The notes under the pieces were generated by a model. It was not told the origin of the DNA. It was given only the letters and a program-made list of their open reading frames with translations, and searched no databases. A DNA stretch of 64,000 nt from Cliona cf. orientalis (taxonomy: Eukaryota; Porifera; Demospongiae; Clionaida; Clionaidae): NCBI GenBank assembly GCA_963930775.1, contig OZ005700.1, positions 6,706,609 through 6,770,608 on the forward strand. Direction: 5' to 3'. The translations under genes were made by a program, and so were the position numbers. Positions 1 to 64,000 of the stretch are shown piece after piece. How positions within the stretch are numbered: position 1 is the first letter of the stretch; each line of letters begins with the position of its first letter.

Positions 1-18
1 TTATCCTCTGATCCTAGC

Positions 19-86
19 CCGGAGTCCGGTATTGCTAAATCCGGAGTCCGGAGTCCGGGATTTTAAGTTCATCCGGACTCCGGTAT
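19..86. repeat. Short CCGGAGTCC repeats
   Basis: The first 90 bases contain repeated CCGGAGTCCGG-type words in both orientations (about 19-28, 41-60 and 71-86). They look like low-order tandem or inverted repeat units of an unidentified repeat. The left edge lies outside the window. Confidence 0.5.
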
Positions 87-199
87 TACTGATCCTGGGA
101 TCCGGTTTTGTTGAGTGTGGGGTCCAGACCCGGGGGTGCATCACGCAAACTCGGAGTGACCCTCTCAGCCACCATATAGAGATGATATCATGCACATTT

Positions 200-224
200 G
201 GGGGGGGGGGGGGGGGGGGGGGGG
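200..224. repeat. Poly-G tract
   Basis: An uninterrupted run of about 25 G. Reading frames crossing it are Pro- or Gly-homopolymer artefacts. Nothing gene-like is seen from 225 to about 960. Confidence 0.9.
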
Positions 225-959
225 AGCATGCGCAGGATTTGCAGTAATTTGATCTCATCATGCAGCAAGCATACATGATTGCTGAACGATAAACGTTAAT
301 TCTGATTCCCCAGATGATGTAGCTAATGATTATGCAAGACATGATCTCCTCTAACTCTGCATTTTTTTTTTCATCACATTTTATACCAGTCAATCTGAAT
401 AATAGGCCTAATCAACATGAGTTCACTGTATTCCTTTGCAGATTCATCAATTGAATAGCTGCAGTACTGAGAGAATAATATTATAATCAGCAAAAGAAGC
501 TTTATTGATGATAGGGCAGCCATGAATGATATTATATTATTAGCTATAACATTAAATTTTATATCATTGTACTAGTTATTACTACTCTCTCTATTATCAT
601 CTATGCTGCCATACTTGGATTGAGTACGAACCCACCTCACACACTTATGACATGTTCTTACGTCATTTAGCAGTTGGCATTAGTCCAAATTAATGTAATT
701 TTATTTAAGTGATGAACTTTTAGCACACTGTTATGACTTCATCAGTCGTGATCAAAATTTATTATTTATACAGAAACAGCAACATGAGGTAGCCATCTTA
801 GACTACATTATTGTCAAAAAAATAGTCCTACAACTGCAAACAATGATTCTCAGCAAAAACCATAGCTATACTGCACACAATGTTGAGGGCAATAATAATA
901 ATATATTCCCGATATAATACAGCAGACTAATTAAGTGTCATGTTTTATTATAATATGCA

Positions 960-1095
960 ATGGCACACCAGGTCCTAGCCCGTTTGGCTGATGGCCTTTG
1001 TCAACAATAGATTTGTTAATTTGGTCAAAATGTTCAACTCTGGCATAAAATAGCTGCTTGTCTGGCAGCAAGGTTTGGGCAGGGCTATCGTATGG
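960..1095 (+). promoter_or_regulatory. Duplicated upstream block of the DDD-motif gene (copy 1)
   Basis: This stretch is clearly similar to about 4376-4532. Shared words include CTTTGTCAACAATAGATT and GATTTGGGCAGGGCTAT-like blocks. Both copies lie 160-300 bases upstream of paralogous open reading frames, so the promoter or 5' UTR was duplicated with the gene. Its regulatory role is inferred only from position and conservation. Confidence 0.45.
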
Positions 1096-1257
1096 AATGA
1101 CCTTATAATTGCATCAAACTACATACTTGCATTGCTAACGTTCTTACTGCACTTGCGAATTGTTGTTGGGGGATGATTCTTGAGACTTACTTGATCTGAT
1201 CAACTCAGGAACTTGCGGCTACTTAGATGTTATAGCGAAAGTCACGACAGCAAGCTA

Positions 1258-2325
1258 ATGAAACAATACGTTATTATTGGTACCATACTGCTCAATCTAT
1301 TTTGCTTTACAGTCTTATTGGTGAAACACCCAGTAGCAACAGTATGGATGGATAGACCAACTCCGCAGAGAACTGTTTTCATATACACAGAAGAGTTAGA
1401 CGATGGTAGGGACATTCCACCACCCCGTGAAGTACCAGGTACAAAGCCATCTAGATTTCTATACTTAGTACAAACTGAGAGCTGTCTTCCCAGCAATCTG
1501 ACATTGAATGAGACGATTGGAAATCCAAAGATTTGTAACTGTGATGTGTTGGTCCTAAGCTACAGTGAAGCATGCAGAGAGAGACCATCGGATCATGTCA
1601 AATACATCTTTGACTCAAATGCTACATGGGGAACTGGGAGAAACCGCCTATTTGAAGTTGCAATGAGGATGAAAGAGAAGTATTGGTATTACATCTTCAT
1701 AGACGATGATATCATTCTTAAATCATTAGAGGATGATCACCAACCCTGGAGGACTTACGAAAACTTTTTGAGACAAGTAGAGCCAGCAGTAGGTGGTGTG
1801 GACTGCACTTGCTACCCTTTTCTTAAATATGTTTATAGAGCTAGAAGAACACAGGGATGTGGTCCTATAACATTACCTTATTGCTCAACACCACGATTTG
1901 ATTCAGCTTTAAACGGTTTCCACTATCAAGCTGTCGAGTATATCCTGCCTTACTCAACAAAGTTTGATGAATACAACTGGACACTAGCCGCACTCTACGC
2001 TGCCGTCAAAATGGAACTCTTCTTTGCTGGACACTCCGTATTTCACACTCAACTGTATGTAATTAATCCTAAATCACGTCCTTATCCAAGGAATGAATTC
2101 ACTAATAGATGGTTGATTTCCACACTGGACACTGTCGAGAATGAACTTCCAGTAAAGTACAGGAATTCAAGTTTGCTAACTGAATGGAGGAAGAACAAGT
2201 TCATCCACGAACATACTTCCAAGACATATTGTATGCCACCTGCTCCACCTCATACACCAGTAAAGCCATTTGCATATGCAACTCAGGTTAAGTTTGCCGA
2301 GCAGAGCATCAATCAATTATCATGA
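1258..2325 (+). CDS. Putative type II membrane glycosyltransferase-like protein, copy 1
   Basis: Intronless frame of 355 residues. An upstream in-frame ATG at 1213 exists, but the ATG at 1258 aligns with the paralog at 4665 and gives exactly the same length, so it is preferred. An N-terminal hydrophobic segment (about residues 2-22, YVIIGTILLNLFCFTVLLV) fits a signal anchor. The centre has a YIFIDDDIILK stretch, a DDD/DXD-type motif typical of metal-dependent GT-A glycosyltransferases, with conserved Cys residues around it (CNCDVLVLS, VDCTCYPF) and several N-x-S/T sites. I do not recognise the exact family. The enzyme assignment rests on topology and the acidic motif only. A Golgi lumenal enzyme acting on glycans is possible. 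Because it neighbours Notch ligands, glycan modification of EGF repeats is a tempting but unsupported idea. Confidence 0.75.
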   Translation: MKQYVIIGTILLNLFCFTVLLVKHPVATVWMDRPTPQRTVFIYTEELDDGRDIPPPREVPGTKPSRFLYLVQTESCLPSNLTLNETIGNPKICNCDVLVLSYSEACRERPSDHVKYIFDSNATWGTGRNRLFEVAMRMKEKYWYYIFIDDDIILKSLEDDHQPWRTYENFLRQVEPAVGGVDCTCYPFLKYVYRARRTQGCGPITLPYCSTPRFDSALNGFHYQAVEYILPYSTKFDEYNWTLAALYAAVKMELFFAGHSVFHTQLYVINPKSRPYPRNEFTNRWLISTLDTVENELPVKYRNSSLLTEWRKNKFIHEHTSKTYCMPPAPPHTPVKPFAYATQVKFAEQSINQLS

Positions 2326-2657
2326 ATACAATATTGCATAGATGGAAGACTGTGGTTTACACAGCTTATTCGTGATAATTATTATTGTCATGCTAGAAAT
2401 ATTACATCAGTGATTTCCATTGGCACATTCCTCTCCATAATATAACAGTTCACTAGTTCGATAGTTACGGCAAAAAATAACACATATGATCATGCAATTC
2501 AATGGAATGTACAGTAGCTATAATTACACATCTTTCACTGAAAAGAAATATGATCCATTCTTCATGAATTCCTATATTATAGATGAAGCTCTATTGCTGA
2601 CAGCTGCAGAATGTTACGGTGTGCATCAGTGCGTGACATAGTACCTGACACAGTTAC

Positions 2658-4121
2658 ATGCAAAGACCAGCCATGAATCTTGAGTATGGCTCGATAATCA
2701 GTGTTACAGTAGCTCTACTTGAGTTGATAGTAATAAAGCAATCTCTGGCTGAATTTGTGCTAGAGATACAAGTGTTCTCTATCATGACAGATAACACAAC
2801 CGACTGTGGGGCAGATGAATCCACCCCTGACTGCGAGACGTACTTGTCCATATTCTGTCTAAGAGAGCAAAGAAATACCACCTCCACTAGTACAACAGAT
2901 TGCCCTCTGGGATTTGCTAACAGAACATACTATTATTACTATGAACCACTTCCTACTAGGTACATCATTTCAGATCAACCATGGACAGTAAGTCAGTAAT
3001 ACCAGTACACTACTAGCTTCTTGGATGATAGTTGGCCTTGCATGCATGGAGTGGATGCATGAGGCACCGTGTAAAATGTACTAAAGCCATGAGACTTCAT
3101 TTTTTGATGACATGCCCAACATAAGCTGGTGCATTCTTACAGGAGGCATTTCAGCTGTACATCAATGCCAGAGATCAGGATGACGGCGGAGAAGAAGATG
3201 ATAACATTGATGACATATACATCAACATTGAACTCATGGCTGACTCCAGGTTCCCCCTCAGGGAAGTCTACGTTGGGGAGAGAGGCAACGTAGCTGTCGA
3301 TCTGAGCATTAGAGTCCAGTGTCTTGAGTACTACTATGGAGCTGACTGCTTCACATTCTGCCTGTCTCAAGACAATGATCAGAATGGTCACTTTGCGTGC
3401 AATGCTGAAGATGGGATGATTACCTGCTTAGCTGGATTCCAAAATCCTGAGAATGGTTGCTTAGATACAGGTGACTTACTAGTTAATGTCAGGAAATCCA
3501 GGAATAAGTATATTATGTATACTATGATAGAAAGGCCCGGATAAGAGGACTCTCTTTCTCTTCCTCTCTCAGATTCTCTCTCTCTTTCATTATCTATAAT
3601 GTTCTCCTGTTAATGCTTGTACAGTGACTTCAGCACTAACGACTCCATCAGTGGACACTGCAACTCTTACGGGCTACATAATACTAGCAGGTCTCCTTGC
3701 AGCATCTCTGGCTCTGAACATATCATTAATCTTCCTTCTGGTGATTCTTTGGCGAAAAATGTGCCAGAAAAGTAGAGAACTCACTGAGCTCCTTCAACAC
3801 AGGGGTAAGCCAGTGCTAGTCTTAATTATTATGTACAAGCATGAAATTAGATCCAAAGTATAAAAGAGCCATATAAGAGATGTTTCCATCTTGCTTTCAT
3901 GATGAATGCAAGGTGGGAACATCAGCTCTTATGACATTGTAGTTCTTGCATATTTTGGATCTTATGTTCATTGCTTTCCAGCAGAAGATGGCATTGAACT
4001 GAAGACTAATGCGATTTATGGACTAACCACACCGAGGGAGCACGCTCGTGTATATGGACTGAACCCTGGAAGTGAAACACTTCGCACTGAATATGACTAT
4101 ATCACAACTAATGATTATTAA
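2658..4121 (+). CDS. Delta-like Notch ligand A (MNNL + DSL, no EGF repeats)
   Basis: Four coding exons: 2658-2987, 3143-3470, 3625-3804 and 3982-4121. Intron phases are 0, 1, 1, and all introns are GT-AG. The product is 325 residues. Order: signal peptide (about 1-28), MNNL-like N-terminal Notch-ligand domain with the CETYLSIFCLRE signature, a DSL domain (about residues 170-217, YYGADCFTFC ... GHFACN ... CLAGF), then directly a transmembrane helix (about 236-262) followed by a basic stop-transfer (WRKM), and a roughly 60-residue tail containing NAIYG and VYGLN. Delta-family ligands normally carry EGF repeats after the DSL; none is present here. The product should be a cell-surface ligand for Notch. 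It lies between the two DDD-motif paralogs. The exon 1 start could also be the second Met, six codons downstream. Confidence 0.85.
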
Positions 4122-4177
4122 AAACTGTGTTCTTAATTATTATTATGATATGGACTCTTTACTTCTATGTACTATAA

Positions 4178-4183
4178 AATAAA
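4178..4183 (+). promoter_or_regulatory. Polyadenylation signal AATAAA
   Basis: AATAAA lies 57 bases after the stop codon of Delta-like gene A, a plausible distance for 3' end formation. Confidence 0.5.
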
Positions 4184-4375
4184 TGCATTCCAAACTGGTT
4201 ATGTGTGCTGACAATTAAAAATAATAATACGGCTGTAAAGTTACGATTGTCAACAAAAGCCATACTGGTACAAAATTCCATGTGGGTGTGCTACAAAAAT
4301 AATTGCACAATGTCATAGTAGTAGTATCGTTTGAGTTCAAAAGTAAATTAATGATTTTGCCATATATATACAGTA

Positions 4376-4532
4376 GCAATGACACACCTCAAGCTCACCA
4401 GTTTGGCTCATGATCGAAAATTGCCATTGGGATGGTCCTTTGTCAACAATAGATTGATTATTTGTCATAAGGTTTAGCTCTGGCAGAAAGTAGCTGCCTC
4501 TCTGGCAACAAGATTTGGGCAGGGCTATGGGC
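4376..4532 (+). promoter_or_regulatory. Duplicated upstream block of the DDD-motif gene (copy 2)
   Basis: Homologous to about 960-1095, with the same order of blocks, although one extra segment is present near 4410-4435. It lies upstream of the second paralog and supports tandem duplication of promoter plus gene. Confidence 0.45.
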
Positions 4533-4664
4533 TTGTAATTGCCTCCATGTAAGTGAAAATAGCTATCGGAGGATTACGTAAGCAATCTTCACTATTATGG
4601 CAGTATCATTACTTGATCTGATTGCCATGATACTGGCTAATTCTATGGCAAAAGTGGAAAGCTA

Positions 4665-5732
4665 ATGAAGCTAATGATCATTTGTATTGCACTACTTGCT
4701 TCAGTCTGCCTTACTATTGTCTCGTGGTTGAGAGGGCCAGTGGTATGGCATAGGCCAACTCCAATGAGGACTATTTTCACATACACAGAAGAGTTAGACG
4801 ATGGTAGGGACATTCCATCACCCCGTGAAGTACCAGGTACGAAACCATCAAAGTTTTTATACTTAGTACAAACTGAGAGCTGTCTACCCAGCAATCTGAG
4901 ATTGAATGAGACAATTGGAAATCCAAAGATTTGTAACTGTGATGTGTTGGTCCTAAGCTATCGTAAAGAGTGTAGAGAGAGACCATCGGATCATTTCAAA
5001 TATATCTTTGACTCCAATACCACGTGGGCAAAAGGGAGAAATCTCCTGTTTGAAGTTGCAATGAAGAGAAAAGAGAAATATTGGTATTACATCTTTATGG
5101 ATGACGACATTATTCTTAAATCACTAGAGGATGATCACCAACCCTGGAGGACTTATGAAAATTTTTTAAGACAAGTAGAGCCAGCAGTAGGAGGTGTGGA
5201 CTGCACTTGCTACCCTTTTCTTAAATATGCTTATAGAGCCAGAAGAAGACAGGGATGTGGTCCAATACCATCACTTTATTACTCAACACCACGATTTGAT
5301 GCAGCTTTGAATAGTTTCCACTATCAAGCTATCGAGTATATCCTACCTTACTCAGAAAGGTTCGATGACTACAGCTGGTCATTAGCCGCACTCTATGCTT
5401 CCATCAAAATGGAACTCTTCTTTGCCGGCCACTCTATATTGCACACTCAACTGTACGTAACTAACCCTAAACACCGTCCCTATCCAAGGAAGGAGTTTAC
5501 TCATGCCCAATTGATTTCCATACTGGACACCATTGAATGTGAGCTTCCGATGAAGTACAGGAATTCAACTGTGCTAGCTGAATGGAGGAAGAGCAAGTAC
5601 ACCCATGAGCATAATTCAAAAACCTTTTGTATGCCACCCGCTCCACCTCATACACCAGTAAGGCCGTTTGTATATGCAACTCAGGTTAAGTTAGCCGAGG
5701 ACAGCATCAATCATTATAACACAATGATATAG
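4665..5732 (+). CDS. Putative type II membrane glycosyltransferase-like protein, copy 2
   Basis: Intronless 355-residue paralog of the protein at 1258-2325. The two are nearly identical over the catalytic-looking core: YYIFMDDDIILKSLED, VDCTCYPFLKY, and the C-terminal CMPPAPPHTPV. They diverge mainly in the N-terminal membrane anchor (LMIICIALLASVCLTIV). The conserved frame, conserved DDD motif and equal length argue that both copies are functional. As for copy 1, the glycosyltransferase call is inferred from topology and the acidic motif. The two copies flank Delta-like gene A on the same strand, so a gene-plus-neighbour duplication may have built this part of the locus. Confidence 0.75.
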   Translation: MKLMIICIALLASVCLTIVSWLRGPVVWHRPTPMRTIFTYTEELDDGRDIPSPREVPGTKPSKFLYLVQTESCLPSNLRLNETIGNPKICNCDVLVLSYRKECRERPSDHFKYIFDSNTTWAKGRNLLFEVAMKRKEKYWYYIFMDDDIILKSLEDDHQPWRTYENFLRQVEPAVGGVDCTCYPFLKYAYRARRRQGCGPIPSLYYSTPRFDAALNSFHYQAIEYILPYSERFDDYSWSLAALYASIKMELFFAGHSILHTQLYVTNPKHRPYPRKEFTHAQLISILDTIECELPMKYRNSTVLAEWRKSKYTHEHNSKTFCMPPAPPHTPVRPFVYATQVKLAEDSINHYNTMI

Positions 5733-5958
5733 GTCAAAATATTGAGAGGTCATGTTTGGTTTACAATATTATGGGATATATATTATAGTTATGCAGTAAT
5801 TAGCTTTTTCTGTTCCTCTCCATAGTGAATTTTTGGTATGATAGCAAGGGCTTATAGATAGTACGTGGCCATGGAACAGAATTATCAAGCCACATAATGA
5901 AAATAAAATTGGTTAATGGTACATTTGAGAATGTTGCATGCAAAAATAATGTCCAAAT

Positions 5959-8900
5959 CTAGCTATTCAAAAGTTCATAGCCTGATCCTTCCACTTTTCC
6001 TAGCCTCACAGAATTCGTTGGTTGTGTAAAATCAGTTCCATGGTTTAGCTTATCGTAAGGAGGTGGACTTGAAATGTTTCCATAAGTTGGAGTCAGTTCA
6101 GCTGGCTTTCCTGGAGGGCCAGTGGATCGTGGAATATCATAGTGATTGTTCTGTGGAATGGAACCTAGTTGCAACTGTGGATCTGGAACGGGGCTGGATT
6201 GTTGCACGTTTGGGTCGGGAGTGGCATGAACAATTGTAGCGTTCACTGGAACTCTACCACTGGTATTTCCACTGGTATTTACCACTTCATACTGAAAATC
6301 ATCATCATAGATTGAACGTTTAAAGGTAACTTTTGTGTGTCCATTTGCTCCCCCAGAAGTGACATTGAGAGTAACTGTAGGCTCCTTTTCAATTGTAAGT
6401 TTATCAGGAGATACCTTCTCAGGGGTTGCTGGTTCAGCAGGTGCCATGGAGATGTACTCATACTGAGGGGGCACAGGTACATCTTTTCTTATCACCGAGC
6501 CAGAGCTGCCATTTATCAACATTCTGCTGATTTCAACTTGAGCATACGAATAAGGATTCTCCTCAGCTGCAGCTTTACTCAGATCCCTTTTGGTCGGTGT
6601 TACAGGTGACGGCACACTGTATACACCATCGGCAGTAGGGGGTGGACTCTGAGTGCCATATATGGGGTTAGGTACAACGTGCAGAGTTGAGGAGTGATCA
6701 GGGGAAGTGGTTGTTGTAATGTAGCTGTAGTAGGGCTCAGCCGTAGTGCTGGAGGCAGCAGCTCCGTTTTGATGGTGTGGGGAGTTGTAGAGGGGATTAG
6801 GCGCTACAGAGGAGCCCTCTTTAACCTCATCTCTGGTCTTATAGACGTGACTATCAGCTCTCGTGAAGGTTGATGAGGTACTAAATAGCTCATCTGTAGG
6901 TAGTAGTACAATAGGAAATGATTAGGAAATGGCAACATAGAGTGCAGATTTTCGAGGATCAAAATTGATGTGTATATATAATACTCTGATGGTTACCTGG
7001 AAGATCGTATGATAGATCTAGTTGCTTTGTTTTTCTTTTGAGGCAGATGCAAATTGAGACAATGATAATGATGATGATCATAATGAGCATGCCCACCAGA
7101 CCACCAATGGCTGCTCCAATTACGATTGTTAAACTACTCTTCTTGGCCAATCGTGTTTTATCCGTGGCACCTGAACAAGTGAAGTCAAATGGTCCCATTG
7201 ATGTACAGCTTCCACTGTTGGCACAGGGACTTGAATCACATGGGTCAATTTCTGGATTGAAAATAATAAGATCATGCATCTGATAAGGTTAGAAACCGCA
7301 CAATTTCATAAGAGTTTAGGCATGACAGTGTGCATGATTCACCAGTGGTTTTTGTTAATACAAATAGAGGCATTACACTTAGCTAGTGCCATGCACATTC
7401 CAAAGTCCCCTACATACCAGTGCAGTTTTCTCCTTCAAAGCCATGATTGCAAACACATGTGAATGAATCAACACCATCAATGCAAGTGCTGTTTCCTGGA
7501 CACTCTACTCCTGCACAGTCATCAATATCAATGCCACAGTTCCTCCCACTGTAGCCAGCAAGACACTGACAGGTGTAGTCAGCAACAAGGTCCTGCACGA
7601 GAAAAATAAAGAATTCTATAGCTATAGTATTGTGGCTTCACAACAAATATGGCAAGAAGTGGTCACACTTGTGGTTATACGCTCGTCTTCATCGGGAAAG
7701 CTATTATGACTGGTAATGGCTATCATCACAAATCATCTGCACGCATCATCTATACTATACAAGTTGCATTGTTCTGTCAAGGGTTGCGCTAAATTAAATG
7801 TGTTTTGATATGCTGTCAATCTCAGCCGTGACAGGCATGAATATTATAATATTATTATCAGATGCATTATTATTATCTTACTATACAAGTTGCATTGTTC
7901 TGGCAGGGATTGGGATCACACTCATTGATCTCAGTCTCACAACTCTTTCCAGTGTAGCCAGGAGGGCAGTCACAACTGTAGTCAGTGAGTCCAATTGGTG
8001 TACAGGGAGCATCCTGAGCACAGGGAGACCGACTACATGCTGTTATTCCTGTGATATTATTTACATGAGGTGGGAAATTCAAAGACAATGACATCATTAC
8101 AAGATATGGCAGCCTGGCATCATCACTTTGGTGCTACTAACAAACATATAATATCACTATTCCAGTGATTAACTCAATACATTATGTCACTAACTACACC
8201 CATATTGGTATAGTTTGCAGTTTATCAAGGTACCAAAATTAATGAATTTGAAGGAAGTTCACTAAACTCTCATTTCCCAGGTACAGTAAATAATGCATTC
8301 CATGCACAAGTTAAACCTATAGCTTACTGTCTCTGCAGTTGTTGCTGGGGTTTTCAAATCCATCTCGACATTGAATTGAGCCGTCAGCACTGTTGCAAGT
8401 GTAGTGTCCATTCACATCATCATTTTGAGCCGTGCAAAATATGGCACAGTTTCTTCCATAGAAGTTGGGTTGGCAATCAATGCGGTATCGTAGACGGACA
8501 CTCACTTTCCCGCCATTTCCCAAGTATTCTGTAACTGATGAGTAGCCAGTGTTTGGTTCCATGGACTGATTAATGAAGATGTCGTCAATATCATCATCAC
8601 TGCCGAATGGTTTGTCTTCATCTCTCGCTCTGATGAATAACTGGAAATTGACCTGCATACAATAAGGCAAAAAAGTGATAGACAGATATCCACGGCATTC
8701 TCTGAAATTACATCACAGTGGCAATATCATAGATTAATATCGACTGATTCTTTATATAATTCCAAAGGGAAATGCCGTATAGCGGGAAATTTTCGAGGGA
8801 GAAAACTTTCGCGGATCGGTAGGAAAGGAGCATTTCGCGGAGAAAACTTTCGCGGAATGTTAAAACTGGTCGCATAATGGGTGTGGCATGCCTAGAATTT

Positions 8901-9513
8901 CGTGGAGAAAACTTTCGCGGATGGCTGAAAAATCGCGAAATTCGTGAAAATTTTCTCCCTCGAAAATTTCCCGCTATACGGTACATAGTGTTGTGATAAC
9001 AATACTGTAGAGCTAGAATATTTTGGACTATCACACAACATGACAACATTGGACCATAGTAGCTAGGTCTTCATCAGGTCAATGCAAAAAAGGTTTTATT
9101 GTCATGTGATAGTCCAAAAATTCTACCTCTACAGTAGCATTAATACTGATCCTACTTTTAATCATCAGAGTATGGATATTGCAGAGCATCAGACTTACAG
9201 GCCAGGCACTGGTGGATGAGATTTGTCTTGTGACAGGGAAGTTAAAGTCAGGCCCATATCGTCCACTGCTTCCAAAAGAGCAGCCACTGTTCTCATTTCG
9301 AGACCGGAGACAGAATGTTGATAGGTAGGTCTCACAGGCAGATGATAATTCATCAATCCCTGAGCAATCTCCACGAGTAGTAACATCACTCAACTCAAAC
9401 TGAAATATAAAATCGGCTGCAACCAGCTGTGCAGAGAGGACAACCACAGAGAAAGCACAGCAGAGGGCCCTGCAGGTACAAACAGTCTTAGGCAGCCGCA
9501 TTCTTTCTTGCAT
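5959..9513 (-). CDS. Delta-like Notch ligand B (MNNL, DSL, 3.5 EGF, TM, long tail)
   Basis: Six coding exons read on the minus strand: 9513-9199, 8652-8328, 8048-7882, 7592-7418, 7251-6997 and 6893-5959. Junction phases are 0,1,0,1,1, giving 723 residues. Order: signal peptide (ALCCAFSVVVLSAQLVAA), MNNL domain with CETYLSTFCLR, DSL domain (FYGRNCAIFC ... GHYTCN ... CRDGFENP), three complete EGF repeats, then a fourth EGF with only four of its six cysteines that reads straight into the membrane helix (about SSLTIVIGAAIGGLVGML plus an isoleucine run), a KRK stop-transfer, and a cytoplasmic tail of about 330 residues. The tail contains NPLYN, NPIYG and several YGN/YDxP tyrosines. The start could be either Met 1 or the internal Met four codons later (MRLPK). 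A 207-bp MITE sits in intron 1. Putative Notch ligand; the tail tyrosine motifs are described under findings. Confidence 0.85.
8775..8981. mobile_element. MITE with 31-bp terminal inverted repeats
   Basis: The left end CCGTATAGCGGGAAATTTTC and the right end GAAAATTTCCCGCTATACGG are inverted repeats that extend inward to about 31 bp. The interior repeats GGAGAAAACTTTCGCGGA. It carries no coding capacity and lies in intron 1 of Delta-like gene B. The target duplication is not clear. A fragment of the same sequence (TTTCGAGGGAGAAAAC) may sit near 16963. Confidence 0.8.
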
Positions 9514-9883
9514 TCGGAGTCACGGTATTAAGAGTAATGAAACGACCTGAATGGCCTGCACCTTATGTTCAATAGAGTACTATAGGTGAGATCAGAGTAC
9601 ATAGAATCCTGAAGGTTGCAGTTCACCCCAGGCGTTTGCCCCTTACATGGACTTCTGTGCTGGTAGTGATCTCATCGTTTGTCCACTTCAAAGCAGCGCG
9701 CGGCAACACGGGAAAACCAACAAGGTGCAACGATGAAGTCATGCAATTAATAATGTGATGATTACTGCGCGTGCGCATTTATAGTCACTCCATTGACGAC
9801 CTTTACCATATGCACCATGTGTAGACAACTACATGACTTGTATAAATTTTAATTTCCACCAGAAACAGCAGAAAGTTTATAAT
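9514..9883. other. Intergenic spacer upstream of Delta-like gene B
   Basis: This stretch should contain the promoter of gene B. I see no gene, RNA or clear repeat in it. Confidence 0.4.
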
Positions 9884-10475
9884 TACCCCGCGCGCATGCG
9901 CAAGGGGTAAAGTAATCGGTTGTGTCGTCGTCGTTAGCACAAAAATCGCCATATCTCGAGATGTAGGCGTCTAAGCGACTCGTAAGCACAACGAATCAAT
10001 CGAATTTGGCGAAAAAATGGCTTCAGTATGCGTCAAATCGAGGGATACGGTCCACGAGCGTCACAAATAGTGCATGTTTCATGATGTTTGTTGGCCACCG
10101 TAGCCACGCCTATCGACAGTGCCCATCAATGCATAATACATGCCATTATGCTTTCTGCTCATGCGCACAACTAACAAGCGTATGACTGGTAAAGGTCGTC
10201 GATGTTCTAAATACATGTAATTCTGACTGAAATCTGAAGCCCCATGGAATCAATCAGTATGTAAGATAGCTATATACTATTAAATATAAGTACAAGTTCA
10301 TGTCTTCCTAGTCTGGGTGCAGAGAGGGCTGTTTCAAGTGTCACCAGAACAATTAAGCGGCATTTCCATTATTTCTCTCAAGTTCACAAAAGTAGCTATA
10401 GCCATGCACCGAAAATAAATCTATAGATTGCACAATGAGCGTGCGGGGTATGTGCTCTACAGAGCTCTAGTTGTA
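9884..10475 (+). mobile_element. Repeat with TACCCCGCGCGC ends, copy 1
   Basis: Starts TACCCCGCGCGCATGCGCAA and ends near GCGTGCGGGGTA. A further shared tail (GTGCTCTACAGAGCTCTAGT) is also present beyond the homologous end in the copy at 14554. The two copies share scattered blocks (GTAAAGTAATCGGTT, TTAGCACAAAAATCGCCA, GCTCATGCGCACAAC). No coding capacity, so a non-autonomous DNA element is likely. The exact right boundary is uncertain. Confidence 0.6.
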
Positions 10476-10496
10476 AAATTGAATCCATCAGTGGCG

Positions 10497-13400
10497 CTAG
10501 ACTGCTGAAGAATCAGAAATTTCCACCAAAGCTGCAGCACTGGTGTCTGTGACCACCTCATTTTCATTGCCCTTGAATGTAACAGTTGTGTAGTCCTGTG
10601 TCACAAGCATTGGTGCACTGTACACTCCATCAGTAGTGAGGGGTTGACTCTGCATCCCGTATATGGGATTAGATACATCATGAAGAGTAGAGGAGTGGTC
10701 AGGGGATTCAGTGGATGAGAAATTAGCGTAACTTTGATATGGCTCGCCCGATTGATTAGCCTGAGAGATTCCACTCTGGTGTTGGGGAGAACCATAGAGG
10801 GGATTGGATAACACAAACTGGTCTTCTTCAGTATCCCCTCTAGATGTGTACACTTCACACTCTGCCGTAAAATGAATATTAAAGGCAGTTGTAAGTGACT
10901 TATTAAAGCTTAACTTTGCCACAGCTATTTAAGTGTCCCTGGCTCATTGACTGGGAGGGCCTAATACTGGTACTAGTGTGTATTAGTACAAAGCTATGGG
11001 ATAATGAGTGCATCATTACACAGTACTGCTCTAGTATATTATAGTACCTGCTAGATAGTATGATTGGTATCGATTTTTTCTTCGCCTGATGCAGATGCAA
11101 ATAATGACAATGATGATTGCAATTATTGTAGCTGTTAGGCCTCCAATTGCAATGGCTGGACCAATAATGACTATCCTCCTGAGCGGCTTATGTTGTGTTT
11201 GAGCTGAGTCATCTGGTTAAACAAGACGTGATTGTATCTGATGTTAGTTGATCTTAATGTGACTACTTTTAGTATACCTTGAGTTACTCCAATTTACCTT
11301 CCAGTTGTCCTTCCAGTGGCATTATTACTGATGTGCACTGATCTCCTTCAAATCCAGGATTGCAGACACACATGTGTGAGTTGACGGCATCCACACAACT
11401 GCTGTTAGCTGGACAAACTGCCATCAAGCATTCATCAATGTCCACTTCACAGGTCGACCCAGTGTAGCCTGCAGCACATTCACAGCTGTAGTTAAATGGT
11501 CCCAACGATGTACAGTTTCCAGTGTTGGCACAGGGGCTTGAATCACACAGGTTGATTTCTAAAATTAATGAAGGTCAACAATACATAATAATATTATTGT
11601 CAGAAACTGATAAGATGTTGGTTCTGCATAATAATGTTATTGTGGATCCCACCCGAAGTAGTTGGGCTCCTAATAATTAATTCTTTAACTTTCAGGTACG
11701 TAGAGATTCTACGGTTCATAGCTACGTGCATGCTTGAGTTACTTCAATTTACCTTCCAGTTGTCCTTCCAGTGGCATTGTTACTGATGTGCACTGATCTC
11801 CTTCAAATCCAGGATTGCAGACACACATGTATGAGTTGATAGCATCCACACAACTGCTGTTAGCTGGACAAACTGCCATCAAGCATTCATCAATGTCCAC
11901 TTCACAGGTCGACCCAGTGTAGCCTGCAGCACACTCACAGCTGTAGTTAAATGGTCCCAGTGATGTACAGTTTCCAGTGTTGGCACAGGGGCTTGATTCA
12001 CACGGGTTGATTTCTAAATGAAGGTCAACAATATATAGGTCAGAAACTGATAAGATGCTCAGGGTATAGCTACAATCATGCTGCATAATAATAATAATAT
12101 TATTATTGTGGATCCCGCCTGAAGTAGTTGGGCTCCTAATAATCACTTTCAGGTACATAGAGATTCTATGGTTCATAGCTACATGCAAACCTACCAGTGC
12201 TTAATTTACCTTCCAGTGGCATTGTTACTGATATGCACTGATCTCCTTCAAATCCAGGATTGCAGACACACATGTATGAGTTGACGGCATCCACACAACT
12301 GCTGTTAGCTGGACAAACTGCCATCAGGCATTCATCGATGTCCACCTCACAGGTCGACCCAGTGTAGCCTGCAGCACATTCACAGCTGTAGTTAAATGGT
12401 CCCATTGGTGTACAGTTTCCAGTGTTGGCACAGGGGCTTGAATCACACGGGTTGATTTCTAAATGAAGGTCAACAATACATATTATCAGAAACTGATAAG
12501 GTGTTCAGGGTATATACATAATAATGTTATTGTGGATCCCACCTGAAGTAGTTAATTGGGTTCCTAATAATTCTTTCACTTTCAGGTATATAGAGATTCT
12601 ACCGTGGTTCATAGCTACATGCATACCTACCAGTGCAGTTCTCTCCTACAAAGCCATGATTGCAAACACATTCGAATGAATCAACACCATCAATGCAAGT
12701 GCTGTTTCCTGGACACTCTACTCCTGCAGCTGCACAGTCATCAACAATGCCACAGTTCCTCCCACTGTAGCCAGCAAGACACCGACAAGTGTAGTCAGCA
12801 AGAAGGTCCTGAATTGAGGATGACAAGGAAGCTAATTGCAACTGGGTGGCCTCGAGCTCATGATAAACAGCAAGGAATGGTTAGCCTTCTCCCCAGGACC
12901 CATCTGCATTCCCTTGCAAATCAGTGCCATTAATATAAGCTAGCCTATAACAACATCTTGATAGCTGACAGTAGCAGGCATAAGTTATAAGACGTGCATC
13001 CCTTACTGTACAAATTGCATTGTTCTGGCAGGGATTGGGATTACACTCATTGATATCAGTCTCACAACTCTTTCCAGTGTAGCCAGGAGGGCAGTCACAA
13101 CTGTAGTCAACGAGTCCAATTGGTGTACAGGGAACATTCTGTACACAGGGTGACTGACTGCATACTGTTATTTCCAATATTCAATGAGAAACACAAAATG
13201 TCATATTATAGTCTTGGTCTAAATATTATAGTTAGACACTGTTTAGGAAGGTTTCTATGTGATTTAGAAGACCGAAGGACTCTATAATTATAGAATCCCG
13301 AGCGAAGCAAGGGTTCTATGAGAGCCCTGAGGTCTTCTAAATCACATAGAAACCGACTAAACAGTATATCTAACAGGTTTAGATCACAATAGCTTTGTAT

Positions 13401-14322
13401 TGCTAGAGCCAGAGGGCAAAACTTGTAGGTGACTATGAGATATAGAATCATAATATTATACCTGTCAGTAGCCAATCAAATTGCAGTATTTGTTACAGCT
13501 ATGATCTAATGATACTTAGTCTATCTCTGATCCAAATACCTATAGGCCTATTTTATCACGTACTGCATTGTACATGCAGTGATAAAAATAAATATCCTGT
13601 ATAGCTAACTTACTATCCCTGCAATAGTTGCTTGGATTCTCATATCCATCTCGACATTGAATTGAGCCGTCAGCACTGTTGCATGTGTAGTGTCCATTCA
13701 CATCATCATTTTGAGCCGTGCAAAATATGGCACAGTTTCTTCCATAGTAGTTGGGTTGGCAATCAATGCGGTATCGTAGACGGACACTCACTCTTTTATT
13801 TTTTCCATAATATTCTATTAGTCGCGAGTAGCCTTTGTTTGGTTCTTGGGACTGATTGATGAAGATATCATCAAGATCATCGTCGCTGTTCAGTACCCCA
13901 TCGTCGTGGTCTTTTGCTCTGATGAACAACTGGAAACCAGTCTACATGACAAGAAACGGAGTAAAACAAACGCACTGAGTCAATACTAGGTAGTACACAA
14001 ATAAAGCTACTGTATTAGGGTCTGAACCTAGACTTACAAGCCAAGCACTGGTGGATGAGATTTGTCTTGTGATCGGGAAGTTAAATTCAGGCCCATATTG
14101 TCCACTGCTTCCAAGAGAGCAGCCACTGGTCTCGCTTTGAAGCCGGAGACAGAATGTTGATAGGTAGGTCTCACAAGCAGGTGATAATTCATCAAAAATC
14201 TTTTTGCAGTTTACATGAGTTACAACATCACGCAGTTCAAATTGAAATATAAAATTGGTTGCAGCCAGCTGTGCAGAGAGAACAACTATAGAGAGAGCAA
14301 AGAAGAGGGCCCACCTATTCAT
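10497..14322 (-). CDS. Delta-like Notch ligand C (MNNL, DSL, 9 EGF, TM, tail)
   Basis: Nine coding exons on the minus strand: 14322-14038, 13941-13614, 13164-13007, 12808-12631, 12458-12210, 12013-11753, 11558-11298, 11212-11048 and 10861-10497, giving 749 residues. Start chosen at MNRWALFFALSIVVLSAQLAA, an evident signal peptide. MNNL (CETYLSTFCLR) and DSL (YYGRNCAIFC ... GHYTCN) domains are followed by three EGF repeats matching those of gene B, then three near-identical exons each encoding two EGF repeats (DIDECLMAVCPANSSC), a membrane helix (IVIIGPAIAIGGLTATIIAI) and a tail of about 140 residues with NPLYG and NPIYG. All phases match those of gene B. The ancestral acceptor of exon 3 appears lost (TTG where gene B has CAG). 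The AACAG at 13165-13169 restores the frame and is assumed here. Putative cell-surface Notch ligand. Confidence 0.85.
11298..12458 (-). repeat. Tandem exon-plus-intron triplication within Delta-like gene C
   Basis: Three units with a period of about 445-455 bases (exon right ends at 12458, 12013 and 11558), each an exon of 249-261 bases plus its intron. Exon sequences differ at only a few sites. Introns share blocks such as GGTCAACAATA, GAAACTGATAAGATG and TATTGTGGATCCC. Two of the exons carry an extra 12 bases (GGACAACTGGAA) before the donor. Confidence 0.9.
13231..13374. mobile_element. Small MITE in intron 2 of Delta-like gene C
   Basis: Inverted repeats of roughly 40 bases: the left arm reads GTTAGACACTGTTTAGGAAG, then GTTTCTATGTGATTTAGAAG. 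The right arm mirrors it with CTTCTAAATCACATAGAAAC and ends ACAGTATATCTAAC. Length is about 144 bp, non-coding, forming a strong foldback. Confidence 0.75.
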
Positions 14323-14553
14323 GACGCCTTGCTCTTGATCAGCATGATTGTGTATTGTGTATGCAAACACTTTTATGCAATTCCCGATTCGCGCAAAGAT
14401 GTTGTGAGTACGTAATAATTATGCGTTGCTATAATAATATAGTACAGTTGCGCTTTGCGCGCGCATGCTCAATATCTATCGCATCATGCATAATACGTGT
14501 GGCTGGCTCGCGAGATTATTCAAGTATCATCAGTGGTGTCAGACCTGCATTAT

Positions 14554-14886
14554 TACCCCGCGCGCATGCGCAAGGGGTAAAGTAATCGGTTTTGTCTGTC
14601 GTCTGTCGTTAGCACAAAAATCGCCAGACTCGTAAGTACAGCATATCCGTCGATATCGTCGAAAAACTAGCTTCATTATGCTTCGAATCATTTGATAAGG
14701 TCCATGAGCGTCGCAAATACTGCATATTGTTGACCACGCCTATCAACACCACCCACCATGTGCTTTGTGCTCATGCGCACAACCTGGCACAATTTGTAGG
14801 TAAAGATCGTCAACAGACTGCATGTAGCATACATGGAGTTCACATCGACGCTGCAGCGCGCGGGGTATGTGCTCTATAGAGCTCTA
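14554..14886 (+). mobile_element. Repeat with TACCCCGCGCGC ends, copy 2
   Basis: Same left end and many shared blocks as the copy at 9884, but shorter. The right end GCGCGCGGGGTATGTGCTC followed by TATAGAGCTCTAGTA matches the first copy's tail. It abuts the Hsp70 pseudogene exon 1 relic, which begins immediately after. Confidence 0.6.
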
Positions 14887-15150
14887 GTAAGTAAAGATGT
14901 TTTCCGGCGTGTCACGCGGCAAGAGCGTTGAGTCACCATTACAGAATAGCCGTTTGGCAGAGAAGCTATCGAGTCCAAGATCGCTCAGGCTGGCCTGGCA
15001 AGACATCAGGTGAGTAGGGGTAGGTAAATTATGCCAGCATAATTTTGAGCATAATACAGCGGTACTGTAGTCCACTTAATTCAAAATGAATTTTCGTCTA
15101 ATTCAATTTTTTTCAGAGGTCTTTTCACTTAATTAGAAAAATTACAGAAG

Positions 15151-15153
<3 letters not shown>

Positions 15154-15188
<35 letters not shown>
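15154..15188. repeat. Poly-C tract
   Basis: About 35 consecutive C, inside the hAT-type element. Confidence 0.9.
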
Positions 15189-15598
15189 AGAATAAATTTG
15201 ATACCCATAATATCTTTTGATGACCATTTTACTGAAAAATTACTGATAATAGACTCTCTCAAGCATAAAACCCTCGGCGCACTGCATGGCATTAGCTAGC
15301 TACATGCTTCAACAGTAGCATGCAGAAAAGGGCCGGGGCAGCTAAAGGGCTGAGGCCAGGGCGAGACAGGGATGAGGCTAATGTTATACTTACACAGCAA
15401 TGTTATTCAAGACGGTTCAACAGCTCATAGCAGCAATAACCCTAGCGTGTTGTATCACGAACTCCACACTGTGGTATCGACATCAACTCAACCTTCCTCA
15501 CTGTAGCCTAACCTCCAATTCTTGGGGCCCGACTTAGCTAGCTACATCTTACATGTAGCTTGAAGGACTAAGTGACATCGTTCTCAGTTGCTCTGTAT

Positions 15599-15687
15599 GA
15601 ATAAACGAAGATTCTTTTCGGACAACTTAACTGTTCGGCAAGTTTTACCGAACCGTTAAGTTGTCCGAAAAGAATCTTCGTTTATTC
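15599..15687. repeat. Near-perfect 38-bp-arm hairpin
   Basis: The left arm begins GAATAAACGAAGATTCTTTT and the right arm ends AAAAGAATCTTCGTTTATTC. The arms pair over about 38-40 bases around a short AT-rich loop. The flanks carry CTTGAAGGACTA on both sides (about 15560 and 15687), possibly a duplication made on insertion. It is likely a small foldback element within the hAT element. Confidence 0.8.
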
Positions 15688-17181
15688 TTGAAGGACTAGC
15701 TATGATGCAAAGCCTTGGCAAAAGAGTGAAGTACACTGAGCAATATTGTATGTTCAATATTATCGCAACTCACTTGGTTTCAAGCACTGTAATTCCATGC
15801 ATGCATACAAACCAGAGAGTCAAAGGGTACCACAAGAATACAGGCACCTAAGCCTTAGAATTGAAAAGAAGCCACGATCGTCAAAAGCTCACTGGTGGAC
15901 TGAGCGGCGGGATTGATGCAACCGCGCATGCACTGAGGGTTATAGACATACGTACCGTATATAGTGCGCAACCTATTTATACGTTAAGCCATGCTATCGC
16001 TAGCTCGGGCAAAATCAAAAAGCTTAGAATCGGCAAATGACGCCAAAACTGGCGAACAAAGGGTTTTCGGAGAAATCCACACAAATCATGAATTGGAAAC
16101 GCCATAAGGAACCTTGCAACACCGCAAACTGGCTCGCAAACGAGGTATGTAGCAGCTAGCATGGTAACTGACAGACAAGCCAACTACAGTAACCCTCGCG
16201 CATGCACCGAGGGTTAATAAATACATCAAGATACCTACAAAAGCTGCCTAGAATAAGTTCAAAAATCGATCAAAGTGCACTTTTTCCACCATTTTTTTTG
16301 TTTCTGACTCTGTGTGACCTTTGAACTTCTATTAAGTGGGTGTGGCCCTAGAATTTATCGCACGCACAATCATTAGCATTATCCTCCCCCAAACAACAGT
16401 TACTTCCGCCACCTATGTTTAGCATACAAAAGTACACATATTTATGTAAATACAGAATATCGATCACATGGAGATCACTACAATCCTCCTTGAGTATAAA
16501 ACAAGACCAATTTTATCATGACAATGACCAACTTGCTTTCTACAAATGTAATATAGTAAATATACTTGTATCAGGGTATTGACACCAACATACAGCGGAT
16601 ACAGCTTATTATTATTCCCTACACACTATTACGAGCTACATACGACAAACATGAATTCCAAATGGTCCCTTTTCTCAGCTGGTCACTAATAGTTGGTTCA
16701 ACCATAGATTATGGTTCAACTTGAGCATAGTTGGCAATGTATTGGGAATTATAGGTGCACTTCTGAGGGATTTTTTGAGCATTTGAGAATAGCATTATAG
16801 GCCAAAAATTAGCATAATTTACCTACCCCTACAGGTGAGGCAATGTCCAAGTAGCTTTTTCGCGTCATGAAGCACTAGATCAGCTATGATAAGACCTTTT
16901 ACCTGCCGCAGAGACATCGACAGACACAGCTGGAGTTTGCATCCACTACTGGACTGCCTTTCGAGGGAGAAAACCTTCATGAATTTAGATGTGAGTTAAA
17001 ATTAGACCAATGTATCTTTATTCACAACTATTTTGATTTTAATGCTGGTTAGCATCACTGTGTATGATCTGGCCATGGGAGGTGGAACTTCGATATCTCT
17101 TTGAGGTAAACGACTATGGGCATGTTATTATTGTAATAGGTATGTTATACATGTGATGTACCTGATACATAATAATGTAAT

Positions 17182-18164
17182 GAACCCTTGACCATCTCCC
17201 CAGTAGCTGCATAGTGTAATGGTGCATGTGGTAAAAGGTCGTCAATAGAATGTGTACACATCGCGCCCCAGAAATCATGGAGATGGCGTCTAAGATCGAC
17301 TCTCAACCTTGATAGCGACAAATTTCGATGCTTCAATCATAGAGACGAACTCGACAGCACAGTATTCCTTCCGAACTTCAGGTTGGTCACGCTGCTGCAG
17401 TCGCGCACGGGCCAGCCCCTTGTGACAGTGATGCGTGCTATATATAGAGCAAGGCTAGCTTTATTTATCCACGGCATTACGTAAGCCAAGAAAACACGTG
17501 AAGTTCAACCAACAGTACTTCTCAGAGAAAGTAGCGCTCAGCTTGTAATGTATTCGCTGGATACACGCGTAAGATACTCTACATATTTACTAATTTTCAA
17601 GTCCCAGAAAGGCTCCAGCGAGGCCCTGGATTTTTTCATAATTACCTCATAGGTTGCATCATAATTTCATCATAGATTACACTACAATTACCTCATAACC
17701 ACAGAAAAGTAAATTGCTACTGGGGAGATAACTATGAACAACTCAGAGACTACGTCCAGAGTCCCTCATGGATACGCCGCCATAATTTCGAACTGGGACA
17801 CATCGACAAACTGCGCATGCTCCGTATACGCGTACAATATTGGGGCGCGCGGCTTGAGCCGGTTGACCTTCACCTGCCATGTGCTCGACTGAATAGGGAA
17901 ATCCCCCCGAGTGCGAGCTCGCCAAAGAAAGCGAACCGAGAAAATCGCCATATCTCATCGATAGTCCACGATGTCTTCTACGCTAGGTTCGAATTCTGGG
18001 TCCCAACAACCTTTCATGCGCGCTAAACATTTTGAAACAGTTTCACAGGAATTACATCATAAGTTTCATCATATATTTCATCATAGGTTTCATCATCATT
18101 TCATCATAATTTCATCATAGCGAGAGCCGAATTCTTTGTTTCTAATTGGGACTCTGGACGTAAT
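17182..18164 (+). repeat. Repeat module (copy without internal insertions)
   Basis: Begins ATGAACCCTTGACCATCTCC and ends GGGACTCTGGACGTAAT. It is inserted in what was intron 6 of the Hsp70 pseudogene; the intact intron near 44178-44185 lacks it. The right 415 bases are themselves bounded by inverted words TACGTCCAGAGTCCC (about 17751) and GGGACTCTGGACGTA (about 18150). The same module recurs from 30514 and from 39286 onward, there interrupted by transposons. No plausible protein is encoded. Confidence 0.75.
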
Positions 18165-18378
18165 TATCACTGGTGATATCACTTCCTGTTTTAGCAATTG
18201 CATGCGTATTCAGCTCCTCGGAAGCAATTGGCTGCCTTAAAATCATACACTTGTAGGCAACATCACTGCAACTTTTCTCTTTCCTTAGATCAAATCAACG
18301 AATGGTGACACCTTCCTAGGTGATGAAGACTGTGACAATACCCTCGTTGCCGAGTTCAAGAGAGACATTAATAGCTGT

Positions 18379-18451
18379 GTGCATGTAGCTCAGGGGTTAG
18401 AGCATTGGTCTTGTAAACCAGGGGTCGGCAGTTCAAATCTCCCCTATATGG
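18379..18451 (+). pseudogene. Broken tRNA-Thr copy
   Basis: Matches the intronic tRNA-Thr(TGT) at 44418-44490 through the D arm, anticodon arm (CTTGTAA loop) and T arm. The acceptor stem halves (GTGCATG and CTATATG) no longer pair. It was duplicated along with the Hsp70 locus. Confidence 0.85.
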
Positions 18452-18759
18452 CAGTAAGCCGGAATCTAGCCCATGCGATTACCCGGGAGTGGGTGCTCTC
18501 CAATGGACACTATGGTGTGAGTATATGAACTTTTTGTACAGCTAGCTAATAATATACTGAACTCTTAACATTGTGCACCAGACCCTCTTTAGATTATATT
18601 ATAATATAGCTATTTACAAACACACCATCATTTAAGTCAACTACAGAAGATGATTGAACATACACCCTTTTATTTTTGCTAATTACTATAGCAAAATTAT
18701 TAATACCAATACAGATAAATCAATGGCTTTTAATACACTACTACTGGTTCAATTACTGT

Positions 18760-21700
18760 TTACTGGCTAGTAAATCCATAAACTTCATTTGGTTTCATTT
18801 CAATACTTGTGGTCCCTGAAGTCAAATAAAAAAGACAATAAATATTATTATTAGGGATTTATAAAGTGTGAACATTTTCGTTACATAGTATGCTGATAGA
18901 CTCAAGAGTATAGTAAGTGAAGTGGTATAATTACCAGAAACCCTAAAATAGCTGCTGTTTTCATTGCTTGATAAAGCTGAGAGAATACTTTGATGTACAT
19001 TACATTATCATTCATGGATGACTCGATAATAATATGCAATATGTTCATCAGTGCATCCCAGGTTAGTCTATTGAGCTAGACCCTTCCTTGCACTTGTATT
19101 GTAAATGCAAGGAAGGGTCTAGCTCAATAAGACTAATCCCAGGTATGTTAAGTTTATGCATGGGCAAGGCAATACCGAATGTGTGACTATCGTTGTGAGC
19201 TTGTCGGGGACCATGGAAGGCAGTGATGGTAAACAAACAATGCCATAATTTTCAAGTAGAACATTGTAAGTGCTCAAAATGCCTACTGTAATGCAAATTA
19301 ATGCACATGGCAGCTAGCCTAGTGGCAGACATGCAAATAATATGTATACACTAACACACACATGGTACACAAACTACACGTACCATGCATGATAGTTCTT
19401 AGCTTAACAAGGATGGGCACACACACTCTCACTTGTCTGTGTTGATAGCAGCCAAACTGTACTAGAGCATCACAGACCCTGTGTTGATAGCAGCCGAACT
19501 GTACTAGAGCACCACAGGCATGCATCACCCCATCTACATCCTAAAGCTAGCTGGAAGAGAAAAAATCCGGGCAGCCGCCGGGAATCGAGCCCAGGGCCAC
19601 TGACATAACATGTGCTGAGGATTAATAAGAGATCTAGATAAAAGCCCACTAGTCTTGCAATGCCATCTGCCACGTCCAGTGTTCATTTACCATGTGCGTG
19701 CATGTGATTTCAATTAGCAAGCATTCAGCTAGTGCTTTAATAGTGTGACACAATGTCTTCAATGCAGAGGAGTCAGATACAAAATAGCTACAACAGCAAG
19801 TATATTATTATAATATTATTTGAAAAATGTGCACCTAAAACCAGTGAGTTCCTTTTTATCAGTTTAATAGGCCATTATGACAAATTTTCCCTCCTTTGCA
19901 CATGTTTACTGGAATAGCTAGTAATTCTCCATGCAACTTGGTTCATGATATCTATGACAACCAATAGCTAATCAGGCTGAATATTTTATAATAGCCTATT
20001 AATATTACTACGTGTGTCTGTAAAATAATATTCGTTGTGTACCTTAGCAACCACATGCATGCACAAACGAATACAGGCTGTACACCACTATCATTTCATC
20101 TTCCTTTTTCAGGTATATCTATTTCAACATTACCTTGAATAATATTATAGGCAGTGGGCAAACTAACTAAGGTCTATACCCAGGCAGCCAGATGCAGTCA
20201 CCCAGCATAGTGCTCAAGGTCCGGCAGAAAAACAAAACAAAGTACAAGAAGCTAGATTCAGATCAGCTAGTTGTGCTGTGCATATAATATTATATTATAC
20301 CTCCAAGCTACCTGGTGCCCACAGAGTCCACTATGCATACCGGCCTATAGTATGTGCTTCTTTTTTCATAGAAAAACTCTGTTGAACGTTTTGTCTATTA
20401 CAATATCTCTACTCACTACTGGACTAGAATAGTCTGAAAAGCAACTTGATAGTGTCTTATGTGTGTCTTAAAATGTGTCTGTGAAAGTGATCTCACTGAA
20501 TAGTGTCTAAAAAGAGTATGAAGGTCTCCAACTAGGACTCTGAAAAGAGTCTTAAAATTATGCATGGTCTTGTGTTACTTTAAGATGTAGTCTTAAAAGA
20601 GTCTTAGCAATCTGAAAAAAGTCTGAAGTTGAAAATGGTATTTTAAGATGTAGTCTTAAGGTACCATTTAATTGCGTGGGCGTGAGCGTCAGAAAAGGCT
20701 AATTCAATTAGCGAATCGTGAAGGGGCGTGGCCGAAGAGGCCATACGAGTGCTTTTGGTCGAAGGTGGGCGTGTCCAGAATCGGCCAGGGATGATTATGC
20801 GCGTGTAATTAGCGACCGGAAGTGGCCCCTGAAGAAAAGGCCGGTAATTGCCCACATCAAAGCAAGATCAAAGCATTCTTTCTTAACTATTAACCGCAAC
20901 GACTTAATTAAACACTAAGTAGAAAAAAAAAGCAAATTTAAATAATTAAATAATTAAATAAATAAATAATTAAATAATCTAATTCATGGGGGGTTTGGGA
21001 GTACTTGGGGACATAATTTTTACATGGGCACGCAGAATGGGTCGAAACTAGAGATTTGACCTGAAAGAATTTTGATTCACGCCTTTGAATTGAAGTTACG
21101 GCCCTTTGAAGTTTTCCCATATGTTTGTACAGGGAAGCCATGCGTTTGCAATGTTTTCCGCCCACGCGCTACGTGAAAAACGGGGAATCCCCGTTAGGCG
21201 CGCGCACACAAACGTGACGACCTTTACCTGTTTTGGTCAAAATTGGAGTATAGGGTGCCTGCTTGCATTGTATGGCTCTACTAAGCATCCAGCTCAACTA
21301 TGTGGTGGTTTTGGACAATTTTTTTTTTCTGCTTAGTGTTCTGGTCTCCTTGAAAAAAAAAAAAAAAAAAAAAAAGCTTATTAGGCCTAATTAAGCGTGT
21401 GGGCGTGTTCCTGGCACTGTGTGGAGTGTGTGCGTGTGCGTTAATGCAGGTTTCATTGCTTCCGATTGGGCGTGGCTTCACGGGCCAGTGCTTGGACATC
21501 GGCGCCTGGGACTTGGCCTCGGCGATAGGTGGGCGTGTCCCGGAAGCGGTGGTGACCTTTGAACCCCGCGAGGAGGCTTTGGGGGCGTGGCAGGAGGTCA
21601 AAGGTGAGGCCATGTCTGTTAATGAGGCACTGTACGGCGGTGCGATCGAGGGGCCTGTACGGCTGGACGGAAGCTGACGATGGTTTGAAGCAGATGTGGT

Positions 21701-24700
21701 TGCGATGACGTGTTGTTACTCCGCCCACACAGGAAATGAGGTGAGCTCTTGCGTGGGCGGTGTGGCAGAACGGCCTCCAAGTGTTTGTGTGCGTTTTGGC
21801 CTTGAGGAAGCTGTGTGTTTTAATTGGGATTGATTGTGGGCTTCCGGTGGACATCCGGTGGTTAGTAGGCACTTGATTGAGAATGGTGGTCCTTGGGGAA
21901 CAGGGTGGGGCTGTTTTGGGCGTGGCCTGGCCCCTCCCTTCCGGCTCGGCTTCCGGTCCATGGAGGATATTAAATGAACACTTCCGGCTCTAGCAGCCAC
22001 ACCCCTGAGACCTGTGCAATTAAAAGGGCGTGGTTACACAACATGCACCTCACTAATGACTTTGATGTGGTTTAGGTGTCATATCCCCCACCTCACGCCC
22101 ACACAATTTAATGGTACCTTAAAACTTATCTACTGTACACAGTATATGGCATAGTAAAAAGCTTAAAAGAGTCTTAGAATCTGAAAAATGCTTGAATTTG
22201 AAAAAGATAGAAAATCATAGCAATCTGAATAAGACCTGAAATTGTTAGAAATTAATGCTAATTTAAGATATAGTCTTAAAAGAGTCTTAGCCAATCTGAA
22301 GAAGTCTGAATGGCAAGCATCTGAAAAGTATCTGACTACGCGTGCTCAGTTAGTGCGCGGCGCGGCGCCAGTATCACGTGAGGAGGGAAGTTTTGAATTG
22401 GATCCATGGAACGCGAACTTGACGGATCGGAGTGTTTGAAGAAGGCTGTGAAGAAATGGACGCCAATAAACGTCGAGAGCCTCAAGATTTTCATTAAACT
22501 CTCCAGCCGATACAGATAAAAAGCGCAGTCGACTGTCATGCACTGCTCAGCTTCTAGGAGGTTGATTTAGCTGGGTGATAAGAAGTGTCTGGACCGAAAT
22601 CAACGTTGAGATCATCAGTCACAAGCCAACAAGTAAGTAAGTAACGTAAATACGCTAACAATCCTCAGTCAGCTCCGAATTTGTTATACTTTGTCCTCTG
22701 TTTTTCTAATTAGTGCCCTCCCTCCCTTGCTCCCTCTCTCTCTTTTCCCCGGTGTGCTTTCCTTGGCTTTCATTCTTGTGATGGAATACCACCCAGGCCC
22801 TTTGAGGAGGAGGAGGAGGAGAAAGGGCCTGGTTCATAAGTACTGTGTGCGCATGCGTTATTTCCCAGTAAAGCTGGGAATTCGTGTTTTTGTCCTTGAC
22901 CTAAGAAATAAGCCTAAAAATCATTTGGCACTGTCTGACCGCATGGTAGTGATAATATACAGCGAATTGCACTAGGAAATCCACTGTAAATTTTGCACAT
23001 GCACGTACAGTGTGTACCAGGCCCTTTCCGCTTCTTATCCTCCTCAAAGGATCTGGATACAAGGCTAAGTTGGTTCTCTGACTAATAACATTAATTTTTT
23101 ATCTTGTAGGGAGTGAAGGAATGTCTGCTGGGAAGATGTGTTGCAGTGGCACTAATTATGATGTGACGACAATGATTTGATGAGGAAGGTGATACCAACT
23201 GAAGGTAAATTGCATACTGTATTATCACCTAAGTGGATGGGAAAAGAAAAGGGTCTGGTAGCTACTAGCCTCATATATACCCAGGCCCTTTGAGGGGAGG
23301 AGAAAGGGCCTGGTACCTATTGCTCACGTGAGCAATAGAACGTGTACACGCACTCCGTGTTATGGTTTGCATTCTTGGATAGACCTGTTGCTATGACAAT
23401 TTGAGCAAAAAAATGGTCAAAAATGGCGACTGCAGTGCACTTATCGACTAATAGTGCTCAGCGAAACAAAAAATAGCTAGTTTTGAACTTAGACAAGGCT
23501 TATTTCAGTGAAGGAGTCCTTACTGTAAACGTGGCCAGCAAGTTTGAGTTTCTGAAGTCTCTCTGCTCTATGCTACAGTCCCACAAAGTCCAAGAAGCAA
23601 GAATGGCCGATTTTTGGCCCTTTTCACGGCCTGCTTACTCACAGAAGACAGCGAAATCAGTGTCAAAACTGTCATAAATAAGACGGCCCATCCCGAAATG
23701 GTGGCAAAGGCAAAGCCACTGCACCGATATACTGAAATAAACAGTTTTCAACTGTTCTTGATCAGCCATTTTTTGCTTCTTGGACTTGTAGCGTAGACCA
23801 GAGAGACTTCGGAAATTCAACTTTGCTAGCCACGTTTAGAGTAGGGACTCCTTACTGGAATGAGCCTAGTTCAAGTTCGAAACTACTGTTACTTCACTGC
23901 TATTAGTCGATAAGTGCACTGCGGTCGCCATTTTCGGCCATTTTTGCTCAAATTGTCATAGCAACGGGTCCATCCAAGAATGCAAACTATAATACAGAGT
24001 GTGCATACACGTATACACTGTACGTATGTTCTATTGCTCACGTGAGCAGTTTCCAATCCCATTTACGTAGTCTATAATATCTACATGTATGATTGCACGC
24101 ATATGCACCAACTACCCAAGAAAACCTGGGTTGCTGCAAACAACTGTATGCTTTTTCACCCTCCTCCCGTGGGCAAGGGTACAAGGCAATATCATATTGG
24201 TGCAGCCTCGTACTCTAAGTCGCAGGAGGAGGGCAAAAAGTGTACAATCATTTGTGGCATCCCAGGTTTTCCTGGGGTAGTTAGCACATGTGCGTGCAAT
24301 ACCTATTTCCTCCTCCTTCCGGGCCTGGGTACGAGGCTAGGTAGCTACACATTGAATGTTCATACAACTTCCTCTGTAAATTTACTGTGGAACTTATTGG
24401 ATTCTATCTTTGGCTAACAGATTGGAAAATTGAAAAATAAAGAAAAGAAGAAATTTGAGAGAAAGCACAAACAATGAGACTCTAGTAAGGAATGTTCTTA
24501 GGATTAAGTTTAATATTATTATATTATACTGCTGACTTTAGTATTCTATACTTTGTTTAATTTTGTGGTTTTATCCTTAACTTTAATGTTAATCCTTATT
24601 GTTTATTCCAACTGCTATTCTTTATTCTTCATTCTTACAATAATTTGTAATTAATTGCACATTCCATTCATGTGGCACAAATAATTAATAATCTTTTTAG

Positions 24701-27642
24701 ACCAATATCAGATTGCTTTAAGATACCTCTAGTATTTGTGCATGTCAATACTTAAGACCAGTTTCAGTACCTTCTCATGAACTTTTTAGACTTTTGGTCA
24801 GTCTGTTTTCATACCCTTTTAAGTCAAAATTGGGCCCAATTTTTAGACCAATTTCATACCATTTTCAAATACTATTCAGAAACGTTTCAGACTTTTTATG
24901 TCAGATAGTTTTTCAGAGACACAATCCAGACTATTTTAAGACTACTTTAAGACCACACTCTCCAGTAGTGACTGCCCACTATCACTATACTTACTTTTTG
25001 ATAGATACATGCATAATTATAGCTATGTGTATCTTGAATTGTGTACATAACATGCATCATGATCAAGGCTTCATAAAACTCACGATCATGATGTCCGGTT
25101 GTATGTCCAGAGACGAGTCCATAAACTTCATTTGGTTTTGTTTCAATATCTCTGTCAGTTGCTATAAGAGAAAGGTATGCACATATTGAAACTAGCTAAT
25201 TATTGCAGACCTCAAAGGTAGGAAAAACACTTTGAATTGGACGAACCTTGACAAGTGTATTGGTGGTCACGGTGAGGCTTCCTTCCTTTGATGACCAACA
25301 CAGATAACACTACAATAACAATGATGAGGATTCCTATGATCAGTGCTGCTGACGAGGCCACTCCAATAATGACTTCGATAGCCACTGGAATAACAAAGAT
25401 ATGAGTGATAGTCATGATCAATACCCATTGTACTGTCATACTCGGGTGCTAAAAATTATATTTTAACAGCAAGATATACACACTGTCAGGCAATTCCTCA
25501 GCCTGTGTATGTAATAATATATTAACATCTTACTAGGTACTGTACATGTTACACCAAAGGAATGTTACTGTTTTGGATAGCTACTCTGAAGTTTCATGAC
25601 TATTATTAATTTTTCTATCATGCACACATACTCCCTCCCTCACTTCAGCTTCTCTCCTTTTGTTCTAACAGGCACCAAGGCTAAGTCTCTCTCTTGTTGA
25701 TTTGCACAGCCAACACATGATTGTGTATTTGACCATTAATTTTGCATGCTCAATAGGTATATAATATAGCAATCAATCACTCGTTGTAGCATCCCTGATG
25801 TGCATAAGGAGTAATCAAAGGTAAATTTGGATATGAAAAAGGAGTACATGTGTAGTTGAGAACGTGCTCATGATCAATGCTCGGCCAACTTTAAATTAGT
25901 AATACAGAATTATTGATAAGAGGCTATAATTTCTGTCAGGCTTAGCTACATCATTAATTATTTTTGATGTTAAACATAATAATAATTATTATTATTATGA
26001 TAGAATTAAACCTATTGGTGAACTCTTGAAGAAGGTATTGTACTGCATCATAATGTGTACTTTGCTAACCTGATATTGGCCCTGTGTGATTTTCTGACTG
26101 TAACACCATTACACAATCATGATTATTGGAGTTCTCAAATCCAGGCAAGCAAGTGCACTCATAGGAGTTGACTCCATCCACACACATGCTGTTGCTTGGG
26201 CAGGTTGCAGACACACAGTCATCAATATTAACCTCACAGGTAGATCCAGTGTAGACAACTGCACACTGACAGGTGAAATCAAATGCTCCTATTGATGTAC
26301 AGCTGCCACCATTAGCACAGGGACTTGAATCACATGCCAAAATGGCTGCAGTCAATATGTACGTAACAGCAGAGGAGGTTGGACACGATCACGTGCGCAC
26401 AAAAAGTGGGCGTGTTGCCCCATATATAACACTGTACAAAATGCAAGTCACGATCTAAAGCCTTGACGACATTTTTAAATGTGAAAGCAAGTTGAAATCC
26501 ATGAGAAAAGAAGATCCAGCGCCATACTCCGCCCGTCCACCCCTCACACTTCTTGCAAATCGAGAAAACTGGTTCCTCAGAATGGCAACATCAAAAATAG
26601 TATTTGTCGATCGCAGTCAGCTTCTTTCGCCGTTTTAACATTAGATCTACACGATTCGTCTCCGTTTCAGCTTCAGATTTGGCCATAGTTCACAAACGCA
26701 AACATTTTAGCTACCAGCTACACTCGCAAATGGCATTCTTTTGAACGCGTGGCAGCATAATTGCATACCAAGGACATGTGACTATGGTGTAAATATGCGT
26801 CATGTCCAACCTCCTCTGACGTAACAGCATCCAATTGTAGGATAAAAATTAATTAATTTTAATAACCAAAGCTCACCTTCTGTGCAATTGTTCCTGGTGT
26901 TCCTGAACCCCTCCCGACATTGAATTGAACCATCACTGTTGCATGTGTAGTATCCATTCACACTATCATTTTGGGCTCTGCAAAGTCTAGTACAGTCTGG
27001 TCCATAGTAATCCTGCTGACACATCACTCGAAATCTCATATCCAAGACAACTCTGTTCGTTGTACTGTTTCCATTGTATCTCTCTATTGATGTGAAGCTG
27101 GTATTCACCTCCAGCATCTCATTGATGAATATGCCATCCAGGTGAACATTGTATGTAGGGTGACAGCATGGATCGAGTTCTCTGGCTTCAATATACAACT
27201 GAAATGTCCCCTATAATGATATTAATGACAATAATTAGCAGCCTAATTATACCATAAACTTGTAGCTCACAGGCCATGGGTGTTGCGAAGTTATTGTTCG
27301 GTTTACTGATCCATCTGGTAATCCAGGTCTTGTTGCTGCAATCCGCTGGTCAATACCAGTAAGGTTGACGCCAGGAGTATATGCAATAATTCCTGCATCA
27401 TTCCTACCAAGTGGACAATACTCCGCATCGATGATATGGGTGCTTGTTCCTTCTCTAAGACAAAATGTCGATAAGAAGGGTTCACATGGCCCCAGGAGCT
27501 CGACGTCTGCCGGGTCTACACTGTCGCAGGTACCATTGTCGAATGTAGTAGTTACAGAGACCAGCTCAAACTCAAACACAAACTGAGTGGACGATGGCCA
27601 CGCTTGAAGCAGACACAGCAAGCTGAGCACCGTGAAACTCAT
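18760..27642 (-). CDS. Delta-like Notch ligand D (MNNL, DSL, 2 EGF, TM, short tail)
   Basis: Proposed exons on the minus strand: 27642-27271, 27210-26877, 26345-26070, 25384-25247, 25161-25084 and 18815-18760. Phases 0,1,1,1,1 sum to a 417-residue frame. A signal peptide (VLSLLCLLQAWPSS) is followed by MNNL (CEPFLSTFCLRE), DSL (YYGPDCTRLC ... GYYTCN ... CREGF), two EGF repeats, a membrane helix (about VIIGVASSAALIIGILIIVI) and a short tail with two NEVYG motifs. The last exon is 6.3 kb downstream. It has a good polypyrimidine tract, matching phase, a stop codon and a sequence related to exon 5. Alternatively exon 5 could read through to a stop at 24947-24949, inside a transposon end. The first five exons are firm and the sixth is an inference. 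An extra 449-bp element lies in intron 2. Confidence 0.8.
19062..19137. repeat. 30-bp-arm hairpin in Delta-like gene D intron 5
   Basis: The left arm GGTTAGTCTATTGAGCTAGA continues CCCTTCCTTGCA. The right arm mirrors it with TGCAAGGAAGGGTCTAGCTC then AATAAGACTAATC. The loop is about 15 bases. Likely a small foldback element. Confidence 0.75.
20660..22118 (+). mobile_element. GGTACC-end transposon with TTAA target duplication, copy 1
   Basis: Ends are GGTACCATTTAATTGCGTGG and CACACAATTTAATGGTACC, with longer internal similarity (GCGTGGGCGTGA and TCACGCCCACAC). It is flanked by TTAA on both sides (20656-20659 and 22119-22122). The same element, inverted, is at 30678-31693. A 4-bp TTAA-like target resembles piggyBac, but the GGTACC end does not match the usual piggyBac terminus. 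No transposase frame is present. It contains a further element at about 20911-21350. Confidence 0.88.
20911..21350 (-). mobile_element. CACTAAG-end element nested in the TTAA element
   Basis: Starts ACACTAAGTAGAAAAAAAAA and ends TTTTTTTCTGCTTAGTGTTC, forming inverted ends. It is absent from the sister TTAA element at 30678-31693, where only a poly-T tract sits at that position (about 31421-31449). Homologous, in the opposite direction, to the three tandem units at 32520-33760. Non-coding. Confidence 0.8.
22407..22520 (+). other. Short open frame of possible host origin inside the CACTA element
   Basis: An ATG at 22407 opens 37 codons (MERELDGSECLKKAVKKWTP...) ending TAA, preceded by GC-rich promoter-like sequence with CACGTG. 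Its composition differs from the surrounding subterminal repeats. It could be the 5' exon of a captured or decayed gene. No homology is recognised. Confidence 0.2.
22788..23312. repeat. Repeats of a CAGGCCCTTTGAGGAGG motif
   Basis: CCAGGCCCTTTGAGGAGGAG ... GGAGAAAGGGCCTGG occurs at about 22794-22833 and again at 23281-23312. An inverted form lies at about 23019-23052. Each is a short foldback with arms AGGCCCTTT and AAAGGGCCT. Probably a foldback repeat family. Confidence 0.5.
23317..24049. mobile_element. Large foldback element with ~160-bp arms
   Basis: The left arm at about 23317-23470 (CTATTGCTCACGTGAGCAAT, GCATTCTTGGATAGACC, TTATCGACTAATAG) is matched in reverse complement by about 23896-24049. 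The centre also shows mirrored words (AGGAGTCCTTACTGT near 23514 and AGTAGGGACTCCTTACT near 23840). Non-coding. It lies within the CACTA element. Confidence 0.75.
24092..24300. repeat. Foldback element with CCAGGTTTTCC arms
   Basis: The left arm ATTGCACGCATATGCACCAA then CTACCCAAGAAAACCTGGG is mirrored by CCCAGGTTTTCCTGGGGTAG and TTAGCACATGTGCGTGCAAT on the right. Inner GGAGGAGGG and CCCTCCTCC words extend the pairing. Confidence 0.7.
26370..26818. mobile_element. 449-bp MITE with 9-bp target duplication
   Basis: Ends are CAGAGGAGGTTGGACA and TGTCCAACCTCCTCTG, exact 16-bp inverted repeats. Flanks are ACGTAACAG on both sides (26361-26369 and 26819-26827), a 9-bp direct repeat. A 9-bp duplication points to Mutator-like elements, while the CAG start is more hAT-like, so the superfamily is left open. 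Inserted in intron 2 of Delta-like gene D. Confidence 0.88.
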
Positions 27643-27679
27643 GACTTAGTACAGCCGCACAGTTGCGTGCGCGTAGGAA

Positions 27680-27930
27680 TTTTTTTTTTTCAAGGGGACC
27701 ACACACTAAGCAGAACAGAAACCACCATATAATCGAGCTGGATGCATAGCAGAACCAAGCAGGTAGCCTCGTTTGTCAAAAATCGGTAAAGGTCGTCACG
27801 AAACTGTCAGACTGTTCCGAATTCGGCCGACCGATGAGTAATTCATGACGAAAGTAATGATGAAATGATGATGAAATTTTGCTGTGAAACTGTTTCAAAA
27901 CGTTGAGCGCGCATGAAAGGTTGTTGGGAC
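27680..27930 (-). repeat. Fragments of the CACTAAG element and the repeat module
   Basis: About 27680-27800 resembles the left part of the 417-bp units (CACTAAGCAGA, ACCACCATATAATCGAGCTG, GGTAAAGGTCGTCACG). About 27840-27930 is a reverse-strand piece of the repeat module (GAAACTGTTTCAAAACGTTG, GCGCGCATGAAAGGTTGTTG). Both are truncated. They lie just upstream of Delta-like gene D and may contain its promoter. Confidence 0.55.
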
Positions 27931-28096
27931 TGTCATGTCCCCCCTACAGGGTGGTCCCCCCGGACCACATAGCTATGTTGCACTGAATAGGTAGTCCCCC
28001 AGGGGGTGCTTCTTCATATAAGCTTCCGTGTGATGATGTAATCGCTAATATAGCTACTAGTATATTATAATGTATACATCCTATATACTACAATAA

Positions 28097-29362
<1,266 letters not shown>

Positions 29363-29384
29363 ATATTGTGCTATATAGCTATAG

Positions 29385-29605
29385 GGTGCAATTGATAGGC
29401 GTGGCCAATAAAATGCGTTGTTTACGACGCTCGTGGGCCTATTCAAAGCATAATAATATATTATAGCAAGTTTTTCAACGAATTCATTGTGCTTAGGAGT
29501 TGCTCTGATGCCTAGATCTGGCGGTTTTCTCGGGTTTTCTTGCTGACGACGACAAGACAACAGACGACAGACAAACTGATTACTTTACCCCTTGCGTTCT
29601 ATCGT
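29385..29605 (-). mobile_element. Partial reverse copy of the TACCCCGCGCGC-end repeat
   Basis: The reverse complement matches the copies at 9884 and 14554 (CGCAAGGGGTAAAGTAATCAG, the GTCTGTCGTCTGTTGTC region, GGCCACGCCTATC). The terminal inverted repeat is incomplete. Confidence 0.55.
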
Positions 29606-30513
29606 ATCTTCATATTTCACGGGAAGGCTAAATATCGACTCCTTTGCTAAACTGTAAACATCGATTCCTGTGCTAAACATTAAAGTGTAGGTGGTTTTGA
29701 GACAAACAGCACGCCATAGATATGGGGGACCATTTATGGCGCACACAGGATGTCCGAGGGGACATGACATAAGTGGTCCTGGGGGACCGGTCGTACATTA
29801 GAATACTTAAAATTAGAGGAAATTCCATGGGTTATACATGGGATTGATTTAAGTCAAGGATCCCATGGGTTATACATGCATGGGACTGAATTAAGTCATC
29901 TACTCCATGTGTTTTAAGTCAACTTAGTTTGACTTAAATGTGATAGGATCTGAGAAAAACGCTAAATTTTGACACTTTTCAAGTTGCCACCACTCAAAGG
30001 TACCAAGAGCCATAGGCTTTATTCTTGGTTTATAAGCACCCCAGCCCTTCTACTATAGAAATCCAACGTTAGAAAGCCTAGCTATGTTCTTACCTGAAAT
30101 GGCGGAGCTCCAAAGTGAGGCATAAAACGGCCGATTTTCGACCGCGTGCGATAGTCGCGATCGCCACGCCCATACCGGAAGTGGGCGGGGCACGTAATTT
30201 TCAGCGAGTGTAGAGCAATGATTGGAGAAGCACTGTACCAGATTTGAAGACTGTAGCTACTACAGCCTTGAAGTTATGCGCGATTTAAAACGAAAATTCG
30301 GCCCGCGCGCGAAATTACCCCTTTTCTCAGATCCTACCACAAATTGCCGATATAATATACGTGTACCTTAACTATTATCAGGGAAGATTTCAATAGGTGC
30401 ACAATAGTCGAGAAAAGCAAGCGTCACTAGGGATGTATAGTAGATGTGATTATCTCTTGTTCGTGTACTTTTTGATCCTGCCATCCCTACTTCATTCTTC
30501 AATTGTTTTTATA
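29606..30513. other. Spacer with no recognised gene
   Basis: Contains tandem-like blocks ATGGGTTATACATGGGA and ATGGGTTATACATGCATGGG (about 29827-29885) and GC-rich segments near 30140-30210. I see no convincing coding region or RNA. Confidence 0.4.
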
Positions 30514-31417
30514 TGAACCCTTGACCATCTCCCCAGTAGCTGCACAGTGTAATGGTGCATGTGGTAAAAGGTCGTCAATAGAATGCGTACACATCGATCG
30601 ATGCTGGCCCCAGAAATCGTGGAGATGGCGTCTAAGATCGACTCTCAACCTTGATAGCGACAAGTTTCGATGCTTCAGGTACCATTAAATTGCGTGGGCG
30701 TGAGGTGGGGGATATGACACCTAAACCACATCAAAGTCATTAGTGAGGTGCATGCTGTGTAACCACGCCCTTTTAATTGCACAGGTCTCAGGGGTGTGGC
30801 TGCTAGAGCCGGAAGTGTTCATTTAATATCCTCCATGGACCGGAAGCCGAGCCGGAAGGGAGGGGCCAGGCCACGCCCAAAACAGCCCCACCCTGTTCCC
30901 CAAGGACCACCATTCTCAATCAAGTGCCTACTAACCACCGGATGTCCACCGGAAGCCCACAATCAATCCCAATTAAAACACACAGCTTCCTCAAGGCCAA
31001 AACACACACAAACACTTGGAGGCCGTTCTGCCACACCGCCTACGCAAGAGCTCACCTCATTTCCTGTGTGGGCGGGGCAACAACACGTCATCGCAACCAC
31101 ATCCGCTTCAAACCATCGTCAGCTTCCGTCCAGCCGTACAGGCCCCTCGATCGCACCGCCGTACAGTGCCTCATTAACAGACATGGCCTCACCTTTGACC
31201 TCCTGCCACGCCCCCAAAGCCTCCTCGCGGGGTTCAAAGGTCACCACCGCTTCCGGGACACGCCCACCTATCGCCGAGGCCAAGTCCCAGGCGCCGATGT
31301 CCAAGCACTGGCCCGTGAAGCCACGCCCGATCGGAAGCAATAAAACCTGCATTAACGCACACGCACACACTCCACACAGTGCCAGGAACACGCCCACATG
31401 CTTAATTAGGCCTAATA

Positions 31418-31448
<31 letters not shown>

Positions 31449-31813
31449 TGTCGTTGCGGTTAATAGTTAAGAAAGAATGCTTTGATCTTGCTTTGATGTG
31501 GGCAATTACCGGCCTTTTCTTCAGGGGCCACTTCCGGTCGCTAATTACACGCGCATAATCATCCCTGGCCGATTCTGGACACGCCCACCTTCGACCAAAA
31601 GCACTCGTATGGCCTCTTCGGCCACGCCCCTTCACGATTCGCTAATTGAATTAGCCATTCCTGACGCTCACGCCCACGCAATTAAATGGTACCTTCAATC
31701 ATAGAGACGAACTCGACAACACAGTATTCCTTCCGAACTTCAGGTTGGTCACGCTGCTGCAGTCGCGCGCGGGCCAGCCCCTTGTGGCAGTGATGCGTGC
31801 TATATGTGCTATA
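30514..31813 (+). repeat. Repeat module copy 2, left part, split by a TTNA element
   Basis: 30514-30677 and 31694-31813 together match 17182-17450 (ATGAACCCTTGACCATCTCC ... GTGATGCGTGCTATAT). The GGTACC-end element separates them, and the module then stops abruptly at the LINE. The remainder resumes at about 39286. Confidence 0.85.
30678..31693 (-). mobile_element. GGTACC-end transposon with TTCA target duplication, copy 2
   Basis: The same element as 20660-22118 in the opposite orientation, 1016 bp, ending GGTACC on both sides. It is flanked by TTCA at 30674-30677 and 31694-31697. The uninterrupted module at about 17331-17334 has a single TTCA, so the insertion and 4-bp duplication are directly visible. 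A frame of about 224 codons crosses it, but an overlapping antisense frame and low-complexity codon use suggest chance. Confidence 0.92.
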
Positions 31814-32519
31814 GAATTGAATTGAATTGAATTGAATTTTATTTTAAAGTCACGCCTCTAGGCGGCAGACCACAAGTTTGGCCCATGTGACAACAATTTT
31901 ACATAAAATTAATAAAGGTATAATGTGATAATAATATAATAAAGAGAGTGTCATATAATATGAGAGATATATACATAATCCTGCAGGAGCCTCGGGGAAT
32001 TGTACATAGAATAGTTAATAATCAAGGGGGTGGAGGGTGAAAGGAGAGGTGGATAGAGAGGGGAAGGTGGGAAAGGGCTTTCTTCTTTTTTTTTTTTTTT
32101 TTTTTTGCAACAACAATAAATATATTAATATTAGATTGGCAAATTAGGTGAATTTTGAGGATGATTTTTGTTGTGGTATACACAAATATGTTCAGGAGAA
32201 AGTAGTAAAAATTTTGCCATAAGGTTCAATAGAGATAATATTATACAGATTTGTCAGATTAGGTGAATGTTTGGGAGTGATTTCCGTTGTATATACACAT
32301 CAGTAAAGTACGATCGAGAAATTAGCCATTTGGGATGTTCAATAGAGATAATATGATTGGGAAAGTTCAATGGAGGTAATATGAGTTGTTTTCTTTTTTT
32401 TTTGGTTGCTGTTTAGAACAATGATATAAGATAAGTGTCAATAATAGATTAGAAGTTTTCAGAAGAGAATAAAATGATTTTGCCATTTGAGGAGTTTTTT
32501 TTTTTTTTTTTTTTTTTTC

Positions 32520-33760
32520 AAGGCGACCAGAACACTAAGCAGAAAAAAAAATTGTTCGAAAACCGCCACATAGTTGAGCTTGATGCATAATAGAGCCATA
32601 CAATGCAAGCAGGCAGCCTATACATCAATTTTGATCAAAGTGGGTAATGGTCGTCACGTTAATGTGCGCGCGTGGCCCCGCCCCTCACGTAGCGCGTGGG
32701 CGGAAAACATTACAAACGCATGGCTTCCTATACAAACATATGGGAAAACTTCAAAGGGCCATAACTTTAATTCTAAGGTGTGAATCAAAATTCCCCTGCG
32801 TCAAATCTCTAGTTTTGACCCATTCTGCGTGCCCATATAAAAATTATCCCCCCAAGTACTCCCAAATCCCCCACGAATTAGATTATTTATTTAAATTTGC
32901 TTTTTTTTTCTACTTAGTGTATAACAAGGAGACCAGAACACTAAGCAGAAAAAAAAAATTGTCCGAAAACCACCACATAGTCGAGCTGGATGCATAGTAG
33001 AGCCATACAATGCAAGCAGGCAGCCTATACATCAATTTTGACCAAAGTGGGTAATGGTCGTCACGTTGATGTGCGCGCGTGGCCCCACCCCTCACGTAGC
33101 GCGTGGGCGGAAAACATTGCAAGTGCATGGCTTCCTATACAAACATATGGGGAAACTTCAAAGGGCCATAACTTTAATTGTAAGGTGTGAATCAAAATTT
33201 CCCGCCATCAAAATTCTAGTTTTGACCCATTCTGCGTGCCCATGTAAAAATTATCCCCCCAAGTGCTCCCAAACCCCCCATGAATTAGATTATTTATTTA
33301 TTTAATTATTTAAATTTGCTTTTTTTTTCTACTTAGTGTGTAACAAGGAGACCAGAACACTAAGCAGAAAAAAAATTGTCCGAAAACCACCACATAGTCG
33401 AGCTGGATGCATAGTAGAGCCATACAATGCAAGCAGGCAGCCTATACATCAATTTTGACCAAAGTGGGTAATGGTCGTCACGTTGATGTGCGCGCGTGGC
33501 CCCACCCCTCACGTAGCGCGTGGGCGGAAAACATTGCAAGTGCATGGCTTCCTATACAAACATATGGGGAAACTTCAAAGGGCCATAACTTTAATTGTAA
33601 GGTGTGAATCAAAATTTCCCGCCATCAAAATTCTAGTTTTGACCCATTCTGCGTGCCCATGTAAAAATTATCCCCCCAAGTGCTCCCAAACCCCCCATGA
33701 ATTAGATTATTTATTTATTTAATTATTTAAATTTGCTTTTTTTTTCTACTTAGTGTTTAA
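32520..33760 (+). repeat. Three tandem ~417-bp CACTAAG-end units
   Basis: Units begin near 32520, 32928 and 33345 with GACCAGAACACTAAGCAG and end TTTCTACTTAGTGT. Units 2 and 3 are almost identical, and unit 1 is slightly diverged. Each unit has inverted ends (ACACTAAGCAGAAAAAA and TTTTTTCTACTTAGTGT). A single reverse copy is nested at 20911-21350. Apparent frames within units are repeated chance frames. Confidence 0.85.
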
Positions 33761-34118
33761 TAAAGAAATGAAACATGATATAAGACAAGATTTCAGTAAG
33801 AGATTAGAAGTTGTCAGAAGAGAATGATTTCAGTTGTATAAATGATTTGCCATGTGAGGAGTATATTATTTATTTTATTTATTTATTTATTTTATTATTA
33901 TTTTTTTCCAGATAAGTTATAGGGTTTTGTTTCTCTCTTTTTTTATTTATTTATTATTATTATTTTTTTTCCTTATCTTTTATATTAATTTTAAGCCCAT
34001 TGTGTGTGTGTATGGAGAGGAACGAGAGGGGAGGGGAAGAAGGAGAGGAGAGAGTGGAGGAGATATGAAGAAAAGGTGTCAAATGATATAATTATTCTTT
34101 GCGGCCTCACGGTCTGAG
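33760..34118. repeat. AT-rich and GA-rich simple sequence in the LINE 3' region
   Basis: Contains TTATTTATTTATT runs (about 33866-33975) and a purine-rich GAGAGGGGAGGGGAAG stretch (about 34020-34070) just downstream (on minus) of the LINE ORF2 stop. Probably LINE 3' UTR. Confidence 0.5.
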
Positions 34119-37100
34119 TTACCTCAAACGGTTACACCTCTCGCGGTACAGATGGCAGACGGCAGTGCCAACTTTGGGGGAGGTTGCACAGGCAAGTAAG
34201 ATCTGGCAGGTTTTTTCTTTAGCTGAGAGAGATGAAAAATTCGGTACAATATCTGTAATTGCCTGGGTAAGTTCAGTCCTAGGGGAGCTCAGCTCGTGGC
34301 ATGACAAGAGGAAGTGGCTTTCGTCCCCCACACCATCCTTGCACAGTTGGCAGGTTCTTTCCATTAGGGGGGTTTTGGGAGATCTGTACCGACCTGTTTC
34401 TACTTCTAGGGGTAGGCATCCACATCTCAGTTGTGCAACAATTCTTCTTTTATTTAGTGAAGCTGATCTCATAATATACTGCTCGCTTGAAGGAGTTACT
34501 TTAATTTCACGATAATACCTAAATCGGCCACCTGTTTCACTGTCGACTGGGATTTCATCAACTGTCTCTTTCCATTTCTTTGACTCCAAGTTAGCCAGTG
34601 CATCCCACTGCTCATCTCCGGTCATCAACCCACTAAAGTCCTTGATGCTCTCCATTAGTTCTTTCGTCTTCCCTGCCCAGTTTTTTGCTGTAGGCTTTCC
34701 TGAAATAAATTTACTCCATGCATGTATCTTTTTAGTTACTCTCTCTCCCTCCATTTTCCTAATTCTGTTGTTGAACCTAAGTATTTGAAATTTGATGGCC
34801 ATGGCTAAAGGAATCCATCCCGTCTCCCCGAACAAACCAGCTATGGGACAGACCTTACCCACCCCCAGAAGGTATCTCATCGCGCTATACTGTATACCTA
34901 GAATGCTTCTACTTACTGTATGCCCCCAGATGCATGCATTGCACAGGATTATTGGCTGCACCAATTGGTTGAAAAGCATGGTGTAGGTGTTAGTGTGTAG
35001 GCCACCGCACATCCTGGCTCGGTGATTCAGTAAAGCAAGTGCTCTGTTGGCTTTCTTCACTAACTCCTGAAAGGCTAAGTCCCATTCAAGGTGCTCAGAC
35101 AAAATGAGTCCCAGGTATTTGTACTGGTCAGCATAGGCTATTTCTTCCTTTTCAAGCTTAAAAGCAGTCTCCGATCTAGACCTGCCCCTCCCTTTCTTCC
35201 TAAAATGTACTACCTTAGTTTTATTGATGTTCAGACTCATACCCCATCTCTTACACCATGCAACAATTACATCAATAAGCTTCTGTAGCTGACCCTCGTC
35301 TGGGGCTATGACCACAGCATCATCTGCATACAAAAGGCCTGATACCATATCCTTCCCACACTGGACCCCTGCCTGGGCCTCCTTGATCTCTTCCATCAGG
35401 TCATCAATAAACATAGCAAAAAGGGTAGGGGATAAAATGCAGCCTTGCTTTACTCCGGAATCTACATGGAACCATTCTGAGAGGGATTGATTGATGTCAA
35501 CCGAGCAGCTGACGTTCTTATACAGGGATTTCAAAGCAGATAGGAATTTACCTCTTATCTTATATCTAGCTTCAATTTTATGCCATAATAAATCCCTGTT
35601 AACACAATCGAACGCTTTCTTGAAGTCCACAAAGCAGGCAAAGGTGTCCATTTTATTAAGTAATCTATTTTCTATGATTGTTGTGAGGGTAAATATATGG
35701 TCCTGGCAATTTCTACCGGGCCTAAAGCCATTTTGTTCGTCACAGAGTGCTCCATTCGCTTCTAGGTAGTCCCTAAGTCTAGAGTTTAGTATTCTGCAGT
35801 AAGTCTTTGCCACAAAAGACTGTAGCGATATGCCCCTATACTCCGTTGGTAGCTTACTGGCTCTGCTAGTCTTAGGGATGGGTTTTATGATTGCCTTAAC
35901 CCAAGCTTCGGGCACCTTTCCATGCTTGAAGCAGTAGTTACACAGGGAGTGGATGAACTTTGTACATGCTTGGTTCTTAATGAATGTGGGTCTTATCCCA
36001 TCAACTCCCGGAGATTTGTGGTCGTTATTGGAGAGTATCGCTGTCTCAACTTCCTGCATTGAAATTTCATCATTCAGATCGCCTGGGTCTAAATTGTTCA
36101 TGATCCGATCAGGCTCTATTGCAATGTCCAGTTGACTCTTATTACTAGGAGGGTTCAACAAGCTTTGGAAGTATTTCTTCCAAGTTTCCTTCACTTCCCC
36201 AGGGTCACCCTGCTCATTGCCCATTTCATCAATAACACTATCCGGTAAGGATGCCTGTTCACTCCCGCCTAGGTTTTTGATAAAGTTCCAGAAGGCTTTG
36301 GGGTTCCGTTTTTGATCCTCAAGCAGTTTGTCCCTCCGCAGACGTCTAAACTTGCGCTTGCTACTGCGGACTAGCTTATTGAACTGTTTTTGCTTCGTGA
36401 GGTAGGAGAGTTTCAGCTGCGAATTACCCCTACGTTTTTCCCACTGTTTAAGGGCGAGTCTAACTTCTTTAGCCAAGGCTCCGAGGTCCTCGTTCCACCA
36501 GGGTTTGCTATAGCTGGTGGATCTACCTTTATTAACTTGCTTAGAGAGAAGTTGACTATCTATGATCTCGCAAAAATTTTTGTACACTTCATCCAGGCTG
36601 ATGTTAGTTTTGTCCAGCTCCAGTTGGTTGACTATCCCTTCTAATTCTTGCACAGGGCTAGCATCATTCATGAAGTCTGCAGGGACTGTTTTAATATTCA
36701 CTTTCTTAGGCATTGAGGGTTTCCTGTCATACCTGAGAGGTCCACCGACCAGCTCGGCTGTCAGGATTCTGTGATCGGGTATGCTAGAGTCGATCGCTAT
36801 TCCATGCTCATTGATTATGTGAAGGGGGTCTTGCACTCTGAAGTTCTTGAAGGAATTAAAAGATTTAGTTGGGACTAGAATATAATCTACCACAGACATG
36901 CCATTTGTGGACACAGATGTGTATGAGTCCCAGGAAGGGGAGAAGCGACCATTTAACATGCACATATCCAGGGTATCTAGTGTAGATAGTAGCTCTTTTC
37001 CCACTTGATTAATTACTGTATCCACCGAGGTCCGTTTTGGAATGAAATGCAACACGCTAGCTTCTTGGGCATTTCCACATCTTGCGTTAAGGTCTCCACA

Positions 37101-37592
37101 AATTAAGAAGTTTTCTATATGGTAGTTTTCAATTACAATACTTTTTAGTGAATCAAAAAAGTCCTGGGAGTGATCCCCCCTAGATGAACTAGCGGGTGGT
37201 AGGTAACACACACATATCCCAATGCTTTTCCTACTTGTTTTATGGATTAGCTGGACGAAAAGGATGCCTTCAAACTTATTTGAGAGGACAGCAATATCAT
37301 AATTAGTCAATACGTTGTTACGTACTAGGATACCCACTCCTCCAGACCCTCTACATGCTCTCTTAGAAAGGGACTTCCTGTTATTACCGAACCATGTAAA
37401 ACCGGCTACGTCTAATTCTTGCTCACCTATTAGAAAGGTCTCACTCACACACACTATATCAAGTTCAAGGGCATTAATTATTTTGGTTCTTAACAGTTGT
37501 GATGGGTCTGAGCCCCACCCCCGGACATTCCAGGCCCCAAGTTTAATGACATTAGAGGAGGGATGGAGGCTGTCTGAAAAACCTGCATGCCA
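34119..37592 (-). CDS. LINE ORF2: endonuclease-reverse transcriptase
   Basis: The first in-frame ATG is at 37454, giving 1111 residues, but the frame is open up to a TAA at 37593-37595. The apurinic-type endonuclease begins with LGAWNVRGWG (Asn codon 37527-37529), upstream of that ATG. Other endonuclease signatures follow: CVSETFL, ICGDLNARCG, SVVDYILV and IPDHRILTAEL. The reverse transcriptase has FRPGRNCQDHIF, FVDFKKAFDCV, KQGCILSPTLFAMF, the catalytic YADDAVVIA and a MSLNINKTKVV thumb region. A C-terminal Cys/His cluster reads CQLCKDGVGDESHFLLSC. This enzyme set nicks target DNA and reverse transcribes LINE RNA in place. How ORF2 is started is unclear because it overlaps ORF1 by about 100 bases in the -1 frame. 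Confidence 0.92.
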   Translation of the reverse strand, partial: WHAGFSDSLHPSSNVIKLGAWNVRGWGSDPSQLLRTKIINALELDIVCVSETFLIGEQELDVAGFTWFGNNRKSLSKRACRGSGGVGILVRNNVLTNYDIAVLSNKFEGILFVQLIHKTSRKSIGICVCYLPPASSSRGDHSQDFFDSLKSIVIENYHIENFLICGDLNARCGNAQEASVLHFIPKRTSVDTVINQVGKELLSTLDTLDMCMLNGRFSPSWDSYTSVSTNGMSVVDYILVPTKSFNSFKNFRVQDPLHIINEHGIAIDSSIPDHRILTAELVGGPLRYDRKPSMPKKVNIKTVPADFMNDASPVQELEGIVNQLELDKTNISLDEVYKNFCEIIDSQLLSKQVNKGRSTSYSKPWWNEDLGALAKEVRLALKQWEKRRGNSQLKLSYLTKQKQFNKLVRSSKRKFRRLRRDKLLEDQKRNPKAFWNFIKNLGGSEQASLPDSVIDEMGNEQGDPGEVKETWKKYFQSLLNPPSNKSQLDIAIEPDRIMNNLDPGDLNDEISMQEVETAILSNNDHKSPGVDGIRPTFIKNQACTKFIHSLCNYCFKHGKVPEAWVKAIIKPIPKTSRASKLPTEYRGISLQSFVAKTYCRILNSRLRDYLEANGALCDEQNGFRPGRNCQDHIFTLTTIIENRLLNKMDTFACFVDFKKAFDCVNRDLLWHKIEARYKIRGKFLSALKSLYKNVSCSVDINQSLSEWFHVDSGVKQGCILSPTLFAMFIDDLMEEIKEAQAGVQCGKDMVSGLLYADDAVVIAPDEGQLQKLIDVIVAWCKRWGMSLNINKTKVVHFRKKGRGRSRSETAFKLEKEEIAYADQYKYLGLILSEHLEWDLAFQELVKKANRALALLNHRARMCGGLHTNTYTMLFNQLVQPIILCNACIWGHTVSRSILGIQYSAMRYLLGVGKVCPIAGLFGETGWIPLAMAIKFQILRFNNRIRKMEGERVTKKIHAWSKFISGKPTAKNWAGKTKELMESIKDFSGLMTGDEQWDALANLESKKWKETVDEIPVDSETGGRFRYYREIKVTPSSEQYIMRSASLNKRRIVAQLRCGCLPLEVETGRYRSPKTPLMERTCQLCKDGVGDESHFLLSCHELSSPRTELTQAITDIVPNFSSLSAKEKTCQILLACATSPKVGTAVCHLYRERCNRLR

Positions 37593-38866
37593 TTAGAGGG
37601 AGGGGAAGGTATGTGTGTGGTTGGTTGTGGAGAAGCACCAGGCTGAGCATGTTGGTTTCTAGAGAGTGGTTGGGAGCAGTTCATGGCAGGTGGGGTGGCC
37701 CTAGGGGGTGCCTGCCTTGGATTTCCCACTCTAGGCTGTCTAGGGGGGAGCATGCTTATGAACCATCCCAAAGGTTCTTCGGTTTTTAGGGCTACATGCA
37801 GTTTGTTTGCCATCGAGGTGGTAAGGGAGACTTCCAAGTATTTTCTCTTTGCAGAGGGGGTAAGTGAAACAGGTAGGGTGAGAGTATTGACCTGCTCAGG
37901 TGGGATCCCATAGGAGGCAAGCTTATTTTGGACCGTTTCTAGTGCTGTAGACATTGGAATACCTCTAATGAAAAATTTGCAAAAGGAGGAGGAGGGGGGG
38001 AGGCTACCAGAATCAGACAGGATCTGCCTAGGCTCATCAACCGATGGGACCATCTCCTCTAGACTTGGATAGATCCTACTTACTGTGGGTATGGAGGAGG
38101 AGGTGTTAGGCCTGGGGGGGTTAACGTTAGTAACGTTAGTAAGATTAGCCACCCGAGGAGGGGAGGTGCTTCCCTTTTGGGAGGGTGCAACAGGCTTGTT
38201 GGGGATTCCCTCACCAGAATGGTGTTGGTAGGTTGGGGGGAGTGGGGTAGGAGATTCACTAATGGGGATTATTGTGGGCTGGTCAAATTGGGCTAGGATC
38301 TCGTATCTATTTGTCAGTTTCAGTGTGGGTGCTGCCGATTTTGTTTTGACTACTCTGGTGCTACAGCTATCAGCATCATTCAGCACAAACTCCAGTTCCT
38401 TTTCAATGGATTCCACATGGGATTGAAGAGATTGGACTACACCTGGTAACTCCTCTAGTTCCTTCATCTTAGCTTTGAGCTCTGCATTCTCCACAGCTAG
38501 TTGATCAGCCCTCACCCCAGAGGCCTTGAGCTCAGCGTTCTCCTTAGCTAGCTTTTCCACTTTCTCCCCAAGGGCTTCCAACCCCTTCGTTATGCTAGCT
38601 TTGAGCTCGACATTCTCCTCAGCTAACTTATCTACTCTCAAATGTATCTCTCCAAAGGCATCCTCGCAACCCTCACACAGCCAGATACTACCCCTCATGC
38701 TCTCCATCACTTCGAAGGTATCGTCGTCAATATGCAAACACTCAGTATGAAACCAGCCATGGCACCAGTCACAGTTCATTGCCTTAGAGGTGGAGTATAC
38801 CATTTGCCTGCAGCACTTGCAGGGGGCATCATCCGGACTGGGTAGAGGTTCACTTGTGTAAGGCAT
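37490..38866 (-). CDS. LINE ORF1: PHD-finger and coiled-coil protein
   Basis: 458 residues. An N-terminal PHD-type zinc finger (about residues 13-66: CKCC, CDWC, HTEC, CEGC spacing, a C4HC3 pattern) is followed by a coiled coil with heptad-like ENVELKA / ENAELKA repeats (about 75-160), Pro/Ser-rich linkers and a globular region with FFIRGIPMSTALETVQNKL that resembles an RNA-binding-like fold. In related LINEs such ORF1 proteins bind RNA and trimerise through the coiled coil. A PHD finger may read histone tails and guide target choice, which is inference. The ORF ends at 37490 and overlaps ORF2. Confidence 0.88.
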   Translation of the reverse strand: MPYTSEPLPSPDDAPCKCCRQMVYSTSKAMNCDWCHGWFHTECLHIDDDTFEVMESMRGSIWLCEGCEDAFGEIHLRVDKLAEENVELKASITKGLEALGEKVEKLAKENAELKASGVRADQLAVENAELKAKMKELEELPGVVQSLQSHVESIEKELEFVLNDADSCSTRVVKTKSAAPTLKLTNRYEILAQFDQPTIIPISESPTPLPPTYQHHSGEGIPNKPVAPSQKGSTSPPRVANLTNVTNVNPPRPNTSSSIPTVSRIYPSLEEMVPSVDEPRQILSDSGSLPPSSSFCKFFIRGIPMSTALETVQNKLASYGIPPEQVNTLTLPVSLTPSAKRKYLEVSLTTSMANKLHVALKTEEPLGWFISMLPPRQPRVGNPRQAPPRATPPAMNCSQPLSRNQHAQPGASPQPTTHIPSPPSNGMQVFQTASIPPLMSLNLGPGMSGGGAQTHHNC

Positions 38867-39285
38867 GCTTAGATTTGGTACTTGATAGATAGCTAGGTGT
38901 CAAAAGGAGGTAAGGTGAGACAAGTGGCCTATTCAATTGGGTAGATTTTATTTAGTTTAGCACCAGTTTGATACTGCACTATTAGGGGTATTAAAACCAA
39001 TTGTAACAAATAGTTTAAAAGCTCTTTGGACTTATCTGTACAGCGATCAATCCACAGCCGAGGTGCCGATTAGCCGAGATAGTACAAAATTCACACCTTG
39101 TTGTATCTCTCCTTCTGCTTCACGAAAACGGGCGCGACTGGTATCTATATGTTCCTCCTAGTGAGCTGATAACGATTCCAAGGTCCACGGCTTCAGGAGA
39201 AACAATGGGACGGGCTCCTAACGCAGGTCACGACAGAGAACTCGAAAGCGATCTCGCTGGGTAATGTATAGTGATAATGAAGCAA

Positions 39286-40335
39286 GGCTAGCTTTATTTA
39301 TCCATGGCATTACGTAAGCCAAGAAAACACGTGAAGTTCAACCAACAGTACTTCTCAGAGAAAGTAGCGCTCAGGTTGTAATCTATTCGCTGGATACACG
39401 CGTAAGATACTCTACATATTTACTGATTTTTAAGTCTCAGAAAGGCTCCAGCGAGGCCCTGAATTTTCTCATAATTACCTCATAGATTACACCATAGGTT
39501 TCATCATAATTACACTATAATTACCTCATAACCACAGAAAAGTAAATTGTTACTGGGGAGATAATGAACAACTTAGAGACTACGTCCAGAGTCCCTCATG
39601 AATACGCCGCCATAAATTCGAACCAGGACACATCGACAAACTGCGCATGCTCCGTATACGCGTACAATATTGGGGCGCACGGCTTGAGCCGGTTGACCTT
39701 CACCCCCATGTGCTCGACTGAATAGGGAAATCCAGTGGCGGATCCAGGATTTCTTGAAGGGGGTTTCTATTATAATGTTGCGGGCGAAGCGCGCGCAAAA
39801 TTTTGGAAGCCACGCCCATTTTTTAGTGAACCCCGCCCATTTCGATCGTTTTGAGCGAAACTACCAGCCCAATCGATCTGCTTTCGACAACTTGAATCTT
39901 CTCTGCGGCTAACACATCCTAAGGTGAGCCATAGCAGCAGTTTTCTTAGGTCTGTATAGCGAGAGCGGGGGATTCTATTCCCTGAAAATCAAAGCCACTC
40001 CATACTGTGCTTGTATTTCAAGTCTGCCAAAGGGGGTTTCCACGGAAACTATGGAAACCTGTCTGGATCCGCTACTGAAATCCCCCCGAGTGCGAGCTCG
40101 CCAAAGAAAGCGAACCGAGAAAATCGCCATATCTCATCGATAGTCCACGATGTCTTCTACGCTAGGTTCGAATTCTGGGTCCCAACAACCTTTCATGCGC
40201 GCTAAACATTTTGAAACAGTTTCACAGGAATTACATCATAAGTTTCATCATAGGTTTCATCATCATTTCATCATCATTTCATCACAATTTCATCATAGCG
40301 AGAGCCGAATTCTTTGTTTCTAATTGGGACTCTGG
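39286..40335 (+). repeat. Repeat module copy 2, right part, split by a CAGTGG-end MITE
   Basis: Resumes at GCAAGGCTAGCTTTATTTAT and follows 17447-18164 to GGGACTCTGGACGTAAT at about 40340. It is interrupted at 39733-40077. Confidence 0.85.
39733..40077. mobile_element. 345-bp MITE with CAGTGGCGGATCCAG end
   Basis: The left end CAGTGGCGGATCCAGGATTT and right end CTGGATCCGCTACTG are inverted. The sequence at 17895-17910 (GGGAAATCCCCCCGAG) is the empty site. AAATC is present on both sides of the insertion (39728-39732 and 40078-40082), so the target duplication is about 5-6 bp or a decayed 8 bp. The ends resemble known hAT-like MITE termini. Confidence 0.85.
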
Positions 40336-40339
40336 ACGT

Positions 40340-41019
40340 AATGAAAAACTTAGAGACTACGTCCAGAGTCCCTCACGAATACGCCGCCACAAATTCGAAC
40401 TAGGACACATCGACAAACTGCGCATGCTCCGTATACGCGTACAATATCGGGGCGCGCGGCTTGAGCCGGTTGACCTTCACCTGCCACGTGCTCGACTGAA
40501 TAGGGAAATCCCCCCCGAGTGCGAGCTCGCCAAAGAAAGCGAACCGAGAAAATCGCCATATCTCATCGATAGTCCACGATGTCTTCTACGCTAGGTTCGA
40601 ATTCTGGGTCCCAACAACCTTTCATGCGCGCTAAACATTTTGAAACAGTTTCACAGGAATTACATCATAAGTTTCATCATAGGTTTCATCATAATTTCAT
40701 CATAGCGAGAGCCGAATTCTTTGTTTCTAATTGGGACTCTGGACGTAACTTGTATGAACAACTTGGAGACTACGTCCAGAGTCCCTCATGAAAAGTACCA
40801 CATCGCGCTACTGTACCCGCCATAATTCGAACCAGGACAAGTCGACAGACTGCGCATGCTCCGTATACGCGTACAATATTGGGGCGCGCGGCTTGAGCCG
40901 GTTGACCCGGACGTGACCTCCACCTAGTACCTGCCATGTGCTAGACTGAACAGGGAAATCCCCCCGCGTGCGAGCTCGCCAAAGAAAGCGAACTGAGAAA
41001 ATCGCCATATCTCATCGAT

Positions 41020-41051
<32 letters not shown>

Positions 41052-42012
41052 CTATAATAATTTCTGTTTATGTACAGCGGTCACATGAGTAGCCATTGGC
41101 TAACAATAAAACATGTAATCCTAGGTTAAATTAATGATAGCATGTTTGAATGAGGGGATAGAGTTTTGGGAGACCATACTCTTGGACAGAGAGTTCCACT
41201 GAGCTGCAGTTTTTGGGAAAAAAGAATTCAGGAACTGGCTAGACCGGCATTGGAAAGGAATAATGGCCATGGAGTTGTTGGATCTGCTGTTGTAGTGGAA
41301 AGATCTGAGATCAATTGGAACATTTGGAAAGTCGGTAAGCTTGTACATTATTTTGTACATGTGGGATAGCCTGGCTTGATGATGTCTTCTACGCTAGGTT
41401 CGAATTCTGGGTCCCAACAATCTTTCATGAGCGCTAAACATTTTGAAAGCAATTTCATCATCAATTACTCATCATTACTCATAATTACTCATAATTACCT
41501 CATCGCGAGGCCGAATTGTTTTTTGTGAATTGGGACTCTGGACGTAATGAACAACTTAGAGACTACATCCCGAGTCCCTCATAAGTATTGCACCGCGCTT
41601 ACTGTACGCCGCCATAATTCGAACTTGGACACATCGACAAACTGCGCATGCTCCGTACAGGCAGTATATCAGGGCGCGCGGGTTGAGCCGGTTGACCCGA
41701 ACGTGACCTCCACTGCCATGTGCTAGACTGTATAGGGAAATCCCCCCAGAGAGCTCGCTCGCCAAAGAAAGCGAACTGAGAGAATCGCCATATGTCATCG
41801 ATAGTCCACGATCTCTTGTACGCTAGGTTCGAATTCTGGGTCCCAACACCCTGTCATGCGCGCTAAACATTTTGAAGCAGTCTTCACCCCAATTTCATCA
41901 TAATTTCATCATAGGTTTCAATAATTTCATCATAGGTTTCATCATAGGTTTCGTCATAATTACTCATCGCGCGGCCGAATTGTTTTTTGCGAATTGGGAC
42001 TCGGGATGTAAT
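40340..42012 (+). repeat. Tandem sub-modules bounded by ACGTCCAGAGTCCC
   Basis: Successive ~410-bp units begin at about 40355, 40767 and 41555 with TACGTCCAGAGTCCCTCA (or ACATCCCGAGTCCCTCA) and end with GGGACTCTGGACGTA. Internal landmarks repeat: ACAAACTGCGCATGCTCCGT, CTTGAGCCGGTTGACC, GTCTTCTACGCTAGGTTCG, and strings of ATTTCATCATA. The unit starting at 40767 is interrupted by a LINE fragment at about 41021-41375. Confidence 0.85.
41021..41375 (-). mobile_element. 5'-truncated LINE copy with poly(A)
   Basis: About 30 T (41022-41051) mark a poly(A) tail on the minus strand. Upstream on minus is a short frame (41360-41121) with the motif SFFPKTAAQWNSLSKSM, typical of the extreme C-terminus of jockey/CR1-type reverse transcriptases. 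The insertion separates CATCGATAG from ATGTCTTCTACGC within a sub-module, with a few target bases lost. It is a dead-on-arrival copy of a LINE family different from the one at 31814-39285. Confidence 0.75.
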
Positions 42013-42353
42013 AATATATATTATGTGTGTGCACGGCTAGCTACTCAAAAAGCAAGCGTAAAATGAAAAGCGATTCGCGATTCATTGTGGTTGTGTATTA
42101 TTATTGATTTGATAAACACACCACCATAGGTGCAGCATAAATTAAAGTATAAATAAAATGGATATTATAGGATGATAAAGTAAAGAAGTAAAGAAAGAAA
42201 ATGAAATGTTAGGCTGAACAGATATACGTAATTGTGCGTCACTAGTACAGTTGCGCGCGCGCATGCGCGACGCGCGCGATATTGCATCATGCATAGCGCA
42301 TGCATGCATGATTTCCTACACGTGGTCATTTTTTAGCTGTAGCTGTTGTAAAG
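42013..42353 (+). promoter_or_regulatory. Promoter region of mtHsp70
   Basis: 341 bases between the repeat array and the start codon. Contains an alternating purine-pyrimidine stretch (CGCGCGCGCATGCGCGACGC, about 42253-42280), prone to Z-form or hairpin structure. A diverged counterpart precedes the pseudogene exon (about 14450-14500). Regulatory use is inferred from position. Confidence 0.35.
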
Positions 42354-47213
<4,860 letters not shown>

Positions 47214-47339
47214 AAGACTATTCTTTGATCAATGTCAAATAATTATTATTATTCTGTGGTGTACTGTATTATCATTGTGTACTGCAATGCATGCATAGGG
47301 TTCAATTTTTGCTGTATATATTATTATGTATAAGAATAT

Positions 47340-47600
47340 GAAACACTTGACCTAGCCTTGCGGGCCAGCACCAGCACAAGCTGGCTTTGTCTATCCACGA
47401 ACACGTAAAGTTTGACCAGTAGTATAAATTTTGTCAGAAAAGGTAGTGCACTCCCTGCATAATATTATAGTAAGATACTGTCACTGAACTCTGCATGCCA
47501 AGCCCCTGTTTGCGTAGGAGGGGCTAGCGCGCAAGATTATGCATGGATGCTCCGATCAACAGGAGTAGATTGCATCAATTATCATATCCAGTACACAGAA
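47340..47600 (+). repeat. Diverged repeat-module fragment
   Basis: CCTAGCCTTGCGGGCC ... TTTGTCTATCCACGAACACG ... AAGTTTGACCAGTAGTA ... AGAAAAGGTAGTGCAC follows the same order as the left part of the module at 17447-17540 but is much diverged. It lies between mtHsp70 and the kinase-like gene. Confidence 0.4.
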
Positions 47601-47618
47601 GCTACATGTAATTTCTAA

Positions 47619-49817
47619 ATGGCTCAGCAGCAGCAATATCAAGATAGAAAGATTGGTTTTAAGACTGTGCAGCTGTTTAAAGACCAAATCCTGGGAATTG
47701 GATCCTATGGAACTGTCTGCGAAGCAAAATGTGATGATCTCCTCTGTGCTGCTAAAATTCTCCACCCAACACTCTTTGGCCCAACCGCTCAGCTTCAAGT
47801 TTCACATAAACAAGAACACAGGCTACCGATTAAGAGGTTCGAACAAGAATGTGAGTTCCTGAGCACCATACGACATCCAAACATTGTCCAGTACCTGTGC
47901 ATGCACCAAGATCCTGACACTGGCCTTCCAGTGCTACTAATGGAGCTGATGGACGAGAGCTTGACTCACTTTTTGGAAAGCTCCCCACAGCCAATTGCCT
48001 ATCACATTCAAGTCAATGTATGCCATGATGTTATCCTAGCGCTATCGTTTCTCCACTCAAACGGTATCATCCATAGAGATCTCTCCAGCAACAACATTCT
48101 GCTACGTGGCAATGTCTTAGCCAAGGTGACCGACTTTGGAATGGCAAAGCTGGGTGACTTGAATCTTCAAGCAGCTTGCTAGCTATACCTTCACTATGTG
48201 TCCAGGCACAGACGTCTACATGCCTCCAGAAGCAGTTAAAGATGATCCAGTGTACACTGAAAAGATTGATTGCTTCTCATTTGGAGTCATCGTCATCCAA
48301 ACCTTGACATGACTGTTTCCTAAACCTGGAAATCGACACCAAGAAATTGAAATTAATCACCCAGGAATACCACGAGGCACTGTTGAGGTACGCTTAGGTG
48401 AAGTCGATCGCAGACAGAACTACATCAGTCAAGTTGACCCAAACCATCCTCTCCTACCAATTGCTCTTAATTGCCTGAAAGACAAGGATACTGAGCGTCC
48501 CTCAGCTCAGCAACTCTGTGAAAGCGTTGCTAATCTGAAAGGGAGACCGGAGTACGGCCATAGTGTGGCAGCTGCACAGCAGGAGAGCCAGCAACTGAGA
48601 CAACTACTACAACAAATACAACAACTACACCGAGATCAGACTCAGCAAATTGTGCGAGAAAAGGAGGGAGAAGTAGCACAATTGAGACAGCAATTAGAGT
48701 CATACCAGGTGAATCAAGAAGCCATGATAGAAAAAGAGAGAGAGCTACAATGGATGAGACAACAAATGGAGAGCAGTGAGCGGGAAAGAGCTAACCTTGA
48801 GAAGAGGCTCCTTGAAAAGGACAGTATACATGAATCGGAGGCCCGGGCCCAGGGGCAGCCACTGCTGAGGTCAAAGGACAAGGATCATCAGGAAGCTGCT
48901 AGAAAAGTGGATAGGAAGAAAAATATCAAGCTGGCATGGAGGAAGGGAAAGAAGGCACCATTTAAATATAGAAGATTGTGTGATGCCGTTGTTGATGGTA
49001 GCAAGGTATATTTTCAAATTGATGACTATCGGCTCTATACCTACAACGTCGGTGACAATAGTTGGTCATATCTTCCAAATTGTCCATTTTTTAGTTTCAG
49101 CCTCGCAATTCTCAATGGTCAACTAACAACTATTGGTGGAGGACCACTTACTAACAAACTGATGAGTCTCACTAATGAATATAAGTGGACGGAGAAATTC
49201 CCACCCATGCCAACTAAACGAATGTTATCAACTGCGGTGTGCACCGGAACAGTTCTGATTGTAGCAGGGGGAGCTGGACTGAGGTTCAAGAGTCTAGCAA
49301 CAGTTGAAATACTAAACTTTGGAAATAATGGTCTACTGCTGTTGATCTACCAGAATCTTTAAGTTCTTGTTCTGCAGTAGTACATGGTGATCAGCTGTAT
49401 GTACTGGGGAGTGGCTTGGTTGACAAATCAGTGTATACCTGTTCAGTGAGTGCTCTCCTCCAGACTTGCACACAAAGATCATTAGAAGAGTGCACAAGTG
49501 CCCTGTCACTATCCAACAGCAGTGGTGTGTGGAGTACACTCCCTGATCTTCCAGTTAAGGAGTCGACCTGTGTGATCTTTTGTGGACAGCTCCTTGCAGT
49601 TGGTGGGAAAGATCCTGGCGACAAACCCACCACAGCTATTTACCTGTACAACCAATACACTAACTCATGGAATATCATTAGTTACATGGCAACAGCAAGA
49701 AAGCGACCCTTTGCTGCTGTTCTCCCCAACAACCAACTGATGGTAGTGGGAGGGGAGACTAAGATTAATGATATGTGGACCTCTTTAGATTCTGTAGAGT
49801 TTGGTATTTCAATTTAA
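47619..49817 (+). pseudogene. Kinase - coiled coil - Kelch fusion gene, frame broken
   Basis: Intronless. The N-terminal protein kinase domain has a glycine loop (GIGSYGTVCEA), an AAKIL lysine, HRDLSSNNILL and DFG. The frame ends at a TAG (48179-48181), but kinase sequence continues in another frame (CPGTDVYMPPEAVKD, CFSFGVIVIQ) up to an in-frame TGA at 48310-48312. It then continues through LPIALNCLKDKDTERPSA, a Gln/Glu-rich coiled coil (about 48565-48900) and Kelch-type repeats (TIGGGPLTNK, IVAGGAG). A second frame change near 49325 precedes the last Kelch blades (LLAVGGKDPGDKPTTAI, LMVVGGETKIND). Three lesions imply a decayed copy, though sequencing errors or allelic variation could account for some. 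The domain order kinase-coiled coil-Kelch is unusual outside sponges. If intact it would be a cytosolic signalling protein. Confidence 0.85.
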
Positions 49818-50261
49818 GTTACATTATTTTTGCCAGTAGTATTTCCTGAATCATATTCTACTATAATAATTATATATAGCTATTCAGATTTCTTTCATCC
49901 CAATGTATAATATTGTCACAAATTTATACACACACTATTATAGTATTATCAGTATAGTATGTCACACAAAAATTAATGATGCATGATTGTTTTGACATAG
50001 TTGGCTGGTATAATTAATTCCAACACCTAAGTGTGATTTCCCAATTCACGGATATTTATAAGCCACTCTGCAATTGGTATTGATCTATATAGTACAATGT
50101 ATGTTTCTTGACCACCATAATTATGCATCACATCTCCACAGGTATAAAGCTAATCATACAAAGTGTAGCTATCATTCATTGAAAGTCATACATGTAGCTA
50201 GCTAGCTAAGCAGATGATAGGGATATCTTCATAAGGTTCATCCCTCCACTGGTTTGGGTGA

Positions 50262-50645
50262 TCAAATCAGTGTATACCTGTTCAGTGAGTGCTCTCCTCC
50301 AGACTTGCACACAAAAATCATCATTAGAAGAGTGCACAAGTGCCCTGTCACTATCCAACAGCAGTGGTGTATGTCGGAGTACACTCCCTGATCTTTCAGT
50401 TGTAGAATCGACCTGTTTAACCTTTTGTGGACAGTTCCTTGCAGTTGATGGCAAAGACTCTAATCACAAACCCACCACAGCTGTTTACATGTAGCTAGCT
50501 ACAGCCATTCTACCAACTCCTGGAATGTCATTAGTCACATGGCAACAGCAAGAATAGCCTGCTTTGCTGCTGTTAGTGGGAGGGGAGACTAAAAGTGACA
50601 ACGAGTGGATTATGTTAGATTCTATAGAGTTTGGGGTAATTTGAT
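50262..50645 (+). pseudogene. Relic duplicate of the last Kelch segment
   Basis: Repeats the end of the preceding gene (KSVYTCSVSALLQTCTQ, ECTSALSLSNSSG, TFCGQFLAVDGKD) with frameshifts and a stop after TTAVYM. Matching continues to about 50645 in broken frames. It starts inside the Kelch part, so it is a partial tandem duplication. Confidence 0.85.
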
Positions 50646-51017
50646 TTAAATTACATTGCATGTCTATGCAATTCCTGAATCATACAAATCAAGTTAGCTA
50701 GCTAGCTATTATTCAGTTTTTCTAAGTTTCCGGCGTGTCACAAAATTACTCATATAAAATTAATAGTAATTATTACACGGTATGTGTGACGTGCATTAAT
50801 TTTGTAGTAAATTGTTATACCATTGGTCCATTGGTATTGAATTGTAGTTATCTGGTACAATTCCAGGGGGACATTGGTGGCAATTTATGAGCCGTGGGTC
50901 GGTATGAAGATAATATTTCTCTATTTATACGATAGAAATGTAATTTTGTCCTTGTCTCAGCAAGGTCAAGGTCAAGGGGTGGGGTTGGAGGCGTGGCTGC
51001 ATGCAAGGAACACAATA

Positions 51018-54000
51018 ATGGCTGGATTTGTGAGTTTCACTACTGTTATGAAGGCGATATCATACATAGTGATAATTATTCCCGTACTATAGATCAGAAA
51101 CGTATCCTCCAGATTGTGGAGGTCAGCTGGCGGGATCTCTCTCCTGAGAGCAGCCTCTGCCAGGTCTACCACTGCCCCCTACAGCTCGGGGGCTGCTGAC
51201 TTCAAACCAGTAACATCACTCACAGAAGATGAACAGATGATGAAAGAAACAGGTATTTAGTATTGACATGAGTTCAACTGCTGGATCAATGTATGGTGTT
51301 TGATATAGTGGCTAGGTTTGCCCGGGAGAAGATCCAGCCTCTGGTTCGCGAGATGGATGATGCATCACAGATGGATAAGGCAGTCATCAATGCTCTCTTT
51401 GAGCAAGGGGTGAGCTGGATACTCAATATATACCTCGATAATTTAAAGACCTAGCTAGAGTTAATTGGAGCTAAACAATCTACATAGCGTATAAATCGAG
51501 AGTTGGCATGGATGTAAGATGCTCAACAGAGCTAGAGTTACTGTAGTGAATTCCTTAGAAATAGTTTCAGCTCATGTTCACAACTATTAATCCTGCACAG
51601 CTGATGGGGATTGAGGTTGACTCTAAGTACGGTGGAGCGGGGTCGACATTCTTTGCGTCCATTGTGGCCATCGAGGAGCTGGCCCGTGTTGACCCCTCGG
51701 TCAGCGTGGTCTGTGATGTCCAGAACACCCTAGTCAATGAGTACTTCAGGCGGTATGCCAGCGTTGAGCTACAGGAGAAGTACTTCCCTAAGCTGGCCAA
51801 AGATCTGGTAAAGATGTACATGTACTGTGAAGATCGTATGCACTCTATACATGCATGCATCAAGTCGTGTATAACATGTACGGGTATATATACATACAAA
51901 AAAATGTGGATGGGACATGACTGACTCATAGCCTCAACCAGCTGGTACTCCCCTAGCATCATTCCCAGACTCCGTTCCTAGATTGTATACAATCTAGGTA
52001 GCAGTCAGAGAGCCTGGGGACAAAGTTACATGTACATGTACATGTAGCTCTTGCCCACAAGCCAAATTTCAGTAAACAGGTTTCAATTGATTTGAGGTGT
52101 TGCTTTAGGGTGGTATCATAAACTTTACTTCTTATACATCTTCTTGTGTTTATTTGCTTGCAGTTGGGTAGCTACTGTCTGTCTGAAGCCAGCTGTGGAG
52201 CAGATGCCTTTGCACTGAGGACTAGTGCCAAGAAGGATGGGGAGTACTGGATCCTCAATGGAGAGAAGATGTGGATCACCAATGCTGAACATGCCGGAGT
52301 ATTCATGGTCATGGCAAACATTGACTTCGACAAGGTACATGTACATGTAGATCTAACACCTAATGGGGACTATCACGTGATATTTGGACCCCCCATGCAG
52401 ACCCTGAAGACTAACCCTGCCATACAAACCTTGGAAACTAACCCAGCTAACCATTTATACCCAGAACCCAGTCCCTGACCATTCTGAATCTCTACTATAG
52501 TTGCATGGGAGTCCATGAATTTCAGCAATAATATTATAAGGGCCGGGGGGGGGGGGGTCCAAATATTTCGAAATATATGGACTAGGGAGAACAAAAAAGG
52601 GGGGTCCAAATTTGTCTTGATAGTACACAATAGATTTGAACTCCTCCAGCCAATTATTTGTGTGGGATCTAGAAGGAGGAATGAGAGGAGAGGATTGAAA
52701 GAGGAGGGTCTCAAGGGGTGAGAGAGAGAGAGAGAGAGGGAGAGTTAGCCAATCATTCTTTGCAGGGTTACAAAGGTATCACCACATTTGTTGTTGACCG
52801 AGACACTCCTGGTCTGTCTATTGGGAAGAAGGAGGACAAGCTTGGCATCAGGGCATCATCCACCTGCCCAGTCCTCCTCGATAATGTCAAGGTAACAAAA
52901 ATTTTGACATACAGGATTATGTACATGTATACTCCATGTAAGCTAAACTGCTATGTTATGGTGCATGGTCACTTTAATCTGCTCTTTGTCTCCATCCTCA
53001 AAATTTGTAATGTCTACGCCTATATACATTGCAAGTATACCAAGACTAAGTGCTATTACCCTATTATCATTAGACAGTACTCGGTTGCATGGTTTCATAG
53101 CTGTTTGTGAGTGTATGAGAATATAATATTACTGTATCCATAATAATTAACCAAGGTCATCATTAAGTGACTAATTCCTTATGCATGCAGGTTCATGAGT
53201 CCCAGATCATTGGGGAGCTTGGAAAGGGCTACAAGTATGCCATTGAGGTGTTGAACATTGGAAGAATAGGCATTGGTGCTCAGGTAAGCATGCACTACAA
53301 AAAAAAAAATCACATTTCTAGTAATAATACAGCTTCCCTGAGAGATTCCATGGGATGTTTTTAACTGCGTGTATACAGTTTCGATCCTTGTAGGTTGAGC
53401 ATACCATACATATCATAAGCGGAAGGATACTTAGTTTTGGTGTTGAATCTTGATTCTACATGCATTCTTATCATTATGACTCTGAAATACACGAGTGCCT
53501 GGGATCAAAGTCTTTCTCCTCTAAGTATACTAGTATTAGCCTCGTCCCCAAGCCCTCTTTCGATCCCCCAACTGCAACAATAGTAGCTGGGAGATTGAGA
53601 GAGGGCCTGGAGACGAGGCTACACTTGTGTGGTGATGTAATGAGCTGATCAGAACATGTTTATAAAGTTAGCACAAACAATTATTTGTGATTTTTTTCCC
53701 CAGATGGTAGGTTTGGCTAAAGGTGCCCTGGACTGCACTATTCCTTACCTGCATGAGCGTGAGGCCTTTGGGAGGAAGATCGCTGACTTCCAGGCAATGC
53801 AGCACATGAGAGCCAAGCTGGCCACTGAGGTGGAGGCAGCCAGCCTACTCGTCTACAACGCAGCCAGGATGAAGGACCACGGGATGCCCTTTGTCAAGGA
53901 GGCAGCCATGGCCAAGTACTACACCTCAGAGGTAAGAAGGAAATAATATTATTATAATTATTATTATAGTCTAGTAAGCAACATAGATAACATGTAGTGC

Positions 54001-54553
54001 CTGGACCCTGCTAAGAAAGAGGATCCCCCCCCCCCCCCAAACAATATTGTTTAACTGAAGTGTAATAGCAAACTATAGCTGGAAGGTGCAAAACTAGTCA
54101 GTCTCACAGTACATGTACACTCGTGCCATATATTCAGCATCATGGTCCCCCCACCATCCCCCCCCCCCAAAACCCCACCTACATGTACATGTATATAAAT
54201 TGTGAAACCTTACGAACAAAGTGATAGTGGTATGATTATAATAATTATTATTATTAGGTGGCTAATAATGTTGCTGGACGATGCGTTGAAATGATGGGAG
54301 GGGTGGGCTTTATCAAGGACTACCCAGTTGAGAAGTTCTACAGGGATGCAAAGATCGGTAAGTACAGTAGTTACATGTACAATGCATAATTATACCGGTA
54401 TGTGAATGACCACAATCCATGTATGCACAAAATGTACCAAAATTAACGTACTGGTATGTGTATATACATGCAGGTCAAATCTATGAAGGGCCCTCATTTA
54501 TTCAACTCAACACCATCGCCAAATGTATGGACGATGAGTTCAAGAATAAGTAA
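51018..54553 (+). CDS. ACADSB: Short/branched-chain acyl-CoA dehydrogenase, mitochondrial
   Basis: Ten coding exons: 51018-51029, 51093-51252, 51309-51409, 51601-51807, 52164-52334, 52766-52891, 53191-53283, 53704-53931, 54258-54357 and 54474-54553. The frame closes at every junction and gives 425 residues. The first coding exon holds only four codons (MAGF), followed by an Arg/Ser-rich transit peptide. Family signatures: [18 protein letters not shown]-binding [36 protein letters not shown], the [13 protein letters not shown] helix, [23 protein letters not shown] and the catalytic-glutamate segment IYEG. It oxidises 2-methyl-branched and short acyl-CoA esters in isoleucine catabolism, passing electrons to ETF. 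Closest by pattern to ACADSB rather than ACADS ([17 protein letters not shown]). Confidence 0.93.
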
Positions 54554-54580
54554 AAACAAAACATTTTTTCCTGTGATGGT

Positions 54581-54586
54581 AATAAA
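54581..54586 (+). promoter_or_regulatory. Polyadenylation signal AATAAA
   Basis: AATAAA lies 27 bases after the ACADSB stop. The convergent gene on the minus strand has ATTAAA at about 54602, so the two 3' ends almost touch or overlap. Confidence 0.6.
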
Positions 54587-54624
54587 ATTATTGCTGACCA
54601 TTTTTAATAATAAAAATTCATTTC

Positions 54625-55254
54625 TCATTTTTTGTAAGAGTACGTCCATGGGTTACGCTTTAGAAATGGCTGCTGTGTGGCTGCCAGTACAGACAGTGGG
54701 GTCACATAAGTCTCCTCCTTTCCAGCAGCCTCCCCCCTCGAGCTCGTCGCTAAAGAGTCCTCATTTGTGGATGAGCCTTCGCCACCACCATGTTTCGTCT
54801 TTGGCGGCGTTGGCCTGTACCACCACTTGGCACACTCGCTCGGTCTCACTGTGATCATCTTATTTGGCAAAGAGTGGCTGCGAGGGAAGCGACGAAAGCT
54901 TCCCTTTGTGACTGTCTGAAACTTGCTGAGCAGCTCAGGGTCCGCTCTAAAGGTCGAGTGCTTACAGATGTGCACAGCGGAGAGAGGTGTGCAGTTGACA
55001 GAGCTGCACCTCCGGTGGTGGTTGTTGTCGTGGCTACTGCTAGTGGGAGAGCTTGAGTGATTGTAGCTGTCCCCGTAGACAGAGATGCAGTGTGATGGGT
55101 TACTCTGCCACATGGTGTGGTTCTCGGATCGGTGTTGGTTCTTGGAGCTGTCCTTCTCCAGTTTCTTTCCGAGGCCCTGGCCGAAGTAACAGCCAGAGCT
55201 CTGGAAGGCATGTCGGTTGTCATGCTTAGAAAACATGTTCTCTTTCACAGTTTT
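54625..55254 (-). CDS. Uncharacterised basic Ser/His-rich protein (terminal exon)
   Basis: A 207-residue frame from the Met at 55248. The frame continues upstream to a splice-acceptor-like CACTTGTAG at 55255-55263, so it may be the last exon of a larger gene. It is rich in Ser, His, Asn and Lys in the first half, with FRRFPRSHSLPNKMITV and AKWWYRPTPPKTKH in the middle and NPWTYSYKK at the end. No signal peptide or membrane segment. I do not recognise the family. A candidate upstream exon (55750 to about 55652, MNSECKADQHLRLVYLTYAE) has a GT donor, but its phase does not match, so it was not joined. It is convergent with ACADSB and divergent from the EFCAB10-like gene. A ciliary role is only suggested by that pairing. 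Confidence 0.6.
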   Translation of the reverse strand, partial: KTVKENMFSKHDNRHAFQSSGCYFGQGLGKKLEKDSSKNQHRSENHTMWQSNPSHCISVYGDSYNHSSSPTSSSHDNNHHRRCSSVNCTPLSAVHICKHSTFRADPELLSKFQTVTKGSFRRFPRSHSLPNKMITVRPSECAKWWYRPTPPKTKHGGGEGSSTNEDSLATSSRGEAAGKEETYVTPLSVLAATQQPFLKRNPWTYSYKK

Positions 55255-55466
55255 CTACAAGTGATATTAAAGTAATGAGTAAACGTGAGAGTTAATAATC
55301 ATCAGAAACCTAGCTTGAGCCTGGTTCCTGCTCAGTAGAATGTATGACAATTGTACATGCAAAAAATGTACACATGCATGCATGACATTGTACTTCTCAG
55401 ACCTCGAGTCCTCAGCTAGGTAGTCTGGGGTACAGCCCCTTCGCAGGAGAGAGGAATGGGTTGGTA

Positions 55467-55489
55467 CCCCCCCCCCCCCCCCCCCCCCC
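55467..55489. repeat. Poly-C tract
   Basis: About 23 C, within what may be an intron of the minus-strand gene. Confidence 0.9.
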
Positions 55490-55773
55490 AAGACTATCAG
55501 CGAGTATCGGCTACGCCAGACTATCAACTAGGGTGGTACATGCATGTATCTATAATTTATTGCTTTAGTATTTAGCAGTATGTTTACTTTTTACAACTAG
55601 ACCTAGCTGATTGCACGTTACATTCCAGTAATACCATAGCCTGACTGTACCTGATCGACTACTATCGGCGGTAGCGTGGAGGCCATCATCCTCAGCATAG
55701 GTGAGATAAACAAGCCTTAGGTGTTGATCAGCTTTGCATTCTGAATTCACCAGGGGCGCCCTGAGCAGCTTGC

Positions 55774-55787
55774 GTTTCCATAGTAAC
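55774..55787. promoter_or_regulatory. Possible X-box (RFX site) in a divergent promoter
   Basis: GTTTCCATAGTAAC matches the RFX consensus GTNRCC-N(0-3)-RGYAAC at all but one position. It lies about 106 bases upstream of the EFCAB10-like start codon, between two divergent transcription units. RFX sites control ciliary genes in animals. The functional claim is inference. Confidence 0.5.
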
Positions 55788-55892
55788 CACTATTAAAAGA
55801 CCCTCCCACCGATGTTGAAGGTGCAGAAAATCTCAGAGAATCGAGCCAGTAAAGAGTGAATCTAACGCAGTCTGACAGTTTAAAAGACAACG

Positions 55893-56354
55893 ATGGCAAG
55901 CAAGGGATTATCAGAAACCACCAGGCCAACCAGCAGCAGTAACCCGTACGTGAGCCACGAAGAGCGAGCCAGCAAATACATGAAGGACCACCGGATCGTT
56001 GAACTGTTCGAGAACATGATGGCTGGTCTGGTCTACGAGAGACCAGAAAACCCCAAAGAATACATGAAAAAGCACCTGCAACAGCTCCTCAAGGCTAAGG
56101 CCGATCCAGATGAAGTTGAGGCACCCTGTCTCCTGGATGAATCGAACTTAAAGTCCATGTACTACATGCTGGACATCACCAAGAAGGGCTACATCTCAAA
56201 AGAGCAGTACCTCCAAGCCATGGGTGCCATAGGAGCAAGGAAGTTCAACAAAAACCCATCCGGAGCAAATCTCAACAAGATAACATTAGAGACTTTCTTG
56301 CGAGAGACCAAAGCATCACTTAGGGATGCGTCAGCAACCTACAATGACCTCTAG
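55893..56354 (+). CDS. EFCAB10: EFCAB10-like EF-hand domain protein
   Basis: Single-exon frame of 153 residues. The N-terminal part SKYMKDHRIVELFENMMAGLVYERPENPKEYM is the RIIa/Dpy-30-like dimerisation segment typical of EFCAB10 and other flagellar proteins. It is followed by an EF-hand-like region (LKSMYYMLDITKKGYISKEQYLQAMGAIG) that lacks several calcium-binding acidic residues, so it may not bind calcium. Members of this family are associated with cilia and flagella. The length fits the family. A broken duplicate lies at 57449-57900. The start is supported by conservation with that duplicate. Confidence 0.85.
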   Translation: MASKGLSETTRPTSSSNPYVSHEERASKYMKDHRIVELFENMMAGLVYERPENPKEYMKKHLQQLLKAKADPDEVEAPCLLDESNLKSMYYMLDITKKGYISKEQYLQAMGAIGARKFNKNPSGANLNKITLETFLRETKASLRDASATYNDL

Positions 56355-56499
56355 ATCACACTTTGTATACATAACTGTATAGAAAGATTCCACATAATCA
56401 TGATTGACTTGTACATCATTATTCCACAATTTATGCTATGATATTTTTTTAATTTTATGATTAGTACGGGGAGGTGGTACTGGGGTTGACGATCATGAT

Positions 56500-56905
56500 T
56501 CTAATGTTGGGAAAGCAGGCGAGAGAGAAGTGAAGTTATATACATGCATGGAAAGAGAAAATCTCAGGCTGTGAATCTAGGCTACTTGCAGCAACTCACA
56601 CTTGAGTTCCACCATCTCCGATTGAAATGTGAAGTTGCTGGGTTCCTCAGGATATTACTACCCGGCAATCCTACACTCCACTGTCATCAGGGCCCAGTAG
56701 CTCAGTTTGTAATAGTGTGACTAGAGATTAAGGTTCTGGTTCAAGTATCTCAGCTGGATCCAAGGCTCTTTTCAGTCTAGGCCTGACTAGTGGTGAGGTA
56801 AGGGTCCTGGGCTCAAAATTAATTCCGAGATTTTTCCTCCAGGCTTTCCATTAATTAACTCTTTCTTGCCTGCTTTCCCAGCATCAGCCTTTACCAGGCT
56901 TCAGT
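56500..56905. mobile_element. Foldback element with tRNA-like core, copy 1
   Basis: Outer ends ATGTTGGGAAAGCAGGCGAG (about 56502) and TTGCCTGCTTTCCCAGCAT (about 56867-56885) are inverted. Inside is a tRNA-like plus-strand segment at about 56692-56762 (GGGCCCAGTAGCTCAGTTTG ... GGTTCAAGTATC). Inner arms around AGATTTTTCCTCC and GAGAAAATCTCAGG also pair. Confidence 0.6.
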
Positions 56906-57282
56906 GTACAATAATTTCAAACATAATAATGAAGTAGGGATGGTAGTGCCAAAACAAGATTTGTACGGATAACTTAATATCATATCCACAATTCATACTG
57001 TGCTAATACTTGCATGGAACAGTAGAATTGATAATTGATTTAACCATAACATGTCTTCCCATACTCATATGAATGTGGCATACTATGGCATCATACGGGA
57101 GAATGGGCTGGAATCGGAGAAGATGCTTCCATTTATTAGTAGGCAAGGCCGTGTTACAGGATATAGGCTATAGTGCCAGGAACAGGAGGTACTATTCTAT
57201 GATATCACACCACGGTGCATCAAATGAGGTAATCAAGCATAGCAGGCAAAACAGAATGCTGGCTCCCTATTCTGGCTCACTA

Positions 57283-57499
57283 GTTGCTGCTGCTTGTTGG
57301 CCTGGTTGGTTTCCGATAATCCCTTGATTGCCTTCATTGTCGAAGGTTCAAAATATCAAACTGCACAAAATTCACTCTTCTGCTGGCTCTCGAGAATCGA
57401 GCCAGCAAAGAGTGAATTTTGTGCAGTTTGATAGTTTAAACGACAACGATGGCAAGCAAGGGATTATCGGAAACCACCAGGCCAACAAGCAGCAGCAAC
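57283..57499. repeat. Palindrome: inverted copy of the EFCAB10 duplicate's 5' end
   Basis: The left arm 57283-57392 is the reverse complement of 57395-57499, with small gaps. The right arm includes the 5' UTR and about the first 17 codons of the duplicated EFCAB10-like gene. The left arm is therefore an inverted duplicate of that gene's start (TTGTTGGCCTGGTTGGTTTC mirrors GAAACCACCAGGCCAACAAG). The spacer is only a few bases around CGAGAATCG. A transcript through it would form a long hairpin. Confidence 0.9.
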
Positions 57500-57900
57500 C
57501 CGTATGTGAGCCACGAAGAGCGAGCCAGCAAGTACATGAAGGACCACAGGATCATTGAACTGTTCGAGAATATGATGGCTGGTCTGGTCTACGAGAGACC
57601 AGAAAACCCGAAGGAGTACATGAAGAAGCATCTACAACAGCTCCTCAAGACTAAGGCTGATCCAGAAGAAGTTGAGGCACCCTGTCTCCTCGATGAATCG
57701 AATTTGAAGTCCATGTATTACATGTTGGACATCACTAAGAAGGGCTAGAACAGTGCCTCCAAGCCATGGGTGCCATAGGAGTGAGAAAGTTCAAAGAGAA
57801 TCCATCTGGGGCAAACCTCAATAAGATAACACTAGAGACTTTCCTGCGAGAGACCAAAGCATCACTCAGGGATGCATCTGCAACCTACAGCGACCTCTAG
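57449..57900 (+). pseudogene. Broken tandem duplicate of the EFCAB10-like gene
   Basis: The first 99 codons match the intact gene at 55893 closely. A 10-base deletion in the EF-hand (GGCTAGAACAGTGCC versus GGCTACATC...AGTACC) creates an immediate TAG at 57746-57748. Downstream codons (LQAMGAIGVRKFKENPSGAN) are conserved to the terminal TAG in the shifted frame. The truncated product would keep the dimerisation segment. Confidence 0.9.
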
Positions 57901-58094
57901 ATCAGAATGAACACTCACAGGCACTTATTGATTATAATTTTAATATAGACATATTGTATAGAAAGATTTCCACGTACACAATCATGATCGTAGTAGATAC
58001 TTGTACATCATTATTCCACAATGCCATAACTTAAGGTGACATTTTTGATGAGTATTTTACGATTAGCACACAGAGGTGGTACAGTATTGACAAT

Positions 58095-58465
58095 TCTGAT
58101 GTTGGGAAAGCAGGCAAGAGAAGTGAAGTTAATAGAAGGAGAAAAATCTCAGGATCCAACCAGGATTTGAACCCAGGACCTTCTGATTCTAGTCAGACAC
58201 TCTTACCAACTGAGCTACTGCGCCCTGATGGCAGTGGAGTGTAGGATTGGTCTACTAGTTCAAACCCAGTAACTTCAAATCTCAATCGGAGATGGCAGCA
58301 GCCTAGGTTCATAGCCGAGCCTAAGCCATCTTTTCAGTCTAGGTGTGACTGGTGCATGGCGAGGTTGATAATCAGAAGGTTCTGGGTTCTGGATCCTGAA
58401 ATTTTTCACTTTCCATTTACTTCACTTTTCTCTCGCCTGCTTTCCCAACACTAGCCTTTAAATTA
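58095..58465. mobile_element. Foldback element with tRNA-like core, copy 2
   Basis: Outer ends GATGTTGGGAAAGCAGGCAAG (about 58098) and CTCGCCTGCTTTCCCAACAC are inverted. A tRNA-like segment lies on the minus strand, about 58226-58152 (GGGCGCAGTAGCTCAGTTGG ... GGGTTCAAATCCTGG). Its six-base anticodon loop and unpaired acceptor make a functional tRNA unlikely. Inner arms CTCAGGATCC ... CCAGGACCTTCTGATT and AATCAGAAGGTTCTGG ... GGATCCTGAAATTTT are mirrored. Confidence 0.65.
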
Positions 58466-58720
58466 ATACGGGTATAAATTTTTGCAGTTTTGGGCCAATC
58501 CGCAGTAATATCAAAACATTAGTACCTGCAAATAATATTGTACAGCTACACAACAATATTACACCTGCAGCTGGTACATGACTCGATTATGGTTGAAGTT
58601 GACCACTGAACGTTCGAACCATTATACTGACTATATTATAGTCCAATCCTGAATCAAGAAGTGATTTAATAATATTGGGTGTCAATTGAAAAAAAATACT
58701 ATTATGATACTGAGGTATCT

Positions 58721-58914
58721 TCATTCTTTCAACAGTATTTTGAATGTTTCAGTAATAATTCTTCTGAATTCCTCACTGTTTGCTGAGTTCTCACCAGCAA
58801 CTGAGGCCAGTGGCTTGCCAGACAGCTGTCCTGCCCGCAGCTCCTCCAGTACCTGCTTACGAACAGTATTGGCTTTCCTTGCGAGACTGGCCTTGGCCTC
58901 CTTAGCTGCTGGAT
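58721..58914 (-). CDS. Terminal exon of an unknown gene
   Basis: The splice acceptor GGCTCCACAG precedes a 65-codon frame: a Lys/Ala/Glu-rich helix (AAKEAKASLARKANTVRKQV, LEELRAGQ) and SEEFRRIITETFKILLKE to the stop. Codon use looks coding, and an antisense frame is also open. Upstream exons were not identified. A candidate lies at about 59870-59652 on minus (TDSSRLLNSTVVLDLASI). The family is not recognised. Confidence 0.4.
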
Positions 58915-58989
58915 CTGTGGAGCCAATGATGCATGGATAAAATGGCGAGCTGTACACTCTGAAGTACATTACTCTCTGTAGAAACATCA

Positions 58990-60580
58990 TTATAGGAAAG
59001 TTGTACTGAAGTTCTATAGCAACTTTTCATGCACACACACATGGTAATAAATATGACCCTGCACAGTATAGGATTGAACCATTCCGATATAATATTAGCT
59101 TTCAGCTGATGGGCAATAGCTTCCTGATGCTGCAAAGATACACTCACAAGCATAAATTTGAGTCTGGATGCCAGCCAAGTACACGTGTACCTTGACCTTC
59201 CCATAATAATAATATTTCTATGAATGTGGGAGAATGGAGTATATAGCCACATACATGTAGCTGACAATAATTAAGGTTCAAAAATAGTGATTCTGCAAAT
59301 CAGTATAATGTTATTATGCATGTGTACCTTGACCTTTCCATACAGATATCAATGCAGCATATGGAGAATATGTCTGGAATAGGGGAAGAGGCTAGACACT
59401 TCTATTAGTAGGCCCATATTACAGGACAGAGGATAGGGCTAGGGGTACTATTCTATGACATCATACTCCATCAAATGAGGTAATCAAGCATAGCTGACAA
59501 AACAGAATGCTGGCTACCTAATAAGCAGAACGCTGGCTGCCAACCTTCATGAATACACTAATAGAGACCTATCAGGGAAATACTTTGTAAGTGATACTTA
59601 TTGATGAATAAACACTGCGGCATAATAGCTATAGGTCTACTCACACTCGACTCATTCGCGGGTAACAAGGCACTTGGAATCAACCAGGGCATCAAGACCA
59701 TTGCAGGTACTCAGTGCATGGAGTAATATCTTTACTTTAGTTGTATCACTACTAGCTGTATGTATACTGGCTAGATCCAGAACTACAGTGGAATTTAGCA
59801 GTCTAGATGAATCAGTGGCCGTAATAGCTGAGATTACACATACAAATTTGATTCCAATGTTCAAAAATGTTGTATGCAAAAGGCTATGAATGGGCGTTGG
59901 GATAAGTTGCCATAGTAAGGTTCCACAGTACAATAATAATATTATATTATAATTATCACTGCCCAGTATTTGGCTAAGCATGTGGAAAGTGATACTAATT
60001 AGTATGGTGTGCAATAGTGTAAAATTAATAATCTTCACCTGAAGGCTTCTGCATTAGTTGAGATATGCACCTTCTCAGTGTGTTGTCTGCCTGGTGCACA
60101 TAGCTGCTGAAGTTAGCTAATTTGCATATCTCCTGTGTAAAGTACAATGTATGACATCATGTAGAACATTCACGTAGTATGCACTACATAACAGTTACTA
60201 CGTACACGTACACGTAGAATGCCCAGTGCAGTGTATTGTGTGCAGATGAAGTTGTAGATAGTGTGTTTTGCGGTCAGTGACATCATAGGCTTCTACAAAG
60301 TGTATTGTTTGTGTAGATAACACGTTGTTCTTTCCGTGATGTGCCTGGTGCTACATGTATACAAGTCTTGCGCCTTTAACCAGGAAGCAGGGTGGAGTTA
60401 GGGAGCATGGAAGAGGGTGTGTCCCTCCATGCAGCAGGAGTTTTATAAAAACACTCTACTTGCTTTCATTTTTCAGTCTTTTGGTGAGGCAGGATTGAGA
60501 GTATATGCATCCCACTCTACCCTATAAATTGGCAGTCTTTGTATAGCAAGAAGATTGCAGTCTAATAGCACTGGCTACTA
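58990..60580. other. Spacer or intronic region
   Basis: Contains a diverged piece similar to 57060-57300 (about 59350-59560: AATGTGGCATACT-type, TACAGGACAGAGGATAG, CATCAAATGAGGTAATCAAGC). A possible minus-strand exon lies at about 59652-59870. Otherwise no gene is supported. Confidence 0.4.
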
Positions 60581-63500
60581 ATGGAGGCAAAGGATCCCTT
60601 GGGGAGGACAGCTCTTCACGTCATTCTTGAAAACTGTCACAAGTTTGCCAGTAAGCCAGCGCTACACTGGTTAGACAGTGACTGCAAAATCACAGAGCAG
60701 TACACTTATGAAGAGGTTGAGCATCGCACCTGGGAGCTGGCCCATGGTCTGCTACACCTCCTCCACCAGGACAAGGAGGGCTCAGCCTCTCAGTGCAGTG
60801 ATGTGATGGTGAGAGAGAGAGCTGTGCTCTGCTACCCTCCCGGGCTGGAGTTCATTCTCACATTCCTGGCCTGCCTCAGAGCTGGCATTATTGCTGGTGA
60901 GCGAATACTGAGATCAGAGTGTGATAATCACTTGTATCACATAGCTTTGAAAGCTATACCATCTTCAGTTTACTCTATTAATGCCAGATGTTTTAAATAC
61001 TATGCTCAATAAGAACTTAAAAGCATGCAGTGGAGTGTACTCTTACAACTGTCAAGACATAGTGAAACTGTACTCCATTAACTATAATCAAGGGCTTATA
61101 ATAGAGCAATAGTGAGTTACTGCATGAGTCACTGCTGTTGTAAATCCCCCAAAGTACAGCCACTGGTGTTTATAGTGTGTAGAGGGTACACGTAGAGGTT
61201 TGTAGATGCTGACATCACAAACAAAAACTAGAAGTTTCAGTGTACACAAGTGACGCATTCCTGTAAAACGTCAGCATTTGGGTTTCTCTGTACTATCCAG
61301 TGTCAGCTAGTAGGGCTTCCCAGTGCTTATCACTTCCATGTCGGGCTACAACACAGCATTGCACAATACTAGCTACAAATACCCCAAACCCCTCCATTTG
61401 GCTACAGGAATTTGAGGGAAAGTAGCTATATAGAATCAAAGTTACTCATTCCTATACTGTAACTGTAGTCTCGTGCACAAGTGTTCATGCATGGGCAATT
61501 AAACATACATGTAACCTGCCCATATATTAATGTAGGTGGAAAATTTTAATTATCCACATTAATTTTGTATCATACATGTACATGTAGAAGTAGTAAGATA
61601 AGACGGTAAGTACACTGACCCCTTCATAGATAATATCATGGGAGTGGGTGCTTACCCAAGATAGCACAGACTCAAGTAATTGAGTCTTCATGCAATAGTC
61701 TAAAAATGTACAGCTATGGCTATCGATTTGAACTATATAATAGTGTATATGCGGTCCTGCAAATATCATAGCAGTGGGTTGTACAATTTCATTACAGTAA
61801 GATTATCTTTTTTGAGCAACTGGCGATCTTGGCTGGATACTTGAGAGTACAGTCTAGGTTAATGAGTTGAGGAATTCTCTGTATCCCTGTGGGAGCTTGT
61901 CCTACCTGTCTAACTGCACATATCAAATCACATGATCTGAGTCATTAGATGACCTCCATGCAGTTTACACAATGCTAATCATCACTCGAGTGACGTCTCC
62001 TATTTAGGTGGGTATTGTTTGACAGTGAGTGGCTTCAACTTTGTGCGTCACTGCACATACTGTAGTCCCAGCTGACAAATAGGCCCACCCTTTTGAGTAT
62101 ACAATGACACTGCTTAGCTACATGTAACTGTTGAATGCTTGCTATACCGTGACAGCCACGAACAAAGTCATACATGTACAAGGGATAGCTATGTTTCTAT
62201 TGCGTGCACGTGGCTGCAGCCAAGACAATTAGCCAGTGCTATTCAAATTGCTCAATTATGACTAGAACCATTCGTGCATAATTGCCATGTTTATTAATGT
62301 CACAAAAGGTGCAGGAGTGGCTTTGCTGATTTATTGCGAGACAATGGGATAGGGTACACCAAAAACTTTCAAGTTCACTTTGATGAGCTAAACTAACAAC
62401 GTATGTTTGCTCTATTCATACCCCTGGATTAGTGGAGTCACGATTGCATTCACATTCATAGCACAATGAATGATGTGCACACAAATTATTTCCCTTAGTT
62501 CTGGTTCTACACCTGAATGGCTCCATCTTAGTATGAGTACACTTAGCTCAGCAGGCAATGGGATACATATCAGGGGGTTGTCTGCATAGAGCCCAGCAGG
62601 GTGTGTTCCCCCCCACCCCCCCCCCCCCCAATCTACATGTATAGAAAGTTAATTAAAATTCATAAAAATGCTGCTTAGATGGCTTTTTGGGAACACTAGT
62701 ATCAACTTGTGCTTTGGTTCCTCCTGTGCCCAGCCCCTTGGACCACCAAGGAAACCCATTAGTCCAGCTATACCTCCCCTGTTTCTTCCCCAAATGTTTT
62801 GAGCCAGATTAAACCCTGCATATTATTTTTATATCAGATCTACTATATAATAAGATGGAGTTCTCTGAATTTATGTGTAAATATTTTCCTGCCTTCCCCC
62901 AACAGTCCCAGTCAGTCCACCAAGCCAATACCAGACAGACTACTCCTCAGAGATGCTGGTTCGAATCATCCACGACTGTGGAGCAGCCTTTGTGCTCACT
63001 AGCAAAGAGTTTGCCAATCACAAGAGCATTACTGAGCTCCTGAAGAACAGCCCTGTTCCCTGGCACTGCGAGGTAGACACAGAGATACTACCAGAAGAGG
63101 CCAGTGAGAGTGAGGCTATAAAGCTATTGGACAAGGTCAAGCCTGAAGACATCCCATTCCTGCAGTACACATCAGGGTCAACAGGTGCGTATGTGCATGA
63201 CTGTCTACATACGTATCTTTTATGGTATTCCCCATTGTTTACATACGTCATATCAGCAGAATGACGATGGTCATGTATGTATGCATAATTGTGGTATTTT
63301 GGCTTATTGACATCATACATGAATTGTCAATAGATACACCCTACAGAGTGGCATTCAAATGTATAGTTATGGGGAATTCAATGTTGGAACTCTGAAATTG
63401 TCAATAAAACAAGGCTTTCATTGTTGTTACCACATTCACAACAACATACAGGTAACCCCAAAGGAGTCATGCCCAGTCATGAAACACTACTCCACCAGTT

Positions 63501-64000
63501 TCAGCTAATGGAGAAGATAATGAAGATAGACAGCTCGATGGTTGAAATAAGCTTCCTGCCCCATTTTCACGCCATGGGCCTGGTTGTCAGCTACCTCCAG
63601 ACCCTCTACCACGGGGGAACAGGCTATTTCATGTCACCAGTCACTTTCGTCGAGAACCCGGGCATCTGGATGAAGGCGTTCTCAATGTTTCATGGCACAC
63701 ATGCCAAAGCACCAAACTTTGCATTTGACCTAGTCCTGAAGAAAGGCTTTCCCAAGAGCGTTGATTTGAGCAGTGCTAGCTACATTGTGAGCGGATCAGA
63801 GCCAGTGTGCATTGAGACTATCCAAGAGTTTGAATCGACCCTGGCTCCCTATGGCCTCAAGAAGAACACTGTTCGTGTTGGATATGGCTTGGCTGAGCAC
63901 ACAGTGTATCTGTGTGGGGTGCGTGACCATAAGGACCCTGTGGTTGTCGACGGGCGGATCAGCTGTGGAGTACCCATTCCAAGTAGGTCAACCATAGGGG
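60581..64000 (+). CDS. AMP-forming acyl-CoA/acyl-AMP synthetase-like protein (5' part)
   Basis: Three coding exons are visible: 60581-60896, 62906-63184 and 63452-63982. All have GT-AG junctions and phase-1 joins, and the gene continues beyond the window (donor GTAGGT at 63983). Signatures are LHWLDSDCKITEQYTYEEVE near the N-terminus, the adenylate-forming A3 motif QYTSGSTGNPKGVM across exons 2 and 3, FLPHFHAMGLV and VRVGYGLAEHTVYLCG. FLPxxHxMGL and the GYGLAE region are typical of fatty acyl-AMP ligase or DIP2-type enzymes rather than classic ACSL. It would activate a fatty acid with ATP. Intron 1 is about 2 kb and contains no recognised gene. A poly-C tract lies at about 62615-62630. Confidence 0.85.

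Follow-up and report, generated by a model that had tools for sequence, protein, structure and literature searches.

Four adjoining genes for DSL-domain proteins (A to D), found in a 64,000-nucleotide stretch of the genome of Cliona cf. orientalis (hereafter the window), can be assigned, with a probability put at about 0.55, to a lineage-specific and still-changing expansion of single-pass membrane proteins that are probable Notch ligands. This reading is favoured because of the domain matches and because at least 44 DSL matches can be found in the genome together with one Notch receptor locus; because of the two-EGF exon units, the 455-bp array formed by one of them and the uneven silent divergence between B and C; because the group dN/dS values of the heads lie below 1 and the calcium-binding D140 position is commonly Asp; and because a tail motif recurs in the window and in tails from contigs C9 and C14. 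It is weakened by the absence of the equivalent of F207 of Jagged-1 and of Pfam MNNL matches in the window proteins, by single pairs with dN/dS values of up to 2.37 and by three tails in which the motif was not seen over the stretches examined.

All four genes reported in a first-pass annotation are present, each with an open, in-phase splice model built from the sequence (Table 1). Gene A, on the plus strand, has 4 exons and encodes 325 aa; B, C, and D, on the minus strand, have 6, 9, and 6 exons and encode 719, 749, and 417 aa, respectively. The common order described earlier, i.e., leader, MNNL/C2-like domain, DSL, EGF repeats (0, 2, 3.5, or 9), membrane span and tail, is found in each of them, the hydrophobic leader and the membrane span being judged by eye in all four, and so are the reported exon phases, 0 after exon 1 and 1 after exon 2. 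The last exon of D, missing from the earlier text, was located through copies of it at four further places in the surrounding gene array; its phase fits, and the predicted splice leading to it from exon 5 spans 6.3 kb. The alternative to this splicing is that exon 5 is read through as far as a stop near 24947.

Table 1. Exons of genes A to D and the tandem array in gene C, in window coordinates (window: G000:C12:6706609-6770608, contig OZ005700.1; genome size 216.8 Mb).
Feature	Position	Strand	Basis
Gene A exon 1: hydrophobic leader and first half of MNNL/C2-like domain	2658..2987	+	splice model, phase 0, gtaagt donor; profile match
Gene A exon 2: second half of MNNL, and DSL	3143..3470	+	splice model; PF01414 29.8 bits
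Gene A exon 3: membrane span, no EGF	3625..3804	+	phase 1 to phase 1; preceding intron 154 bp
Gene A exon 4: tail with N-A-I-Y-G, stop	3982..4121	+	splice model; motif count
Gene B exon 1: leader and first half of MNNL; in-frame ATG 12 nt upstream	9199..9501	-	splice model
Gene B exon 2: second half of MNNL, and DSL	8328..8652	-	splice model; DSL 35.8 bits
Gene B exon 3: EGF1 and start of EGF2	7882..8048	-	splice model
Gene B exon 4: end of EGF2, and EGF3	7418..7592	-	splice model
Gene B exon 5: truncated EGF (4/6 Cys) fused to membrane span	6997..7251	-	splice model
Gene B exon 6: long tail with NPLY, NPIYG	5959..6893	-	splice model; motif count
Gene C exon 1: leader and first half of MNNL	14038..14322	-	splice model
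Gene C exon 2: second half of MNNL, and DSL	13614..13941	-	splice model; DSL 36.3 bits
Gene C exon 3: EGF1 and start of EGF2	13007..13164	-	splice model
Gene C exon 4: end of EGF2, and EGF3	12631..12808	-	splice model
Gene C exon 5: EGF4-5, repeated exon copy 1	12210..12458	-	splice model; TRF; divergence
Gene C exon 6: EGF6-7, repeated exon copy 2	11753..12013	-	splice model; TRF; divergence
Gene C exon 7: EGF8-9, repeated exon copy 3	11298..11558	-	splice model; TRF; divergence
Tandem array, period 455 bp, 2.7 copies, 87% matches: duplicated EGF exon and intron	11285..12514		TRF
Gene C exon 8: membrane span	11048..11212	-	splice model
Gene C exon 9: tail with NPLYG, NPIYG	10497..10861	-	splice model; motif count
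Gene D exon 1: leader and first half of MNNL	27271..27642	-	splice model
Gene D exon 2: second half of MNNL, and DSL	26877..27210	-	splice model; DSL 34.0 bits
Gene D exon 3: EGF1-2	26070..26345	-	splice model
Gene D exon 4: membrane span	25247..25384	-	splice model
Gene D exon 5: tail with KPNEVYG	25084..25161	-	splice model
Gene D exon 6: second KPNEVYG, stop	18760..18815	-	exon recurs at four other array places

With regard to the heads, the Pfam DSL model PF01414 matches all four window proteins at 29.8-36.3 bits (cut-off 24.2), and the Pfam MNNL model PF07657 matches none of the four at E<=1, D being scanned without its last exon; in the same scan at E<=1, D again lacking its last exon, VWC, a Jagged/Serrate domain, is not among the Pfam matches of A to D. 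When a profile of the four heads was compared with solved structures, all 12 distinct sequences recovered at E<=0.01 were Notch ligands (best E 3.5e-15), the matched chains being Jagged-2, Jagged-1, DLL4, Delta, Serrate, and DLL1, with an alignment that covers both MNNL and DSL. A wider profile, made of 13 of the 24 heads built, reaches E 3.9e-25, and Pfam MNNL at E<=1 matches 5 of these 13 heads. In a genome-wide search with an MNNL profile (20 candidates scored), 13 matches were obtained, none of them inside the C12 array. The first-pass annotation had named both domains and had taken a failure of the profiles to match as the sign that it was wrong: DSL is recovered by Pfam itself, whereas MNNL fails with Pfam and is recovered only by the profile made here, so that one domain of the two fails with the former and neither with the better profile. 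Judged by the sequence of their heads, A to D are members of the DSL family.

The family is much larger than the window. At least 44 DSL matches, all above the cut-off, were found by profile search of the genome (74 candidates scored); among the matches listed, 12 are on C12, 9 on C17, 9 on C16, 7 on C14, 6 on C9, and 1 on C10, and they are laid out as five clusters and singles. On C12, 11 of the 12 lie within 182 kb (6.552-6.734 Mb), 10 of these 11 exons being on the minus strand, and 4 of the 11 are in the window. The cluster of four put forward at first is part of an 11-match array and of a family with at least 44 matches. A haplotype artefact is unlikely for this array, whose copies lie serially on a single contig. 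Array-type tail or membrane exons can also be found with no DSL match nearby (C12:6646149-6646516, 6670513-6670728, and 6621893), and could be either remnants or further genes. Elsewhere, at C14:6.92-6.96 Mb and C16:7.390-7.403 Mb (L038-L047), a DSL subfamily with a shortened DSL loop harbors Cys-rich repeats of the DPxTNCTxCL type after DSL instead of EGF, with a membrane span seen in L041 and L045, and at C10:498050 (L035) a second DSL gene is apparently devoid of EGF, one frame leading from DSL to a membrane span.

An LNR profile gave four matches at two loci, on C13 and C7. At C13:5.856-5.864 Mb, same-strand exons match EGF, LNR, and Ank, which identifies the locus as a Notch receptor gene. 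The C7 locus was rejected as a second receptor, since it carries Stealth domains and is GNPTAB-like; a 741-aa transposase-like ORF, hAT-like by eye, lies between the exons of this GNPTAB-like gene (L029, C7:9283612-9285834). A search of the genome with a NOD profile found nothing and is not informative. On the basis of these matches, one Notch receptor was found as against dozens of predicted DSL genes. Together with the DSL genes, it marks the genome as that of an animal; in a search for silicatein as a sign of a siliceous sponge, at least 116 matches were listed, and the two stretches read contain ordinary cathepsin L-like exons with the active-site cysteine. Mind bomb, a protein that acts on the ligands of Notch in other animals, contains a MIB_HERC2 domain; this domain was matched 29 times at E<=0.001, with many of the matches clustered and most on C7 and C8, and 26 exceed the cut-off. 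A parallel expansion is possible.

The EGF counts first given for the four stalks, 0 in A, 2 in D, 3.5 in B, and 9 in C, are borne out by Pfam and by the splice models. Gene A has no EGF match with Pfam, and the 154 bp between its DSL and membrane-span exons leave no room for an EGF exon; B displays three complete EGF repeats and one truncated after the fourth cysteine, in the same exon as the membrane span. The basic stalk unit of the array is an exon with phase 1 at both ends and two EGF repeats. This two-EGF exon is present three times in gene C, with a silent divergence of 0.08-0.10 between copies, and two such units are found in the gene at 6.674 Mb. As read from these gene models, EGF number demonstrably changes by duplication or loss of the phase-1/phase-1 two-EGF exon. 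When B is compared with C, exon 1 has a silent divergence of 0.20, exon 2 one of 0.55, and the two exons for EGF1-3 have 0.10 and 0.06; the value exceeds 1 in the EGF4 exon and is saturated in the tail. For exon 2 versus exons 1, 3, and 4 taken together, a Fisher test on rounded counts gives p 6e-5. Exchange or conversion between copies is a likely cause of this unevenness.

All four window tails contain N-x-x-Y-G, and none of 5000 shuffles reaches their total of 5, a count that predates exon 6 of D and concerns a motif picked after the window tails had been viewed. The C9 locus L032, which was not used to pick the motif, has six N-x-[ILV]-Y-G on the gene strand (300 shuffles: mean 0.20, maximum 2), or seven against 0.22 expected if Thr is allowed, an extension chosen after one such tail had been seen. 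With Thr allowed, the minus strand of the whole array gives 20 against 5.0 expected (maximum 12 in 40 shuffles), these 20 including the window's own motifs and at least two probable chance ones (6696870 and 6554886), and the plus strand gives 4 against 4.6 expected. A tail from C14, IEMKPNSLYGLTSG, resembles those of A and D; three other tails (L031, L035, and L045) show no N-x-[ILV]-Y-G over the stretches examined. Taken as a sequence pattern, N-x-[ILV]-Y-G appears to recur in many tails of the DSL family. NPxY motifs are known as PTB or clathrin-adaptor sites; a search of open-licence papers found no role for NPxY in Notch ligands.

The DSL contact face departs from that of known ligands. 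At the position of Jagged-1 F207, Phe occurs in none of the 39 readable DSL domains (16 Asn, 9 gaps, and 14 others) and in both known ligands of the alignment (DLL4 and JAG1); the DSL loop of the window genes is one residue longer. Notch binding is abolished when this phenylalanine is replaced by alanine, both in Jagged-1 (F207A) and in Delta (F204A) (PMC3888931; PMC8490980). The position of the calcium-binding D140 of Jagged-1 is Asp in 30 of the 39 domains, Glu in 7, His in 1, and Asn in 1, the DLL4 row also having His.

Selection values, calculated as mean dN over mean dS per group, are 0.48 for exon 1, 0.53 for the MNNL part of exon 2, and 0.24 for DSL in the clade of gene D (6 genes), and 0.08-0.32 in the other groups, except for 0.86 in exon 1 of B/C and one C9 value that was not computable. 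Among single D-clade pairs, dN/dS rises to 2.37 in the MNNL part of exon 2, another pair has replacements without silent changes in DSL, and one C9 pair has 0.96 in exon 1. The heads are mostly under purifying selection, and positive selection over whole heads is unsupported by the group values. The head loop that aligns with Jagged-1 beta5-6 differs in length among the 7 genes of the D clade, where its pN/pS is 0.98 versus 0.25 for DSL. This contrast is not general, because the same loop has 0.40-0.52 in the other three groups and because, in the C14/C16 group, DSL (0.57) is no lower than the loop (0.49). In bilaterian ligands, this is the lipid loop, far from the Notch interface (PMC8490980).

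It is conceivable, if rather unlikely, that these proteins are DSL-derived recognition or adhesion receptors which no longer bind Notch, their heads binding one another or different partners and their tails signaling inward through the tyrosine motifs. Dozens of members for a single Notch, the universal lack of the key Notch-contact Phe, the variable D-clade loop, the tyrosine motifs and the signs of exchange between paralogues would all suit such receptors, but the group dN/dS values below 1 would not, and the loop excess is confined to one of four groups. Moreover, given the remoteness of the lipid loop from the Notch interface (PMC8490980), its variation alone is no sign of new partners, and in Amphimedon, Deltas whose DSL binding sites are unconserved are expressed in developmental patterns (PMC3482393). 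Speculatively, and with still less weight, Notch ligands may have turned into a large surface recognition family with exchangeable-loop C2-DSL heads, adjustable stalks and a conserved N-P-x-Y-G-type tail acting in the bearing cell, of which a minority still serve the single Notch.

That most copies are competitors or cis-inhibitors of the single Notch receptor, with few activators among them, is improbable. Ligands do outnumber the receptor, the DSL binding face is altered and the stalk lacks EGF in A, as it does in the C10 gene if the latter is read in one frame; the purifying selection, however, fits activation equally well.

Distinctly more doubtful is the proposal of the first-pass annotation that one local ancestor was duplicated in place, yielding a clean EGF-number series of Notch activators. 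The plan and phases common to all four genes speak for it, and so does the tree, in which B and C are sisters (support 100/99). Nevertheless, the shared phases, offered as proof of local duplication, do not serve as such: a phase-0 acceptor before x-x-[FVIA]-[QRKA]-[LFMVAI] is found at 38 of the 44 DSL places, on six contigs, and the phases therefore mark the family and not local descent (a 39th exon, in the 6596 gene, was read without the usual acceptor). The tree comprises 39 exons plus DLL4 and JAG1, i.e., 41 rows, and 13 of its 38 inner branches are well supported. D falls inside a seven-gene array clade (100/100), which forms a single clade with B/C and six C9 genes (96/91); B and C are weakly nearer to C9 (90/78) and A is unplaced. 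Genes from C9 thus group with B, C, and D, against descent from one local ancestor. Nor is the series a clean one, since the genes vary not only in EGF number but also in their tails, loops, and DSL. As for its use as a natural series for asking how much of a ligand is needed, the EGF numbers differ as described, but the idea presumes Notch binding, and the key Phe is missing throughout.

A decaying family of relics with little function is hardly credible: some members look broken or truncated (the 6665 gene, whose exon 1 leaves frame; C17:1524379, C14:6955221, and C14:6926800, where the exon start is missing; the 6596 gene, which has no usual acceptor), but the four window genes have open splice models, 24 heads have open frames and group dN/dS stays at 0.08-0.53 apart from exon 1 of B/C and the value that was not computable.

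Other features of the window were also noted. Two single-exon ORFs on the plus strand, 78% identical, flank gene A (1252-2325 and 4665-5732); they carry an F-x-DDDI motif and are glycosyltransferase-like by eye. As Fringe-like partners they were rejected, with no Pfam match and a best E of 0.19 for the first ORF against solved structures. Their family has 21 matches, some broken, on eight contigs, and therefore constitutes a separate dispersed family. Further on are a minisatellite of ~18-bp units in roughly 70 copies with long open frames on both strands (28129-29359), a 417-bp tandem unit repeated three times with 95% matches (32519-33760), a minus-strand retrotransposon (34119-38899) whose endonuclease-reverse transcriptase frame is open over 1157 aa and is overlapped by an upstream ORF with a PHD-finger match below the family cut-off, and, on the plus strand, a protein kinase domain with Kelch repeats further on in nearby open frames (47619-49817).

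If A to D are members of an expansion of probable Notch ligands, as preferred here, they would be displayed on the cell surface, where the tip of the C2 domain may meet the neighboring membrane in a calcium-dependent manner and the DSL face may contact the Notch receptor through residues other than the missing phenylalanine. The NPxY-like tail could recruit PTB or clathrin adaptors, and this recruitment might lead to uptake of the ligand, the pulling step of Notch activation, or to signaling into the ligand cell. Varied head loops and stalk lengths would then provide cell types with different ligand strengths towards one receptor.

Several of these traits are known from the sponge Amphimedon queenslandica, in which one Notch and five Deltas (AmqDelta1-5) were described, with no EGF in AmqDelta4 and 3-10 in the others (PMC3482393). 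MNLL was detected by software in one of the five, the essential bilaterian DSL binding sites are not conserved (Richards and Degnan, PMC3482393), and PTB, SH2, and PDZ sites were predicted in the tails (PMC3482393). In both sponges one Notch is found with several Delta-type proteins, at least one of them EGF-less, MNNL is mostly undetected by existing software models and the DSL contacts are unconserved; five ligands in Amphimedon (PMC3482393) stand against at least 44 DSL matches here. The words "tandem" and "NPXY" do not occur in the main text of the Amphimedon paper (PMC3482393), and neither an array nor a mechanism of exon duplication nor a shared N-x-[ILV]-Y-G motif was found in its accessible text. 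A sponge Delta with no EGF is already in print (PMC2770060; PMC3482393), and glass sponges have a single Delta (PMC10970066). Like bilaterian heads (DLL4 4xl1, JAG1 5uk5, Delta 7alk, and Serrate 7alt), the Cliona heads have the MNNL/C2-DSL order, and the profiles align over most of the head; unlike them, they lack the Notch-contact Phe, the window DSL loop has its extra residue and A has no EGF. Cnidarian DSL-only genes also present DSL in unusual architectures outside the standard ligands, but with 1-11 DSL repeats (PMC2770060), whereas the window genes have one DSL each, followed by EGF or nothing. Large lineage-specific expansions in tandem clusters with identical intron-exon structure are known from Ephydatia (PMC7385117), although they concern other families, Notch and Delta having no occurrence in the main text, and the large, lineage-specific SRCR expansion of sponges likewise concerns another family (PMC10855680). 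No DSL expansion of such size was found in the open-licence literature.

As far as these searches go, the scale, the array, the exon-duplication mechanism, the mosaic genes and the tail motif are new here; the range of 0 to 10 EGF repeats, the single Notch and the unconserved DSL binding residues are already published for Amphimedon. The initial observation is confirmed as real and correctly described, and was framed too small. With a single Notch found and DSL genes in the dozens, this genome suggests that Notch ligands can be multiplied and reshaped in the manner of a recognition gene family, and the recurring tail motif suggests that there may be a second function in the ligand-bearing cell. 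With its natural variants of stalk length, DSL contact face, and tail, the family makes the question of the minimal Notch ligand testable, provided that Notch binding is measured first.
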